Below, piece by piece: positions 1 through 64,000 of a DNA stretch of 64,000 nt. Both the position numbers and the translations under genes were made by a program. How positions within the stretch are numbered: the first letter of the stretch is position 1; every line of letters begins with the position of its first letter. A model generated the notes under the pieces. That model was not told where the DNA came from, searched no databases, and saw nothing but the letters and a program-made list of their open reading frames with translations. Source of the stretch: Bryopsis sp. KO-2023 (taxonomy: Eukaryota > Chlorophyta > Ulvophyceae > Bryopsidales > Bryopsidaceae); assembly GCA_030272585.1 (NCBI GenBank), contig BSYQ01000012.1, positions 2,728,001 through 2,792,000 on the forward strand, given 5' to 3'.

Positions 1-2013
1 CCATGAATACAATCATACAAAGTACGGAAAAAAACAACAAAAAACAACATTATATCTATATAAATCTTGGAAAAAGAATAATTTTCGACAGGTCTCCAGG
101 ATCCCAATGCTTTATGAACAAATGCATGGTTATCATTTTTTTAATTTCTTTTTTAGGAGTAAATCTAAAAACAAATAGTAAATTTTGTTTTTTTCAGAAA
201 CCTGCCTAAAATGACAGATAAAAAAAATCAAGACAAACCTGGATGGCTAGGGAATATCTCTTGATGGCTTCTGCAACTGTTTCGATATGCTCAGGCATGT
301 GCGTCCCCAAAATCTTGGGTTTTCCTGACACCCCCTCCAAACTCGGTTCTATTTTTACCACATAAAAATAAATAAACAAATGAATAAAACTACACAAACA
401 ATACAAATCAAACAAGAAACCAATTATTCACAACTCATTTTTCACATTGCTCGTCAAAATCTCCTTTAAAATTTTTTTGCTGATTGCCTCGTCCGACCCA
501 GGAAAAAAAAAAATTGAACTAACGGAAATCGCTCTTTGTTTATTTTTTGTAAATCAAAAAAATACATAAACACATAGGATAAGAATGCGATAAATAAAAT
601 CGATGGAACCTGCAAAAATGATAAATCAATAGGCTTCGATTTCTTGTCCGAGGAAAATCCAACAGTTTCCTTCTCACCACTTTCGTTTCTAGCTTTTTTT
701 TTTTTTTTTTTTTCCCGCTGTTCATTTTGCAGTTTTTTCTCACCTGAATTGATAAATTCTTGAACAGCCTCTTCTATGGGCGTTCCATTCCACATCCAGG
801 TTTCTGGATTGCCAGAGGGAAACATCCCTCCCCCAAAGTACATCGTTCGTGGATTTATAATCTGTTCAAAACGCAAGAAGAAAACGAAAAGAATAATCAA
901 TGAGAATTCACACTGATGTCCATGGATTCACTCAAAGCTTCCTCCCCCCCCCCAAAAAAAAAAGAAAAAAAAACATTTTCTGGGTTGAAAACGTCGACCA
1001 AAAGGTGGGTTGATTCTTTTTACCTGTTGTGTTTTTTTCACATCCCATTTGTTCATATATATATATAGAACATATTCAGTTTTTAAAAATTTCCGGCTTC
1101 CAACCCACCTCGCACATTTCGCAATCCACCACCAGCTTATCCAGGTTCATTCCCAACCCCACCAAAATTTGAGAACTGGTTTCCAAGCATCGATGAAACG
1201 GGGAGGTGATGATGTAATCGATGTTGAAATCGCGGACCTCTGCCGCCGAGCTCGCAGCCTGCATGTTTTTTTTACAAGGGATGAGAAAAAATAAGGATTG
1301 AATCTTAATTAATTTTTAATCTTCATTTTTTAAAACTCAAGATTTCAATGTAAAGAAGGACAATCATCTTTATACAGTGAATTTCTCTGTTCAATGATAA
1401 ACTTGAAATTTGAACTGACTAGCTGTTGATGAAGCATAGTAGTAAAATATATATCCTGTGGACTAACGCCCATTTGACAAAAAAAAATACGAGAAAGACG
1501 GAATTAATTCATAAGCAAAATCAGGTTTTTTGACAACCAAAAATGTGGACTCAGAAACATCCAATGTCATTTGCCCAGGATTTCGCTACCCCCCCCCCCC
1601 TCAAAAAAAAAATTGCCATAAAATAATATATATAAAATATATATATATATATATTTGAAAACAAAATTATTCGAAGAAAGAAGGTGGTACAGCGAAGGCT
1701 TAAAAAAAAAATCGTATCGTTTGTTTCTAACCTGAATGCGGCCTTTCTCCGTTAGGTGGGGATCCCACGGACGTTCCGCTCTTTCCAACCATTCGTCGTC
1801 CACCTCGTCGATCCTTTGACCATGACGCATCACCAAAGTGTATTGGCGATCGGAATCCTGCAGCTGCAGACCTTCCTCGAGCGGGGACAACCGGATCTGC
1901 TCGTCGTTCAGCAAACCTTCGCGCTCGGAGGAGTAGTCCCTCCCCGCAGGTCTGCCACACAGACTCGCCGCGAATCGACCCGCACATTGCGCGAACCTCC
2001 TCCAGCACTCCAT
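1..2013 (-). CDS. Histidine phosphatase (phosphoglycerate-mutase-like), 3' part missing
   Basis: Likely a phosphatase of the histidine phosphatase superfamily, resembling the UBASH3/ecdysteroid-phosphate-phosphatase branch; the substrate cannot be told. Four exons are readable on the minus strand: 1732-2013, 1109-1258, 744-861 and 239-324, all with GT-AG ends and matching phases. Exon 1 holds the catalytic RHG motif in VMRHGQRIDEVD followed by WDPHLTEKGR. Exon 2 has the typical ITSPFHRCLETS strand-helix. Exon 4 has ILGTHMPEHIETVAEAIKRY. The second catalytic histidine (a THGE-like motif) would follow in exons beyond the left edge. The ATG at 2013 is the simplest start, but an acceptor-like TTTTTTTCCTAAG lies just upstream, so a further 5' exon up to about 2250 is possible. 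Introns are rich in homopolymers. The family call is firm; the start is not. Confidence 0.8.
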
Positions 2014-2469
2014 CTGTGCTTCGCACTTCTTAGGAAAAAAAGCAAAAAAGAAGCGAAAGTAATTTTTTCGTTCGGAATTCTATCCGCCAAGTCGTCGTAA
2101 GCGTTCGAAAATTGGATGGAGAGGGGGGGGACCTTCCCCTGTAGTTTTCCGGAGAAGGTGAGGGCTGCATGCACCTATGTCTGACATGGGTGTGGTGGGA
2201 CTTCGCCAGCTGGTACGTATTCACCAACCGCCGCGAAGCTTTTGTCATGGTTTACACAGAAACCCGACGCCCACCTCAAACCTCCTTTCAACGGTGGTGC
2301 TCCAACACCACACCTCACGCACTCCCACGGTAAACCTTACGGGATATCGCCCTTGGGGAGAACTACAAAAAGAAAGATAGGTCATTCACGGCGGGCACAA
2401 CGCTATTTTTGAAAACGAAAAGAAATCGGTCGCTGTTGAATATCAAAAACTGGCGGCTGGGGTCTGAGG
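2014..2469. promoter_or_regulatory. Divergent intergenic region
   Basis: This 456-bp stretch lies between two genes transcribed away from each other, so it probably holds both promoters, unless a 5' exon of the phosphatase occupies part of it. I see no clear TATA box. Short ORFs exist on both strands but none has recognisable content. Confidence 0.4.
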
Positions 2470-4473
2470 ATGAGCGCTCACTCCACGTTGCAAGAAATCG
2501 GAAGCGGGGGAGAGTTGAAACGCAGCGGATCAGCATATAGGAATTTCGTTCAGCCGGGTGGTCGCTTCAGCCCGGAGGGTAAGTGCCTTTCGAATATCAC
2601 TTCGATTGTGGTGGTATTTCTGAAGAAGGGCCCCGCTGAAGCGTTGTGTTGTTGCAAAAAAATTCCACAAAAAAATTGCGGTGCCAGGAGATCGATATCA
2701 TTTGTACGTTTCGTATGCTTGCCCATGGTCGAGCCGGTGCGTGGCCGCCTTCCACCTCAAGGTAAGTTTTTTCCGGAAAAGGATCCTCGAGCTCAATCGC
2801 CGGTCTCCAACACAACGCAAAATTGTTTGAGCGCGTGCACGGTGAAGCTAGTGTTTTCTGAGACGGGTGTTTAAAGGGACTCGATGGATGCATTGGGATG
2901 TCTGTTGTTCATCCGACCTGGCAACGCACCCGGCCCGAGAAGGACGAGCACATCGGATGGGCATTCGCCTCCCCGCAAGATCCCCCCCTTTCGAACGCGA
3001 ACGGTGAGCGCTCTCTCCACACCTTTTTTGTGTCATATCTTTCGAGGGCTCCAAGCGCGCGCGTCACTCTTTTCTTTTGTTGCTTTGTTGTTTTGATAAA
3101 AAAACTTTCCTTGAATTGAAGATAATAATGTTCCCCATCTCAACTTCAACGTAGTTTGAGGTTTTGGGTTTCCTGGATGCTGGGGTGTTTCTGGCATTGG
3201 GGGGGGATGATGGCGCCTTTTTGCCATATTGTAATTATTGGTTGGTTGGAAAATGCTGGGCCTGGAAAATCTGTGCCACGGGGATGGTGTTGTATTTGAA
3301 ATCAATGTGGAAATCGTGTTCAAACAGGGATCGGGGCTTTCCCGGCGGACGACTGCATTCCAGACACTGTCAATGGTGCGAAATTCATCCGAGACCTCTA
3401 TGAAGCAGTTAACGACACTTCAGGTGCTGTAAAAAACAGGAAGCTTAAAATCGCCACAGTGCCGCCTGAGATCCGTACTAAACCGGTGCTACGTTTCATG
3501 TTTATACATCTCAACCCGTGCTCTGTTGAACGTGGCTGACTGCTGCTCACAGGAAAGTACAGCGTCCCAGTGTTGTGGGACAAAAAGAACGGGACGATTG
3601 TCAGCAACGACAGCGGCGATATTTTGGACATGCTCAATTCGCAGTTCAACGCGTGGGCCAAGCATCCAAACATCGACCTTTGCCCTGCTGATCAGAAAGA
3701 CAAAATCGACGCTATAAATGAGTGGGTGTATCGCAGCATCAACGATGGGGTGTATCGTTGTGGATTCGCGCAAACCCAAGCGGCATACGACCTTGCTTTT
3801 GAGTAGGTGTTGCGCTCGTGACTACCGAGCATAAGTTGATTGATGTTCATAGAGACTAGTTGCGTATTTTCCCAAGTCTTGCTAAACGTTGGGTTGCATA
3901 CGACCACTCTGGACGTTCAGCACTCTGTGTGCATTTTGTGTGGGACCCAGTGAGGTCTTCGATGGATTGGACAAGTGCGAGGAGATTTTAGGCTCGCGCC
4001 GCTTTTTGGCGGGGAACCAACTCACTACTGCCGACATCAGACTGTTTGTGACGTTGGTGAGATTCGATGAGGTGAGCACCGCCACCCAGTTCGCAACACG
4101 TTGAGCACATCTTGAATGTACATTCAAATCGGTTAAACCACATGTGGTTTAGCCGTTTCAAATTAAAAAAAGACCTTCTGTTTCTGGACATGCGTTTTGA
4201 CAACAAAAAGTGTTCTCGATTCAACAGTTGTACGCCGTCTTCTGCAAAGCCAACAAGAGGCTGGTGCGGGAGTGTCCCAATCTGCGCGAATACGTCAAAG
4301 ACGTTTACCAGACTCCTGGCATTGCTGAATCGGTCAACATGGCGCACGTCAAAATGCACTACTACACCACCCACCAGAAGCTCAATTGGTATGCAATCAT
4401 CCCCAAGGGCGCCCCGGCCTGGTTCGATGAACCCCACGACAGGGGGCAAAGGTTTCCTGAAACCACCCTTTGA
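2470..4473 (+). CDS. Glutathionyl-hydroquinone reductase (GST, Xi/Omega-like), complete
   Basis: A glutathione S-transferase family enzyme (YqjG/ECM4 type) that reduces glutathionyl-hydroquinones with glutathione, normally soluble. Seven exons are supported: 2470-2578, 2688-2761, 2877-3003, 3328-3423, 3553-3802, 3951-4071 and 4228-4473. Phases match throughout, giving 1023 bp (340 aa and a stop), the usual family length. Hallmarks in order: SAYRNFV and FSPEG, then RYHLYVSYACPWS with the catalytic cysteine (about residue 48), SVVHPTWQRTRPEKDEHIGW, FPADDCIPDTVNGAKFIRDLYE, VPVLWDKKNGTIV, INEWVYRSINDGVYRCGFA, FLAGNQLTTADIRLFVTLVRFDE, and a C-terminal helix segment PNLREYVKDVYQTPGIAESV. The motif is CPWS where many relatives have CPWA. 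The ATG at 2470 fits the family N-terminus. Family identity is very secure; physiological substrate is unknown. Confidence 0.93.
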
Positions 4474-5544
4474 GAATCTTCTCTTCTGACGACAAATGGA
4501 GCATACTTTCACACAGCAGGATAGCCGCCACCCAGGAGATGCCCCATGGTGTGGTTTTATGTTAGGACTGGGACCCGTTTTTGCAGGGTTTGTAGACTAG
4601 GTTGCAAAATTGTTGCAACATTGTTATTGGTTATGATGCACCTTACCGCGAGTGAGAATTCGGCACCCCAGGAAAGGTATTGAGCGTGAGTGCACCTTGG
4701 GGAAAAATCACTACAGTGTTTCCAATGAAAAGTGGGAGACCGCCAGTTCTTTTTCGTTCCAATAATACACAAAACAAACCACAAAACGAAACGAAGACAA
4801 ACGATGCAGCGACAAAGCGGGCTAGAAACATAGGAGGGTCCAGAACATGCATGTCACCAAAAGATATCAAGTTTACAATTCTTCGCCAGAACAGAACACG
4901 GGTTTGTGTCAAAAAAAGAACAAAATGACAGTCCCTCCAAGTGGTGTAAGAGGTCCTGTCACCACATATACACATAACTGTCTGTGCGCAGCACAGACAA
5001 CCCCCCCAAATCACCACAGGAACGATGGGCCATACAATACAGTGCTCCTGCACGCCACCATTCGACCGAGCTTCCCATGCTTTTCTACTTCGAAAACGGT
5101 CCAGCCTTGTTAGCAATATTCAACAAAAATGAGAGGATATCTTAATGAAGAAGGGGTTCTTTCAATACACTATTTCTTTTCTGTTCAAAACTGCACAATC
5201 AAGTTCTGTCAAGCTGGAGCCTAATGAAACGACAGTGCCTTTCATGATCGACATGTCAGGTGGTTGCTAAGACACAATCCTAAAACAACCTCTTGAAAAT
5301 TCCTCAGCATGCCCTAGCCGGAATCAATCTACCCAAATCAATGATACAGCGGAGGTCCCCAGTCTGAAGAACCGGGAAACGTTACGCCGTCAAAATTGTG
5401 CGCGAACAACGAATAGGAAGAAACAAGGGAGTCCTTCAACGCCCCCAAAAAAGAAACAGGAGACAGGTCGCTGTTTTATTCAGAGTTGGTCTGCACGCGC
5501 TTGGGGTGTGTGTGCTCCCATCTTTCCTCACACAAGGATCTGTG
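4474..5544. other. Intergenic region between convergent genes
   Basis: The 1.1 kb between the 3' ends of the reductase gene and the Pmp-like gene should hold both 3' UTRs. A 157-codon minus-strand ORF (4643-5116) is open, but it has no motif, no splice context and no family resemblance that I can see. Confidence 0.5.
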
Positions 5545-8500
5545 TCACGAAGCAGCTCTCCTTGGAACAAGTTTTCGTAGATATCTCTTCACAGTCTTCC
5601 AGGGACGAGTGACGACCAAGTACCACACTTTCTGTGAAAACCCGACGTTTTCCCCGGGGGCTTCTCGAGTCATCTCTTCGTCTTCCTCCTTGTAGCTGAT
5701 AACGTACTCATGGACCGCGCGCACAAAAGTTACCGTGAAGTGCAACACGAAAACTACGTTTATGCCATAAACGAATATGGAAAGGAGCACACGCCCGACC
5801 CGAGACAAGTTTGGCTGGCTGAAAAGCGCCGCTGAGAAAAAGGTGCAGGCTGCGAGCACAACATAGGAGCAAAACCAGGTCATCGTCCTGAAAAAACGCT
5901 TGCAAGTCGCAACAAAAAAAACGTATCATACTAGAGAACCTCGCTGTCCCGTTTCTTGAAAACGACAATAGAGCGACGCAATACCAACAAGCACTGGATA
6001 CGTGGAAACCTTTTTTTCTCAAGTCTGTATCGCCCAGCTGCACAGTTGTGGCAGTCCCTCAACCAGCAGCCTTACCTGTGGTCCCCAGAGAACACGTTTC
6101 CATGTTGTCCAACAGATCCAGAGGCAGTGGTCTTGTGATGGTATGCGCAACGACGGCCCCAAACACGACTGAGAACATCAGAACCCCCTGCAAGCCCCTT
6201 CCCAGCGAATGGGCCAAAATCGCGATGCCTACAATCAGCGCCTTCCTCACCATAATCGCGCTCTCCCAATACGCGTACTCAATATCGTAGTTCAAGTACA
6301 TGAACCCGTAGAAAGCGCGGAACAGCGGGTTCGTCAATCGATGTCGGTTGTACACAATGAACACGAACATCGCCAAAGGAACTCCAAGGGAAAAAATTAT
6401 CAATCCAGGCAAGCCTATGCCGTAAAACAGAACTTGGTGGACGCCGCTGAAGCACGTGACGGCGGTGTCTTGAGCCCACACCCGCGAAGTTGCGGTAGAA
6501 AACTCGAAGTAAGGTCGAGATTCGTTGTAATCGTCCACGCTCGGGCAATACATCAGTTTCATGAACGATTCCGTCCACGAATCGTAGAAGAAAAACACAA
6601 TGCTCCAGGCTGAGACCAGCAGACGAGGAAACAGGTAACCCTTGAAATTCAAGGGTGTTATCTTGAGGTGGATGTAAGCGGCCCGGCAAAACCAGAAGCA
6701 CACGAGGAGAACAGACATGATTATGGGGGTCGACATTTGGAGGAGCAACGCAGACATCGACTTGGTCACCATTGAGCCATCCGGCATTGCGCATTCGATT
6801 GCCGTCCACGCTGCACTCGTTGCTGAAACCATATCTGAAAGTTGCGAGAACAGAAATCAACTTCCTATGCCGCCACAGACGCACAGTCTATACCAAGCGC
6901 ATGCACACATCCAGAAGAGAGGAAAAAAAAAACAGTTTTGGTTTCGTCCAGGTTTCCCGAGATGTGCACTCTAGAGACAACCGACACGACTCACCTTGAA
7001 CTCCCACCATCTGTTTGATACTGTCCGGCCAGTCGAAGTCGATGATAAAAGCCGTGCCTGTGACTTGAGAAAAATTGATCATGATCTGCCCCACAAAAAA
7101 CACACACACACACACAACCTAATTTCCCTTTTCCAACTCAAGGAACTGGGTACATTCAGAACTCAAGGGCAGTATGTTTTCTGGCCTGCTACAGGTTTCA
7201 TTATTGGTGTGCACAAGTGGAGGTGAAATGCAGAAACTGAATTTCCACAGACACGAAAGCAAAACAGAAGCAAATGGAGGACTCCCCTCCGTTCAGCCAC
7301 CTCATTCGAGCAGAAAACAAGAGATGCACTACACAACACACCTTGATCAGTTCTGCCACCTTCAAACCAGGATCGTCGATTTCACCGTTATTTTCCCCGA
7401 GAGTCGCACGGTCCATCACTGAAGTGGCTGCCAAAGACACACCATTGTCCCTAACCGACTGCCTTTCCTGAAGGGTAGGCCCATCTCCATGTGCCCGAAT
7501 ACTTGAACGATTTCTTCCCAGAACCGATTTCTCCCTGTTTGATTGACTGTTGGAACGCTTGTTGGCCCTGCTCACATTCACATGTACGTAGACTCTGTTC
7601 CCGTTGCTTCCATGTGATTTCTCTGCATTCGATTGACTGTCGCAACCGTCGGGGGCCTTGCTCACTTTCACGTGTACTTGAACTGTTTCCTCAATCAGAG
7701 CGTCCGGTTTCTCTGGACTTGGTTGGCTGTCCAAACACCCACTTACATTCACGTGCTCCTCCACAGTTTCCCTGCCACCTTCCTGCACTTTGCTATTTCC
7801 GTTCGACCCCTCCCCAGGCGATTGATCCCCCACAGTCTGACTGTGTCTGCCACCGATGGCCTGTGGCTTGGTGTTTTCCCGACTGCTGGCTTGTGATTTC
7901 TCAGCCTGCGGTTCTTCATTCATACAGCTGATCTCTGCCAAGGGGATGTGCAGGGAAAAGCCTTGGGCTTCGAACACGTCTTGGCGGCGCTCCGTCAACA
8001 GATTTCCACGAAGGGTGGCGATGACCAGGAACAGGGACAGAAGCATCGTGAAACTGATGAGTGCGGTGTATATCCAGGTTGCCTGGCATCGGGTGCATTC
8101 ACCGACACTCGAATGGCCGTAGTCTTTTTCGCAAGCTCCGCATAATATGCCCAGATGACCCTGAAGGCAAGGTGTCAACCAGTCAGTCACAGCCTAGCGT
8201 ACCCCCCCCCCCCCCCCCCCCCCTTCTCCTCAACTGCAAAATGTGTTTTTTGACAAACAGACTTCTCTACACCAATTTATTCACCTCATTTTGATCAGGT
8301 ACACATAACAGATGAAAGCCTGCCATCCACCCACATTTTTGACTTTAATTCTTTTTCTCAATTACAGTAAGACAGTTTTTCAGACTCTTCAGCCTTACCG
8401 GACGACATTGCCCGGTGCCCGGCTCCTCAGTAGTTTGCAAAGCTTGGATCCTCCCCTCAAAATCACAAGCATCGCTGCTCAGGCACAGATGCATCTGAAT

Positions 8501-11500
8501 GGAGAATGGAGTCGAATGCCAATATCCATTCAGCGGCACAACGGGTTGACGCTCCAGAACCCCTTCACTCCCGATCGATGCTGAGCAGTTTGCATATTTG
8601 GGGCAAGCATCGCATGTGGAATTCTTCCTGTTGAAACTGTACAGCCCGTTGGAGCACAGCAAACAGCCGAAGAGGCTGTTGTCTTGTGCCACTTCCCCCA
8701 CGATGCATTCTCGAAGCTCAGCAACCAGCTGGACGGAGGCCCTTTTTGATGCAAGGCTGCCGACTAAATGGCCAGTCATGTTGAGCGTGTAATTCCCTGG
8801 GTCCCCGATGATTGTGAGTCGATTGAAACTTGCTGCACCATTCACAGCATCGGAGACGGTTGTTCCAGTCAAGGTCAAGTTCGGATGATCCGTTACTGAT
8901 TGCACCTGGATTAAAACAGTGATGCCCACAAAAAAATTCAGAAAATTACAGTGAAAAATAATGTGGATTCTGAGTCGGTGTATTGAATTTTATTTTTCCT
9001 TGGCAGTTCCACTGGCGGATTGATACATTCTTTCCAGTTCAGAAATTATCAGATCAAAGTTCTTACTGGCACTGATGCTGCTGATATATTGTTACCTCAA
9101 CAGGACGTCCAAGAATCGTGGAGGTCATCATCTGGCCGAACAAATCGAAGGGATACACCACTATCTCTGCCACAGGTTTTCCGCTCAAATTTCCGGTGGT
9201 TTTGTTTGGACTGGCCATCAGCCTGCCGACAAGAGCACTCGCAACCACCTCTCCGAATGGAACTTTTGCTGCCAACTTCTTACTGTTTTCTTTGGAATTC
9301 TTGTCAATGGGCCCATCCGCGTTCGGCAAAGCTCTGGTGCTCCAGTTTGGACAGAAGGCAGGGAAAAGGTCGTTCAACGATTTGTAACCCCCTTTAGATC
9401 CGCATTGGACTTCAATCCCTTCGATTTTATCGACCAACATGATGCCGCCAGCTTCTTCCGCCGCGTTTTGATCGAAATTGCAGTCTGCTAGTTTTATGCT
9501 GAGTTCAGAGAACGCCGAACCCTTGTTTGTCGCCACGAACAGCGCACCTGCATAAAACGCAGAACAGAAAAGTTGAAAAAGTAAAACAATGAGCTGATGT
9601 AAAGAACAATGATCAGCTCGTGCTTATTAGACGGTTGCCACTTTTTGGAAAGCTCCCCAATGAGTTCAGCGAAGGCCCATCGATCACAGTATAGCTGCCT
9701 TGATTTTTGCATTGCAACTTTGAACTGGATCAAAAGAGTTTCTCCTGGAAGTTGCCAGAAACTTTCCATGCACCAGAAATTACTGAAACAGCCCCCATAC
9801 CTCCACTGTATGCCTCGTTTCGCACGAAGTCTGTCTTCTGAACATGGGCGTCGATCGACCCCTTGTCGGGATTTTCAAGTGCAATCAAAGCCAGAGCGCC
9901 ACCGCCACCTTTCAGAGACCCCCTTAAACCATCCAGGTTCTGATAGTCCAGCAACGTCGAGGCGACGTTCGCAGTGAAAGCACAATCGACCAGTGTCAAC
10001 TTGTTTAGAATCAAGCTCCTGCCGACGTGCACAAGACCACCACCCAAGGTGGCCCGGTTGCTTCGGAAGTTCGTTCCAGTGATCTCTGTTTGCTGAACCC
10101 CGTCCAACATCATCGCTCCTCCTTCGCTGGCTAGACCGTTCGTAAAGTCTGAATCCTTGACCCGCAAGCTTCGTAGACTCAAAGCGTAAATACCGCCTCC
10201 AGCCGATTTCGCAGTGTTGTTATGGAAATGGACTGTGTCCATACTGGTAACTGCGAAACGTCCAAACAGAATGACTCGGCGCCGAACGCTACACATCCAC
10301 GAGAAACAGGACTTGGGATAAAAAGATGTATCCTTGCGGATCTTCAAGTTGAGTTTTGAAAGTCGTCGGATATGAACTGTGACGAGAAACCTCCCAATCA
10401 ATCTAGAGCTGAGGGAAAAGCCGTCACGACGTCACACTACACAATCAGCGATAGAACGTGGCAGCTAAGATCAGCAATAAACGCAAAAGCGATCTAGGCG
10501 TCTTGCTGTAGAACGTGTATCGGTAAGCTCAGCGCCAGAAACTTGAAAAGAAGAAAGAAAGTGCTCGGTTGCTCTGCTAAATTACCTCCGCTCAATCTCA
10601 TCGCCATACCACCACCACGGTCAGCTTTGTTTTCACGGAAGGTAGTCGTTCCCAGTCTGAGTGCCGAATCTGACACGAAACCGATCCCTCCCGCTGCTTC
10701 TTTGGCTTCATTTCCTTGGAAAAGCGACTTCACGACTCTGAAGCCTCCGAACACCAAACCGTTTTCGTTCCTTCCCAATGCCAGCAACCCACCTCCCCGA
10801 GAAGCTTTGTTATTCACAAACGTGCAGTTTTCCATGTCAACCGACCACCGAAGCCTGAAGTCTATCCTTCCAACAGCTTTCCCTTCTTCGTGGTCCTCCC
10901 AGAACAAGCCTCCGCCGAGCCCGCTTTCCCCTTCGCAAGAATTGCCGGTGAAAGATGTGTAACGGATTTTCAATATTCGAACTATGGACAAAAACAGCGC
11001 TCCTCCGCCATCTACAGCTGAGTTTTCCTCAAAACTTGTTTCGTTTATGTCCAAGTGATCACAGGTCGACACGCTGGCGGCGCCACCGAGAGAAAATTCT
11101 TCTTCTACTCGGTTCCTCAGAAAATTCGATCGATAGATGTTCATCCTCCCGACGTTCGTGGCACTGATCGCGCCAACCTGGTTGTCTGTGAAGTTGCAAT
11201 CCATGATATTCACTGATGGAGGACCCCTGCCCTGTGGCACGCCAGTGCCCCGAGATAAACCGTGGAATCCAAGGACGGTATTGGAGTGGTTAACGAAGCT
11301 CGAGGTCGCGATGTATATGCTCCGGTCGTCCCCGACTCCAGCTTGGAATTGGCTGTCGACCACAATGGCGCCTGAGTTCTCGATGAACTCGCAATCCTTC
11401 ACCACCAGATTGGAGAAAGATGTCCCAACATCTGGGATCACGTAGATAACGTCTTGATCGATGTTCGCAAAGCGGCAGGATATCACCTGCGAGCACGATG

Positions 11501-13745
11501 GGGCTAGCGGTTACTGAAACACACAGTGTCAAAGAGCAATCCTTGCCAAACACACAATAATAACATCGCAAAACAACTGCCTCAGAACCTTGACTTGACC
11601 TCAAGGTCCAACACATGATCAACATCTCCGGCACCTCAAGTGTGGATTCACTTAGGTCTCTATTTTCTATGTGTGTGTGTTTTTTCTGCCCAGCCAAACG
11701 AAATTTGAGGTGCAAAGAAGAAAGGATACATTGCAAGCCAATCAACTCGATATTTCCTCTCAAGCTCGAAATCCCAAAGACAGGCAAATGCAAAAACTGC
11801 CATTGATTTCATTTGGCATTTTTGAGTTACATTCGAATCTGATTGGGGTGACTTCTTAAGAAGTTAAATGTGACAGAAAAATGATGTTAGTATGGAGGGA
11901 ATGAGATAAACAGATAGACCATCCAATTTCCTCATGGTAATTTGAGAAAAAACAACAGAAAACAGATTTGGCCACTTTGTCTTTTCATCAGCTTCTCTCT
12001 GATGGAAAGAATGGCTTTTGTGCATAATATCTCACCCATTGATAAAATAAACGATTATGCTACCACTTTTGTCCTGAAAATAGGGGAAAAAGATAGATGA
12101 CTAATTATGAATTGCTTTTATCGGGTAGAACTCACCTCCAGCGTTCCTGTGACAGTTGTGGTTGCTAAGTAAGATGGTTCAACCAGCATGACATGATTGG
12201 GGTACCCCACGATGTTCAAGTCCATGATCCTCAGAACTCCAAATGACCTTTGAAAGACAGTAGCAATTCGATTCAATTCAATCGCACCAGAACACTTCCT
12301 GCAGATTTTGAGCACTGCAAGTGCCTTTTTCCAGACCCACCCATCTGAATTGTTTTCTCCTTTCTATCGTTTCGTTTGTTCGTGAAAGGGATTGCGACAG
12401 GTGTGCCCCCGCACAAAGATACTTTTTACATTCCCCTCGTTATTCTTTAATGTTTTTGTTCATGATTTCTATGGGGAAAATTTCTTCTACCCTTTCAATT
12501 CTGATATGTATATACCCCTCAAACCCCTCCAGAAAAAGATGGAAAGAATATAGTAAATTAACCATATAGATAAGCAATGATGATAATGATGGTGATAGGC
12601 CCATATCACTGAGTTGTATAGTGCATAATGGGAATGTCAGTCTGAATAAATTATATTTGAAAAATATAATTTAAAAAATAAATGATACTAGTAATAAGCT
12701 TTCATTATTGTGCACGTTAAGACAATATTTTCAAAGACATATACACTGAAGTTTAGGAAATTGGGAGTAGCAAGACATACTCACACGATATAAAACACCC
12801 CCCCCAACTCCTCCCCCACTTTAGGGTCCACAAATAATCTGGGGCCATTTTTCCCTTGCCCCTTGATGGTGATATTTCGGTGGAACAGGCGGATATCTTC
12901 TTTCAAAATATCTCCATCATTGTAGATCAAATTTATGAGCCCCCCATCAGGTATATTCTCGGTGGCTTTTTTGATGGAATCTTGTCCGATTTCCACATTG
13001 ATTGTTGGTACTCCACTCGATCCTGCAACAAAAAGAAAGTGTTTTAAACTTACAGTTCAAAAACAGAGAGCGGGGAGGATATGCTTTGTCTGCTCGATTC
13101 GATGCTGATAGTCTGACACGAGTGTGTTGACCTTTATGGCTTGCTATGTGAAAAGAATTGATTCGAGGGGTCCAAGGCAGATATATCATGATTTATGATT
13201 GAATGGAAAACTGCACTGGTCGACCAGCTGTACAGAAGGAAAGAAGACGTGGCCCTCATTTGATTTCCACTTCCAGGTGTTTTTGGAAGGGAATTTCCCT
13301 TCTATGCAATGCTGTAAGATCTAATTGTGAGTATGCAGAACCAGCTAGCATTGATCAAAAAAACAAATTGACACTTGATAAAAGCAGAAGCTATGTGGTG
13401 AAAGGAACAATGATAGAAACCTGTAGTTCAAATCCTGGAGTGTGCACTCTCCATCAACATACACCCTTTTCGCTAGACGAGGTTGTAAGAAGTGCAAAAA
13501 CCTAAGGAACTGAAGAACACTGCGTAAAAAGACGGCGAAAGGATTGAAGGAATTGTTTTCTTTTTTCGCTTAAAAAACAGTTCTATTAGCTCTTTTCTTT
13601 TGCACGACTGTCGAGTAACTATTGACGACAGGGTTCGATGGCAAGCGCCCTTGCTGGCAAAAACAATCGCACCAGTCGAGACTTGGGCGTAGCAGCAGCT
13701 CGCCAAGAATAAAAACAGCAAGAAAAAGCGTAGAGTCGTGTTCAT
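5545..13745 (-). CDS. Pmp-like beta-helix surface protein with C-terminal membrane domain
   Basis: A large secreted/membrane protein of unknown role. Exons (minus): 13673-13745, 12785-13022, 12136-12247, 10586-11486, 9801-10250, 9096-9547, 8399-8905, 7342-8160, 6995-7085, 6076-6834 (or 6096-6834) and 5545-5887. The first exon gives a signal peptide (FFLLFLFLASCCYA). The middle (about residues 100-740) carries right-handed beta-helix repeats of chlamydial Pmp type: many GGA/GGG(I/L) and FxxN motifs such as SFEENSAVDGGGALF and HNNTAKSAGGGIYAL. A Cys-rich segment follows (CSNGLYSF, CDACPKYANC, CGACEKDYG), then a membrane helix, a polar linker with imperfect repeats around VHVNVS, and several more helices. 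Phases agree at every junction except the last: the strong donor GTAAGG at 6075 is out of frame with exon 5545-5887, while a weaker donor GTGTTC at 6095 restores frame (1574 codons). Surface or sensory function is a guess. Confidence 0.8.
8202..8223. repeat. Poly-C tract in intron
   Basis: Twenty-two consecutive C residues lie in the intron between the exons 8399-8905 and 7342-8160 of the Pmp-like gene. Such a tract is prone to length error in assemblies. Confidence 0.9.
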
Positions 13746-14704
13746 ATCTTTTCTCCTCAAGTTGGCATTTGTTCTCGAATAAGCGTGGTTCAATTTTCGT
13801 GCACCTCAGATCATTCTCGACTCTTTCTTGCTGAAAAGGGTCACACTTATTCGTGAATTTCTTGCGATTTGAACATGGCATGCATGAATCACACTTTCAA
13901 CCAGCTTCAGAAGACTGCACGAAAGCGCTCACGACTGCCAGACAGGGTTGGCGCTCCAAAGGTGTGGAGGCCAGAGCTGGCTGGCTTCCGTGAATAGGAA
14001 ACTCTTCCGTACACCAAGAAACAGCCTGCGTGGCTGAGTTAAATCAAAGCTTACAGGTTTTTTTGTCAGAAACGAGTGCCTCACTGCAAAAAACACTATT
14101 CAGCCCTCCATAACCTCCAAGAAGTGTCTCTCTGCACTTGCAGTTGCTGGAAGGGACCTGTCTATCCCACAGCTGGATGTCCCGGCCAAAGCAGGCGTTA
14201 TGATCTGTTGTGGAGGATGACTTGTGCGAGGACAAGCTTGTCCTTACGGAGGCCGAGTCTCAATCTAAAACGAACACCAAACGGATGAATTTCTGAACTC
14301 TTCTGCTCGTGGAGATCTCAGGAGGAACCATCGACAGACTCGACGAGTGAGACAAGCAGATTGGTTTCTCTGGCGGCTGCTCGAGGGGAACGCCCTGTAG
14401 AAGGGGTCGCTTGCCTTCTTCATAGTTTGAGTTTCCAAGGTTCATACCACCAAAGTTCCAGCAATAATATTGACACTTTTTATTCACAATTTTGTAAATT
14501 GGTTCTTTTTCTTGGCACAATTTTCAGATCAGCATCTCTAAAATATTTCAGTGTTATCGCGGCCACATTTTGTGCAATAAGAATTAATCTTTCACATTTT
14601 GCACACGATTTGGCACAAGGTCCCCCCCCAAAAAACGCTGGGTTTTTCGACTTGAGAACCCTGTTGTAAGAATGGGCAGTGAATAAATCGTAGAGCGTGT
14701 GACG
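13746..14704. other. Intergenic region upstream of the Pmp-like gene
   Basis: About 960 bp between the signal-peptide exon of the Pmp-like gene and the element I insertion. It should contain that gene's promoter. A 63-codon minus-strand ORF (14044-14235) contains several cysteines (KCRETLLGGYGGLNSVFC) and might be an exon, but I could not join it in phase to anything. I see no other gene. Confidence 0.4.
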
Positions 14705-14709
14705 CATGC
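14705..14709. repeat. Target site duplication of element I (left copy, CATGC)
   Basis: CATGC directly precedes the left LTR and is repeated at 51715-51719 directly after the right LTR. Five base pairs is normal for Ty3/gypsy integrases. Confidence 0.93.
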
Positions 14710-14891
14710 TGATATGAACGTTTGAGGTCACAGACCGAAGACGAGAGTTAACTTGCAAAAAGGAAAGAACTGCGGTGGGGAACGCTGGTCCGCGTTATAT
14801 GGCCTCTGGGACGGTACGAGATCTCACATCTCGAACCGTCCCCGTCCAGCTGTATCTTCTGGACGGACTGATGAGTCAGAGGTTCATATCA
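14710..14891 (-). repeat. 3' LTR of element I (182 bp)
   Basis: Starts TGATATGAAC and ends GTTCATATCA, a 10-bp perfect terminal inverted repeat. It matches 51533-51714 along its whole length. Internal hairpins include CCGTCCAG/CTGGACGG and GAGAT/ATCTC. Confidence 0.95.
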
Positions 14892-15194
14892 ACTAGTTCC
14901 CCCCCCAACGACTTCGCGTCCCGCGAAGCCGACAGTTCATCTCCATAATCCTTACACAAAAATAACCCAATAACCTGTTCGAATGTTTGTCCCAACCAGT
15001 CCCAGTGTTTCTGCACAAGAGAATAAACCGAAATTCTGTTCGATACTGTTCAACCCGAATTCACTCACAAAAAGAAGTCAATAAAGAAAACCGTTCCCCA
15101 GCGTCCCCGACGCTTTCACAAAAGAACCCACGAAACGAAAAACCCCGAACCGAATACCGAACGAAACCAAACAACAATAAGAAAACCAATTAAG
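14892..15194 (-). other. 3' untranslated region and polypurine tract of element I
   Basis: Read on the minus strand, a G-rich run (about 14899-14907) lies a few bases upstream of the LTR, the expected place for the polypurine tract that primes plus-strand DNA. The rest, between the ORF3 stop and the tract, has no coding content that I recognise. Confidence 0.6.
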
Positions 15195-16187
15195 TCACTC
15201 CGGTGCCCCCTGTGCGCGTCTTTTGCGCGACCCCCCTTTAGGAACGTGAGGGGGTTCGAGGCCGGTGCGATCGTAATACATTTTCCCATAGCCGTTTATG
15301 ATATCCTTTAAACGGCCAGTCCACTCCGTACCGAGCTCGCGTTTGTAGCAGGCCGGACACTCGCTCGCGGGAAATGGTTCGTCCAAGCCAGGCACCAAAG
15401 CAACGTCGTCCCCAAGCATCGGGGTACGCGAGTCCTGAAGGATATCCTCCGGTTCCGGGAAAAACCCGTCCTGACGGTGGAACCGTACGGCGCGCGCGGC
15501 CAGGCGGAGGCCGGCGTTATGGGAAAGGCACGTGAGGTGCTTCCCACAACCGATCACTCGGTCGTAGAGCTCCCTCACCGGCCTCCCCGTGGCCGAGCAC
15601 GCAGGACATATGGGGATGCCCCCCCCATCCGCTGGTCCGCCAGTAACCTGGGTTGGAGTCCGGGTCGTCGTGGTCGCCGTTGGGGTGCTTGGAGTCGCTT
15701 TTGGAGTATTCGCCGGTTGTGGCGCGGAAGTCGTGTCGATGGACGTTCCCCCACTTTCGTCCTGGATGACCGTCTCGGTAGCCACTGGGACTGGCATGAC
15801 GAACTTCCCATGGCGTAGTCTGCGGGGGTCCACAATGCGATTGCGCTTTGTCCTGGGACGGTTTGGAACTGGAGACGTCACTGGAAGTGGCTGTCCCAAC
15901 ACCGCTGGTGGTCCCTCGTCCTCACTGCTGGCGCATGTGTCGGGACGAGGTACTGGCGTCACTGGACGTGGCTTGGTGGTGGTCTCGGGTGGTGGAAGGA
16001 TGCGCGGAGTAGCCAGGAAGCCAGAGAGTTCCGTTGGTGATAGAAGAGATCCCTCGTTCGTCCCGTCGCCACTAGGTTGCAATGGCTGGGACGGTGGAAC
16101 CGTCGGCGCAACCTCGGAAGCTTCCTGCGCAGGTCGTCCGACCGAGAGGGCATCGGCGCCTGTGGTGAGGGTCGCGTCGATGCTGGT
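15195..16187 (-). CDS. Element I ORF3, C-terminal part with Cys/His domain
   Basis: This is the downstream part of a third ORF that element II splits; the upstream part lies at 44401-44835. Counting the CCAAG duplication once, the two parts sum to 1428 bp in one frame (475 aa and a stop). This part has a P/T-rich linker, a basic patch (RTKRNRIVDPRRLRHGK), and a C-terminal domain with CPAC, CGKHLTCLSH and, about 53 residues later, CPACYKREL. The spacing CxxC, CxxHxxCxxH, CxxC suggests zinc binding. Related motifs occur downstream of integrase in elements III and IV. I do not recognise the family; it is not the gag CCHC knuckle, not an integrase HHCC domain and not a chromodomain. Function unknown. 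Confidence 0.75.
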   Translation of the reverse strand, partial: TSIDATLTTGADALSVGRPAQEASEVAPTVPPSQPLQPSGDGTNEGSLLSPTELSGFLATPRILPPPETTTKPRPVTPVPRPDTCASSEDEGPPAVLGQPLPVTSPVPNRPRTKRNRIVDPRRLRHGKFVMPVPVATETVIQDESGGTSIDTTSAPQPANTPKATPSTPTATTTTRTPTQVTGGPADGGGIPICPACSATGRPVRELYDRVIGCGKHLTCLSHNAGLRLAARAVRFHRQDGFFPEPEDILQDSRTPMLGDDVALVPGLDEPFPASECPACYKRELGTEWTGRLKDIINGYGKMYYDRTGLEPPHVPKGGSRKRRAQGAPE

Positions 16188-16192
16188 CCAAG
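16188..16192. repeat. Target site duplication of element II (left copy, CCAAG)
   Basis: CCAAG precedes the left LTR of element II and recurs at 44401-44405 after its right LTR, both inside ORF3 of element I. Confidence 0.93.
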
Positions 16193-16425
16193 TGAAACGC
16201 TTCCTCTTACCCCTCTAGCGTTAGGGGTTCAAACACTCAACACACACACATGTGCTCCGGGGGAATCGAACCCTCGACCACACCGCCCAAGGTTATTCAC
16301 CTTGTCGACGGAGCACTCTAGGCCACGATATAAAACGGACGTTAACTCTTTTTGTAATCACTCTTTCAAGTCACCTCAAAAGTGTCGACCGAGGGTTTTT
16401 CCTAAGGCCTCGCGGGTTCGTTTCA
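16193..16425 (+). repeat. 5' LTR of element II (233 bp)
   Basis: Starts TGAAACGC and ends CGTTTCA. It matches 44168-44400 throughout by eye. It carries a TATA-like box (GATATAAAAC near 16329) that could drive transcription, and an antisense tRNA-like segment at 16252-16316. Confidence 0.95.
16252..16316 (-). other. tRNA-like segment inside the LTR of element II
   Basis: On the minus strand this 65-nt segment has a 7-bp acceptor-like stem (GTGCTCC with GGAGCAC), a hairpin AAGGT-GAATA-ACCTT, and a T-arm-like AGGG-TTCGATT-CCCC whose GGTTCGATTCC matches the pol III B-box consensus. No normal D-arm fits, and the length is short for a tRNA. It is present again at 44227-44291. Confidence 0.5.
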
Positions 16426-16426
16426 T

Positions 16427-16438
16427 TGGTTTCGGAGC
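16427..16438 (+). other. Primer-binding site of element II
   Basis: TGGTTTCGGAGC begins one base after the 5' LTR. It would pair with a tRNA ending GCUCCGAAACCA. It resembles the plant initiator-Met site TGGTATCAGAGC with two changes. Confidence 0.8.
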
Positions 16439-16643
16439 TGTTTTCGACTTTCTATTTCGTTTCCAACCTCTTTTTCGTTTTTATTTTCGCCCTTTTCGTC
16501 GTCCTTCGTCGTCCCACGACGCACCTGCAGCAGTCGAATACCAAAACGGTTTCGAACTGCAGCAATTTCGATTGGCTTCCCCAGGCCCCAAAGCTCCACC
16601 ATCTTTTTCACGCGAGTTCGAACTGAGGAAGTGTTCGACTCGC

Positions 16644-17222
16644 CTAGGCTTTTAAAGCCTTTCTCGCCTCCGCCAGCTTAGGACACGAATCAACCATGTG
16701 TCCCTGCGTTTTGCAAAAGAAACAGCGAACTCCACCCAAACCTCGACCTCCACGACCTCGATTTCCACGACCTCGAGTAGAACTCCAACCTTGAGCTTGA
16801 GCGGCTCCCACAGTATTTCTCTGACGTCCACCAGTAAATCGTCCACCTCCAGAAAAACGTCCAGATCCACGTCCACGCCAGAAAGTGCGGCCACGAGCTG
16901 CTCCTCTTATGCTTCCCAACCTTTCTGCCACTAGAACAGCTTCTTCGAAACTGTCAGGCGCCCAGCACATCACTTGCGCCTTGATCGAGTCCAAGCCTTC
17001 CAAAAAGAGGCTGTGTTTTTCGTCGTGCGCCATTTCAGGAACGCGAAAAGCGAGCGTCCTGAACTCGCGTACGTATTGGCTCACCGTGCCCACTTGCCTC
17101 AAACTCCTTAGCTTCTTTCGATTAGTTTCCTGTAGGGTCCTTGGTTCGAACAGGGAACTGCTGGCGAAAAGAAAACGCGAAATTACAGTCTGGGGAATGA
17201 TCATCCCAGAAAAACTGTGCAC
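16644..17222 (-). pseudogene. Inverted, 5'-truncated gag of element II
   Basis: This minus-strand reading frame encodes the C-terminal half of a Ty3/gypsy Gag. It has a capsid-like segment (LRQVGTVSQYVREFRTLAFRVPEM, close to the Gag of element I), a G/R-rich stretch and a CCHC knuckle, CFFCKTQGHMVDSC. It lies between the PBS and protease in the wrong orientation. The N-terminal half of gag is absent. The similarity starts near 17165; upstream codons read antisense element sequence. So gag was inverted and partly deleted, an event inside element II. The ORF shown probably has no start of its own. Confidence 0.8.
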
Positions 17223-19640
17223 AGGGGCGAAATTAAAATTTTACAGAAATATGGACTTAAACTTCGACCTGTATCGAAGTTATCGAAGACGACGGTGGAT
17301 TATCAGAGGATCGAGCAGACAGGGATTAAGGACGTGGGGGTCGAAAGGTCGAACCCTGCAGAAATCGAAGTGTTGGAGATCGATGAGTTGACTGTGGATG
17401 AGCAGTCTAAAAATGAGTCAACTCAGGAGCAGCAGCAGCAGCAGAAAAAGAAGTTGGCTGTGGATGAGCAGACGAAAGATGAGTCAGCTCAGCAGCAGCA
17501 GCAAGCAAAGAAGAAAAAGGAGCAGTTCCACAAGGATGTGATGGTGGAGGAAAGAAGTAATAAAAAGTCAGAAAATCCAGCCCCTCAAGAGCAAGTTAAG
17601 GAGGAGCTGAAACTGGAGATGGAGAAGGGTGTGCAAACTGAAGTGGACTCTAAGGAGGATGAAACCTCAGGTGCAACAAACCCTCAAACAGATTTTTCTG
17701 GAATTAAATTAAAAATAAAAGTGAATGGAATAAAACAATTAGCTTTGGTAGATTCCGGGGCTACAGCAAATTTTATAGACGAGACATTAACGGAACAAAT
17801 GGGTTTGGTTATACATCCGCATACGGAAACGGTGAAAGTAGCGGATATGAATGAAACAAAGATTTTAGGGAAAGTTTATTTTCGGATGAAGTGCGGGCAA
17901 GGTTCTTTTCTTGTTACGGCACTTGTTTTTCCGACATTATTACACCCACTGATTTTAGGATTACCATGGTTAGTGGAATGGAATCCGGAGATTGATTTTG
18001 ATGCAAATGAGCTTAGGATACTTTATCGAGGGAAACGGATTTCGTTACCAACGAATAAACCATCAACTCAAAGGGAAAAACCGCAATTTCTATCCGCAAG
18101 TTCGGCGGCTAGTATTATGAATAGTGTGGACAAGAAAAATAAGAAAATTCAGAAAAATAGCTTTGTCGTGGTGGTTAGAGCCCGGGAAGAAAAAGAAAAA
18201 GAAAAAGAAAAAGAGGGAGAAGTAGATCAAGAGAAAAAGAATCAAGAGGATCTAGAAAAATTACTTTCTAAGGTTGAGGATGAGAAAATCAAGGAAATAT
18301 TAAAAACTCATAGGGAAACGTTTTGCACGGATTTACCGAAGGGTTTACCCCCTAAGCGGTTAGGCCATGAATTTTCGATTGAGTTAGAACCAAATCAAGA
18401 ACCGCCTAATCGGCCTCTTTACCGTTTGAGTCCGGCCGAGTTAGAGGAAGTAAAAACTCAAATCGATTATTTGCTAGAACATGGTTTTATTAGGCCTAGT
18501 GAGAGCCCATTCGGGGCGCCTATTTTATTCGTTCCAAAGAAAGATGGGGGCCTTCGTATGTGTATAGATTATAGGTGGCTTAATAAAATCACAAAGAAAA
18601 ACGTTTATCCCCTTCCTTTACCCGAAGAATTGATTGATAGGGTAGGAAAAGCACGGGTTTTTAGTAAAATAGATTTGCGATCCGGTTATTGGCAAATGCC
18701 GGTAAAAGAAGAGGATATAGAAAAGACGGCGTTTAAGTCGAGGTACGGGCTTTTTGAGTTTTTAGTGCTCCCTTTTGGATGCACTAACGCTCCGGCCCAA
18801 TTCATGTCCATGATGCAAGATATTTTTGGGGACTACCTAGATGATTTCGTGGTTATTTTCTTAGATGATATCTTGATATACTCTCGCTCAATAGAGGAAC
18901 ATTATCGGCATTTAGAACTAGTCTTAAAAAGGTTACGGGACTACAAACTTTTTGCGAAAGCTAGTAAGTGTTCGATAGGGGTTTCTTCAACGGAATACGT
19001 GGGTTATGTCGTGGGTGAACAAGGAATTAGTCCAATGGAGTCTAAGGTCAAAGCGGTGAACGCATGGAAACCACTCACTAGTGTGACGGAAGTTCGGTCT
19101 TTTCTAGGCTTAGTAGGGTATTATAGGAAATTTATACCGGGTTTTGCTAGAATTGCAAGTCCTTTACATGACTTGACTAAGCTTGATAAAATGTGGGAGT
19201 GGGGTGAGAAAGAAGAACAAGCATTCAAGATGCTCAAGACCCTTCTTTCACAAGCACCGGTCCTTGTGATACCCGACCCGGAGCTTCCGTACGTGGTGGT
19301 AACCGATGCAAGTAATGAAGCGTTTGGAGGAGTCCTAATGCAAGATCAAGGAAGTGGAAACCAACCTATTGCGTTCCTATCACGCAAGCTTTCTTCGGGA
19401 GAGAAGAAGTATAGTGCCTACGAGAAGGAACTTGGAGCTATCGCACACGCACTTCAAGCTTGGAGGCATTACCTCGAAGGATGCAAAGGAGGTGTGACGG
19501 TCTACACGGATCACCAACCGGTGGTTTACTTCCTCGATCAAAAGGTGTTATCACGGGTGCAAACACGATATTTGAAATCGGGATATTTTCAAAGCATACG
19601 TCCCACACTCAAGTATTTGCCGGGAAAGGCTAACCTTGTA
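17217..19640 (+). CDS. Element II pol, 5' part: protease, reverse transcriptase, RNase H
   Basis: The polyprotein replicates the element. Seen in order: a Q/K/E-rich leader, protease with LVDSGATANFID, reverse transcriptase with SGYWQMPVKEEDIEKTAF and the catalytic FLDD in VVIFLDDILIYS, then RNase H with VTDASNEAFGGV and TDHQPVVYF. The frame breaks off at 19640 just before ADALSR, where element III entered. The rest is at 42467-44011. Counting the CTTGTA duplication once, both parts total 3969 bp in one frame (1322 aa). The first codons near 17217 lie at the gag inversion breakpoint, so the original start (probably a Gag-Pol junction) is lost. Confidence 0.88.
19635..19640. repeat. Target site duplication of element III (left copy, CTTGTA)
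   Basis: CTTGTA precedes the left LTR and recurs at 42461-42466. Six shared bases rather than the usual five; one may be chance. Confidence 0.85.
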
Positions 19641-20178
19641 TGTAACCTACAAATAGGGTAACCTTGACCGCTGGGGTCACCCCTGCAGCCGTACTTAACG
19701 GTGGTGATGGCGTTTCTGCAGAACGGGAACGGCGGAAGTGGGGACAGCCCCTCTTGAAGTTGATCACACGGCCTTTGCAAGGCACCTTACTCAGGACTCT
19801 TCACACAAGCTTTCTTACAACAATCAATAAAGGTCCAAACTCGAATAAACACAAAAGCCTCACCCAGAATATCCAATAACCTAAGATCAGCCATTAAATA
19901 GGCTGCCGCCTGACTCACCCTAGTCCCACTGATCACCTAGGATCCCACCTACTGATGGGGACTACCTAACCTATCAAGCCTAGCTGATCTTCCTAACCTC
20001 CCTCAATCCCTTCCCTTAGTCTCTACCCCTAGGACCGTCCAACCTCGTCATTTCCGCAGCTGGACTGCTACTTCCAGACTGTGGCTGGACTGTCCTAACT
20101 ACCCCTCCTCTACCCGATAGCACTCTGGCCTTGACCAGTGTGACGAAAACGGTGGAGGCGACGTGGTTTGGGGTTACA
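19641..20178 (-). repeat. 3' LTR of element III (538 bp)
   Basis: On the plus strand it starts TGTAACC and ends GGTTACA. Positions 19649-20178 match 41931-42460. The first 8 bases (TGTAACCT) are missing from the other LTR. Confidence 0.92.
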
Positions 20179-21052
20179 GCTGTAACCACTCCCCTCCTCC
20201 CTGAACTTTTGTCCCCAAAAGTTTTAACATCCCCTCCCCTCTTTTCTGAACTGTTTCTGTGTCTAGACTTCCATTTTCAAGATAACTGGGGTCAGAACTG
20301 TTGGAGAAGTGGTGAATAGAAAGACCTAACTGCCTATTCAACCACTAAGTCCACAGATGCAGTGTCCCCAGTACTACAGAACAAGTGCTAAGTGTCAGTA
20401 TGTTGGGATCCAAAATAAAAGTTTTTTTTTTTTTTTTTTTTCAATTATCACTTTCTGCACAACAGGAAAAATGTCTGTTAACCTTGATAACACAAGCACA
20501 ACACAATCCACAGCTGTTCTGTCAGCTTGTTCACTTCATCCCTAGAAATACTGAGCAACCTGCCTTCTCAACCAGTAGGCTTGTTCTCTTTTTTTTTTTT
20601 TTTTTCTCAGGTCCAATAACCAGCGGTTTCTGTTTGTTTATTCCCCCCCCCCCCCCCCTTTTTTTCATGCCTTCCCCCAAAAAGATACCTAACCCATCAG
20701 ACACCCACTCCTGCCACAGTGTTTTACTGCCTGCCCACTTCAGCAGCAGACAGTCTGATCTCTAACCCTCATAGCAACTTGAAATCATGTATCAAAAAGA
20801 TTTAAGAAAGAACCCTGACCTCTGAACTCTTATTCCCTCTTCCTCACTTCCTTTTCTTTTCCATTCTTACTGGTCCAATCCAGTTCAGCTACTACTTTTC
20901 TTTGAGAAGGCTGTCTCTATAGCCATTCTCATGAAAACCAATAAAACAAAAACAAATAAAAACAATAAAAACAAAAACAAACAGTCACCCCTCCCCCATT
21001 TTCCTTCCTTTTTCTTTTTTTTTTTTTTTTTTTTTTTCACCTTCCCCCCTTT
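20179..21052 (-). other. 3' untranslated region and polypurine tract of element III
   Basis: On the minus strand the purine-rich run about 20187-20201 (GGGAGGAGGGGAGTGG) sits just upstream of the 3' LTR and fits a polypurine tract. The remainder holds long homopolymers (T runs near 20421, 20589 and 21018, a C run near 20643) and no coding content that I can support. Confidence 0.65.
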
Positions 21053-23555
21053 TTAGGCTGTCGGCGGCGGCGGTGGTGGTGGTGGTGGCGGTCCTCCCTG
21101 ACCTCCGCGACAGTGCTCCGGCGGCTCTCCTCCTGCTGCTGGATCGTCTGGACCTTCGTCTTCTCGGGGCCGCTTGGTTGCGCTGCCTCTCTCCAGGGGG
21201 ATCTCGTCAGGGAACGGCCGACGGAGCTCGGGGTATCGCCCCCACATCTCCGCCGTCAGCGTGCGCCAGTATGCCGTCGTTGGGAAGTTTCTGGCTTCCG
21301 CTTCGCATCGCCAGCAGCGATTTTGGAAGACCTCGTCGGCGGTGATGCCAGGGCGATACTCCGGGATCCATGAAAGGTCCGCCGCCGGGATGTCCCCCAG
21401 CGTGAGTTCGCGTCCGCGGCAGAAGAGGTCGGGGCGCCGCAAGGCCACGAGGATGGCCAACACATCCTTGGCACACGCTTTCCAGGATTTTCCAAAGCGG
21501 TCTCGCGAGCAGTGTCGGTGGTGCCCGGGTGTGTTAGCAAACTTACAGGCGGTTGGGATGTACGCGTTGGAGCCGGGCGGTTTTGAACAACGGCTGCAAC
21601 GCGTACCCATCCCTGGAGTGCCGCCGCCGCTGCTCTGGCCGTGCTGTCCCTTTCCATCACCCGGTGCTGTTCCGTCTGGGGGCCCTTCGTCCTCGCCAGT
21701 CTCCGTATCCGTTCCTGAAAAATCCATGACGATCTTCTTGAGCTTCCCTTTTCCTGAGGCGAGTCTAGTGGTTGGGCCCTTCCTTGGCGCTCCTCCCTTC
21801 GATGCTGGAGTCCCGCTTTGGCTTAATCCCGGGGTAGTTCCTGTGGGAGTTCCTGCTCCGAACGCGAATGGGGCTTGGACATTCTGGAACATCTGGAAGG
21901 GGCGTGGTGGCCGAGGTCCCGCCATGGGTGGAGCTGGTGGTCTGATTGGCCCTGGTGGCAGCAAGACGAGTTGGGAGGCTGGAGGCACTTCCTCCGTCGT
22001 TGGGAGTTCAGCTGGTGGATCCTGGGGTCCTGCTTGCTCCGCTTGGTGGGCAAACGGAACTGGATCAGGTTCCTCCACACGAGGCTGTGACACCCTCTCC
22101 TCCCATCCTCTCCGGTAATGCATCCCAGGCAGCGGCTGGTGTCCCGCCAACGACCGATCTCTTTCCTCCCTCTGCAACTCCGCCCATTCCTGAGCCGACA
22201 GTGGCTGTGGATGTGGTGGGCTTCCTGGGATCACATCAGCTGGAGCTGGGAGTTCATCTTCTGGTGTTGTTGGCTGCTCCTCCCCCACTTTCTCCCCAGT
22301 CCCTGCTTCACTCCCAACCAATCCTGAGCCTTCCCCCACTGTGGTTTCCTCATGCTGCCCTCCTCCTGTGGCTGCTGTTGCTGCTGTAGCTGCTGTTGCT
22401 GCTGTTGATCCCTCCAGACCTCCTTGTCCAGGCTGATAGAGTGGCTGTTCTCCTGTTAATGTTGCTGTAGCTTCCTCCAAGTCTTCTGGACCCAACTGAG
22501 GAGGTGGCTTTCCTCCTTCCCCAATGTCCCCAGCCTTGAGGTTTTTCACCGTTTTCTTTCGTGGGTGGCTGCTTCGGGGGTGTAGCGATCCTTTTTCCTT
22601 CCCCGTCAGTTCCGCGATTCGATCCTTCTGGCGATCCAAGAGGTCCGCCATCTTCTTCATCCGCCTCCGTTGTTGCTCCCATTGATTCCACGGCACCATG
22701 TCGCAGGTAGCCTGCGACCCCTGATCCCGCTGCTCTTCTTCGTCGGTTTGGGTGGCAACATTCTGGGTTTCCGGCTGGGTCATATGGCTCGCAAGGATCG
22801 CCGCAAAGTACGCGGCCACTGCATCAATTTGCAGCTCCACCGGCAGATTTCGGAAGGTGGCCGGGAGTTCTACTGGTGGAGGTTGTGATGGCCCGGCTGC
22901 TGGTAAGGCGATCTCCACCATGGGCTCGCTGACCAACTCCTCCACTGTCTCCTCCTCCTGCAATCCATATTCCGCCTCCAAATCTGCTGTATCGAGGCTG
23001 CCGGATTCAGCCATGGGTGTGTCGTCATTTCCTTGCCCTGGTTGATTTCCGCCACCCCCTTGCGATGACCCACTGCCCCCTCGCTCTGGCTGATCGCCGC
23101 CACCCTCACGTGCGCCACCGATTGGCCCTACTCCGCCTCCGCCACTACTCAACACGCCGCATATGATGGCCAGGAAACATACGAATCGGAACATGGTCGC
23201 TGGGCTCTCGAAAAGTGCAAATTCGTCTAACAATTCGCCGCCGCTGTCGGGTTTTTCTGCACTTCCGCCACGAGACTCCTCCACGTCCGTCCTCTCAATG
23301 AGGCGACACTGTACCCTGTCCACAGTCCATGCATCCCTTGGGGTCTGACCCACCTTTACCAAATCCCCACGTAATTCCTGGACCATCCATGGCCCCTGAT
23401 TGAATTCCATCTCCTTGGGGTGGTAGGGGAACCGAGTTGAGCACAACATCACCATGTCCCCTACTTTCAGTTCTGCTGGAGCTTTACCCCGCCTGATCGT
23501 CTCCCAGAGGTGCCCTAGCTGCTGTTTGACCCTTGCTTTCTGCAAGGCTCTGGCA
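21053..23555 (-). CDS. Element III integrase C-terminus fused to a Cys/His-rich protein
   Basis: The frame continues from the integrase at 33651-34666; removing element IV and one ATACT copy gives 3519 bp without a stop. The first ~90 codons here are the integrase C-terminal domain (LKVGDMVMLCSTRFPYHPKE, GPWMVQEL). Next comes a hydrophobic segment (MFRFVCFLAIICGVLSS), then a long G/P/E/Q-rich region, a short basic helix (MKKMADLLDRQKDRIAEL), a basic GKGKLKK patch, and a C-terminal domain: CSRC, GHHRHCSRD, and about 60 residues on CWRCEAEA. This last part resembles the ORF3 ends of elements I and IV. The hydrophobic segment could be a signal peptide of a separately started protein or a buried strand. 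There is no recognisable Env fold. A proline run ends the protein. Function unknown. Confidence 0.72.
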
Positions 23556-23560
23556 ATACT
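23556..23560. repeat. Target site duplication of element IV (left copy, ATACT)
   Basis: ATACT precedes the left LTR of element IV and recurs at 33651-33655 after its right LTR. Confidence 0.94.
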
Positions 23561-23980
23561 TGTTAGTCTTTTAGCGCTATACGAGGTAGTTTGGGATAGA
23601 GCCGAGGGTGGCTGACGCATGTGGGTTCACGAGTAAGACAGATTAGACCCAGAGTTTGGGGCATGCGTCAGCGTACTACACTTAGGGGTACTTAAGAGGC
23701 CCACTCGTTGTTTTGACGTTCACTTTATTTTGTAAGAACTCGGGATTCGTGGGATTGGTGTGTTCCCGCTTGTGTGTGTGTTTGTGTGTGTGTGTGTTAA
23801 GTGTTTGCCTGACGCAATCACTTCCCAACCCAAGTGCTCTAGTAGCGTTCACAACCGCGCTAGCTAGAGAGTTGTCTAAATCAACAAACCCCACAAGTAT
23901 ACTTGCGTTAGCCAGCAAGTTATCACGAATCCAACCAACACAGCCGACCACTATTGCGTCACCCACAAGCTTCACTATCA
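23561..23980 (+). repeat. 5' LTR of element IV (420 bp)
   Basis: Starts TGTTAGTC, ends CACTATCA and matches 33231-33650. It has a GT-rich run (GTGTGTGTGTTTGTGTGTG near 23775) and no obvious TATA box. Confidence 0.95.
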
Positions 23981-23982
23981 AT

Positions 23983-23994
23983 TGGTTTCGGAGC
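23983..23994 (+). other. Primer-binding site of element IV
   Basis: TGGTTTCGGAGC starts two bases after the LTR, the same site as in the other three elements. Confidence 0.85.
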
Positions 23995-24125
23995 GAGGCA
24001 AGAACTTTAAGTTCTTGAGATCGAAACTTGTGAACGTGGCGCAACAAACGTTTTTGTTTGTTTGTTTGGTAGAGAGAAACTCCAACCGTGGTTGTTGAGT
24101 ACTCCCAAATAGTGGCTGAGAGACC

Positions 24126-26777
24126 ATGGCTGACCGTGAACACGCATTGGCAGTGCGCGAGCCTCAAGTTGAAGAGCCAGGGATTGAACCTGAGTTCGAT
24201 GAGGAATTGCCTGACGCACCCAATGTTGTGTATCAACAAATAAACGTCCAGAACATCCACAATGTCCAGCAAGCAGCTGTCGACATAGACATGGGAGCTG
24301 ATGCGGAAGCCTTAAGAGAGGATGTGGATGCGGTCCATGACCGTGTGGACGATTTAGCCCACGGGCTAAGGGGTCACCTGCAGCAAGTTGACCAGACACT
24401 GGGGCAGAGGCTAGCCCATACTGAGGCCTCTGTGTCGAACCAACTGGCTGGCGCATCAGAGGTGATCGGGCAGGCGCTGGAAACACAGCACCAGCATGCG
24501 CAACAGGTTGAGGCCACACAGCATGCGGTGGTGTCGCAACAGCAGAAGCTGGATTCAGTAGCGGCTCAACATAGTCGATACGAGCAGAGGCTATTACGCC
24601 AAGATATCGACCATAGGAAAGAAAGAGCCGAGATCAAAGCTTCTGTGGATGCAATAACGAGGAGAATGGATGCCGCAGACATTCTAGCGGACTCTCGTTT
24701 TGCTGACCTAAAAGAAGCAACTGAAGCCTCAGCACTTCAGTTAAAACAACTCTCCGAGTTATCCCTTGTTCAAGGGCGGAGAATTGAAGGCTTATTAGGA
24801 ACTGTTGCGGATTCCAACGAAAAAGTCGAACGGACTCTAGAATTGTTTCGGGAGTCCTTGCATAAACAAGGTGCTGAGGTGAAGCGTTTGCAGAGCTCAA
24901 GAGTAGCAATTCAAAAAGATTTGATTGCCTTGGAGAAAAAGGCATCCAAAACCTGGGATCAGCAGCAAGATGCAGCTGATGTGGTTGCCTTAAGATTATC
25001 TGGCCTGGAACGAAGCATGGAGGATGTGAGTGGCGGAAGCCAGAGTGCCCAAAGTGGAAGTGATGCTCGAGCAGTATCACCAGAGCGTGAAGAATCAACT
25101 TCCCCTGAGCCTGAGGACTCAGCCTTTGGGATGCCGCTGCCGAAGAAATCAGTAAAGCAGTTGGCTGCATCATGGCCGCCACTAGACCAGAGCTTCGCGG
25201 TAGGAATGGTTGGGGCAGGAACCTCAACAATACCGGCTCCTCCAGCAGTACAGGTCGAGGAGGGTGAAATTGTTGCTGCAGAAGCACCACCATGCACTGC
25301 AGTGGACAGCGCACCAGACGTTGATTTCACATTCCCTCAGTTGATACCTCCAAGTACAAGAGCTCAGCCTGGAGTACGCATCTCAGAACCCGACTCTGCC
25401 GATGGATCACGTAGACCCACACGAATTAACCCAAGAGTTCTCTCCTCAGCAGAAGTGTTATATCAAATTGACCTTGAGCGTGCTAAGGCACAGGTCAGAG
25501 AAGAGAAAGGAAAAGAACCCATGCAGATCCCCACACGTACTGGAAGATTGGGACTTGGGTTAAGTGCTTTGGGAGCAAGGGTAGAAAATAATCCCTTTGC
25601 TGCACTTGGTTCATATGAGTCTACTGGTGGACCCAGTCGAGTTCCTCGCATGCGAGGTAACTTTGGAGACCCTGGTGATGACGACCCAGATGATGATGGC
25701 GGTGATGATTACCGCGACAGACGAAACCGCCCACCTTCTCGCATTCCAGGTGCGCCTGATGGCGGAGGAGGTGGTGGCGGCGGTGGAGATGGTGGAGGCG
25801 GTGGACCTCCCGGTGGACCTCCTGGTGGAGGTGGAGGTGGAGGTGGCGCTGGACCAGCAGGCCCAGGACCTCCTAGGCAAGGACAGTGGTTGCCTAGCAC
25901 CGTCAAGTTGCAAATGCCTCGCGCATTTAACGGAAGTGGAGAACCAAAAGCCCGTAAATGGCAAGTGCTCATGACGCGGTACTTGAGAACCTGCGGAGTG
26001 CATGAAGCACAGTGGCAATCGATTATGGCCACTAACCTTTATGGGGCTGCCTCGGATTGGTTAACGATGCAAGAGTTGAAAATTCACCGAGGTGAAAGAC
26101 CACCCTTCCGTGACTGGATGGACTTCATGGATGGCTTAGCTACAGCTTTCGAATTCTCTAGTGATCGAGATGAAGCGTGGCGTGACCTCCATAAACTCAA
26201 GCAGACTGGAACCGTGAAACAGTTCGTCAAAGAGTTTCAGCGGTTAGTCTTGAGGATTCCAGACCTCGAAGAGGATCACCAGTATTTGCTCTTCGTGGAT
26301 GGACTTAAAAGTGAAGTTCAGAAGTTAGTCGCAGCAACGGTACCTCGAGATGTCGAGGCCGCCATCATATCCGCCGAACGATTGGAAGCCCTTGGAGTTG
26401 GAACACAAGGCCAAGGAGGGCAGACCAATCCGAAAAAGAAAGGAGTCTGGCGTGGTGGAAGAAAGAAAAAAGGCCAGAATCAGGGTCAGCAGCAGCAGAA
26501 CCCTACACCACCAGCCCAAGCACCACCACAAGCTGCCGCAGGAGTACAACAGCAGCAGCAACAGCAACAAGGACGAGGAGGAGGACGTGGTGGTGGTGGA
26601 CGTGGACGCGGTGGTGGTAACCGTGGAAGAGGACAAGCCAATCAGGGAAGACAGAACCCCCAGGGGGGAGGGGGATATCATTGTTATCTTTGTGGAAAGA
26701 AGGGTCATCCTGTGAGGCAATGTCCTAGATTGGAGGAGGTGAAAAACCTCCCCGATGTAAAAAAAATGTTAAACTGA
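24126..26777 (+). CDS. Element IV Gag
   Basis: Forms the particle that packages element RNA. 883 codons from an ATG in good context (ACCATGG). The N-terminal third is a long coiled coil (many heptad-like stretches around LRGHLQQVDQTLGQRLAHTE). A disordered, acidic middle and a glycine/proline run follow (about residues 540-590). The capsid-like core has LKQTGTVKQFVKEFQRLVLR near residue 700. Then come poly-Q and RG-rich stretches and a CCHC zinc knuckle, CYLCGKKGHPVRQC, near the end. The final codons GTA AAA AAA ATG hold the heptamer A AAA AAA, suited to a -1 frameshift into protease. Gag of element I has the same plan, so these two families are related. Confidence 0.92.
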   Translation: MADREHALAVREPQVEEPGIEPEFDEELPDAPNVVYQQINVQNIHNVQQAAVDIDMGADAEALREDVDAVHDRVDDLAHGLRGHLQQVDQTLGQRLAHTEASVSNQLAGASEVIGQALETQHQHAQQVEATQHAVVSQQQKLDSVAAQHSRYEQRLLRQDIDHRKERAEIKASVDAITRRMDAADILADSRFADLKEATEASALQLKQLSELSLVQGRRIEGLLGTVADSNEKVERTLELFRESLHKQGAEVKRLQSSRVAIQKDLIALEKKASKTWDQQQDAADVVALRLSGLERSMEDVSGGSQSAQSGSDARAVSPEREESTSPEPEDSAFGMPLPKKSVKQLAASWPPLDQSFAVGMVGAGTSTIPAPPAVQVEEGEIVAAEAPPCTAVDSAPDVDFTFPQLIPPSTRAQPGVRISEPDSADGSRRPTRINPRVLSSAEVLYQIDLERAKAQVREEKGKEPMQIPTRTGRLGLGLSALGARVENNPFAALGSYESTGGPSRVPRMRGNFGDPGDDDPDDDGGDDYRDRRNRPPSRIPGAPDGGGGGGGGGDGGGGGPPGGPPGGGGGGGGAGPAGPGPPRQGQWLPSTVKLQMPRAFNGSGEPKARKWQVLMTRYLRTCGVHEAQWQSIMATNLYGAASDWLTMQELKIHRGERPPFRDWMDFMDGLATAFEFSSDRDEAWRDLHKLKQTGTVKQFVKEFQRLVLRIPDLEEDHQYLLFVDGLKSEVQKLVAATVPRDVEAAIISAERLEALGVGTQGQGGQTNPKKKGVWRGGRKKKGQNQGQQQQNPTPPAQAPPQAAAGVQQQQQQQQGRGGGRGGGGRGRGGGNRGRGQANQGRQNPQGGGGYHCYLCGKKGHPVRQCPRLEEVKNLPDVKKMLN
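26759..26765 (+). promoter_or_regulatory. Candidate -1 frameshift site (A AAA AAA)
   Basis: The heptamer is in the gag frame (gtA AAA AAA atg), four codons before the gag stop. The -1 frame is open from here through protease to 27691. Stimulatory RNA structure was not assessed. Confidence 0.6.
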
Positions 26778-27691
26778 CCGCCAGGCAGGAAACTGCTTCG
26801 TCTGAGCCTGGCCGACGCAAACGTCGTAAGCGAAACAGAGTTCGTAGGCGGCGTAGGAAGCATAGATCAAAAGTAGGTGCCTCGAAAAAGGTTTGTACTC
26901 ACAGCGGAAAACCTGAGGAGCGGACTAGTACACCGCGTGAAGAGAGAACAGAGACACTCTCCACATCTACCCAATCGGCACATGACAACTGCGATTGGAA
27001 AAATGAACAGAAGGAAAGCACACCGGATGAGATGGACGCGCCTCATGCGTCATCTGCATCTCTTCCCTCTGTTAGTGAATCTGTGGGCTCATTGGAGTCG
27101 CAGAGTAGTCTACAGGAGTCCCTGCCTGCAGACGTAGACGATAGTGGGTCAGAAACAACCCAGCGGTCTACCACAGAGCGAGTTAATGTGTCAGAAGTTC
27201 GATCAACTTCGTCAACCAAGGGTGACACATGCCCTCTGTTAAAAATTCAAGAAGTGCCTGTGAGAGGGTACGAAGTAAAAGCACGGATCAAGACCACGGA
27301 TCTTTATGCATTCATTGATTGTGGAAGTACCGCAAACTATATCAATGATAAGGTAGCGCGTGATCTCGGGTTGTCGATTACACCAAGCTCCAAGAGAGCA
27401 ATGTTGGCAAACGGAGATATTAAAGAACTGGCTGGCAGCTGTAACAACCTCCGAGTAAAGATAGGAGGGCTGAAGTGCAAAATGAAAGCGGATCTGTTCC
27501 CAGACCTTGGTTATGACCTAATATTGGGCATGCCTTGGTTGCAGAAAGAAAACCCCCGCATAGACTTTCAGCAAAATGAGATTTCAGTTTGCAAAAACAG
27601 CCAAGTGTTTCATCTCCCGTTGCGACATCCACCCAAGAGAGTATTGAACCTGAACGAAAAGTACAGTCGATACTGCAAGAAGTGCCAGTGA
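26766..27691 (+). CDS. Element IV protease frame
   Basis: An aspartic protease that cuts the Gag-Pol polyprotein. It is read in the -1 frame relative to gag and open from the end of gag. A very basic linker (GRRKRRKRNRVRRRRRKHRS) and an S/T-rich stretch come first. The protease core has LYAFIDCGSTANYIND (active-site D in DCGS, where most relatives have DSGA/DSGS) and LGYDLILGMPWL-type ending (YDLILGMPWLQKENPRIDF). The frame stops at 27691 while RT continues in the next -1 frame. Confidence 0.82.
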
Positions 27692-30600
27692 CTGAGTGTT
27701 CAGCTAAACGAATGATGCGTCATCTCAAAACAGAGACAGCATTCATGGTTGTAGTGCAAGAATCTGAAGAGAAAGCTTTAGGCCAACATGAATTGCCTGA
27801 CGCAATAGAGCGAACACAGCCATTCAACACTGAGGATGAGATTGGTAAACTTATTCGTTCAGACACCCCTGCCGAAATTAAAAAGGTGGTAGAAACACAC
27901 CGTGGTGTGTTCCCTCGTGATTTACCCCCAGGGATCCCTCCGAAGAGAAAAGGTCATGAATTTAAGATAGACCTGGAGGATCCAACACCTATCCATCGTC
28001 CAATATACAAGCTTTCACCAGCAGAGCTGGATGAAGTGAAAGCACAAGTGGACTACCTTCTGGAACAGAAGAAAATCAAACCATCCGAGTCCCCTTGGGG
28101 CGCGCCAATCCTGTTTGTACCAAAAAAGGATGGAGGCTTAAGGATGTGTGTGGATTACAGGTGGATTAATAAGGTGACGGTGAAAAACCGATATCCTTTA
28201 CCCCTGCCAGAAGAATTGATGGATAGAGTGTTCAAAGCCAAAGTGTTCTCAAAGTTAGATCTGCGATCAGGCTATTGGCAATTTCCAGTAAGGCCATCTG
28301 ATACAGATAAAACAGCGTTCCGCACGAGATACGGTCACTTTGAGTTTTTGGTAGCGCCTTTTGGGCTAACCAATTGCCCAGCGCAATTCCAAACTCTAGT
28401 GCAAGACCTACTCACAGAGTTTTTAGATGATTTTGTTGTTGTCTTTATTGATGACATACTCATCTTCTCTGAAAACATGGAACAGCATGCCGAACACTTA
28501 GAGAAAGTCCTGTCGCGACTAGCAGAATATCAGCTTTTTGCTAAGGCAAGTAAAAGTGAGCTGGCTGTCGCAACAGTAGACTATCTTGGCTACCGCATTA
28601 GCGGAAGTGGGTTAGAACCACAGGAACAAAAAGTGAAGGCAGTGAAGGAGTGGAAGGAACTACAGAGTGTTAGCGATGTACGTAGTTTCCTTGGAATGGT
28701 TTCATACTACAGGAAATTCATTCCCCAGTTTGCACATGTTGCTGGACCACTCCATGACTTAGTGAAAAAAGACCATCCCTGGAGATGGGGACAGGTTGAG
28801 CGTGGCGCATTCAATGAATTGAAAAAGCGTTTAAGTCAAGCTCCCGTCCTTATTTTTCCAGATGCGTCACTGCCTTACACTGTGATCACTGATGCGTCGA
28901 ATGAGGCCATCGGTGCCGTGTTAACACAGGATCACGGAGAGGGGCTACAGCCAATAGCTTACCTCTCACGTAGATTCAAGCCTGCCGAGCTTAACTATGC
29001 ACCATACGACAAAGAGTTGTGTGCAATATGTTATGCGATGGTGCAGTGGAGACATTATCTAGAAGGTTGTGCGGGTGGAGTAACAGTGTTCACTGACCAC
29101 CAACCTCTGACGCATATTCTGTCGCAGAGGAACCTTTCTAGAACCCAAGCAAGATGGCTTGAGGCGGGGTACCTGACTTCGATCAACCCCAAGATCTCCT
29201 ATATCAAAGGCAAGGCTAATGTGTTAGCAGATGCTCTCTCCCGCAGTGTTCCTAAGCCCGTGGAAACTGCGATGAACAGTTCCACTTGGCAAGTGCATCA
29301 AGCAAGCCAAGACGAGTGGAAACAAGCCCTCCAAGCTGATAACTCCTTGGTGAAGATATTGCGGAAGCTTGAGAGTGGCGAGGAAGTTGCGGGATATTTC
29401 CTCAGAGAGGGAATACTCTGGACGGTCCCAAAGAGAGGATTAGTCGAGAAAGTGGTGGTTCCTAAAGGCCAGCGCAATAAGATTATGAAGGAGTGCCATG
29501 AGACACCTTCAGCAGGCCATACAGGACCAGCGCGAACAGGAGAAATCCTAGCGCGGCGATATTGGTGGAAAGGGTGGATGAATGAGTTGAAGGCATTTGT
29601 GCGCGAATGCCCTGTGTGCCAACAAATAAAGGCTGACACACAGAAGCCTATGGGCTTACTTCAACCCCTGCCAATACCTGAGCGGAAGTGGGAGCAGATT
29701 ACCACTGACTTGGTGACAGATCTACCAGCATCCAATGGGTTTAGTGCTGTAGCTGTCTTTGTCGATAGACTTACCAAGTTTGTGCATTTCGCCCCATGTA
29801 CTAAAGAGATTACCGCTGCAGGATACGCCCAACTTTTTATCGAACATGTTTACCGCAACCATGGCCTACCTAAAGTGATTGTGTCTGATAGAGACCCTCG
29901 CTTTACCAGCAAGTTCTGGCAGACGCTTTTTAAAGCTCTGGGTACAGAGATTCGTATGAGTACAGCTTACCACCCTCAGACGGATGGGCAGAGTGAGGTT
30001 ACCATACGTACTCTGGAAAATTTTCTAAGGCCATATGCTGAGAGGTATCCCCATAAGTGGGTTGAGTATTTACCTACAGCAGAGTTTGCAGCAAACAATG
30101 CAGTGAATGCGAGTACAGGGTTCGCACCTGCATACTTGATGTATGGGTACCATCCAGAAACACCAAACATTGGTGGGACGGCAACGCAATTTCAAGTGGA
30201 AGCAGTTAAGACTATGGTAGCACGGATGGCACAGGACTTGGATACCGCAAAAGCATATTACTCTAGAGCACAACACAGAATGTGTGTGAGTGCAAACAAG
30301 AAGAGGAAAGATATTGCTTTTGAGAAAGGGGATAAAGTCCTGATAAAAAGCCGTTTTATTCCGTTGGCTGCTTTGAACAAAGTGAGTCCCAAACTGCGCC
30401 GTCGATTTGTGGGTCCCTTTGAAATTGTGGAGAAAATATCAAAGGTGGCTTACAGAGTTCAACTTCCGGAAACATGGCTCATTCACCCAGTGTTTCATGT
30501 TTCTAAGTTCAAGCGTTATCACGCCTCGAGTGATAACAGCAGGCAGATACAACCTCCAGAAGGAGAGTTGATTGGTAGCGAAGTAGAGTATGAGGTCGAA

Positions 30601-30771
30601 AATATCCTAAGGGCTAGAGGTAAACGCAATCGCGAATACCTAGTGCTGTGGAAAGGATACGATCTACTTGACGCTACTTGGGAACCTGAAGCTAATCTGG
30701 TTAACGCACCAGATATACTTCGCGCATTTAAAGAGAAAGAAAGAAAAGAGTTGCAGAAAGGAAGAGAATAG
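27589..30771 (+). CDS. Element IV pol: reverse transcriptase, RNase H, integrase, chromodomain
   Basis: 1060 codons that copy and insert the element. RT has [32 protein letters not shown] and the catalytic pair in VVFIDDILIF (FIDD). RNase H has VITDASNEAIGAV and TDHQPLTHI. Integrase has an HHCC zinc module (AGHTGPARTG, CPVCQQIKAD), the first catalytic D in TTDLVTDLP, the second in VIVSDRDPRF, and E in [20 protein letters not shown]-terminal GPF module is followed by a chromodomain (YEVENILRARGKRNREYL, LWKGYDLLDATWEPE) that probably steers integration to marked chromatin. The frame overlaps the protease frame by about 100 bp. The listed start is only the first open codon; no ATG is expected if RT is made by frameshifting. 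Confidence 0.93.
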   Translation: MQKQPSVSSPVATSTQESIEPERKVQSILQEVPVTECSAKRMMRHLKTETAFMVVVQESEEKALGQHELPDAIERTQPFNTEDEIGKLIRSDTPAEIKKVVETHRGVFPRDLPPGIPPKRKGHEFKIDLEDPTPIHRPIYKLSPAELDEVKAQVDYLLEQKKIKPSESPWGAPILFVPKKDGGLRMCVDYRWINKVTVKNRYPLPLPEELMDRVFKAKVFSKLDLRSGYWQFPVRPSDTDKTAFRTRYGHFEFLVAPFGLTNCPAQFQTLVQDLLTEFLDDFVVVFIDDILIFSENMEQHAEHLEKVLSRLAEYQLFAKASKSELAVATVDYLGYRISGSGLEPQEQKVKAVKEWKELQSVSDVRSFLGMVSYYRKFIPQFAHVAGPLHDLVKKDHPWRWGQVERGAFNELKKRLSQAPVLIFPDASLPYTVITDASNEAIGAVLTQDHGEGLQPIAYLSRRFKPAELNYAPYDKELCAICYAMVQWRHYLEGCAGGVTVFTDHQPLTHILSQRNLSRTQARWLEAGYLTSINPKISYIKGKANVLADALSRSVPKPVETAMNSSTWQVHQASQDEWKQALQADNSLVKILRKLESGEEVAGYFLREGILWTVPKRGLVEKVVVPKGQRNKIMKECHETPSAGHTGPARTGEILARRYWWKGWMNELKAFVRECPVCQQIKADTQKPMGLLQPLPIPERKWEQITTDLVTDLPASNGFSAVAVFVDRLTKFVHFAPCTKEITAAGYAQLFIEHVYRNHGLPKVIVSDRDPRFTSKFWQTLFKALGTEIRMSTAYHPQTDGQSEVTIRTLENFLRPYAERYPHKWVEYLPTAEFAANNAVNASTGFAPAYLMYGYHPETPNIGGTATQFQVEAVKTMVARMAQDLDTAKAYYSRAQHRMCVSANKKRKDIAFEKGDKVLIKSRFIPLAALNKVSPKLRRRFVGPFEIVEKISKVAYRVQLPETWLIHPVFHVSKFKRYHASSDNSRQIQPPEGELIGSEVEYEVENILRARGKRNREYLVLWKGYDLLDATWEPEANLVNAPDILRAFKEKERKELQKGRE

Positions 30772-31220
30772 GGAAGCAGAGTGTTTGATGGCTAAGGTGG
30801 AACTCCTTATAGCAAGGGGGCGCGAAAAAGGATACCTTAGAAAAACTCTGTCGACTTCCAAACCAACTCTTTATCTTTAATGCGTTAGGTGCCTAAGTTA
30901 TTTGGTTGGCGCAGTAAGTGTAGCTTCAGTAGTACTTTAGAAACCGGGCAAACGATGTCACATTCGAGATAGTGTGGTTGTTCCGAGAAAACCCCTATCA
31001 AGTGACGTGTTGAGGTGGTCTTGACGAGACTCCAACCGAGCGAAACGTTGGTGTCTCACCCCAATAACTCAACGAGGAAAGTGTACGAGTCACCCAGCCT
31101 TATAAGCGCAGCCCTCGAACCATTTTGCCCTAGTGTTTGTGTAAACGGAGCGAGCTCCTGAGTGAAAAAGAGTCTAAAGACGCACAAACCGTTGTTATTT
31201 CTTTCTTTCCGACAAACATA
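30772..31220 (+). other. Spacer between pol and ORF3 of element IV
   Basis: About 450 bp without a convincing ORF. A separate promoter, a splice acceptor or a reinitiation signal for ORF3 would be expected here, but I cannot identify one. Confidence 0.4.
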
Positions 31221-33035
31221 ATGGCTGCCGACACACCCGCCGCAATTATTGCGAGGTTGGAAGCGGAGGTAGCTCAAAAAGAAGAGGAGCTGCAGCACTT
31301 TACGTCGACCGCAGAGGAAGTGCTGCAGAACAATGAGGCCTTAACCCGGCAGCTCTCAGAGTTGAGTGACCGGACGAAAGCAGCTGAGGCTGCGAAGGAG
31401 GCAGCGGAGAAAGCCAAGGATAAGGCGGAGGCGGAAAAGAAAGAAGCGGAGGACAAGACCAAGGTCTTGGAAGAAAAATTGGAAGCCATGAAGCTGAAGA
31501 AGCAGCGGTTCCAATCTCACATGATGGCTAACCATCGTGAGAATGACCTCCGCAAGCAAGCTCTCGGGGGAATGGTGGATCGATTTACCGCGGTAGAGGA
31601 AACGCTGCAGCGAGCTGTAGCAACCGCGTGGAGTGCAGCAGCCAACAACCTTAAGAAGGAATTGGCAGAACAAGAGCTGCAGATCGATTTGCTGGGAGAG
31701 TCCCTCAGAGACGGCTCTGAAAGACTTCAAGTGCAGAGCGAAACAACGGACAAGATGCTGCGTTTGAACCCGCCGGTACCAGCACCACGGGTACGCGAAG
31801 AACTGGATCGCCAAGTCCAAGTTCTGTTGTCAAACGCAACACTTGATCTGGAACCGTCCAAGGACGATGATGCGGGAGGCTCAAGCAAGGGCAAGGGGAA
31901 AGGGAAAAACAAACGCCCAAGCTCGCCGTGTAGGGATGAAGATCCACACGGAAAGAGAAGGCGAGAGGACGGTGACGATGAAGGTGGTGAGCCACCGAGG
32001 GATCGTATGCCTGGAGATGCAGCAAGAGCCAACTTGTTACTCAAGTTAAAGGCTGCCGCATTAAAGACTCCAGCACCCTCACAACCAGCGCCAACAGTTC
32101 AGACTCCCGGAGATGAGGCTACTGCAATAGCACCGGGGGAGGACTTATTCGACATGAGAGAGGAGGAGCTTTTGGACTTGGATTTTAACGAAGAAATTGA
32201 CTTCGGCAGTCCACCTCCTAGGCTCGAAGGTCCTAGTTCTGAACTGGAGGACGGGGAAATAAGGAATGATGAAGGGCCAAGCCAGGTGACAGAGGTTCAG
32301 CGTGCGGTCCATCCACCGTTGGAGTTAGCTCCAACAGAAGCAGCACTTCGGGCTTTCCGAGAAAAGGTTAAGCTCAGAAGACTAAGGGCGGCTGCTCAGG
32401 ACAAAGTGGATGCTGCACCCAGCGAAGTGAACCTGTCACGGGAGGATATCGAGGAGGCTTGCAACCCCATCACTGCGTCAGAGAAATGGCCGAAGGTCCA
32501 ATATACTAACCCCAGGGACCGAGCCTTGCAAAATTACCGCGGCAACCGGCACTTTCACGAGTTGCCCATGTGCATTTGGTGCGGGAGAAGCCCAATGCAA
32601 GCAAGTGCTCAGCGGCTGACGCAGAAGAAGTATTCCGTCCTTCCTTGTGGGTATCACCTCGTGTGTGATGCTCACTGGTTGGCATACTCGATGCTGGGGC
32701 GCATCGTCACGGCGGTCCAAAAAGTCGCGGAAGTGGACAACAAGTCCATCGCCACCGTCTCCCCATTCTCTCTACCTGCCCATATGTTGAAGCTGACACG
32801 CTCGACGTTCGAAGAAATCCCTCCGTTCCCGGCTGAGCACGAGAAGTTGCCACACTGCAACATGTGTGTGAAGCGGCAGCTCAAGGTGTCCGGCATCACA
32901 AGGGATCTGCCATTCCTAAAGTCCAAGAGGGTGGCTGCCGCATTTGATCCCTGTGTCCGGTATCGTGCAGTGCAGCAAGCGCATGCGCAGGAGCAGCGTG
33001 CTAATCAGCAAGCGCAAGCGCCGGAACAGCGTTAA
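31221..33035 (+). CDS. Element IV ORF3: coiled coil plus Cys/His domain
   Basis: 604 codons from an ATG at 31221; the frame is open further upstream to 31137. The first ~110 residues are an A/E/K-rich coiled coil (EAAEKAKDKAEAEKKEAEDK). A central basic stretch (KGKGKGKNKRPSS, GKRRREDGDD) could be a nuclear localisation signal. Acidic, proline-rich sequence follows. The C-terminal ~130 residues have CIWC, then CGYHLVCDAH, and about 60 residues later CNMCVKRQL, a spacing that suggests two zinc ions. The same order (coiled coil, basic patch, Cys/His end) is found in ORF3 of element I. Not an envelope: no signal peptide, no membrane helix. I do not recognise the family. Regulation of host silencing or particle/nucleic-acid binding is speculation. 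Confidence 0.82.
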   Translation: MAADTPAAIIARLEAEVAQKEEELQHFTSTAEEVLQNNEALTRQLSELSDRTKAAEAAKEAAEKAKDKAEAEKKEAEDKTKVLEEKLEAMKLKKQRFQSHMMANHRENDLRKQALGGMVDRFTAVEETLQRAVATAWSAAANNLKKELAEQELQIDLLGESLRDGSERLQVQSETTDKMLRLNPPVPAPRVREELDRQVQVLLSNATLDLEPSKDDDAGGSSKGKGKGKNKRPSSPCRDEDPHGKRRREDGDDEGGEPPRDRMPGDAARANLLLKLKAAALKTPAPSQPAPTVQTPGDEATAIAPGEDLFDMREEELLDLDFNEEIDFGSPPPRLEGPSSELEDGEIRNDEGPSQVTEVQRAVHPPLELAPTEAALRAFREKVKLRRLRAAAQDKVDAAPSEVNLSREDIEEACNPITASEKWPKVQYTNPRDRALQNYRGNRHFHELPMCIWCGRSPMQASAQRLTQKKYSVLPCGYHLVCDAHWLAYSMLGRIVTAVQKVAEVDNKSIATVSPFSLPAHMLKLTRSTFEEIPPFPAEHEKLPHCNMCVKRQLKVSGITRDLPFLKSKRVAAAFDPCVRYRAVQQAHAQEQRANQQAQAPEQR

Positions 33036-33216
33036 GGAGGAGGGAAACGGAGTTATCGTCGACCAAGTGTGTGCGTGCAGCAGCTGTCAGAGACGTCAGA
33101 GCAAGAGACAGGTCCAAGACAGTTGGGTGTGGGTATGGGAGTGGGTGAGTTTTGTGTTTGTGTTTTTGTGTCTTTGTTTTTCTTTGTGTTTTGGTGTGCG
33201 TGGGCGCCCACTTTTT

Positions 33217-33230
33217 GCGGGGGGGGCGTA
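33217..33230 (+). other. Polypurine tract of element IV
   Basis: The G-rich run GCGGGGGGGGCGTA ends directly at the 3' LTR. This is where plus-strand DNA synthesis would be primed. Confidence 0.75.
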
Positions 33231-33650
33231 TGTTAGTCTTTTAGCGCTATACGAGGTAGTTTGGGATAGAGCCGAGGGTGGCTGACGCATGTGGGTTCAC
33301 GAGTAAGACAGATTAGACCCAGAGTTTGGGGCATGCGTCAGCGTACTACACTTAGGGGTACTTAAGAGGCCCACTCGTTGTTTTGACGTTCACTTTATTT
33401 TGTAAGAACTCGGGATTCGTGGGATTGGTGTGTTCCCGCTTGTGTGTGTGTTTGTGTGTGTGTGTGTTAAGTGTTTGCCTGACGCAATCACTTCCCAACC
33501 CAAGTGCTCTAGTAGCGTTCACAACCGCGCTAGCTAGAGAGTTGTCTAAATCAACAAACCCCACAAGTATACTTGCGTTAGCCAGCAAGTTATCACGAAT
33601 CCAACCAACACAGCCGACCACTATTGCGTCACCCACAAGCTTCACTATCA
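33231..33650 (+). repeat. 3' LTR of element IV (420 bp)
   Basis: Matches the 5' LTR at 23561-23980 and is followed at once by the ATACT duplication. Confidence 0.95.
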
Positions 33651-34666
33651 ATACTCCCCTCCTGAGCTTTCCTCTCCTCATTCATAAACCTCAGGGTGAC
33701 CTGGCGCTGCAGCTCCACTGCATCTGCCCGGCGTAACTCCCCTCGCAATTCTGCTAAGCGTTCATTTCGTTTGGTTTTGGTGGAAAACTCCCGGAAAAAC
33801 AATGCCTTGGCGGGGCTGAGTCCGGTGGAGGTGTGTTCCCTGGTGTTGATAGCATAAATCACCTCCTGCAGTTTCTCCGGCCATTGGGGCGTGATCCCGC
33901 CGCCACACTCCCTCCGCAATAGTTGTTGTATCTCCCGGTTCATTCTTTCGACCAGCCCATTGGTCTCCGGGTGGTATGGGCGTCCTTTCCTCAACTGGAC
34001 TCCCCACTGCTGTAGAAGTTCTGCCACCTCTCCTTCGAATTCACTCCCGTTGTCTGTGATGATGGAGGCGGGCGGTCCATATGGATGGAACACCGAGGCC
34101 TTCAGCCACGCCGCCACCGCAGAACTCCTCTTACTCGTTAATGCCCCGGCGATCGTCCACTTGGTGAAGTAGTCTACCATGACTATCACATATTTTTCTC
34201 CCGTTCCGGTGGTGGGCAGGGTGATCAAGTCCATACCCAGTCTCTCCCAGGCTCTTAACGGTATATGCTGCCTTAATGGGTGTCGTTCCTTAGGCGCTTT
34301 CTGACTTCTTCTGCAGCTGTGGCACGTCTGCCACACTTGTTCTACCTCTTTCCTTATATATGGCCACCAGTATCTCTGCTGCACTTTCTGGCACAATCCT
34401 CTGCCGCCGATGTGCGCATTTTCTCTGTGGACTTTTCGGACCACAGTTGGCCTTTGCTCCTCTTTTGGCACCTCTAGCCATTCTCCTTGTTTACTCAAGC
34501 ACTTGAGTGGGTGTAGATCTCCTCCCACCCATCGATATCTCTGACCCCTTTTTCGCACCCTCGCTTTTGCTCGTTTCTCAGCGGGTAATGCCGTTGTTTT
34601 CAAGAATTCCATCAGTTCCGCATCCGCCCATGGATCCATTCTCCTTTGACCTCCTCCTTTGATCAC
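33651..34666 (-). CDS. Element III integrase, N-terminal and core part
   Basis: Inserts the cDNA into the genome. It has the HHCC module (HRENAHIGGRGLCQKVQQ, CHSCRRSQKAP) and the catalytic core, with D in GMDLITLPTTG, D in ASIITDNGSEF and E in HPETNGLVERMNREIQ. The gene is cut after GSID by element IV; the C-terminal domain resumes at 23555. It lies in the same register as RT/RNase H (34826-36664) but is separated from it by three stop codons (TAA at 34826 and two TGA). The listed first codon is GTG; no good ATG precedes it. No chromodomain is found downstream. Confidence 0.87.
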
Positions 34667-34825
34667 GGCAGCAACTGTGGCAAATCACGAAGTCCGAACG
34701 GTCACGGTGTTCCACGCTACTTTTTCGGGGTTCGTGTGGCCTTGCCTTCAGTCTAGAAGTACCCCCATTGGACCAACAATGGTTCCTCTTTTTCCAGCCA
34801 TGATCTTGAGATCCCCGGAAGATCC

Positions 34826-36664
34826 TTATGGACGAAGTGCTGTGGATCCACTGACTATCGGATGATCCAGTGGAACTGGAAGCCTGGTCAGTGCATCCGC
34901 ATTCGCATTGCTTTTTCCAGCGCGGAACTCAATCCTGAAATCAAACTCCTGTAGGCGGAGTGCCCACCTCATCAGTTTTCCCGTCAGTTTAGTACCTGTC
35001 ATCAACCACTGTAATGCCCGCTGGTCTGTCTGCAGCACAAATTCCGTGCCATAGATGTATGGCCTGAATAGGGTGCAAGCCCATACCACTGCCAGGCACT
35101 CCCCCTCCACTACCGAATAGTTCTTCTCCGCTGGGTTGAGTCTTTTGCTGGCATAGGCTACCACATGCTCTCTCCCTTGCTCATCCTTCTGGCAGAGTAC
35201 TGCCCCCACAGCCTGGCTGCTCCAGTCTGTCTGCAGAGTGTATGGTAGGTGTGGCTGTGGTGGAGCCAGGACTGGTTGATCGGTTATGCTTTTCTTCAGC
35301 CTCTCAAATGCTTGTTGTTGTCGTTCCCTCCATTCAAATGGCACATCCTTCTTCAACAACTCCGTCAGAGGTGCAGCGATCCTTGCATAGTCGCGCACAA
35401 ATCTCCTGTAGTAAGAAGTAAGGCCAAGGAAGGACCTCAGAGTAGACACATCCACCGGTGGCTCCTGCAGCTCCACTGTGGCTACCTTCTTCGGATTCAT
35501 CTTGATTTCCCCTTTTCCCACGATGTGGCCCAAGTAGAGTAGCTCCTCAAACCCGAAGTCCGATTTCCTCGGGCTGATCCTCAGGTTGGCCTCCTTCAGC
35601 CGCTGCAGCACCTCTGCCAAGATCTCCTGATGCTTTTCCCAAGTCTCCGCATAGATGATGATATCATCCAAGTACACGATCACCCCCTTCCACAGCATAG
35701 GTCCCAGTACCTCGTTCATCATCCTTTGGAATGTCGCTGGGGCGTTACTGAGCCCGAAGGGCATCACCACAAACTCATATAGCCCCTCCTGAGTGATGAA
35801 GGCCGTTTTCTCCGCGGAGGCAGTGCTCATCCTGACCTGCCAATACCCTGACCTCAAATCCAGAGCGGTGAAGAACTTGGCCTCCGAGAACTGGTTGATC
35901 GCATCCTCGATCCTCGGGAGAGGAAAGCTATCCCGGGTGGTCACCTTGTTAAGCTTGCGGTAATCAACACAGAACCGCACCGACCCATCTGGCTTTGGAA
36001 CCAAGACGATCGGTGAGGCCCACGGGGACTTTGACTTCCGCACCACTCCATCCAGGAGCATCCTCGCCACCTCCGATTTGACTACCTGGTTCTCCGCAAA
36101 ACTGAACCGGTAGGGATTCTGCCTGATAGGGGGATGATCTCCGGTAGGGATCTCGTGGTATAATATGTTGGTTTGCCCGACTTGATCCGAGGACCAAGCA
36201 CAGGCATCGGGGTACTGCTGCAGAAGCTCCAGCAGCTCTTTTCTTTGGTGGGGGGTAAGATGGGGACTAATTTTCAGTTCTTCCAGTTTTTCTCTAAGTG
36301 ACACCTTTTTCTCTTCCCTTTCCTTTTCTGTGGCAAACGTTTTATTTTCTACATCAGAAGTCCCAAGGGGAACCACCCCTGCCCAAATCTGATTTTCCTG
36401 CAGCTGAACTGCTGCCTGTCCCATTTCCCTCAACCCAAACCTTTCTTTTCTTTCTCCTTTTTCTTTTCTTTCCTTTTCTTTTTCTGTTTCTTTGGCTTTC
36501 CTTTCCCCTGAATTTTCTTTTCCCTTTTTTTCTTTTTCTTCTCCCATTCCCTCCCTCATAAGGATTTCTGCCTCCACTGTTCTGCTATGGTTTAAGCATT
36601 GCATGGCCCATGAGTCCGGCCACAGACTCCTGGCCCTTTCCACTTCTTCCGTTTGGCGTTGCAT
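34826..36664 (-). CDS. Element III reverse transcriptase and RNase H
   Basis: 612 codons from the first ATG, but the frame is open upstream as far as the gag stop at 36838, so it is probably entered by a -1 frameshift there. A K/E-rich linker comes first. RT has [33 protein letters not shown] and the catalytic YLDD in VIVYLDDIIIY. RNase H has LQTDWSSQAVGAVLC and LQTDQRALQWL. It ends at TAA before integrase. The YLDD box and the lack of a chromodomain set it apart from the other three pol genes, which have FLDD or FIDD. Confidence 0.92.
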   Translation of the reverse strand: MQRQTEEVERARSLWPDSWAMQCLNHSRTVEAEILMREGMGEEKEKKGKENSGERKAKETEKEKERKEKGERKERFGLREMGQAAVQLQENQIWAGVVPLGTSDVENKTFATEKEREEKKVSLREKLEELKISPHLTPHQRKELLELLQQYPDACAWSSDQVGQTNILYHEIPTGDHPPIRQNPYRFSFAENQVVKSEVARMLLDGVVRKSKSPWASPIVLVPKPDGSVRFCVDYRKLNKVTTRDSFPLPRIEDAINQFSEAKFFTALDLRSGYWQVRMSTASAEKTAFITQEGLYEFVVMPFGLSNAPATFQRMMNEVLGPMLWKGVIVYLDDIIIYAETWEKHQEILAEVLQRLKEANLRISPRKSDFGFEELLYLGHIVGKGEIKMNPKKVATVELQEPPVDVSTLRSFLGLTSYYRRFVRDYARIAAPLTELLKKDVPFEWRERQQQAFERLKKSITDQPVLAPPQPHLPYTLQTDWSSQAVGAVLCQKDEQGREHVVAYASKRLNPAEKNYSVVEGECLAVVWACTLFRPYIYGTEFVLQTDQRALQWLMTGTKLTGKLMRWALRLQEFDFRIEFRAGKSNANADALTRLPVPLDHPIVSGSTALRP

Positions 36665-36837
36665 TCTCGCTTCCTGCTCCTTGATCCTCCTGCCTGCTCG
36701 ACGCCACTGTTCTCGTTTACCCGCACGCTTGCCACGCCGCCCTCTTCCCCTTTTTCCTTTATTCCCTTTTGTGGGACCGAACCACCTCCGCCACCCCTTC
36801 AGGTGTCGCCGAAGAAGGACGTCGGTGGCCGGCCCAC

Positions 36838-39800
36838 TTAAAAATCCGAGGAGTCGTAGCTCACCACCCTTGGTGGCTCACTCCTCCCCTCCCCGCCAGC
36901 TGCGGCTGCTGTGGAGGTCCCCCCTCCAGTCTCGCCACCCTCCACTGGCCTCCACCTCTGGGCCTCCCTGCGGAAGTGCCCCAACATCTCCTCCGACTCC
37001 TCCCTCTGTGCGCTCGTCACAGCGTCGCACCTTCGGAAATACTCCCTTGTGATAGCATCCCTTTTTCTCGGTTCTCCCTCGCATCTCAACCTTTCGTCGT
37101 GGATCTTTTTGAACTCCCTCTTTGTCCCTCCGTGGTGCCTCCCCCTGGTGTCCAGTATTTCTGCCTCTTGGTGATACAGATGTGTGGCCGCCGCCTCACT
37201 CATCCCCTTTCCCCGCCGAATAGCGCAGCACTCCTGCAGCACTGCCTTCTGGCGCTTGGTGACCCACAGAGGAGGGGGTTGAGGAACGTAGAGGTAGGGC
37301 TGGATAAACCCATCTGGTCGGCGTTCCCCCGGTGGCGTCTGGCTCGTCATTGAATCCTGCTGTGGCTGCTTTCCAGTGGGGGCTGCTGGCGGTTCTGGGG
37401 CGGCGCTCGTTTCTTCGATCGATCGGAGGGTTTGGTAAACTGCGACGACTGCAGCACTCTCAGGCGTCGTTGTGTGAAGGAACTCGATGGGTACGTGACC
37501 TACTCGCCGTCCAGCCACACACGGAGTGAGCCGCTTGAAACCAAAGTGGATCTCTGTACCGGTATCCACCAACCACGGGGTCCCAATGATCAGGGATAGA
37601 TGTTCGTTCTCCACTACATGGCACGGTACGATCTGTTTGCATTGTCCAAGGGCGATGGGCAGGGCAGGGATGTACCCCAGAGCTTGCCTAGTCTCGCCAT
37701 TGCAATCCCTGTACCTCCCCTTCGGTGCCTCCATCAGGTGGGTCAACCCTGTCCGTGCTAGGAGTTGGGCCGATATCACACAAGCACTCGCCCCCGTATC
37801 AATGATGGCCCCTGGTACCTTGGTCTCCATGATCTTGGCTGTGGCGGTAGTGACTGCATATGGGCTGGGCTTGCCCACTCCCTCCACAGTAGTGATTGCA
37901 GGTACTTTAGCCATGGGCACCCTCAGTGCCTTCAACCATGCATCGATCAACTCCGGGTGGTGCTGGCACAGACTCGCCACTGGAACCTCCGTCATCAGAC
38001 CCTCCACAAACTTTTTGGCCTCTGCCGCCGTAAACATTCTCTTCTCTTTTGGCTCCCCCGCCGTCTTTTTCCCCATTTTCTTTTTCTTGGTCATGGTATT
38101 CCGTGGGGACGGTGGCCGCATGGGTGGAGATAACATAGGTGGTAACATAACCGGTCTCGATCCTTGTGGCTCATCTCGTGGCCTCGGCACATCTTCTGGT
38201 TCAGGTACAGACTTTGTCTTCTCCTCCGGCTCCCGTGGGGGTTCTGGTTCCTTCTTTGGCTCCTCCATCACAATTTCCTCCCCAGCATCTGCTCGAGGTT
38301 CTGAAGGTATTGGGCTCGTGTCCATGGGGGTTCCTCCACTGCCTCCCTGGTCCCCGTCCAAGCCTCCGTGGTCAATATCCATTTCAGAGTACCAGATTGG
38401 TGCCAGAACCTCCTCGGGTCCTTCTGTGGTGGTTGCCCCAGGGTCCGTTTGCTCAAAGTCCATCACCAGGTGGTCCCCCATTTCCGCCTGGAAGAAGTTT
38501 AAATGTTCAGGACACTGGCTGGCATAATGGCCAAGGCGCGAGCAGTGCCAACATCTGACTTTGTTCACATCATAACGCCCTCCTCCCCAGCCTCTTCCTC
38601 CATTGCCATTGTTCCGAGTTCCCCGTCCTCTGCCTCCTCCAGTTCCCCAGCCATTGCCTCTGTAGGCCCCTTGCCCTCTGCCTCCATTGATTGGCACTTG
38701 GTTTGCTCCGGTACCCCCAGTATTTCCATAGTTCCCTCCTCCTGGCTCTGGCACATTAGGCTGTCTCACATCCGCCACCATTCCTGATAGAGTGGAGATC
38801 ATACTTTTGAGTTCGCCAAACTGCTGCCCAGAGGTTCTCACATGCTGCTCCACTCCTCTGAGTCGCGAGTCCGTGGTGGTTTGGTGTTCGCGCACCTCCT
38901 TCCTCAAATTCTCGATTTGTTCGTTCACCCGCTGATCCATAATATTTACTTCCGCCAGGACTGGCTCCATCACTGCTTGGTCCTGCAGTTCCTCCAGTGT
39001 GTTGATCGTTGTCTTTCGCTTTGGCCCCGGCCGCACTTGTCTCTCTTCGATCTGTCTGGCTCTTGCCACTGCTTCATCCAGGGTATCTCCTGTAAAACCC
39101 AGCAGGATGGGGGCAAGATCCTCCCGCACTCCGTTCTTAAACAATTGCAGTAGAAGTTCGTCGGCCACGGCGGGACTGCCTGGGGCTCGACTCGCATTGA
39201 GTTGTTGCTGCATCTGGGAGAGTGCAGAAGCGTATTCCCCCACAGTTTCGTCATTCTTTTGTTTCCGTTCCAAGATACGGGCCACCAACGTCGCTGGCGC
39301 CACTCCAAACCTTGCCAACATGCCCATTTGTAACTCCTGCCATGTCCTTTCTGGGTTCGGCAGCCCTCCCACATGTGTAGGGTGTCTGGCCGTCCAATTG
39401 TCCACCCATGATCGCGCTTTCCCCGTCGTATACAGGACGAGTCTCTCAATTCTCTGATCCTCATGGTCCGGCACCGCTGGTGGTACACTCCACCCTGAGC
39501 CTGTGGCGAGAATCTCGTATGACCGTATCCAGGTGGCCACATCTTCCTTCTCTGCCCCAGTGAAGGCGGTTAACTGACTGTTGATCAGCCTGTTTGGAGG
39601 TCCTCTGGGGTGGGCCATGGCACCGACTCCGCCTGGTGGGTGTGGTGGAGGAGGTGGTGGAGGGACTGGTGGTGGACCAGGTGGTACAGGTGGAACGGGT
39701 GGAGGAACAGGTGGGACTGGTGGTTGGAGATAGGGAAGTCCAACCTCAAAGGCAAATGGGTTCAGCGGGGGCTGGTCCGGTAACGGTTCTTCTTCAGCAC

Positions 39801-41895
39801 TGGAGGATGATCCACTCTCGCCTTCTTCTTCGTCAAAGGCAAAAAATGGGTTCAGCGGGGGCTGATCTGGGGGTAACGATCCTTCCCCAGAACTGGAGGT
39901 CGACTCTCTTTCGCCTTCTCCTTCGTGGGACTCTTCCTCGTCTGAAGTGGTACTCGATGGCTCAGAAGGGTCCTCTGGAAACCCTGGCTCGATACGATAG
40001 GCTCTTCCTTCCGCCCAACTAGCGGCGCTGTGGTACTCAGTTCCTCCGCCTGATCCCGCTCCGTTGGTCTCTCCGCTACTCCCTGGAACGGCCGCACTTC
40101 CTCCTTCCTCAACTGGTTCAACACCGGCTTCCTCGTGGTCAGTGGTTCCAACAAGATCTCCTTCAGAGGCTCCTTCTTCAACAGGTTCGACTCCGACTTC
40201 TTCCACAACAACCTCGGCTTCCTCTTGGTCAGTGGCTCCAACAAGATCTCCTTCGGAGGCTCCTTCTTCAACAGGTTCGACTTCGACTTCTTCCACAACA
40301 ACCTCGGCTTCCTCTTGGTCAGTGGCTCCAACAAGATCTCCTTCGGAGGCTCCTTCTTCAACAGGTTCGACTTCGACTTCTTCCACAACAACCTCGGCTT
40401 CCTCTTGGTCAGTGGCTCCAACAAGATCTCCTTCGGAGGCTCCTTCTTCAACAGGTTCGACTTCGACTTCTTCCACAACAACCTCGGCTTCCTCTTGGTC
40501 AGTGGCTCCAACAAGATCTCCTTCGGAGGCTCCTTCTTCAACAGGTTCGACTTCGACTTCTTCCACAACAACCTCGGCTTCCTCTTGGTCAGTGGCTCCA
40601 ACAAGATCTCCTTCGGAGGCTCCTTCTTCAACAGGTTCGACTTCGACTTCTTCCACAACAACCTCGGCTTCCTCTTGGTCAGTGGCTCCAACAAGATCTC
40701 CTTCAGAGGCTCCTTCTTCAACAGGTTCGTCTCCGACTTCTTCCACAACAACCTCGGCTTCCTCTTGGTCAGTGGTTCCAACAAGATCTCCTTCGGAGGC
40801 TCCTTCTTCAACAGGTTCGACTTCGACTTCTTCCACAACAACCTCGGCTTCCTCTTGGTCAGTGGCTCCAACAAGATCTCCTTCGGAGGCTCCTTCTTCA
40901 ACAGGTTCGACTCCGACTTCTTCCACAACAACCTCGGCTTCCTCTTGGTCAGTGGCTCCAACAAGATCTCCTTCAGAGGCTCCTTCTTCAACAGGTTCGA
41001 CTCCGACTTCTTCCACAACAACCTCGGCTTCCTCTTGGTCAGTGGCTCCAACAAGATCTCCTTCGGAGGCTCCTTCTTCAACAGGTTCGACTTCGACTTC
41101 TTCTACAACAACCTCGGCTTCCCAATCACGGGGAAAGTCTTCGTGGCTCTCTCTTTCCTCGTCCTCCGACTCAACCCTGGGCTGCTCGCTCGCGCTGCCT
41201 TGCTCAGTCTCGTCGTGCACTGTCTCCGCGCTGCCACCAAGGCTCTCTTCACTGATCTCGCTGTCCGGTTTTTCCTCAGGTTCTCCAACTCCTCCAACTT
41301 CGCCTGCGCCGCCACTCAGATCTGGGGAATTTCTGCTTGCCGGGCGTGATCCCTCGGCGTCTCCCTCCGTTCTTTGGTGATACTCGTCTTCAAGACCCTT
41401 GAGGAACTTCGTTTTCCACTGCTGCTCGGCTTTTTGCAGTTCCTCCGATACTCGTTCTTCCACTCGCTCTGTACCCAGCCGTGCTGCCTCGTGCTCTCCC
41501 CAGAACAGCCGTGAGACCTCGTGATCACGCGCTCTGTCTCGGGCTAGCTTGAAAAGACCAGATAAGTCGTTACTGAACAGCTCACGAGTTTGTGAGTCCC
41601 CCTCTTCCTTGGTTAACAGGCCTGTGAGTACACTCTGATATATCCACCAAAAACTCTTCGCGCGGAAACGATGGCACCACACAGCAACCCACTCGTCCTC
41701 AAATATGGCAGGTATGGGTCCGATAAACTCAGGGTGTATTGTCAGGGGTGGTCTATAAGCTACTTCCTCTGCAACCTGTTCCCGTTCCTGCCAATGGTAT
41801 AGGCGCAGGCGAAAGCCAGCCGCCTTTAACTCCTGATCGTCCAGACTGCCTTCCTGCACGTTTTCCCAGAATGTGTAGCACGCCTGCTGCAGCAC
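36838..41895 (-). CDS. Element III Gag with 11 acidic repeats, fused to protease
   Basis: An unusually large 1685-aa Gag-protease. The N-terminal ~200 residues (YHWQEREQVAEEVAYRPP, DEWVAVWCHRFRAKSFWW) are unlike any Gag I know. Residues about 260-590 are eleven copies of a 30-residue acidic repeat (VVVEEVEVEPVEEGASEGDL). A proline run follows. The capsid core has WQELQMGMLARFGVAPATL and VGEYASALSQMQQQLNA. Next come an RG-rich stretch and a CCHC knuckle, CWHCSRLGHYASQC. The protease has GAIIDTGASACVI, about residue 1390. The ATG at 41895 is only about 23 bp from the PBS. The gag stop reads GAT TTT TAA, where a one-base backward slip on TTT enters the RT frame. Confidence 0.87.
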   Translation of the reverse strand: MLQQACYTFWENVQEGSLDDQELKAAGFRLRLYHWQEREQVAEEVAYRPPLTIHPEFIGPIPAIFEDEWVAVWCHRFRAKSFWWIYQSVLTGLLTKEEGDSQTRELFSNDLSGLFKLARDRARDHEVSRLFWGEHEAARLGTERVEERVSEELQKAEQQWKTKFLKGLEDEYHQRTEGDAEGSRPASRNSPDLSGGAGEVGGVGEPEEKPDSEISEESLGGSAETVHDETEQGSASEQPRVESEDEERESHEDFPRDWEAEVVVEEVEVEPVEEGASEGDLVGATDQEEAEVVVEEVGVEPVEEGASEGDLVGATDQEEAEVVVEEVGVEPVEEGASEGDLVGATDQEEAEVVVEEVEVEPVEEGASEGDLVGTTDQEEAEVVVEEVGDEPVEEGASEGDLVGATDQEEAEVVVEEVEVEPVEEGASEGDLVGATDQEEAEVVVEEVEVEPVEEGASEGDLVGATDQEEAEVVVEEVEVEPVEEGASEGDLVGATDQEEAEVVVEEVEVEPVEEGASEGDLVGATDQEEAEVVVEEVEVEPVEEGASEGDLVGATDQEEAEVVVEEVGVEPVEEGASEGDLVGTTDHEEAGVEPVEEGGSAAVPGSSGETNGAGSGGGTEYHSAASWAEGRAYRIEPGFPEDPSEPSSTTSDEEESHEGEGERESTSSSGEGSLPPDQPPLNPFFAFDEEEGESGSSSSAEEEPLPDQPPLNPFAFEVGLPYLQPPVPPVPPPVPPVPPGPPPVPPPPPPPHPPGGVGAMAHPRGPPNRLINSQLTAFTGAEKEDVATWIRSYEILATGSGWSVPPAVPDHEDQRIERLVLYTTGKARSWVDNWTARHPTHVGGLPNPERTWQELQMGMLARFGVAPATLVARILERKQKNDETVGEYASALSQMQQQLNASRAPGSPAVADELLLQLFKNGVREDLAPILLGFTGDTLDEAVARARQIEERQVRPGPKRKTTINTLEELQDQAVMEPVLAEVNIMDQRVNEQIENLRKEVREHQTTTDSRLRGVEQHVRTSGQQFGELKSMISTLSGMVADVRQPNVPEPGGGNYGNTGGTGANQVPINGGRGQGAYRGNGWGTGGGRGRGTRNNGNGGRGWGGGRYDVNKVRCWHCSRLGHYASQCPEHLNFFQAEMGDHLVMDFEQTDPGATTTEGPEEVLAPIWYSEMDIDHGGLDGDQGGSGGTPMDTSPIPSEPRADAGEEIVMEEPKKEPEPPREPEEKTKSVPEPEDVPRPRDEPQGSRPVMLPPMLSPPMRPPSPRNTMTKKKKMGKKTAGEPKEKRMFTAAEAKKFVEGLMTEVPVASLCQHHPELIDAWLKALRVPMAKVPAITTVEGVGKPSPYAVTTATAKIMETKVPGAIIDTGASACVISAQLLARTGLTHLMEAPKGRYRDCNGETRQALGYIPALPIALGQCKQIVPCHVVENEHLSLIIGTPWLVDTGTEIHFGFKRLTPCVAGRRVGHVPIEFLHTTTPESAAVVAVYQTLRSIEETSAAPEPPAAPTGKQPQQDSMTSQTPPGERRPDGFIQPYLYVPQPPPLWVTKRQKAVLQECCAIRRGKGMSEAAATHLYHQEAEILDTRGRHHGGTKREFKKIHDERLRCEGEPRKRDAITREYFRRCDAVTSAQREESEEMLGHFRREAQRWRPVEGGETGGGTSTAAAAGGEGRSEPPRVVSYDSSDF
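40130..41119. repeat. 90-bp tandem repeat, about 11 copies, in gag of element III
   Basis: The unit encodes an acidic 30-residue repeat. Copies differ at a few positions (E/G in VEEV(E/G)VEP, A/T in VG(A/T)TDQE, one GDEP). Because 90 is a multiple of 3 and the unit lacks stops in other frames, several long overlapping ORFs on both strands arise here by chance. Confidence 0.92.
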
Positions 41896-41918
41896 AGCTC
41901 AAAAGTGTGCGCAACCTG

Positions 41919-41930
41919 GCTCCGAAACCA
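41919..41930 (-). other. Primer-binding site of element III
   Basis: On the minus strand TGGTTTCGGAGC follows directly on the shortened 5' LTR, without the usual small gap. Confidence 0.8.
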
Positions 41931-42460
41931 ACAAATAGGGTAACCTTGACCGCTGGGGTCACCCCTGCAGCCGTACTTAACGGTGGTGATGGCGTTTCTG
42001 CAGAACGGGAACGGCGGAAGTGGGGACAGCCCCTCTTGAAGTTGATCACACGGCCTTTGCAAGGCACCTTACTCAGGACTCTTCACACAAGCTTTCTTAC
42101 AACAATCAATAAAGGTCCAAACTCGAATAAACACAAAAGCCTCACCCAGAATATCCAATAACCTAAGATCAGCCATTAAATAGGCTGCCGCCTGACTCAC
42201 CCTAGTCCCACTGATCACCTAGGATCCCACCTACTGATGGGGACTACCTAACCTATCAAGCCTAGCTGATCTTCCTAACCTCCCTCAATCCCTTCCCTTA
42301 GTCTCTACCCCTAGGACCGTCCAACCTCGTCATTTCCGCAGCTGGACTGCTACTTCCAGACTGTGGCTGGACTGTCCTAACTACCCCTCCTCTACCCGAT
42401 AGCACTCTGGCCTTGACCAGTGTGACGAAAACGGTGGAGGCGACGTGGTTTGGGGTTACA
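41931..42460 (-). repeat. 5' LTR of element III (530 bp)
   Basis: Matches 19649-20178 throughout. It lacks the 8-bp inner end (AGGTTACA on the minus strand) that the 3' LTR has. Confidence 0.9.
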
Positions 42461-42466
42461 CTTGTA

Positions 42467-44011
42467 GCCGATGCTTTGAGTAGATCCACACCCAAAGTGA
42501 ATGAGACTAATACCTTGGGAACAATTGGAGTGACATTAGCGTTCCAAGGAACGGAATTAGAAGAATGGAAGCAAGCACAAGAGAGAGACACAATGTGTGA
42601 GGGAATTATTCAAGGCTTACATCATCATGCGGAGCAATATTCGACACACTACCGGATGTCAACGGAGGGACTCTTGGAGAAAAGGATAGAGAACGGCGAG
42701 TGGCGGATTGTGGTTCCAAAGGAAAAGAGAAGACAAGTCTTGGAGCACAATCATGACTTACCACATGCGGGGCATGCGGGTCAAGCAAAAACACTTGAGA
42801 TGATTTCACGTCATTATTGGTGGAAAGGAATGCGGAGTTCGGTGGCCGAATATGTGAGAACATGTCCTATGTGCCAAACCATCAAGCCGGACACTCAACG
42901 GAAGAAAGGATTATTAAATCCTTTACCTATTCCGGAGAGAAAATTTCAACACGTGACAACCGACTTGATTACCGACCTACCGGAAAGCAAGGGCTACTCC
43001 GCCATCGCGGTCTTCGTGGATCGCCTTACGAAGATGGTGAAGTTAGCTCCATGTTCCAAGGAGGTGGATGCGAAGAAATACGCAACCATTCTCTTTGATA
43101 CGGTGTTTCGTTCTTTCGGAATGCCGGAGGTAATAATCTCGGATCGTGATCCTCGCTTCATGAGCTCTTTTTGGAAGCATTTGTGTGCAAAGGTGGGCGT
43201 GGAACACAAGGCAAGCACTTCCTTCCATCCCCAAACGGATGGACAAACGGAAGTGGTGAATAAAACAATCGAGAACTACTTGCGACCGTATGTAGAAGTG
43301 AAGCCGGAGGAATGGATAGACTACTTGGGGATCGCGGAATTTGCGATTAATAACACGGTGAATAGTACCACGGGGTACTCACCTTTCCACTTAGCATATG
43401 GACAAAAAGGATTTGTCCCGGACGCACTCCTCACCGGAGTCTCCACACAAGAAAAGACCAAGAACGAGGATGCCCAAGCGATGTTTGAAAGGATGCACAA
43501 GGAGCTACGTGACGCGAAGGAAAATTATGCAAAGGCGCAAGAGCGGATGCAACGGGTAGCAAATCGTCAAAGGCGTCATGAGACCTATCAAGTGGGAGAT
43601 GAAGTATGTCTTAACGCCAAGGATCTAAGCTTTGCATTCAAGAAGACCTTACCAACAAAGCTTCGACGACGATTTCTTGGGCCCTTCAAAATCGCTAAGG
43701 TGGTGAGCGATGTTGCTTATAAACTCGATCTACCCGACACTTGGAGAATTCATAATGTTTTTCATATTGACAAATTGAAAACGTTTAATCGCTCCATGGA
43801 ATTTACTCGGGACATCACGCCACCGGAGGCAATAGAGATAGAAGGAGAATTAGAGTTTGAGGTGGAAAGAATTTTACGTCACCGTGGAAAAGGAAAGAAA
43901 CTTGAATATTTGATTTTATGGAAAGGTTATCCGGCCCATGAGGCTACGTGGGAGTCAAAAAGAAACGTGGCTAACGCTCCCGAAAGGGTACAAGAATATT
44001 GGGAAAGATAA
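42467..44011 (+). CDS. Element II pol, 3' part: integrase and chromodomain
   Basis: Continues the pol frame broken at 19640, starting at the RNase H end (ADALSRST). Integrase has the HHCC module (HAGHAGQAKTLEM, CPMCQTIKPD), D in TTDLITDLPES, D in [10 protein letters not shown] and E in HPQTDGQTEVVNKTIENY. The C-terminal module has RRRFLGPFKIAKVV, and the chromodomain has FEVERILRHRGKGKKLEYL and LWKGYPAHEATWE. The stop is at 44009-44011. Only 156 bp separate it from the 3' LTR, so there is no room for an ORF3. Confidence 0.92.
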   Translation, partial: ADALSRSTPKVNETNTLGTIGVTLAFQGTELEEWKQAQERDTMCEGIIQGLHHHAEQYSTHYRMSTEGLLEKRIENGEWRIVVPKEKRRQVLEHNHDLPHAGHAGQAKTLEMISRHYWWKGMRSSVAEYVRTCPMCQTIKPDTQRKKGLLNPLPIPERKFQHVTTDLITDLPESKGYSAIAVFVDRLTKMVKLAPCSKEVDAKKYATILFDTVFRSFGMPEVIISDRDPRFMSSFWKHLCAKVGVEHKASTSFHPQTDGQTEVVNKTIENYLRPYVEVKPEEWIDYLGIAEFAINNTVNSTTGYSPFHLAYGQKGFVPDALLTGVSTQEKTKNEDAQAMFERMHKELRDAKENYAKAQERMQRVANRQRRHETYQVGDEVCLNAKDLSFAFKKTLPTKLRRRFLGPFKIAKVVSDVAYKLDLPDTWRIHNVFHIDKLKTFNRSMEFTRDITPPEAIEIEGELEFEVERILRHRGKGKKLEYLILWKGYPAHEATWESKRNVANAPERVQEYWER

Positions 44012-44154
44012 ATCTTTTTCTAGAACGGAAGTTGATCACGTTTATCGGGAAGTAGGGATGGAGAGGTTAGATGAAGAGATGGTGTCCTCTACCTAGTTAC
44101 CCTACCGGGTCACACTCGTTCTTAGTGGAAAGGATCTATGGGTCTAGATCTTGT

Positions 44155-44167
44155 AAGGGGGGAGGAG
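44155..44167 (+). other. Polypurine tract of element II
   Basis: AAGGGGGGAGGAG ends directly at the 3' LTR. Confidence 0.85.
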
Positions 44168-44400
44168 TGAAACGCTTCCTCTTACCCCTCTAGCGTTAGG
44201 GGTTCAAACACTCAACACACACACATGTGCTCCGGGGGAATCGAACCCTCGACCACACCGCCCAAGGTTATTCACCTTGTCGACGGAGCACTCTAGGCCA
44301 CGATATAAAACGGACGTTAACTCTTTTTGTAATCACTCTTTCAAGTCACCTCAAAAGTGTCGACCGAGGGTTTTTCCTAAGGCCTCGCGGGTTCGTTTCA
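44168..44400 (+). repeat. 3' LTR of element II (233 bp)
   Basis: Identical by eye to 16193-16425, including the antisense tRNA-like segment (44227-44291). Followed by the CCAAG duplication at 44401-44405. Confidence 0.95.
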
Positions 44401-44835
44401 CCAAGCCTCCTCGAGGGTGTGGCGAATGCTGGCCACACGCTGGTTATCCACCTCGGCTGCGGCTTGTACCACGAGTTTGAGCCTGTCCTGGGCTTCCTTC
44501 GCGTCGGACTGTCTCAATTTCTTCTCTCGGTTTTCCCTGTCGAGCGCACCGCGTTGCAGCATACTCGCCAGTTCCGCCTCCTTCTTGGCGCCCTCGAGCT
44601 GACGCTTGACCGTTTCCAATTCCGTCTCGGCCACATCTTTTTCTCCTTTAATCTTTTCCAGCTCGGTTTTCAGCTCGTCGACCGTCTTGTCCGCTTTAAC
44701 CTTCGCCAACTCGGCTTCCAATTCCGTGATCTTTTTCTCCGCTGATTCCGCCCTCGCAGTTTCCTCCGCCAACTTGCGTTCCAACTCCTCCTTTTCCGTC
44801 TGCATATTCTGAGCCATTTCCAGGAAGGTCGCCAT
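44401..44835 (-). CDS. Element I ORF3, N-terminal coiled-coil part
   Basis: Starts at an ATG at 44835. Almost the whole 145-residue segment is a charged coiled coil (KITELEAELAKVKADKTVDE, LKTELEKIKGEKDVAETELE). It is cut by element II at CCAAG and resumes at 16187. It lies 320 bp downstream of the pol stop. Layout and composition match ORF3 of element IV, though the sequences have diverged strongly. Confidence 0.8.
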
Positions 44836-45154
44836 TGCTGCTGTGATTCTTGTCCGAACACGCCTCCTTTTTCGGTTTCCTGCTGTCCTTTTTTCTCTCC
44901 GATCTGGTGCTGGTTGATAACAAAGTGCTGGTAGGTAACCTCCCCGGTTACCCTTCTCTTATTCCCTTACTTTCGCATACGTCACCTCACGGTACGTCTT
45001 GACGTGTCGTCCGTCCATGACAGTTCGTACGAGCTGGAGACACCTCGTCAGACTCGTGGCAGTGAACTCGTTCCGTCCCATACCGGCCATTCACTGGGAC
45101 GAGCTGACTTTGCACTCAATGCGTCTCCACCCTCCTCGTACGGGTATCGCTGCT

Positions 45155-48100
45155 TCAGGTACGGTTACGACCACGCGTGCGTCGCGTACGAGCCTCCTTG
45201 ACGATGAAGTCGGCCAGTAGGTCAGCCGCACTCGTGAAGTTCTCCTCTGGCTCCCACGTCGCCTCATGTAGTGGGTACCCCTTCCACAGTACGAGGTACC
45301 TCTTTCGCTTGCCCGTTCCCTTTGATCGAAGTATGCTCTCCACCTCGTACTCAAGCTGTCCCGTCAACTCGTCCGTGAGTACTGGTCCTGGTTCGACGTC
45401 ACGCACGAACTCGGACGAACGACGGAACTCCTTCAGCTTTGAGATGTGGAACGTGGGATGCAGGCGCCATGTACTCGGTAGCGTCAAACGATAAGCCACC
45501 GGAGAGATCACCTTCTCGATCTTGAATGGCCCCACATACTTTCTCCGAATCTTCGAGGGCAGGTGCTTTGTAATCGCCAGTGGGATGTGTGATGAACGAA
45601 GACAGACTTCCTGGCCGACTTGGAACTCGACATGTCTGCGCTTCCTGTTCGCGTTCTCTGCCATGCGGTCCTGGGCCAGTTTGTAGTTCTTCTTCGCTTC
45701 GTTCATCTCCTCATCCATTCGCGCCACCATTGCGTCCGCCGCTTCCACAATCGACTTCGGACGGTACACTTCGAGGGCACGAGGGTGCTGGCCGTACATG
45801 AGGTAGAACGGCGAGTAGCCAGTCGAAGCGTTCGTAGCGTTGTTAGCTGCGAACTCGGCCGTGTTCAGTAGTTTCGCCCACCCGTCCGGCCTTGCTTCCA
45901 CGTAGGGACGTAGAAAGTTCTCCAAGGTCCGGATTGTAACCTCGGACTGTCCGTCAGTCTGAGGATGGAACGCTGTTGACATCTTCAACGAGGACCCAAG
46001 CAACCGGAACAGCTCCTTCCAGAACTGGCTGGTGAACCTCGGGTCTCGGTCCGAGATGATCACGCTCGGTATTCCGAACGTGGGGAACACATGTTTGAAG
46101 AACATGTCCGCGTATCCTTGGGCCGTCACTTCCTTGGAACACGGGACGAACTTGCAGAACTTCGTGAGCCTATCGACGAATACAGCCACGGCCGTGAACC
46201 CCTGGGACTCTGGAAGGTCCGTCATGAGGTCCGTGGTGACCTGTTCCCACTTGTAGGTGGGGACGGGCAATGGGTTCAGCAACCCCTTCGCCTTGGCGTT
46301 GTCCGTCTTCATCACCTGGCACGTGCTGCATGTTCGAACGTAATGGTCCACGGCCCTTCTCCATCCGCGCCACCAGTACTTTCGGCTCACCAAGTCGGCC
46401 GTACGAGCCACCCCAGGGTGACCGGCCATTGGTATGTCGTGGTGATCGTGTAGAATCACCTGGCGTTTCGTTCGTGGCACCACCACCTTTGGTAGTGCTT
46501 CTGGGTTCGGACTGGTGTAGAGAAGCAACCCGTCCTGACTAAGGGAATAATCAGAAACGGATCCACCAGCCTGCAGTTTGGTACGAATAGAGCTCAGGAT
46601 CGGGTCTTCCGCCAGTGCATCCTGCCAAGCTTGAGCCTCCCCGGGCGAGATTTTGGCCTCCGAAATTGCCGAGATGTGGGTGCGCCTGGAAAGCGCGTCC
46701 GCGACCACATTACTTCGTCCGGGGATGTACTTGATGACTGGCATAATGGACTGGAAATACTTGAGCCATCGTGTCTGGGTACGAGACAACACCTTCTGCT
46801 GGAGAAAGTGGGTAGCCGGCTGATGGTCCGTGAGGACGGTGACCCCTCCTGGAGCGCCCTCGAGATAGTGACGCCACTGAGCCAGGGCGTACGAGATCCC
46901 GAGTAATTCGCGCTCGTAAGCCGAGTACTTCTTCTCGGCCGGGTTGAGGCCGCGACTGAGAAAAGCAACGGGCTGGAGGCCGTCGTCCCCCTCCTGCATC
47001 AATGTCGCACCCAACGCGATGTCCGACGCGTCCGTGACGACCGTGTACGCCTTGGCTGGGTCCGGGATCCTCAGAACTGGGGCCGAGGTGAGCTTCATCT
47101 TCAGTTCCTCGAACGCCTGCTGCTGAGGAGGACCCCATTGCCATGCGACGTCCTTCTTGACCAACATCTGAATCGGGGCCGCGATGCGTGCGTATTCCCG
47201 AATAAAACGCCTGTAGTAGGATACCAGGCCGAGGAAGCTCCTGACTTCTGCCACGTTCTGTAACGGCTGCCAGTCGCGGACCGCGGAGGTCTTACTGCGA
47301 TGCGGCGAAATGCCATTTGCAGTGACCCAGTGCCCTACGAAGTCCAACTCGGACACAGCGAACGCGCACTTGGACGCTTTCGCAAACAGTCCATGCTCCC
47401 GCAGCTTCTCCAGGACGAGTCTCAGATGCTCCTCGTGTTCTTCCATCGTTTTCGAATAAACGACTAGGTCGTCCAGGAACACGACGAGGAACTGGTCATG
47501 GAAGTCCCGGAATATGTCATTTATCATCGACATAAACTGGGGCGGAGCGTTTGTCAACCCGAACGGGACTACCTTATATTCGTAATGCCCGTACCGCGTT
47601 CGAAACGCAGTTTTTGGTTGGTCCTCCGTTCGGATTGGCATCTGCCAGTAACCCGAACGGAGGTCGAGTCGACTAAACACCCGTGCGCCTTGGAACCTGT
47701 CAAGCAACTCGTCCGGCAAGGGCAGGGGGTAGCGGTTCTTCACGGTCTTTTGGTTCAGCCATCGGTAATCGATGCAGAACCGCAACCCCCCGTCCTTCTT
47801 GGCCGCAAATAAGATGGGGGCTCCCCAGGGGCTCTTCGACGGCCGGATAATTTCTCGGTCGAGCATGTACTCGGTCTGCTTCTTCACTTCCGCCAGTTCC
47901 GCTGGCGAGAGTTTGTACATCGGTCGAAATATCGGCTTCGTCCCTGGTTCGAGTTCAATCTCGAATTCGTGCCCGTTTCTTATCGGCGGCGTGCCTTTTG
48001 GTAAGTCGGACGCGAAGACTCGTCGGTACATGTTGAGGAGTCGCTGGATCCCATCCGGCTGGTCCGGGCGTAAAACTTTGGCCACATCATCGCTGTCATG

Positions 48101-48985
48101 AACGTCTTTCTTGGTACTGGTTGCTTTGGGCTCTGGTCCGGGCTGGTTAGCATCATCTTCATCGTCGACATCGTTGACTACCACCATTACGGCTTCACAT
48201 TCGCCTCGCTGCATATCTCGTAGAATGAGTGATGACGAAGTGGGTATGGCGGTTCCCACACTCAACACCTGTGCCGGCTTGGGCCGCACTGAAAATTTCA
48301 GCGGAAGTGTGAGGGTGGCTTGTCCGCGCTTGACGCTGATGGTACGATGTCGGAAGTCCAGTGTGGGGTTCTCTGCTACTAGCCAGGGAAGGCCAAGAAT
48401 GACGTCGTACGCCATGTTCGGGAAGACATCGAAGTCCGAGCGAAACTGCGTTTCGCCACTCCGGAACTTCGCCCCCGTAATGCGTCCCAGCGTACGTCGC
48501 TCCGTCCCGTCCGCCATCACGAGTCGTTTGGTATTGGCTCCGTCCATCTTGAGGTCCAGTTTCGCTTGAACTCGTCCACTTACATAATTTTCCCAACTGC
48601 CGGAGTCCACATACGCGATTAGTGGACTCCCTCCTATTTTGATTTTGATCTCAAACCCAGTAAATCGCCCTTGGGGTCCGTCACAGGCTGCTCGACCCAT
48701 AAAGTCAAAATTGTCGTCCTGTACGGATCGTCCCTCGTCCCCAGTTGACGTATCGTCATGGGGTTCCATTCCATTTTCGCTATCGGATACGTCCTGCTCG
48801 CCACTTGAAGACGTCTGCAGGTGTGCACTCGTGTCCGCTTCGCCTGTAGCAACTTCTGTCGCCATTGGCGGTACTTCGGAGTCGGACGGCGTCCATGCTC
48901 GCCTCTGCCGCGTCCCTGTGGGACATTCTGGCTGCTCGAAGTCTAACTCATCATTGTCATCGTCTTGTCGTTCCTCATGGTCCAT
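45155..48985 (-). CDS. Element I pol: protease, RT, RNase H, integrase, chromodomain
   Basis: 1276 codons from the first ATG; the frame is open up to the end of gag at 49096 and lies at -1 to it, so a Gag-Pol frameshift is likely. In order: protease with [17 protein letters not shown] with [18 protein letters not shown] and FLDD in [12 protein letters not shown], RNase H with [14 protein letters not shown] and TDHQPATHF, integrase with HHCC ([22 protein letters not shown]) and DDE residues ([39 protein letters not shown]), and a chromodomain ([34 protein letters not shown]). No stop or frameshift interrupts it, so it could be functional. Confidence 0.94.
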
Positions 48986-49095
48986 ATTTGTTTGTTTGCT
49001 CCCATATCTTTGCCTTATTCCCTGGTCCCCTCCTGCCGTCCCGCTTGCATCGTCGTATCGTCCGTCCGGGACTGACGATGCAGCGTCCCGGACGG

Positions 49096-51303
49096 TCAGT
49101 TTATCGCCTTCTTCGCGGCATCATATTTGGGACACTCCCTGATCCCATGTCCGCGTTGATTGCACAAAAAACACTGTATGGTACGATTTCGCCCTTGTTG
49201 CTGCCCATTGTTTCGTCCTCCAAATCGTCCACCGCCACCTCGTCCGCCACCAAATCGTCCGCCTCCACGTCCCCGTCCTCGTTGGAATCCGCGTCCTGCA
49301 CCGAGAGCATTCACACGATCTCGGTTTTGGCCACCGTGTCCACGAGGATGATTGGCGCCTGGTCGTCGGCCCCATCTGCGTCCATGACCAGGATTGTGCC
49401 CTTGGGGGTGAAGTGCTCGGACGCCATCAAGGCGTTCGGCCATTTCCACAGCGTCGGCCACGGAATGTCGTACGTGTCCAGCCACCTGGGTCCGGATTGG
49501 TTCACGGAGACCGTTGACGAAAGCAGAGAATTGCTCGGCCTCCGTCATCTCGGGTATCCTGAAGCATATGCCCTGGAAACGCCGCACATAATCGTGTACC
49601 GTACCAGACTGACGTACGGTACGTAACTCCGTGCGAGCGCGCTCCTGGACCGTGGTTGGTTCGAACTGACGCCTGAGCTCAGCGGCCCACGCGTTCCAGT
49701 TCTGAAATGGCGCACGTCGTCCCTCAGCGAGTCGTAACTCCTGAAGGTTCATCCATCGACTCGCGGCTCCGCTGGTGTGCGCACTGAGTACGCGTAGCCA
49801 GTGGTGTTCCTCGATGTCGTGTGCGCGAAGCCAACGCGCCATCAGAAGTAGCCACTCGGTTGGTCCGACGTCCTGGTCGCCTGAGAACGGCTTCGGCATC
49901 TGAAGCTTCAGCTGACGTAACACCTGACCAACACCGCGGTCACGGCGTCGATTTGGTCCACCATCACCATCATCATCACCATCGTCGCCGTCCGGATCAC
50001 CTGGTCCTCCATGTGGAACAGGAAGATGAGGTGGAATTCCCCCACCGCCCGGTCCCCCTGGTGGACCGCCGCCACCCCCTGGCCCACCTGGTGGTCCACT
50101 GCCACCTCCTGAACCGTGTGGTGGTCCGAAGCCTCCATAGTCATCGTTCGGATCATCGCCGCCCCCGCCTCCTCCTCCTGGAGCGCCGGCTCCTTGTCCG
50201 CGGTTCCCTCGTCGCCTAGCTGACGGGTCCTGTTGGCCTACGGACGCATACGAACCCATTGCTGCGAATGGATCCTGGGCCGCGGAGTTCAACGGGACCG
50301 GCTGCAGTGACGGTTGGGGAACTGGCACGGGAACTGGCACTGGAACTGGAACTGGCTGTGACGGCGTTCCTCCGAGGTTCAATGGTCTTGGGGCTGGCCT
50401 CGGTACAGGTGGAGCGCGTGGTCGTGGTGGTCCTGGTGCTGGTACGATGGGTGGTCTCGATGGTCCGGGAACTGGTATGACGGGTCGTGGTGCGGGTTGT
50501 GGTGCGATAAGTGGTACTGGTGCGACGGGTGGTCCTTGGGACGTGAACGGTGGTATTTGGACGGCTTGGTCCAGCTGCCCCGTAGTCCCTGTTTGAGGGC
50601 TCACAGTCTGAGTCTGTGACCCTGCCATCATGGCTGGAACATTCGCTTGAGGCGGTACGGGTACAGCCTGCTTGGACCACAACTCGACCAGCTCTTCGAA
50701 CTTCTGGCCGTGGTTCTTGTCGTCCATCTTCACCTTCTCGTCCACTTCGGCCACCGCAGTGCGGGTAGAAAGCAACTCTCGGTCCAATCGCTCGGTAACT
50801 GCGTCCAGGACCCGTAGATCTTGCTCGGCTTTGGCCGCCGCACGTTGTACCTCGACTTCGGCTTTGGTCACAGCACGTTGCTGGGACAGATGGAGTCGAT
50901 GTTCGGCCTCGGTGGTGAGCCGGCCCAGATCGCGGCGCTGATCTTCCAAGCGCTGGTTGAACTCGGCCCGTTGCTGCGCGAGCTGAGCTTGATGCCGCTG
51001 CTCGGCCTCTTCTTGTAGGACCGCGTTCTCGTATCTGATCTGGTCGAGCGCTTCTTTCAGGCCTTCGTGCGTATTCTCGGCCCAGGCTCCTGCATCGACC
51101 TGGATCTGGTTGAGCCGCTCGTCCACCCGGTGCTCCACGTCGACCTGGACGTTGTGGTGGATATTGTTGAAGTGCTGGACGTTCTGCTGGACGTACATAT
51201 TGCCGTGGGGCAACGCGTCCTCGGCCGTGGCGAGAGACATGGCGTCCGAAGACCCATCCTCGGCCTGAGCGACCTGGTACGGTTGCAACTCCCCGTGGTT
51301 CAT
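49096..51303 (-). CDS. Element I Gag
   Basis: 735 codons. The N-terminus ([20 protein letters not shown]) leads into a coiled coil, then a proline/valine-rich region, a G/P-rich stretch, and the capsid core with [22 protein letters not shown]-rich sequence and one CCHC knuckle ([14 protein letters not shown]) close the protein. The last codons are ATA AAC TGA. The -1 frame is open through the stop, but I see no canonical slippery heptamer. The plan matches Gag of element IV. Confidence 0.92.
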
Positions 51304-51518
51304 TCGTCGTTCTCGGCCGGTTCGTCGTCCTTGGCCGGTTCGTCCTGTGGGTCGTTTGAGGCTGTGCTTTCTGCGTCGTCGAAATCTTTGTTAGAGGTCC
51401 AGAAAGCGTACTGTCTGTAGACTGCCGTCTTCCAATACGGCCCTGCCAAAGCTGATCCAAACTCTTCCGGCTTCTGGTCCGTTTGGGATGCCGCGTTCAT
51501 ACGGGTAGGGAAAGTCAG

Positions 51519-51530
51519 GCTCCGAAACCA
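51519..51530 (-). other. Primer-binding site of element I
   Basis: On the minus strand TGGTTTCGGAGC starts two bases after the 5' LTR. Confidence 0.85.
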
Positions 51531-51532
51531 GT

Positions 51533-51714
51533 TGATATGAACGTTTGAGGTCACAGACCGAAGACGAGAGTTAACTTGCAAAAAGGAAAGAACTGCGGTG
51601 GGGAACGCTGGTCCGCGTTATATGGCCTCTGGGACGGTACGAGATCTCACATCTCGAACCGTCCCCGTCCAGCTGTATCTTCTGGACGGACTGATGAGTC
51701 AGAGGTTCATATCA
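51533..51714 (-). repeat. 5' LTR of element I (182 bp)
   Basis: Identical by eye to 14710-14891. Followed on the plus strand by the CATGC duplication at 51715-51719. Confidence 0.95.
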
Positions 51715-51719
51715 CATGC

Positions 51720-52631
51720 CAGTTCTGGATACCGAATTTACGAATAGGATTGAAGAGCAAGAGGACCAGTTTTCAACAGTTCGAATCTGGAAATTGGGTT
51801 GGAACAGAAAAGGCTTCTTCGGGGTAATGTTGAAGGGAACAATACATTGGTGTGGAATATCATGAAAAGAAAGGAATGCTTCAAAGACTGTGACCCTTGT
51901 ATTGCATCTAGACCTGGCAAAAACAATTGATGCCCGAAAAAACAAAGCCAGAAAAATAAAACATCGAAACATTGCTTTTTTCGAGGAAAAAAAAAAAAGT
52001 TAACTCATATATTTATATAATTTGTAACTGTGTAGTTACAACTAGGCAGAAGTTTCAATCCGTCACAAATTTTTGCATGGCTGGGGAATGTTGGGAGGTG
52101 AATGAATTCCTATGCAATAATGACCAACTAATTCGCCATTTCACCCCCCTAAGAACTTCACCAGATGCTAAAAAACACATATTGTGTATATATATACCCT
52201 GGAGGTAAATCCCAGTCCTCGTTCCCGCTACAATTAAGAGTAGCCCTTCCCCTTCCCTACCAAAACTGGAAAAAAAAACTAAAAACCACTACAGTCCTCC
52301 AGCTGATAACAAATTTCTTATCCAGAGTATTGATGACATTTAGTTTGCAGAGGATCCTCTGCAAACTAAATGTCATCAATTCACTCGAATTCAAACACAA
52401 GACCCTAGAATATGGTAAAAAAAACTCTCGAAACAAGCCATTCATAAGACATATCCATGATAACAAACGGCACCAGAGGAGCGAAAAACTCCACCAGTGA
52501 TTAGGGTTTCACTGCGCTCAAGATTGACCGTTATACTCCACAAAAATCAGCCATCCAGATGCTCAACTTTTCGCTACCGCTGAAAGCATATGATCGCAGC
52601 GAAAATGTTCAGCCATGTCACTTAACAACCA
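51720..52631. other. Host intergenic sequence right of element I
   Basis: Host DNA that was joined to 14704 before element I arrived. I see no supported gene in it. The notable feature is the palindrome at 52329-52380. Confidence 0.5.
52329..52380. repeat. Perfect 52-bp palindrome
   Basis: Two 26-bp arms with no spacer and GGATCC at the centre. The left arm begins ATTGATGACATTTAG and the right arm ends CTAAATGTCATCAAT. It could form a cruciform or an RNA hairpin, or be a cloning/assembly artefact. Confidence 0.9.
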
Positions 52632-54932
52632 ATGAATTTCCTGGACGTGTTGCCTGAACCGACAAGGGTTGTACGTACAGTCCACAGCCAGAATCGTGAA
52701 TTGGCTTGGTCTACAGCATGTGCATTTAGTAGTACTATCAAAACACCCCCTTCCAAACCGCAAGAAGCGATCGACTACGCTGTTGGATACGTTGCTGAAC
52801 AACGTGATAGATGTCCCAAGATCGTTGTTGAGGGAACACCATCAGTTTCACTCCAACCAGAATGTGGCGTAAGCAGAAGCTATGATGCAAGCTTTGGCCT
52901 ATCGGAAGCGTCGTTTCCGACTTCACCAGGACAAGGTGCTAGAAAACAAACAGTCTGCCAAGAGGAATAGAAAATAACTCTGAATTCAATGCTTGCAAAA
53001 AGTACAGCTTTCCTGTAGATTCTGAACTAGAAACCTGCTTTGTATACATGCTCCAGTTCGAGATGCTTCAGAGCATGTGTCAAACGCATTCACCCCGATC
53101 AATTTCGTTGGAATTCGATCGCTGCCAGATGCCCTCAATCCAGACTTCAGAGGATTTCTTTACGAGGAGTTAGTCAGACAAGGTAGTTCATATCTTACGG
53201 AGTGAAACCAATAGGCCGTGGGTTTTATTCTGCAAATCTTTGGATGAAAAACGTGGGAAATTGTCTTTTATAGGTAAAAAGACAGAGTCTGCTCTCTTAT
53301 GTGAAAAACCTGCGCCACAGTCGGCTGAAAATAATGTCAACAAGGCGATTCCAATGGCCACGGTGGGGATAACAAACCCAGGTCGATTCAGCTTCTCCAG
53401 AGGGGTAAGCTGCCTTCGGCCGCAAATTGAGTAACAAACTGTACGGATGAAAGACAGTTTATAAAGTTTGTGGACAGCAGTCGTTCTCCACATTCCCCTA
53501 CGCAACATCAGAATACGATCGTCAGAGGTCTCTGCGTCGGCTGGAAAGCTTGCTCGACAGAGTGGGCTGCATGTCCACTCGTGACTTCATAGTGCCATCT
53601 GTCCCGGCGCCGCTTCGCTCCTCCACGACTTTTGGATCATTGACGTACAGTGAGGACCCCTACGAGGTGTGGACTGTTTGTAGCTTTGCTACGTTTCGTT
53701 TCTGCAAAAAACTCTTCCTGTCGAATTTAATCGATTGGCTGAAGGCGAAATTTTGAGCTATGGCGGCTGTGTCTGATTCGCTGGTCGCAAAATAAAGCAC
53801 AGTGGAGCAACTGAGATCTTGAATTTGATGCAGATTAAGGACACCCTCAAACGGCTGGAATCCCAAGAAAAGCGGGAGAAGGTCCTGTTTGGGCCGTTGA
53901 AGGCTGGTGGAAAAGTGGATAGCCAGGAGGCCAGTCAGGTTGGGGCCACTCACGGTCGTAGAGAATGTGGTTCACTCAATACAGCTTGGAACTAAAAAAA
54001 ATCATTTGTCTTGCAAAACGCGCGCACACAGATGAGAGGAAACGAATGTGTGGTGTCTTTAACCGAGGAGCTGTCGAAGAACTGGCCGGAGAGCTTCCTG
54101 CAGGTATGATTTTTTTTCAAGAGCCGTTGCGTCAAAATGGCCTGAGACAGCGCCATCCTACGGAAACCAAATTTGCATTTCCGCTTGGCTATAGCTTGTT
54201 GAATGGAGCGTGGGTGGCTGATTCTTAATGAGTTATCTTGCAGGCGTTTCTGGATCCCCCATCAGGCAACGTCGTGGTCGTGTTCGATGCGGAGAAATGC
54301 TCGAGAGAGGGTAACTTGCTTGCCTACATGAATCGTATGCTGATGGATCACCTCGTCCTGAAGGAATTTGGCTTGAGAAGGGACGCCCACAAGTGGGGGT
54401 TCATCGACAAAGGGACCTCTTGTGTGTTCTTTTGTTTCGTCGCTCCGTGGGGGAAATATAGACCCACCGCACCGTTGGAATGGCTGTCGAGGGTGGAACG
54501 AGGGAGGAAGGGGCAGGGCATGAACGTGAGAAGTCAAAAAGAAAACGCAGGATAGCTTTGAGTGAAAACGCACCCCAGTTTTTGCGCTAACTGAAAATAC
54601 CAACAACTGATAGAACGGACCGAAAGAGGAAAAGGAAAGTGCTATGGTCGACGTTCGACGAAATTCAATCGAACTAAAAAAGAACTGCAGAGAAAGAGAA
54701 AAAGGAAGGGACATATTGGGGCAGGTGTTTTTGGTTTTTTTTTGTTTCTTATAGTAAGCCGGGGGGGTGGGAAGGTGAGAATTTTCTCAAGGTCAATTCG
54801 GCGTTTTATGGGGTGATTCAGGAACAGCGACCTGCGTTGGAGGTTGTCAGAACGCCTTTTGGAGACATAACGGACGCTGGGCTGTTGAAGACGACCTGTA
54901 CTCGTCCTTTTGACCGTTCTTTCCGCTGCTGA
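52632..54932 (+). CDS. Seven-exon gene of unknown function (394 aa)
   Basis: I do not recognise this protein. Exons 52632-52935, 53057-53182, 53512-53666, 53834-53938, 54032-54103, 54244-54525 and 54792-54932 have GT-AG ends and fully consistent phases, summing to 1185 bp with one final TGA. That consistency is the main evidence for the gene. Readable segments include FTPINFVGIRSLPDALNPDF, RSLRRLESLLDRVGCMSTRD, IKDTLKRLESQEKREKVLFG, FLDPPSGNVVVVFDAEKCSR and VNSAFYGVIQEQRPALEVVR. No signal peptide, membrane helix or known catalytic motif is evident; the product looks soluble. The ATG at 52632 is the first in frame, but an earlier exon cannot be excluded. Confidence 0.7.
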
Positions 54933-57900
54933 TCGCTGCACTCATCTTGATTTTTATGTTGAATTCTTTTTCCTTACCTTGTGTTTTCGTGGTTGTGGCT
55001 TTGCGGTTTGAGTAAAACAGCACCTATACAGCAATGATGTATTGGTGAAGACTATTGTATCGGGGGGCTGCTCTTCTCACTGAAAAAGCATAAAATATTC
55101 ACAGCATGCATATGATCATATGATCTATTTGTTGTCGCCTATCATTGGTTGACATTCAATATGCATGTCTTCAAAGAGATGCAAAATTTTGTATCTGCAA
55201 GTGTAGTGCATCACAATTTGACAAGTGCCCTCTCAGTCTTCCAGCCCCAAACACGAAAAAACATTTTCATATATTTCCTTAAAAAAGGAACGAATTTGGT
55301 TTCTTTACGGGGGGCAGGGGTGAAATGAATTTTGAATCTACTAGATTTGCCATGACTTAGAGTAGCTTCAGTGTCTGACATCTTCCATCAATACTTGGGG
55401 TCTGTAAATTCCACGCTGTGAAAGAAAAGCAAAAGAAGAAACAAGCTGGAATTCGTTTTTCCTTTGGTTTTCATCACACGGTTTTCTTTCAAGCCCTATG
55501 AACCAGGAAAGGGTTCAAAATAAGCCCTTTTTGATAAATAGACGAACTGTTTCTTTAATCTTCTGTGTTGAGACATGTCTTTTTCAAAATGTCTGTGTGT
55601 AGGTAGTCCAAACTAAGAAAGGAGTCGAAAAAATCCATGGGTTCATTGAGTAAAACTTGAGAGTTTCTATTTATTTTTCTGAAAAGGAGAGGGGGGGGGG
55701 GACAGTTCATTGCGACGAAATTTATTCTTTTGAACGAATATATGTCCCAGGATGAAGTTTTCAAATGAATTTTGGTGCAGCCAACTCGCTGAGCTGAGCT
55801 GAGCTGAGCTCCGAGAGGTTTTGCACAGCTGCAAAACTTTGTCTCGTCACATCACCATTGAAATTAGGGACAGGAGCATTAAGAAAAGAAAGCCAATGGA
55901 AAAAACACACATCAGCTTTAAGTGTCACCCCAGCCACTTCAAATAACACTTCGACAGACGACAGGTGGAAATCTCCTATCAATTTCCAACACCACAAAAC
56001 ACTGACTCTCACAACAAAAGAATTGGTTTTACTTTGAAAAGAACATTTTTGAATATAAATACATGTATCGATAATTTCTTCTCGAGGGAAACGAACATCA
56101 AGTAAACTCACAGAAACCTCTTATGTAATGACTAATCATCTCATATGTGCACATATAATGTTGTGGGGATTTTTTAAAAGGGAACCAGCCTCATGAAAAT
56201 GAGTGCTTGGAGTCCATTCACTTCGAATAATGACGCATTTTCTAATCCGTTCATTCGAAATCAAAATTAATTTCTCGATTCGAGAGGATCATGCTTTATT
56301 TCCTATTTTTTTTTCTTATATTATTTAAATCCTATTATTTGTCTTACGTTTTTTATAGATCTTAAGGTTTTTTAATTACTATCATTATATTTAAAAAAAA
56401 AGATAAGTGATAAAAAGGAGAAGGCAATTAGAGGATTCGAACCTCTAAATTTGTTCCGAAAACAAATTGCCTTTTTTTTACGAGAGAACCCGAAGGAAAA
56501 AACTCTCGGAACTCTAGGTAGCAACCGTCCTAGCCGATCGACACCAAGGCCTCCCCCGGAGATGGTCATCCAACCCCTCGACGGCAACGCGCCGAAGGTT
56601 CCCCTCGCCCAAGAGAGCTCGAGTGGATGCCAAATCTAGGATTGGCCCGACTAGGGGTCCCTAAGCCGTGTGATCCGACACCTCCCCCTAACATAGGTGG
56701 GCGCTAATCCGGTGCACTAGGCTCCCGGATGTCGGACACACGACTTAGGGATGAACCCTTGTCGTTTAGAGATGATTTTTAGAATTTCTTAAGATCCTTT
56801 CTATAATAAAATGTTTTACCTCCTTTACGTTCTGTGCAACGCGCGGACTTTCTTCCCATTCAATGTCACATCAACATGTTCCAGGTGCTTGACGTTTGTG
56901 CAACCGTGGGGTTCTTTTTCATCGTTTGGGCGTAAGGGCGTCTATCTTGTAAAACGCCCCTCCCTTCACTCAGCCGTCCACCAGTTTTTTTCCACTTGTC
57001 CAGAGCCAAGCGTATCCTGGATCGATCCCAGACCATTCTCTCAACGATCTATTCGGGACCTAGACGCGTCGTGAAACGAGTCGATCGGGTGGTTTCGCGC
57101 AAGAAACACACAACAGCGAAACCTTCTGGAAGTATTTGCACCCGCCTGAATGTTTTGGACCGGCGACGGCCGAAGAGTTTTGTCGACACACCACGACAGA
57201 ATGCCTCATCCCACCGCCCCTCTGAAAACGCTCCGTTCCTTGCGCACCTGCGCGACAAAACAGAAACAACGCAGTGCGTTTTCGCCTCGTCTCGTTGACC
57301 GTAAGCATTCGTAACAAAGTCGCAGCAGCGACCCACCCAGCGCAAAACAACTGCCAGAAACCGAACTCACAATTAATGTACAGACCTATTTGCACCTGTA
57401 CAAATTATTCAGTCAAGGGGATGAGGCGGATGTGCTGACTTCACCTTTTCTTCTACTGTTCAGCTCAGACCTGAGAGTAGTATTTGGGAAACTGCATAAA
57501 AGGGGATCGATCCCCTATTTTCCATGCAGTACAATATATATTTTTTTCGCATGGAATGATAGCTTATGTTGTGGGTGGGAATTTGACCCCTCTTTCTAGT
57601 CCTTTCATGTTGTTAATTGGTTTCCAATAGTTCATTTTTTAAAACATTATGTATTATTCGAAAAGCTACAGTCAGCTGTAAAAAGATGAGCCAAAATAGC
57701 CAAACTACATTTCATTGGTGTTCTTTAGCTCGATTTGCACTCCACAGGATTTTTTGATTTTTTTTACAGGATTTCACACTAGGTAAGAGTGGATGGATTC
57801 TGCATGAAGTGATCCTATCACAAAGTTTCATTAAAATTTCGCCTCATCATGCAACAAAACCCCCTCCAAAATTTATCAAATCGAAAAAAAAAGCAAGTCT

Positions 57901-58516
57901 GTTAAAGTCTTAACTGCAGCTCACAAAAAATAAAACGAAAGCTACTCCATAAGAAAAACTACGGGCGACACTTATTGGAACACAACAATATTGTTGCTGG
58001 AGGAACTATAAAAATATTTTCCATGAACATTCTGCATAATATTTTTATACATGAATAGCATAGAAAAAGTAGCATTTTCTTTCATTTTTTTTGAGAAGAA
58101 AATTAACCATGATTTGTGAGGTCGCAGACCATCATTCTCGTTCAATCAGAATCACTCTTACAAGATTTGGACAGTGACAAACAAAGGCCATTAGGAATCT
58201 GCATTCTTGGAACCCAACCAAGAATATGCAAACAGTAGTCAGATGCATAAACAGAAAGAAAAAAAAAAACCCACTGCTTTTCCTCCTCGAGAGGAAAACC
58301 AAAAGAATCCAACTATAATAAAAACAATGAATCAACTCAGAAATTAATACCAACGATCTATCAAATAAATAAAAAAAAATCAAAGAGAGGTGCATCTCAC
58401 TTGTGAATGATTCAACACCAATATATGCCAAATTTGGCATGGCAAGGTGGCATGGTGGAATTCCAAATCTTGCATGGGGCGATTCGGACAGTGCAGGTTC
58501 AGGGTTAAAGAGTCAC
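54933..58516. other. Gene-poor intergenic region
   Basis: 3.6 kb with low-complexity AT-rich parts and a GC-rich island at about 56500-57350. Open frames there (plus 56996-57298, minus 57049-57395) overlap each other and lack recognisable content. A tRNA-like mini-structure lies at 56423-56471. GAGCT repeats about four times at 55793-55811. I see no supported protein gene. Confidence 0.45.
56423..56471 (-). ncRNA. tRNA-like minigene (49 nt)
   Basis: On the minus strand: a 7-bp acceptor-like stem (GGCAATT with AATTGCC), a central hairpin around TTTGTT-TTCGG-AACAAA, and a T-arm AGAGG-TTCGAAT-CCTCT. GGTTCGAATCC matches the pol III B box. A T-rich run follows (CTTCTCCTTTTT). It is too short for a normal tRNA: one of the D or anticodon arms is missing. 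It may be a relic, part of a SINE, or an armless tRNA. Confidence 0.4.
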
Positions 58517-61500
58517 TTAAGTCTCCGACATCCTGATGACCCTTCCATTGTGGGGCTGAATAGGGCGATGGTTGCCAGACTGACGAGGGGGGTCGCACTC
58601 ACCAGCTGAAACATCAATGTATACATAACAAGTCGATGATAATGTAAACATACATGTTTGTACATGTACATGTGTATACCAAAGCATGCATGTGCATGCT
58701 GAAATATGCCATTCTGCATGATTTAATGTGTGGTGCTACAAAAAAGAAAGATCGCCAATTGAACGAGTCCACACCTTTAGTGACATTGGCACAATCAGGT
58801 CCAACAGCAAAAGCTGCTGTCTGCTGGTGGGCATTCACCTGCACAGAGAAAGAAGATTTAATCAGCAATTAAACTTTAGTGCTGAAAACATGCCATGCCA
58901 TCTGAACTGACCGAAAATTTTTCATCAACAATTGAAGTTCAATGCTGAAAGAAGAAAACATGCGATACTATCTGAACTGACCTGGGCGGTCGACACGAGG
59001 ACAGGGTCAGAGTACATCACCCAGAGGACTCCCTCAGTGCAGGGAGGAGTGGTCAAGCTTCCCTTCCAGGTGAAGTGCTCCCTGTTCTTGGGCAGGAGAT
59101 CGTTCAAATCGAAAGTCCCATTGATCATAACGCCATTCTGGTGTCAACAAAATGCACAGGTCAGTCATAAAAGCATTTCATACTCAGACCTGCATGCAAC
59201 AACAACAATAATGACATACTGCCCGAGGGACCACTCGCCCCAACAACAATAATGACATACTGCCCGAGGGACCACTCGCCCCTGCCGCAACCAATGTTCC
59301 AGACAATTACTCCAATAAAAAATTAAACTATGGGAAATCGCGGTCTGTGCGGGGTGTTTTGCAAACCCCGCACAGAAGCCTAAAACCCGTGTTTTGCCAC
59401 GCACAGAGCCAGAATAACCCCGCACTGCTCTGTGCCCCGGTTTGGGCCGAAATACTGCGGGGTCCCGATTTAACCCCGCACAAACTGGAACCCCGCACAC
59501 AGAACCTGACGTCTTTCCCGTTGTGGGACCCCGCACAGATGGAACGTAGCCCCGTACAGTGTGCGGGGTATCCTTTTCCCTGTACGGGGGTGCTGTGCGG
59601 GGTGAGTATGAAAGACGTCGGATTCCGTGTGCAGGGTTCCAGTCTGTGCGGGGTTAAATCGGGACCCCGCAGTATTTCGGCCCAAACCGGGGCACAGAGC
59701 AGTGCGGGGTCCTTTTGTGTCTGTGCCTGGGTCTGAGGGTCATGTGCGTATCTAGAAACACCCCGCACAAGGGGGCCAGGACCTCGCACAGTTGTGCGGG
59801 GTCTCTGTGCGGGGTTGAATGGTGTACGTGTGCGGTGGTTGAGCGTGTCTGCGCGGGGTAACAGGTTCTGTGAGAGGTACAGAATTGGTTAATGAATCCT
59901 TGTGCGGGGTTATTTCAATTCTGTGCGTTACAGGTCTGTCTATATGCGGGGTTCAAAAATACCACGTAAGATAACACGTGCCCAATGCTCTCTTTTAACC
60001 ATGTATTTTCATGTTACAAAATCCCAAGAACATCTACATCTCCCAAACTTATTATCAACAAGACAACATAGTCCAAAGTGTCCCATTCAAACCCATACGA
60101 ACCCGAAGGTACTCCCGTAAAACTGGAACCCAAGAATGAAAAACCGAAAATGACTGGATGAGTATCGATGCTGGCTGATGCTGAGCAAGCATGGGGGCCA
60201 CCATGTTCTTGCCAACATTGCCCCCTATTTATAGATTGGGGGTTGTTCCCTCCGCTTTGGGGGGTGTGGGTTCTCCTCGTCGTTTTGGCACGAGTTGGGT
60301 CGAAGCTCCGAAGGGCCTCCTGGACCTGAATCAAACCACAAGAGAAAAATGGAACGGATGCAACCCATGGTGTAGAATGTGATGGGGACCCGACACTAAA
60401 AGCTGTCGTACATTGATAACAATGCTGAGGCCATTGCAAAAGAAGCATGCCGGGGAACAAAAAACAAACAAAAAACAAAGTCCAGACCCTCACCATCTCG
60501 TGAGCTTTGCACACAGACTCTATGTTGCCATGGATGGTCACGTCTTGGAACTCATCCCCATCCTGTTGGGCTAACAACAGCAGCCACACACAAACAGAAC
60601 TCTGCACCTGGAATAAACTGACAGAAGTTATTCTTGGTACCTCCATCAAATACTCATGTGTTTGTTCTTTTTTCTTTTCTTGTTGTCGTTTTGCATTCCC
60701 ACCCACCCCAATGACCTACCTTCACATTAAAGAAATTGGTCCATGCTGTTACCGACCAGTTCTGGATGCGATCTCTCCAGGAAGCAATGTGGGCCAGACG
60801 TGGAATCCAGAAATGGCCTAAACACCATCAACTGCACCTGAAAGCCCACAACAGATACATTCTTGTGACGACCTGGAACTGCCCCTCCAGATATGATGTA
60901 AAAAACCCTACTAGAATATGTGTTCCAGCACAATAATAATGACAGCCATAGCATAATTATAATTTGTTTCCCATGGATCCACAATTGTCACGATATGTAC
61001 TCCTTCACTGACCGGGCCATTCGCACCGATTGATTACACCTCAGTGCACAACTCACCGCCACGAACGGCATGAGAAGCTGAACAGAACCCGTTTCGCTCC
61101 AAAGAGATATTCAATCCATCGCCACCATCTGCATCGATTTCTCCATAAATTTCGGTGCCACAGTCACTGCCATCGTCGCTGGAGCTGGATGGCTGGGTGT
61201 ATCTAGGGACGTGCTGCTTGTGTCTGACTGCGTTCGCCCCGAACGGGCGACTCAATGTTGACTGAACCGAGGCCTTTGATAAATCTTTCCAAAAAAGTAA
61301 ACAAAACAATTCACGATACAGGATTTCAGCACATTATGTACCATTGGGTCCTCAAACCACCATTGTTTCGAAGGTCACTCTTTTGGGGGAAGGGGGAAAT
61401 TGCCTGGTATCACGAGTGTGTGCATGGGTACACTGGGGTTTCGTTTTGTTTTCTTTCAAACACCGATGCCTAGATTTGTTTGGTCGAAAGATTTGGATGG

Positions 61501-64000
61501 ATACCTTCTAGAACCTTCACTTCACTAAAAAGACTAAGAAAAAAATCTGAGCCCCTGGCATCACTCCCACCTCCTTTCCTCGTTCTTCTTGTTTTATGAA
61601 GGACTTTCGTAAGACAAAGAAGTTTTCCAGCCTCCGTTGAGACAGCTCCAGCAAGTACCTGGGCATCGGCCACAACCCCAGGCGTCAAAACGCTCCAAGA
61701 TTCCAGGGGGTGTGCAGCCTTGTTTTGAGAAGGTGCAACCTGTGAAGAACCGGAGTAATCAAACCGGAGTTGCTGAGAACTTATCAGTGACTTCATAAAC
61801 AGCGAACAGAGTACAGCACACTAAATCAGCGGGATCAAACAACCAAAATTACTCTGCTTTCCCCGTTTCCCCCGACCAACGCTCCAGTCACTGCTTGGTC
61901 CTGATGTTTCTGTGCAAGTGCAACATGAAATCGAAGTAGCTGTGGGACGCAGTCTGCCTGTCTTCTACAAAGTATGGGGCAATGTGGGCTTCAACCTGTG
62001 TTTGCCAAAAAACACAAGCACAGATTTCCTCACTTCAGGAATAGTCACTATCTGTTGCTTGATGCATTGTGCTGACCAGCCACGTCCTGCATGTAAAATT
62101 GAAACAAGAAAAGTTTTCCTGAAGTGCTGGTTCTTTGATTTTCCACCTCATTTACCTGTGACCCTTGCTGGTCAATGGCTGCACAGATTCCGAAGGGTTT
62201 AAAAAAAAATAAAAAATGGGTACGTGGAAAAGGTTATGACTGCATGCCCCAGGAATTCACGTTTGAATTGGTGTGTCACAAACCACCTTTTATTTTTCGT
62301 TCTGTGGCTGATTTTTTTCATTTCTGAGAGATGTCTGTTGATACATTTCAAAAGGTTCACACAATGAGAAAAAATCCAGTGCAGTCCTACCCACTACGGC
62401 CCCATCTGTGATTGCAACGAGCACCACCCAGTCCGGCTCCGAGCCCTCTTCCTCTTAAGGTTTGGGATCGTCTTCTTCTTCTGAAGGGGATTCTTTCACT
62501 GGAGGATTGCCGAGTACGCAGGCGTCGTCCATGACCCCTTTTCACCAACGACCTCCAAAGATCTCGTTCCCACGCTTGGACCACGCATGGCAGCGATCCC
62601 CCGTCGACCGCATGGCTCTCAGCCTATGGGAGGTCCGCGAGTCCCTCGCGAGGCACTCGATCGAGTGCTGCCTCCCCTTGGCCATTTTCGTTCCACCCCA
62701 CACGATAGAGATCTGCGAACTGACATTCGAAACGAGTGTGACAGATCACACCATCCACCGCATTTCGCGATTCGGTGACGTCAACCCTACCCCGCACAGG
62801 ACATATCCTCGCACACAACTCTGTGCGGGGCTGACTGTGCGGGGTTGATTTCAGCGGTTTCATCCGTCGCTGACGACTTCGTCAGCGACGGCGTTTTCCG
62901 GCCCCAGATCGTCACAGGAATGCCTGGGAGTCGAACCCAGGTATTTCCAACCATTCCCTTTCACTGCCGCGTCGGTTTTCGCGACTTCGATTTTCGGCGG
63001 AAGTCGACGGTGATTTTACTACCCCGCACAGAGCGGGTTTTCCCATAGTGACTGCATGCACTGACGAGGCCCTACCTCCTTTCCAACCTCTGTTGGGAGC
63101 TCCTCCCAGAGAGGGGCCAGAACCTCGTTGTCCTCCTCTGGGTCATCGTACTCATAGTGAACTCCAAGTACAACCAGGCAAGTCTCCTCATCGCAAATAT
63201 CGGATTGGCCCTCAGAGATCTTGCACACAATGTGCACGCACAGAGGAGCCAAGCGGCCTGGACAGAAAAACAAATCCACACACTGTCAGCAACACAGCAC
63301 CAGCAGCATTTTATGCTGGCAAGGAACTGGTGAATACCTAGGTAACGGACACACACCGTTGAAAGCGTTTTCGCTGGGGGAGTGGAAATGGAACTGGATT
63401 GGCTCAGCAGTCAGCCTTTCCACATCTCCTGCCTCCAAAGCTTTGGTTCCGTTCTTGGAGAAGATGGTGTAGATATCGCCATCTGAACACAGCAGCCATG
63501 GGTCAAAATCAGCAACCTCTGAGGTCTTCCTAAAACGGGCAGCAACAGAGAAGGGGTATTCTCACCCTGGGCAGCAACGGTGATGTTTGGCATTCTGGCG
63601 AAGTCCGTCCAAATAACCTCCAAAGCGGCGCCAGTACTGAAAATGCTCAGTCCCTCAACCTCTCCAACATCCTCCACACTAACCTTCAGCTCAGGTTCGT
63701 CCAACTCAACCTCCTCTGTTTCCAAGCAAGAAAATCCAATGCAACTCTCAATCCACACTGTTCATATCGTATAACGCGCGTTACAACGCCTTCACTGCCA
63801 CTTAGACTGGAAGCGCCGCCGGGGTGCGGGACACCAGCACTGTGATCGATATTACCTGAAGTGTCGATATTGATTGGAGATTGTTCCTCGCCGGTTTGGC
63901 AGAGACCTTCCCAGTCGTCTCCATTCCTGTCGTAGTTGAACCCAGACGCATCCTGTCCCGCGAACAAAATCTTAACAACGACCAAAAGAAAACGCCGTCT
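58517..64000 (-). CDS. Alpha-carbonic anhydrase, 5' end beyond the window
   Basis: Interconverts CO2 and bicarbonate, typically secreted or in a membrane compartment. Exons (minus): from the right edge to 63856, then 63566-63715, 63357-63482, 63076-63257, 58982-59137, 58775-58838 and 58517-58605, all in phase. Hallmarks: YDRNGDDWEGLCQTGEEQSP with SPINID, then IQFHFHSPSENAFNG with two zinc histidines. CVHIVCK has the third histidine, but the usual ELHLVH-type Glu is replaced by Cys. Next come LVVLGVHYEYDD, FTWKGSLTTPPCTEGV (the proton-shuttling Thr) and the C-terminal GNHRPIQPHNGRVI. The beginning (RRRFLLVVVKILFAG) may be the end of a signal sequence or intron; the start lies outside. The intron 59138-63075 is 3.9 kb, far longer than the others, and contains foldback repeats and a possible nested gene. 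Confidence 0.9.
59200..59281. repeat. 41-bp direct duplication in carbonic anhydrase intron
   Basis: Two head-to-tail copies, 59200-59240 and 59241-59281, each starting CAACAACAATAATGACATAC. They look identical, so the duplication is recent. Confidence 0.9.
59417..59710. repeat. Foldback (101-bp imperfect inverted repeat, 92-bp loop)
   Basis: Arm 59417-59517 is the reverse complement of 59610-59710 with about five mismatches. Arms and loop are full of ACCCCGCACA and its complement. Such a foldback could form a stable RNA hairpin in the unspliced transcript. It could be a MITE-like or self-assembled repeat. Confidence 0.88.
60014..61745 (-). CDS. Possible nested gene of unknown function in carbonic anhydrase intron
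   Basis: A chain of exon-like segments on the same strand as the carbonic anhydrase gene: about 61666-61745 (VAPSQNKAAHPLESWSVLTP), 61064-61264 (DGSDCGTEIYGEIDADGGDG), about 60722-60820 (WIPRLAHIASWRDRIQNWSV), about 60495-60608 (QDGDEFQDVTIHGNIESVCK) and 60014 to about 60326 (VQEALRSFDPTRAKTTRRTH). Acceptors and donors are good and the first joins keep phase. The 5' end is not found, and the last junction is uncertain. I recognise no domain. Alternatives are alternative exons of the carbonic anhydrase transcript, a separate gene lying between two carbonic anhydrase halves, or a decayed transposon. Confidence 0.35.
62865..62890. repeat. Short perfect hairpin
   Basis: CGTCGCTGACGA, two bases, then TCGTCAGCGACG: 12-bp arms. 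It lies between ACCCCGCACA-type motifs in the carbonic anhydrase intron. Confidence 0.85.
62917..62958 (-). other. tRNA-like mini-structure in carbonic anhydrase intron
   Basis: On the minus strand a GGGAATG/CATTCCT stem encloses a T-arm (CCTGGG-TTCGACT-CCCAGG) with B-box-like GGTTCGACTCC. There is no room for D and anticodon arms (about 42 nt). Probably tRNA-derived. Confidence 0.4.

Follow-up and report, generated by a model that had tools for sequence, protein, structure and literature searches.

A Cys/His domain in an accessory ORF of Ty3-type LTR elements and of a probable KDZ transposon from the green alga Bryopsis sp. KO-2023

More than a dozen transposable element families of the Bryopsis sp. 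KO-2023 genome carry one undescribed Cys/His domain, and many of them have open copies under selection. In two of the elements described here, I and IV, this domain terminates an extra ORF (ORF3) located after pol, which is composed of a coiled coil, a basic patch and the C-terminal eight-ligand Cys/His domain. We propose, with a probability of roughly 0.4, that ORF3 is a nuclear and oligomeric accessory protein which would help the elements to be expressed, most probably by acting against silencing. The Bryopsis elements appear to pass this helper gene around. Transposon escape from silencing is understood in few cases only, and an accessory gene common to retrotransposons and a DNA transposon, if true, would be rarer still.

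The window (the whole stretch of 64,000 nucleotides analysed) contains four young Ty3-type LTR elements inserted one inside another. This nesting is real. The elements and their pol regions are:

14710..51714, minus strand: element I, chromodomain Ty3-type LTR element, split by II
45155..48985, minus strand: element I pol (RT, RNaseH, IN, SH3, Chromo)
16191..44400, plus strand: element II, chromodomain Ty3-type LTR element without ORF3, split by III
17217..19661 and 42413..44011: element II pol
19644..42460, minus strand: element III, Ty3-type LTR element, split by IV
34826..36664: element III RT
33629..34666: element III IN
23561..33652, plus strand: element IV, chromodomain Ty3-type LTR element, high copy

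The terminal repeats are identical in element I (182 bp; 14710-14891 and 51533-51714), element II (16191-16425 and 44166-44400) and element IV (23561-23982 and 33231-33652), and 99.8% identical in element III (535 bp). No chromodomain match was found in the scanned parts of element III. RT and IN trees gave no firm placement of II and IV. The window copy of element II carries no ORF3 and has no room for one, because its pol ends at 44011 and its LTR repeat starts at 44166.

The additional coding regions, their Cys/His cores and a noncoding motif are positioned as follows:

44401..44835, minus strand: element I ORF3, N-terminal half, coiled coil, 145 aa from ATG
15195..16187, minus strand: element I ORF3, C-terminal half, linker, basic patch and Cys/His domain
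15348..15608, minus strand: Cys/His core of I, CPAC ... CGKHLTCLSH ... CPAC
45075..45088, minus strand: conserved 14-nt motif GGYYGGWATGGGAC, between the pol stop and the ORF3 start of element I
31221..33035, plus strand: element IV ORF3, 604 aa, coiled coil, basic patch, acidic linker and Cys/His domain
32571..32867, plus strand: Cys/His core of IV, CIWC ... LPCGYHLVCDAH ... CNMC
21053..23620, minus strand: element III extra region, integrase C-terminal part and a region ending in a Cys/His domain
21305..21598, minus strand: Cys/His core of III, CSRC ... TAC ... GHHRHC ... C ... CWRC

The Cys/His patterns that had been predicted for I, IV and III do lie at these places. For element I, the ORF first proposed (15195-16187) holds up as the zinc half only; the other half is found at 44401-44835, on the far side of the element II insertion. 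An intact copy of family I (L019) encodes a 475-aa ORF3 whose start matches the N-terminal half of element I. Between pol and the ORF3 start codon there are 450 nt in element IV and 285-329 nt in eight sampled copies of I-like elements, family I included. The motif GGYYGGWATGGGAC is conserved ahead of ORF3 in close relatives. The predicted coiled coil is recovered in family I (measured in L019) and in IV, where the heptad score is reached by 0 of 200 shuffles each. It also exceeds all 200 shuffles in L021, L027, L034 and L055, making 6 of 11 ORF3s, while in the others it is equalled by 1 (L022, L024, L028), 4 (L026) or 14 (L058) of 200. ORF3 may thus oligomerise through its N-terminal coiled coil. 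The basic patches can likewise be read in the sequences; they are NLS-like, suggesting a nuclear protein. The highest Kyte-Doolittle 19-mer of I/IV-type ORF3s is 0.42-1.42 (16 ORFs), a range without a membrane segment, which agrees with the earlier view that they are not Env.

A six-frame regular expression, composed after the motifs had been seen, matches the window exactly three times (I, III and IV) and 60 triplet-shuffled windows not at all. Aligned as profiles with hhalign, 13 I-like domains match IV over 89 columns (probability 75.7%, E 2.4e-5), a score reached by 0 of 150 shuffles in which Cys and His were fixed. The sequence evidence therefore supports homology of the I and IV domains, as originally predicted. 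The ligand order of this type is C C C H C H C C. The AlphaFold2 model of the I core corresponds to a confident fold (pLDDT 86.3, pTM 0.81), and the eight ligands probably bind two zinc ions. A chance pattern as the origin of the domain was rejected in view of its copies, selection and fold.

Purifying selection, for which a dN/dS test had been suggested, is evident from omega values close to 0.1. Omega is 0.09-0.13 in 14 of the 15 pairs formed by L027 and L029-L033, the fifteenth (L029-L030) being nearly identical (dS 0.008, omega 0.31). A functionless passenger was rejected on these values. The C-terminal tails beyond the Cys/His domain are loosely constrained (omega 0.17-1.07 where defined). 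In element IV, 63 of 70 scored ORF3 copies contain no stop and the domain is open in all 150 copies scored. The candidates for IV relatives are taken up by IV copies, and the 150 scored out of 275 include no further relative.

Pfam, PDB and BFVD yielded no significant match for the Cys/His domain. As had been anticipated, the I/IV module is not a gag knuckle, an integrase HHCC or a chromodomain, because it has no significant Pfam match; chromodomain identity was rejected on this ground. The zf-CCHC profile gave no match in the ORF3s of I, III and IV and, as read from the sequence, the domain does not follow the C-x2-C-x4-H-x4-C pattern of the retroviral gag CCHC knuckle. Outside the genome, the IV region retrieved nothing at E<=1e-3 (335 candidates). 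The I-like C-terminal profile retrieved one sequence, P0003, from a 1,153-bp contig assigned to Parasphingorhabdus; it is 99% identical to family L027 and is therefore interpreted as algal sequence misplaced among bacterial contigs. The III region has a single match, with 100% identity, in a protein of Bryopsis sp. KO-2023 itself. IMG/VR yielded no relative of one I-like ORF3 (L030) or of III. PDB sequence searches returned none for I-like or IV sequences and three for III (E 0.15-0.63), which were taken as chance.

RING fingers have C3HC4 or C3H2C3 ligands in the order C1 C2 C3 H4 [C/H]5 C6 C7 C8, with C5-x2-C6. Their spacer between ligands 6 and 7 has an upper limit of 48 residues, and in many of them Lys directly follows the last Cys. 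The I/IV-type domain resembles this family in order and spacing through ligand 5 (C-x2-C, 8-21 residues, C-x(2-3)-H-x2-C), in its usual CP-x-C end (13 of 14 rows) and in a helix that is modelled from ligands 5-6 after short strands. However, ligand 6 is His in all 14 rows, ligands 6 and 7 are separated by 39-60 residues (more than 48 in 9 of 14), and the conserved Lys lies two residues past the last Cys (12 of 14 rows) rather than directly after it, only L059 having Arg there. In III the sixth ligand is a Cys but lies 9-12 residues away. Among 13 I-like, IV and four III-type rows, no Pfam RING model is reached at E<=0.001; the weak matches, each in a single member, are Prok-RING_4 (0.04), zf-RING_5 (0.28) and Sina_RING (8.4). 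Foldseek and VIA-align found no RING. By its ligands and Pfam scores the domain does not group with the RING family, although RING-like zinc binding is possible, and a putative RING/E3 or anti-silencing role could be accommodated. That the domain is a divergent RING-type cross-brace, with ORF3 acting as an E3 ligase or as an E3 decoy which removes a host restriction factor, appears decidedly improbable.

Element III was predicted to share the module with I and IV, a claim that stands for I and IV but is at most suggestive for III. The segment first assigned to it (21053-23555) is out of frame, the open frame being 21053-23620; many other copies have this region within one uninterrupted reading frame that encodes about 1,180 aa. 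The CxxHxxCxxH cluster ascribed to it lacks the second His, replaced in all four III-type rows by a Cys 9-12 residues after HxxC; one row, L057, also misses one Cys of the last pair. Its coiled coil is not clear (heptad score reached by 10 of 200 shuffles). It is quite possible that the ending of III is unrelated to that of I and IV, with convergent Cys/His spacing in a different sort of protein, either anchored in a membrane or secreted. Indeed the region is fused to integrase, unlike the separate ORF3 of I and IV, and well before the Cys/His domain the three III-type ORFs have a hydrophobic segment (top 19-mer 1.83-2.04) exceeding that of all I/IV-type ORFs. The proposed profile comparison gave no match between III and IV (E 0.16-0.26). 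The four III-type rows match the I-like profile with a probability of 0.6-4.3%, a score equalled by 11 of 200 shuffles with Cys and His fixed but by 1 of 200 when all columns were shuffled. Against the merged I+IV profile they reach 13.4% (E 0.0021; 11 of 150 Cys/His-fixed shuffles). On the other hand two rows selected after the results were seen, L036 and L057, match the merged profile over 107 columns (probability 72.3%, E 3.3e-5, 0 of 150 Cys/His-fixed shuffles) and the I-like profile alone at E 4.7e-4 (7 of 150). III itself directly resembles L036 (E 1e-9 to 1e-8), and its weak structure model has the helix order of I. This subset-level similarity is suggestive of the I/IV module in III.

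The history of ORF3 is partly separate from that of pol. Between L028 and L030 pol dS is 0.56 while ORF3 dS is saturated, and between L027 and L030 the values are 0.06 and 0.30. Pol gene conversion would yield the same sign, and the mismatch is not universal since the two distances are similar for L030/L031 and L022/L025. In addition, an ORF3 relative of the L021 family lies inside a probable KDZ DNA transposon. Two copies of this carrier have matches to KDZ (E 4e-4; 20.5-20.6 bits, under the Pfam curated cut-off of 26.6), to Chromo (E 6e-4, also under its cut-off) and, upstream of KDZ on the same strand, to CxC5 (E 9e-5 and 3e-4; 21.2-23.1 bits, cut-off 26.9). The carrier is not among the matches listed by a genome-wide KDZ search. 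The CxC clusters of KDZ transposases (CxC5 and kin) are similar to ORF3 as Cys clusters in KDZ elements. However, CxC5 occupies a separate ORF stretch of the same element, and no CxC model is listed for the ORF3 domain rows at E 10. Since the histories of ORF3 and pol differ in part and one ORF3 family sits in a probable KDZ transposon, ORF3 appears to have been exchanged between LTR elements and a DNA transposon, which supports exchange among families, one of the two options raised at the outset.

A second Cys/His type (L064:931-2079, L076, L077) is found both in this probable KDZ element and downstream of a different Ty3 pol. P0005, L076 and L077 of this type do not match significantly the I-like profile (E 0.21, 0.27 and 0.034) or the merged I+IV profile (E 0.17, 0.11 and 0.013), and the P0005 score is equalled by 31 of 100 shuffles. 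A match between IV and P0005 (E 3e-4) was dropped because it spans 18 columns in which the opening CxxC of IV is aligned to the final CxxC of P0005.

A gene found in retrotransposons as well as in a DNA transposon suggests involvement in a step common to both, such as escape from silencing. ORF3 would be a nuclear protein acting in trans on the copies of the family that encodes it, made multivalent by its coiled coil. Through the Cys/His domain it would be tethered either to nucleic acid or to a host factor of chromatin or silencing, and element transcripts might in this way be made despite host silencing. A protein that assists some different nuclear step would show the same features.

Precedents for an anti-silencing role come from analogy. 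VANC of the Arabidopsis VANDAL transposons, as described in PMC10398659, is an anti-silencing protein which varies from family to family and targets noncoding regions of the family encoding it. By description it is comparable to ORF3 as an accessory protein differing by family, but it belongs to VANDAL transposons rather than LTR elements, and the part of PMC10398659 used here mentions neither zinc nor coiled segments. The TET/JBP genes of fungal DNA transposons were also passed among transposons and are thought to counter silencing. They encode an enzyme and, according to PMC12730594, were not found in any retrotransposon, whereas ORF3 is common to LTR elements and the probable KDZ element. 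Orchid Ty3/gypsy elements likewise acquired an extra domain, a known enzyme domain (m6A demethylase; PMC9289625, in the section used) unlike that of ORF3.

CERV of Cer1, a Ty3/gypsy element of C. elegans, is an element-specific extra protein with a potential leucine zipper, a candidate NLS and a Cys-rich region, highly divergent and with no obvious homology beyond nematodes according to the passages used of PMC10309623; its likeness to ORF3 is one of description. It differs by its spliced mRNA and its H, M and G domains. We know of no spliced ORF3 mRNA and of no DNA-transposon relative of CERV. ORF3 could be a regulator of the Rev/CERV kind, multimerising on element RNA in the nucleus and carrying genomic RNA to the cytoplasm or regulating expression; its position as a separate ORF after pol and the conserved motif in the preceding gap, which could be an RNA element, would fit. 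This is nonetheless unlikely, as the relative in the probable KDZ transposon has no genomic RNA to export. Still less probable is a role within the particle, as a structural component or nucleic-acid chaperone, on the model of an ORF1p that combines a coiled coil with a zinc end binding nucleic acid. It would account for the coiled coil, basic patch and Cys/His domain occurring together, and ORF1 modules are reticulate in Jockey LINEs (PMC4120745, in the part used). However, in both IV and III a CCHC-like knuckle is already encoded by gag, as read from sequence, and a KDZ transposon makes no particle.

If ORF3 counters silencing, it might belong to a superfamily of trans-acting accessory genes of Bryopsis transposons, with a coiled coil, a nuclear patch and an eight-ligand Cys/His domain whose fold is undescribed. 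Such genes would have travelled between LTR elements of class I and KDZ elements of class II and would disarm host silencing family by family, the second Cys/His type being a parallel case of genes traded repeatedly. This extension is doubtful. The window copy of element II, which neighbours the ORF3-bearing elements and has no ORF3, offers a natural contrast to them in what we take to be a published strain with cell-biology tools.

In the 91.1-Mb assembly of this siphonous green alga (28 contigs), the window holds four Ty3-type LTR elements inserted one into another.

Nested Ty3-type elements in the window
14710-51714, minus strand: element I, contains II
16191-44400, plus strand: element II, contains III
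19644-42460, minus strand: element III, contains IV
23561-33652, plus strand: element IV, innermost

All are young since their LTR pairs are identical (I, II, IV) or 99.8% identical over 535 bp (III). A chromodomain follows integrase in I, II and IV. As the original prediction stated, III lacks one in the parts scanned; a region of III is 100% identical to the recorded Bryopsis sp. KO-2023 protein BSKO_13189. Element II carries no ORF3 (the extra ORF after pol, with a coiled coil, a basic patch and a C-terminal eight-ligand Cys/His domain) because its pol runs as far as 44011 and the LTR repeat already begins at 44166. The gag ORF of III includes a 90-bp tandem repeat of about eleven units (40029-41228), and an inverted repeat (121 nt, 91% complementary, spacing 92 nt) occupies 59397-59730. 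In keeping with a green alga, the assembly has telomere repeats of the plant type, and one contig of 91.7 kb carries an rbcL that reads as green-type.

The ORF3 of element I is split by II (coiled-coil half, 44401-44835), while the intact family I copy, L019, encodes 475 aa from the ATG. A six-frame regular-expression search recovered the three Cys/His patterns reported earlier, the only ones in the window. The arrangement proposed for all three holds for I and IV (C-x2-C, 16 or 21 residues, C-x2-H-x2-C-x2-H, 53 or 60 residues, C-x2-C) but not for III, which retains C-x2-C, C, H-x2-C and C-x2-C. In all four III-type rows the second His is replaced by a Cys 9-12 residues past H-x2-C, and one of them, L057, is short of one Cys in the final pair. 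The eight ligands occur in order in IV and in 13 of 13 divergent rows of alignment A5, and C-x-x-C-x-K is found in 12 of 14 rows (13 I-like plus IV), IV among them. A short basic tail like GPRTRSxx, possibly a second linear motif, ends the I-like ORF3s of six loci (L022, L024, L026, L027, L028, L034). In III-type extra regions a strongly hydrophobic stretch lies well ahead of the domain (Kyte-Doolittle 1.83-2.04, 3/3: window 23129-23185, minus strand, L036 and L037), a possible signal peptide or anchor.

Profile comparison (hhalign) of the three ends joined I and IV and left III apart from IV. The initial profile, built from 12 I-like rows, hit IV with a probability of 25.6% (E 7e-4), a score equalled by none of 200 shuffles with Cys/His fixed or free, the best fixed shuffle being close. 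Thirteen more diverse rows raised this to 75.7% (E 2.4e-5, 89 columns), with 0/150 shuffles of either kind as high. III did not match IV alone (E 0.16 to 0.26). Taken together, the III-type rows gave 4.3%, later 0.6-1.7%, against I-like profiles and 13.4% against the merged I+IV profile; their score was reached by 1 of 200 full column shuffles and, with Cys/His fixed, by 11/200 (I-like) and 11/150 (merged). Two III-type rows, L036 and L057, gave E 4.7e-4 against the I-like profile (Cys/His-fixed shuffles 7/150) and 72.3%, E 3.3e-5, against the merged one (0/150). They were picked once the first result was known, so this match counts as support, not proof. Evidence for kinship of the III end is mixed.

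The I domain has at least 113 matches in the genome (127 candidates), nine at 92-100% over the full query and the others either at 30-62% or close but covering only part of it; III has at least 58 (60 candidates). As lower bounds, 63 of 70 scored copies of the IV ORF (339 candidates) and all 150 scored copies of its domain (275 candidates) are free of stops. Short, diverged or stop-bearing matches appear by eye more numerous on contig C2 than on others, as if it retained old copies. Twenty representatives, then L055-L061, were read as sequences. A pol with a terminal chromodomain precedes ORF3 in L019, L022, L024, L027, L028, L030, L032 and L034, in L023, L025, L029, L031 and L033 (judged by chromodomain string), and likewise in L026, L059 and L060; in L055, RT to H2C2 lies upstream. 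No pol occurs within the flanks fetched for L020 and L058. The latter (C12:1363631, fetched flanks; second copy C8:2549466) is a 262-aa open frame with coiled-coil-like and Cys/His parts that may represent a host-captured copy. The ORF3 start codon lies 285-329 nt past the end of pol in eight I-like copies and 450 nt past it in IV. A bacterial record (P0003, Parasphingorhabdus, 1,153-bp contig) is an ORF3 of family L027, probably algal contamination.

Between pol and ORF3, 15 of the 27 loci scanned contain a single match to a 14-nt motif, GGYYGGWATGGGAC; these 15 represent about seven families, several loci being close copies. In element I the motif lies at 45075-45088, its sole match in the window; it was not found in II, III, IV or the available sequence of the L055, L059 and L060 families. 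It is invariant even among those of its families that are distant enough for pol synonymous sites to be at or near saturation. It could serve as a promoter, as an RNA element or as a binding site.

The dN/dS analysis of genomic copies suggested with the original prediction gave domain omega values of at most 0.16 in every comparison where omega is defined; the tail that follows the domain is looser (up to 1.07). Over ORF3, L027 and L029-L033 gave omega values of 0.09-0.13 in 14 of their 15 pairs, and L022, L023 and L025 gave 0.10-0.24 in their three; whole-ORF dS is saturated in all six pairs involving L028. The histories of ORF3 and pol are not always the same. Between L028 and L030, identity reaches 96% in integrase and 95% in RT but falls to 55% in the ORF3 domain (pol dS 0.56, ORF3 dS saturated), and L027/L030 show a pol dS of 0.06 and an ORF3 dS of 0.30. 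However, dS is similar in pol and ORF3 for L030/L031 and L022/L025. The pol piece of L030 and L032 has a recombination pattern, with dS 0.61-1.95 over the first 480 codons and 0.02-0.54 over the remainder.

The L021 family (six copies, one near-identical domain) has no pol within the fetched sequence. Its ORF3 relative has a coiled coil, shows 40% domain identity to I and falls near I and L020 in the domain tree, with weak support. The C5 and C4 copies align at 97-99% identity for about 9 kb and at 91% for the next 1.6 kb. In both, one ORF facing the ORF3 relative matches KDZ transposase (E 4e-4) and Chromo (E 6e-4), and a CxC5 match (E 9e-5 and 3e-4) lies upstream on the same strand, all scores being under curated cut-offs; a genome-wide KDZ search missed the unit. 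The carrier is likely a KDZ element, since two KDZ-associated domains share one strand in two copies.

That a probable DNA transposon also bears a copy speaks for a function at a step that both element classes share. Silencing escape is a well-documented example of such a step (VANC, PMC10398659; TET/JBP, PMC12730594). We tentatively propose, with a probability of about 0.4, that ORF3 would act in the nucleus and support element expression, probably by anti-silencing. The layout also resembles that of CERV, the RNA-export protein of Cer1 (potential leucine zipper, candidate NLS and Cys-rich region; PMC10309623); an RNA export factor is nevertheless unlikely, as the copy in the probable DNA transposon favours a shared step. 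A RING-like E3 role seems somewhat less likely still, and a role in the particle the least likely. Among the open-access full-text papers listed, no title or abstract opening described such a module.

The L021-family unit also encodes a second protein (L064:931-2079, minus strand) with a basic patch, the coiled-coil layout of ORF3 and a different Cys/His cluster, type B (CxxC, CxxHxxCx4C, then DxxW, CxxC). At 6 of 7 loci it lies 2.8-6.6 kb, start to start, from the L021-type ORF. Type B relatives are present in other multicopy families (L076, directly after a Ty3 pol, and L077); none of the three showed significant similarity to the I-like profile. Type-B ORFs of 454 and 449 aa occur as pairs at five places. 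Four of these pairs have a spacing of 14.0-14.3 kb and the one on C13 a spacing of 23.8 kb, an arrangement that would fit a single large element with two such ORFs.

Type-B ORF pairs in the genome assembly (G000)
C4: 2017398 and 2031387
C4: 3216685 and 3230926
C7: 437384 and 451719
C15: 205509 and 219851
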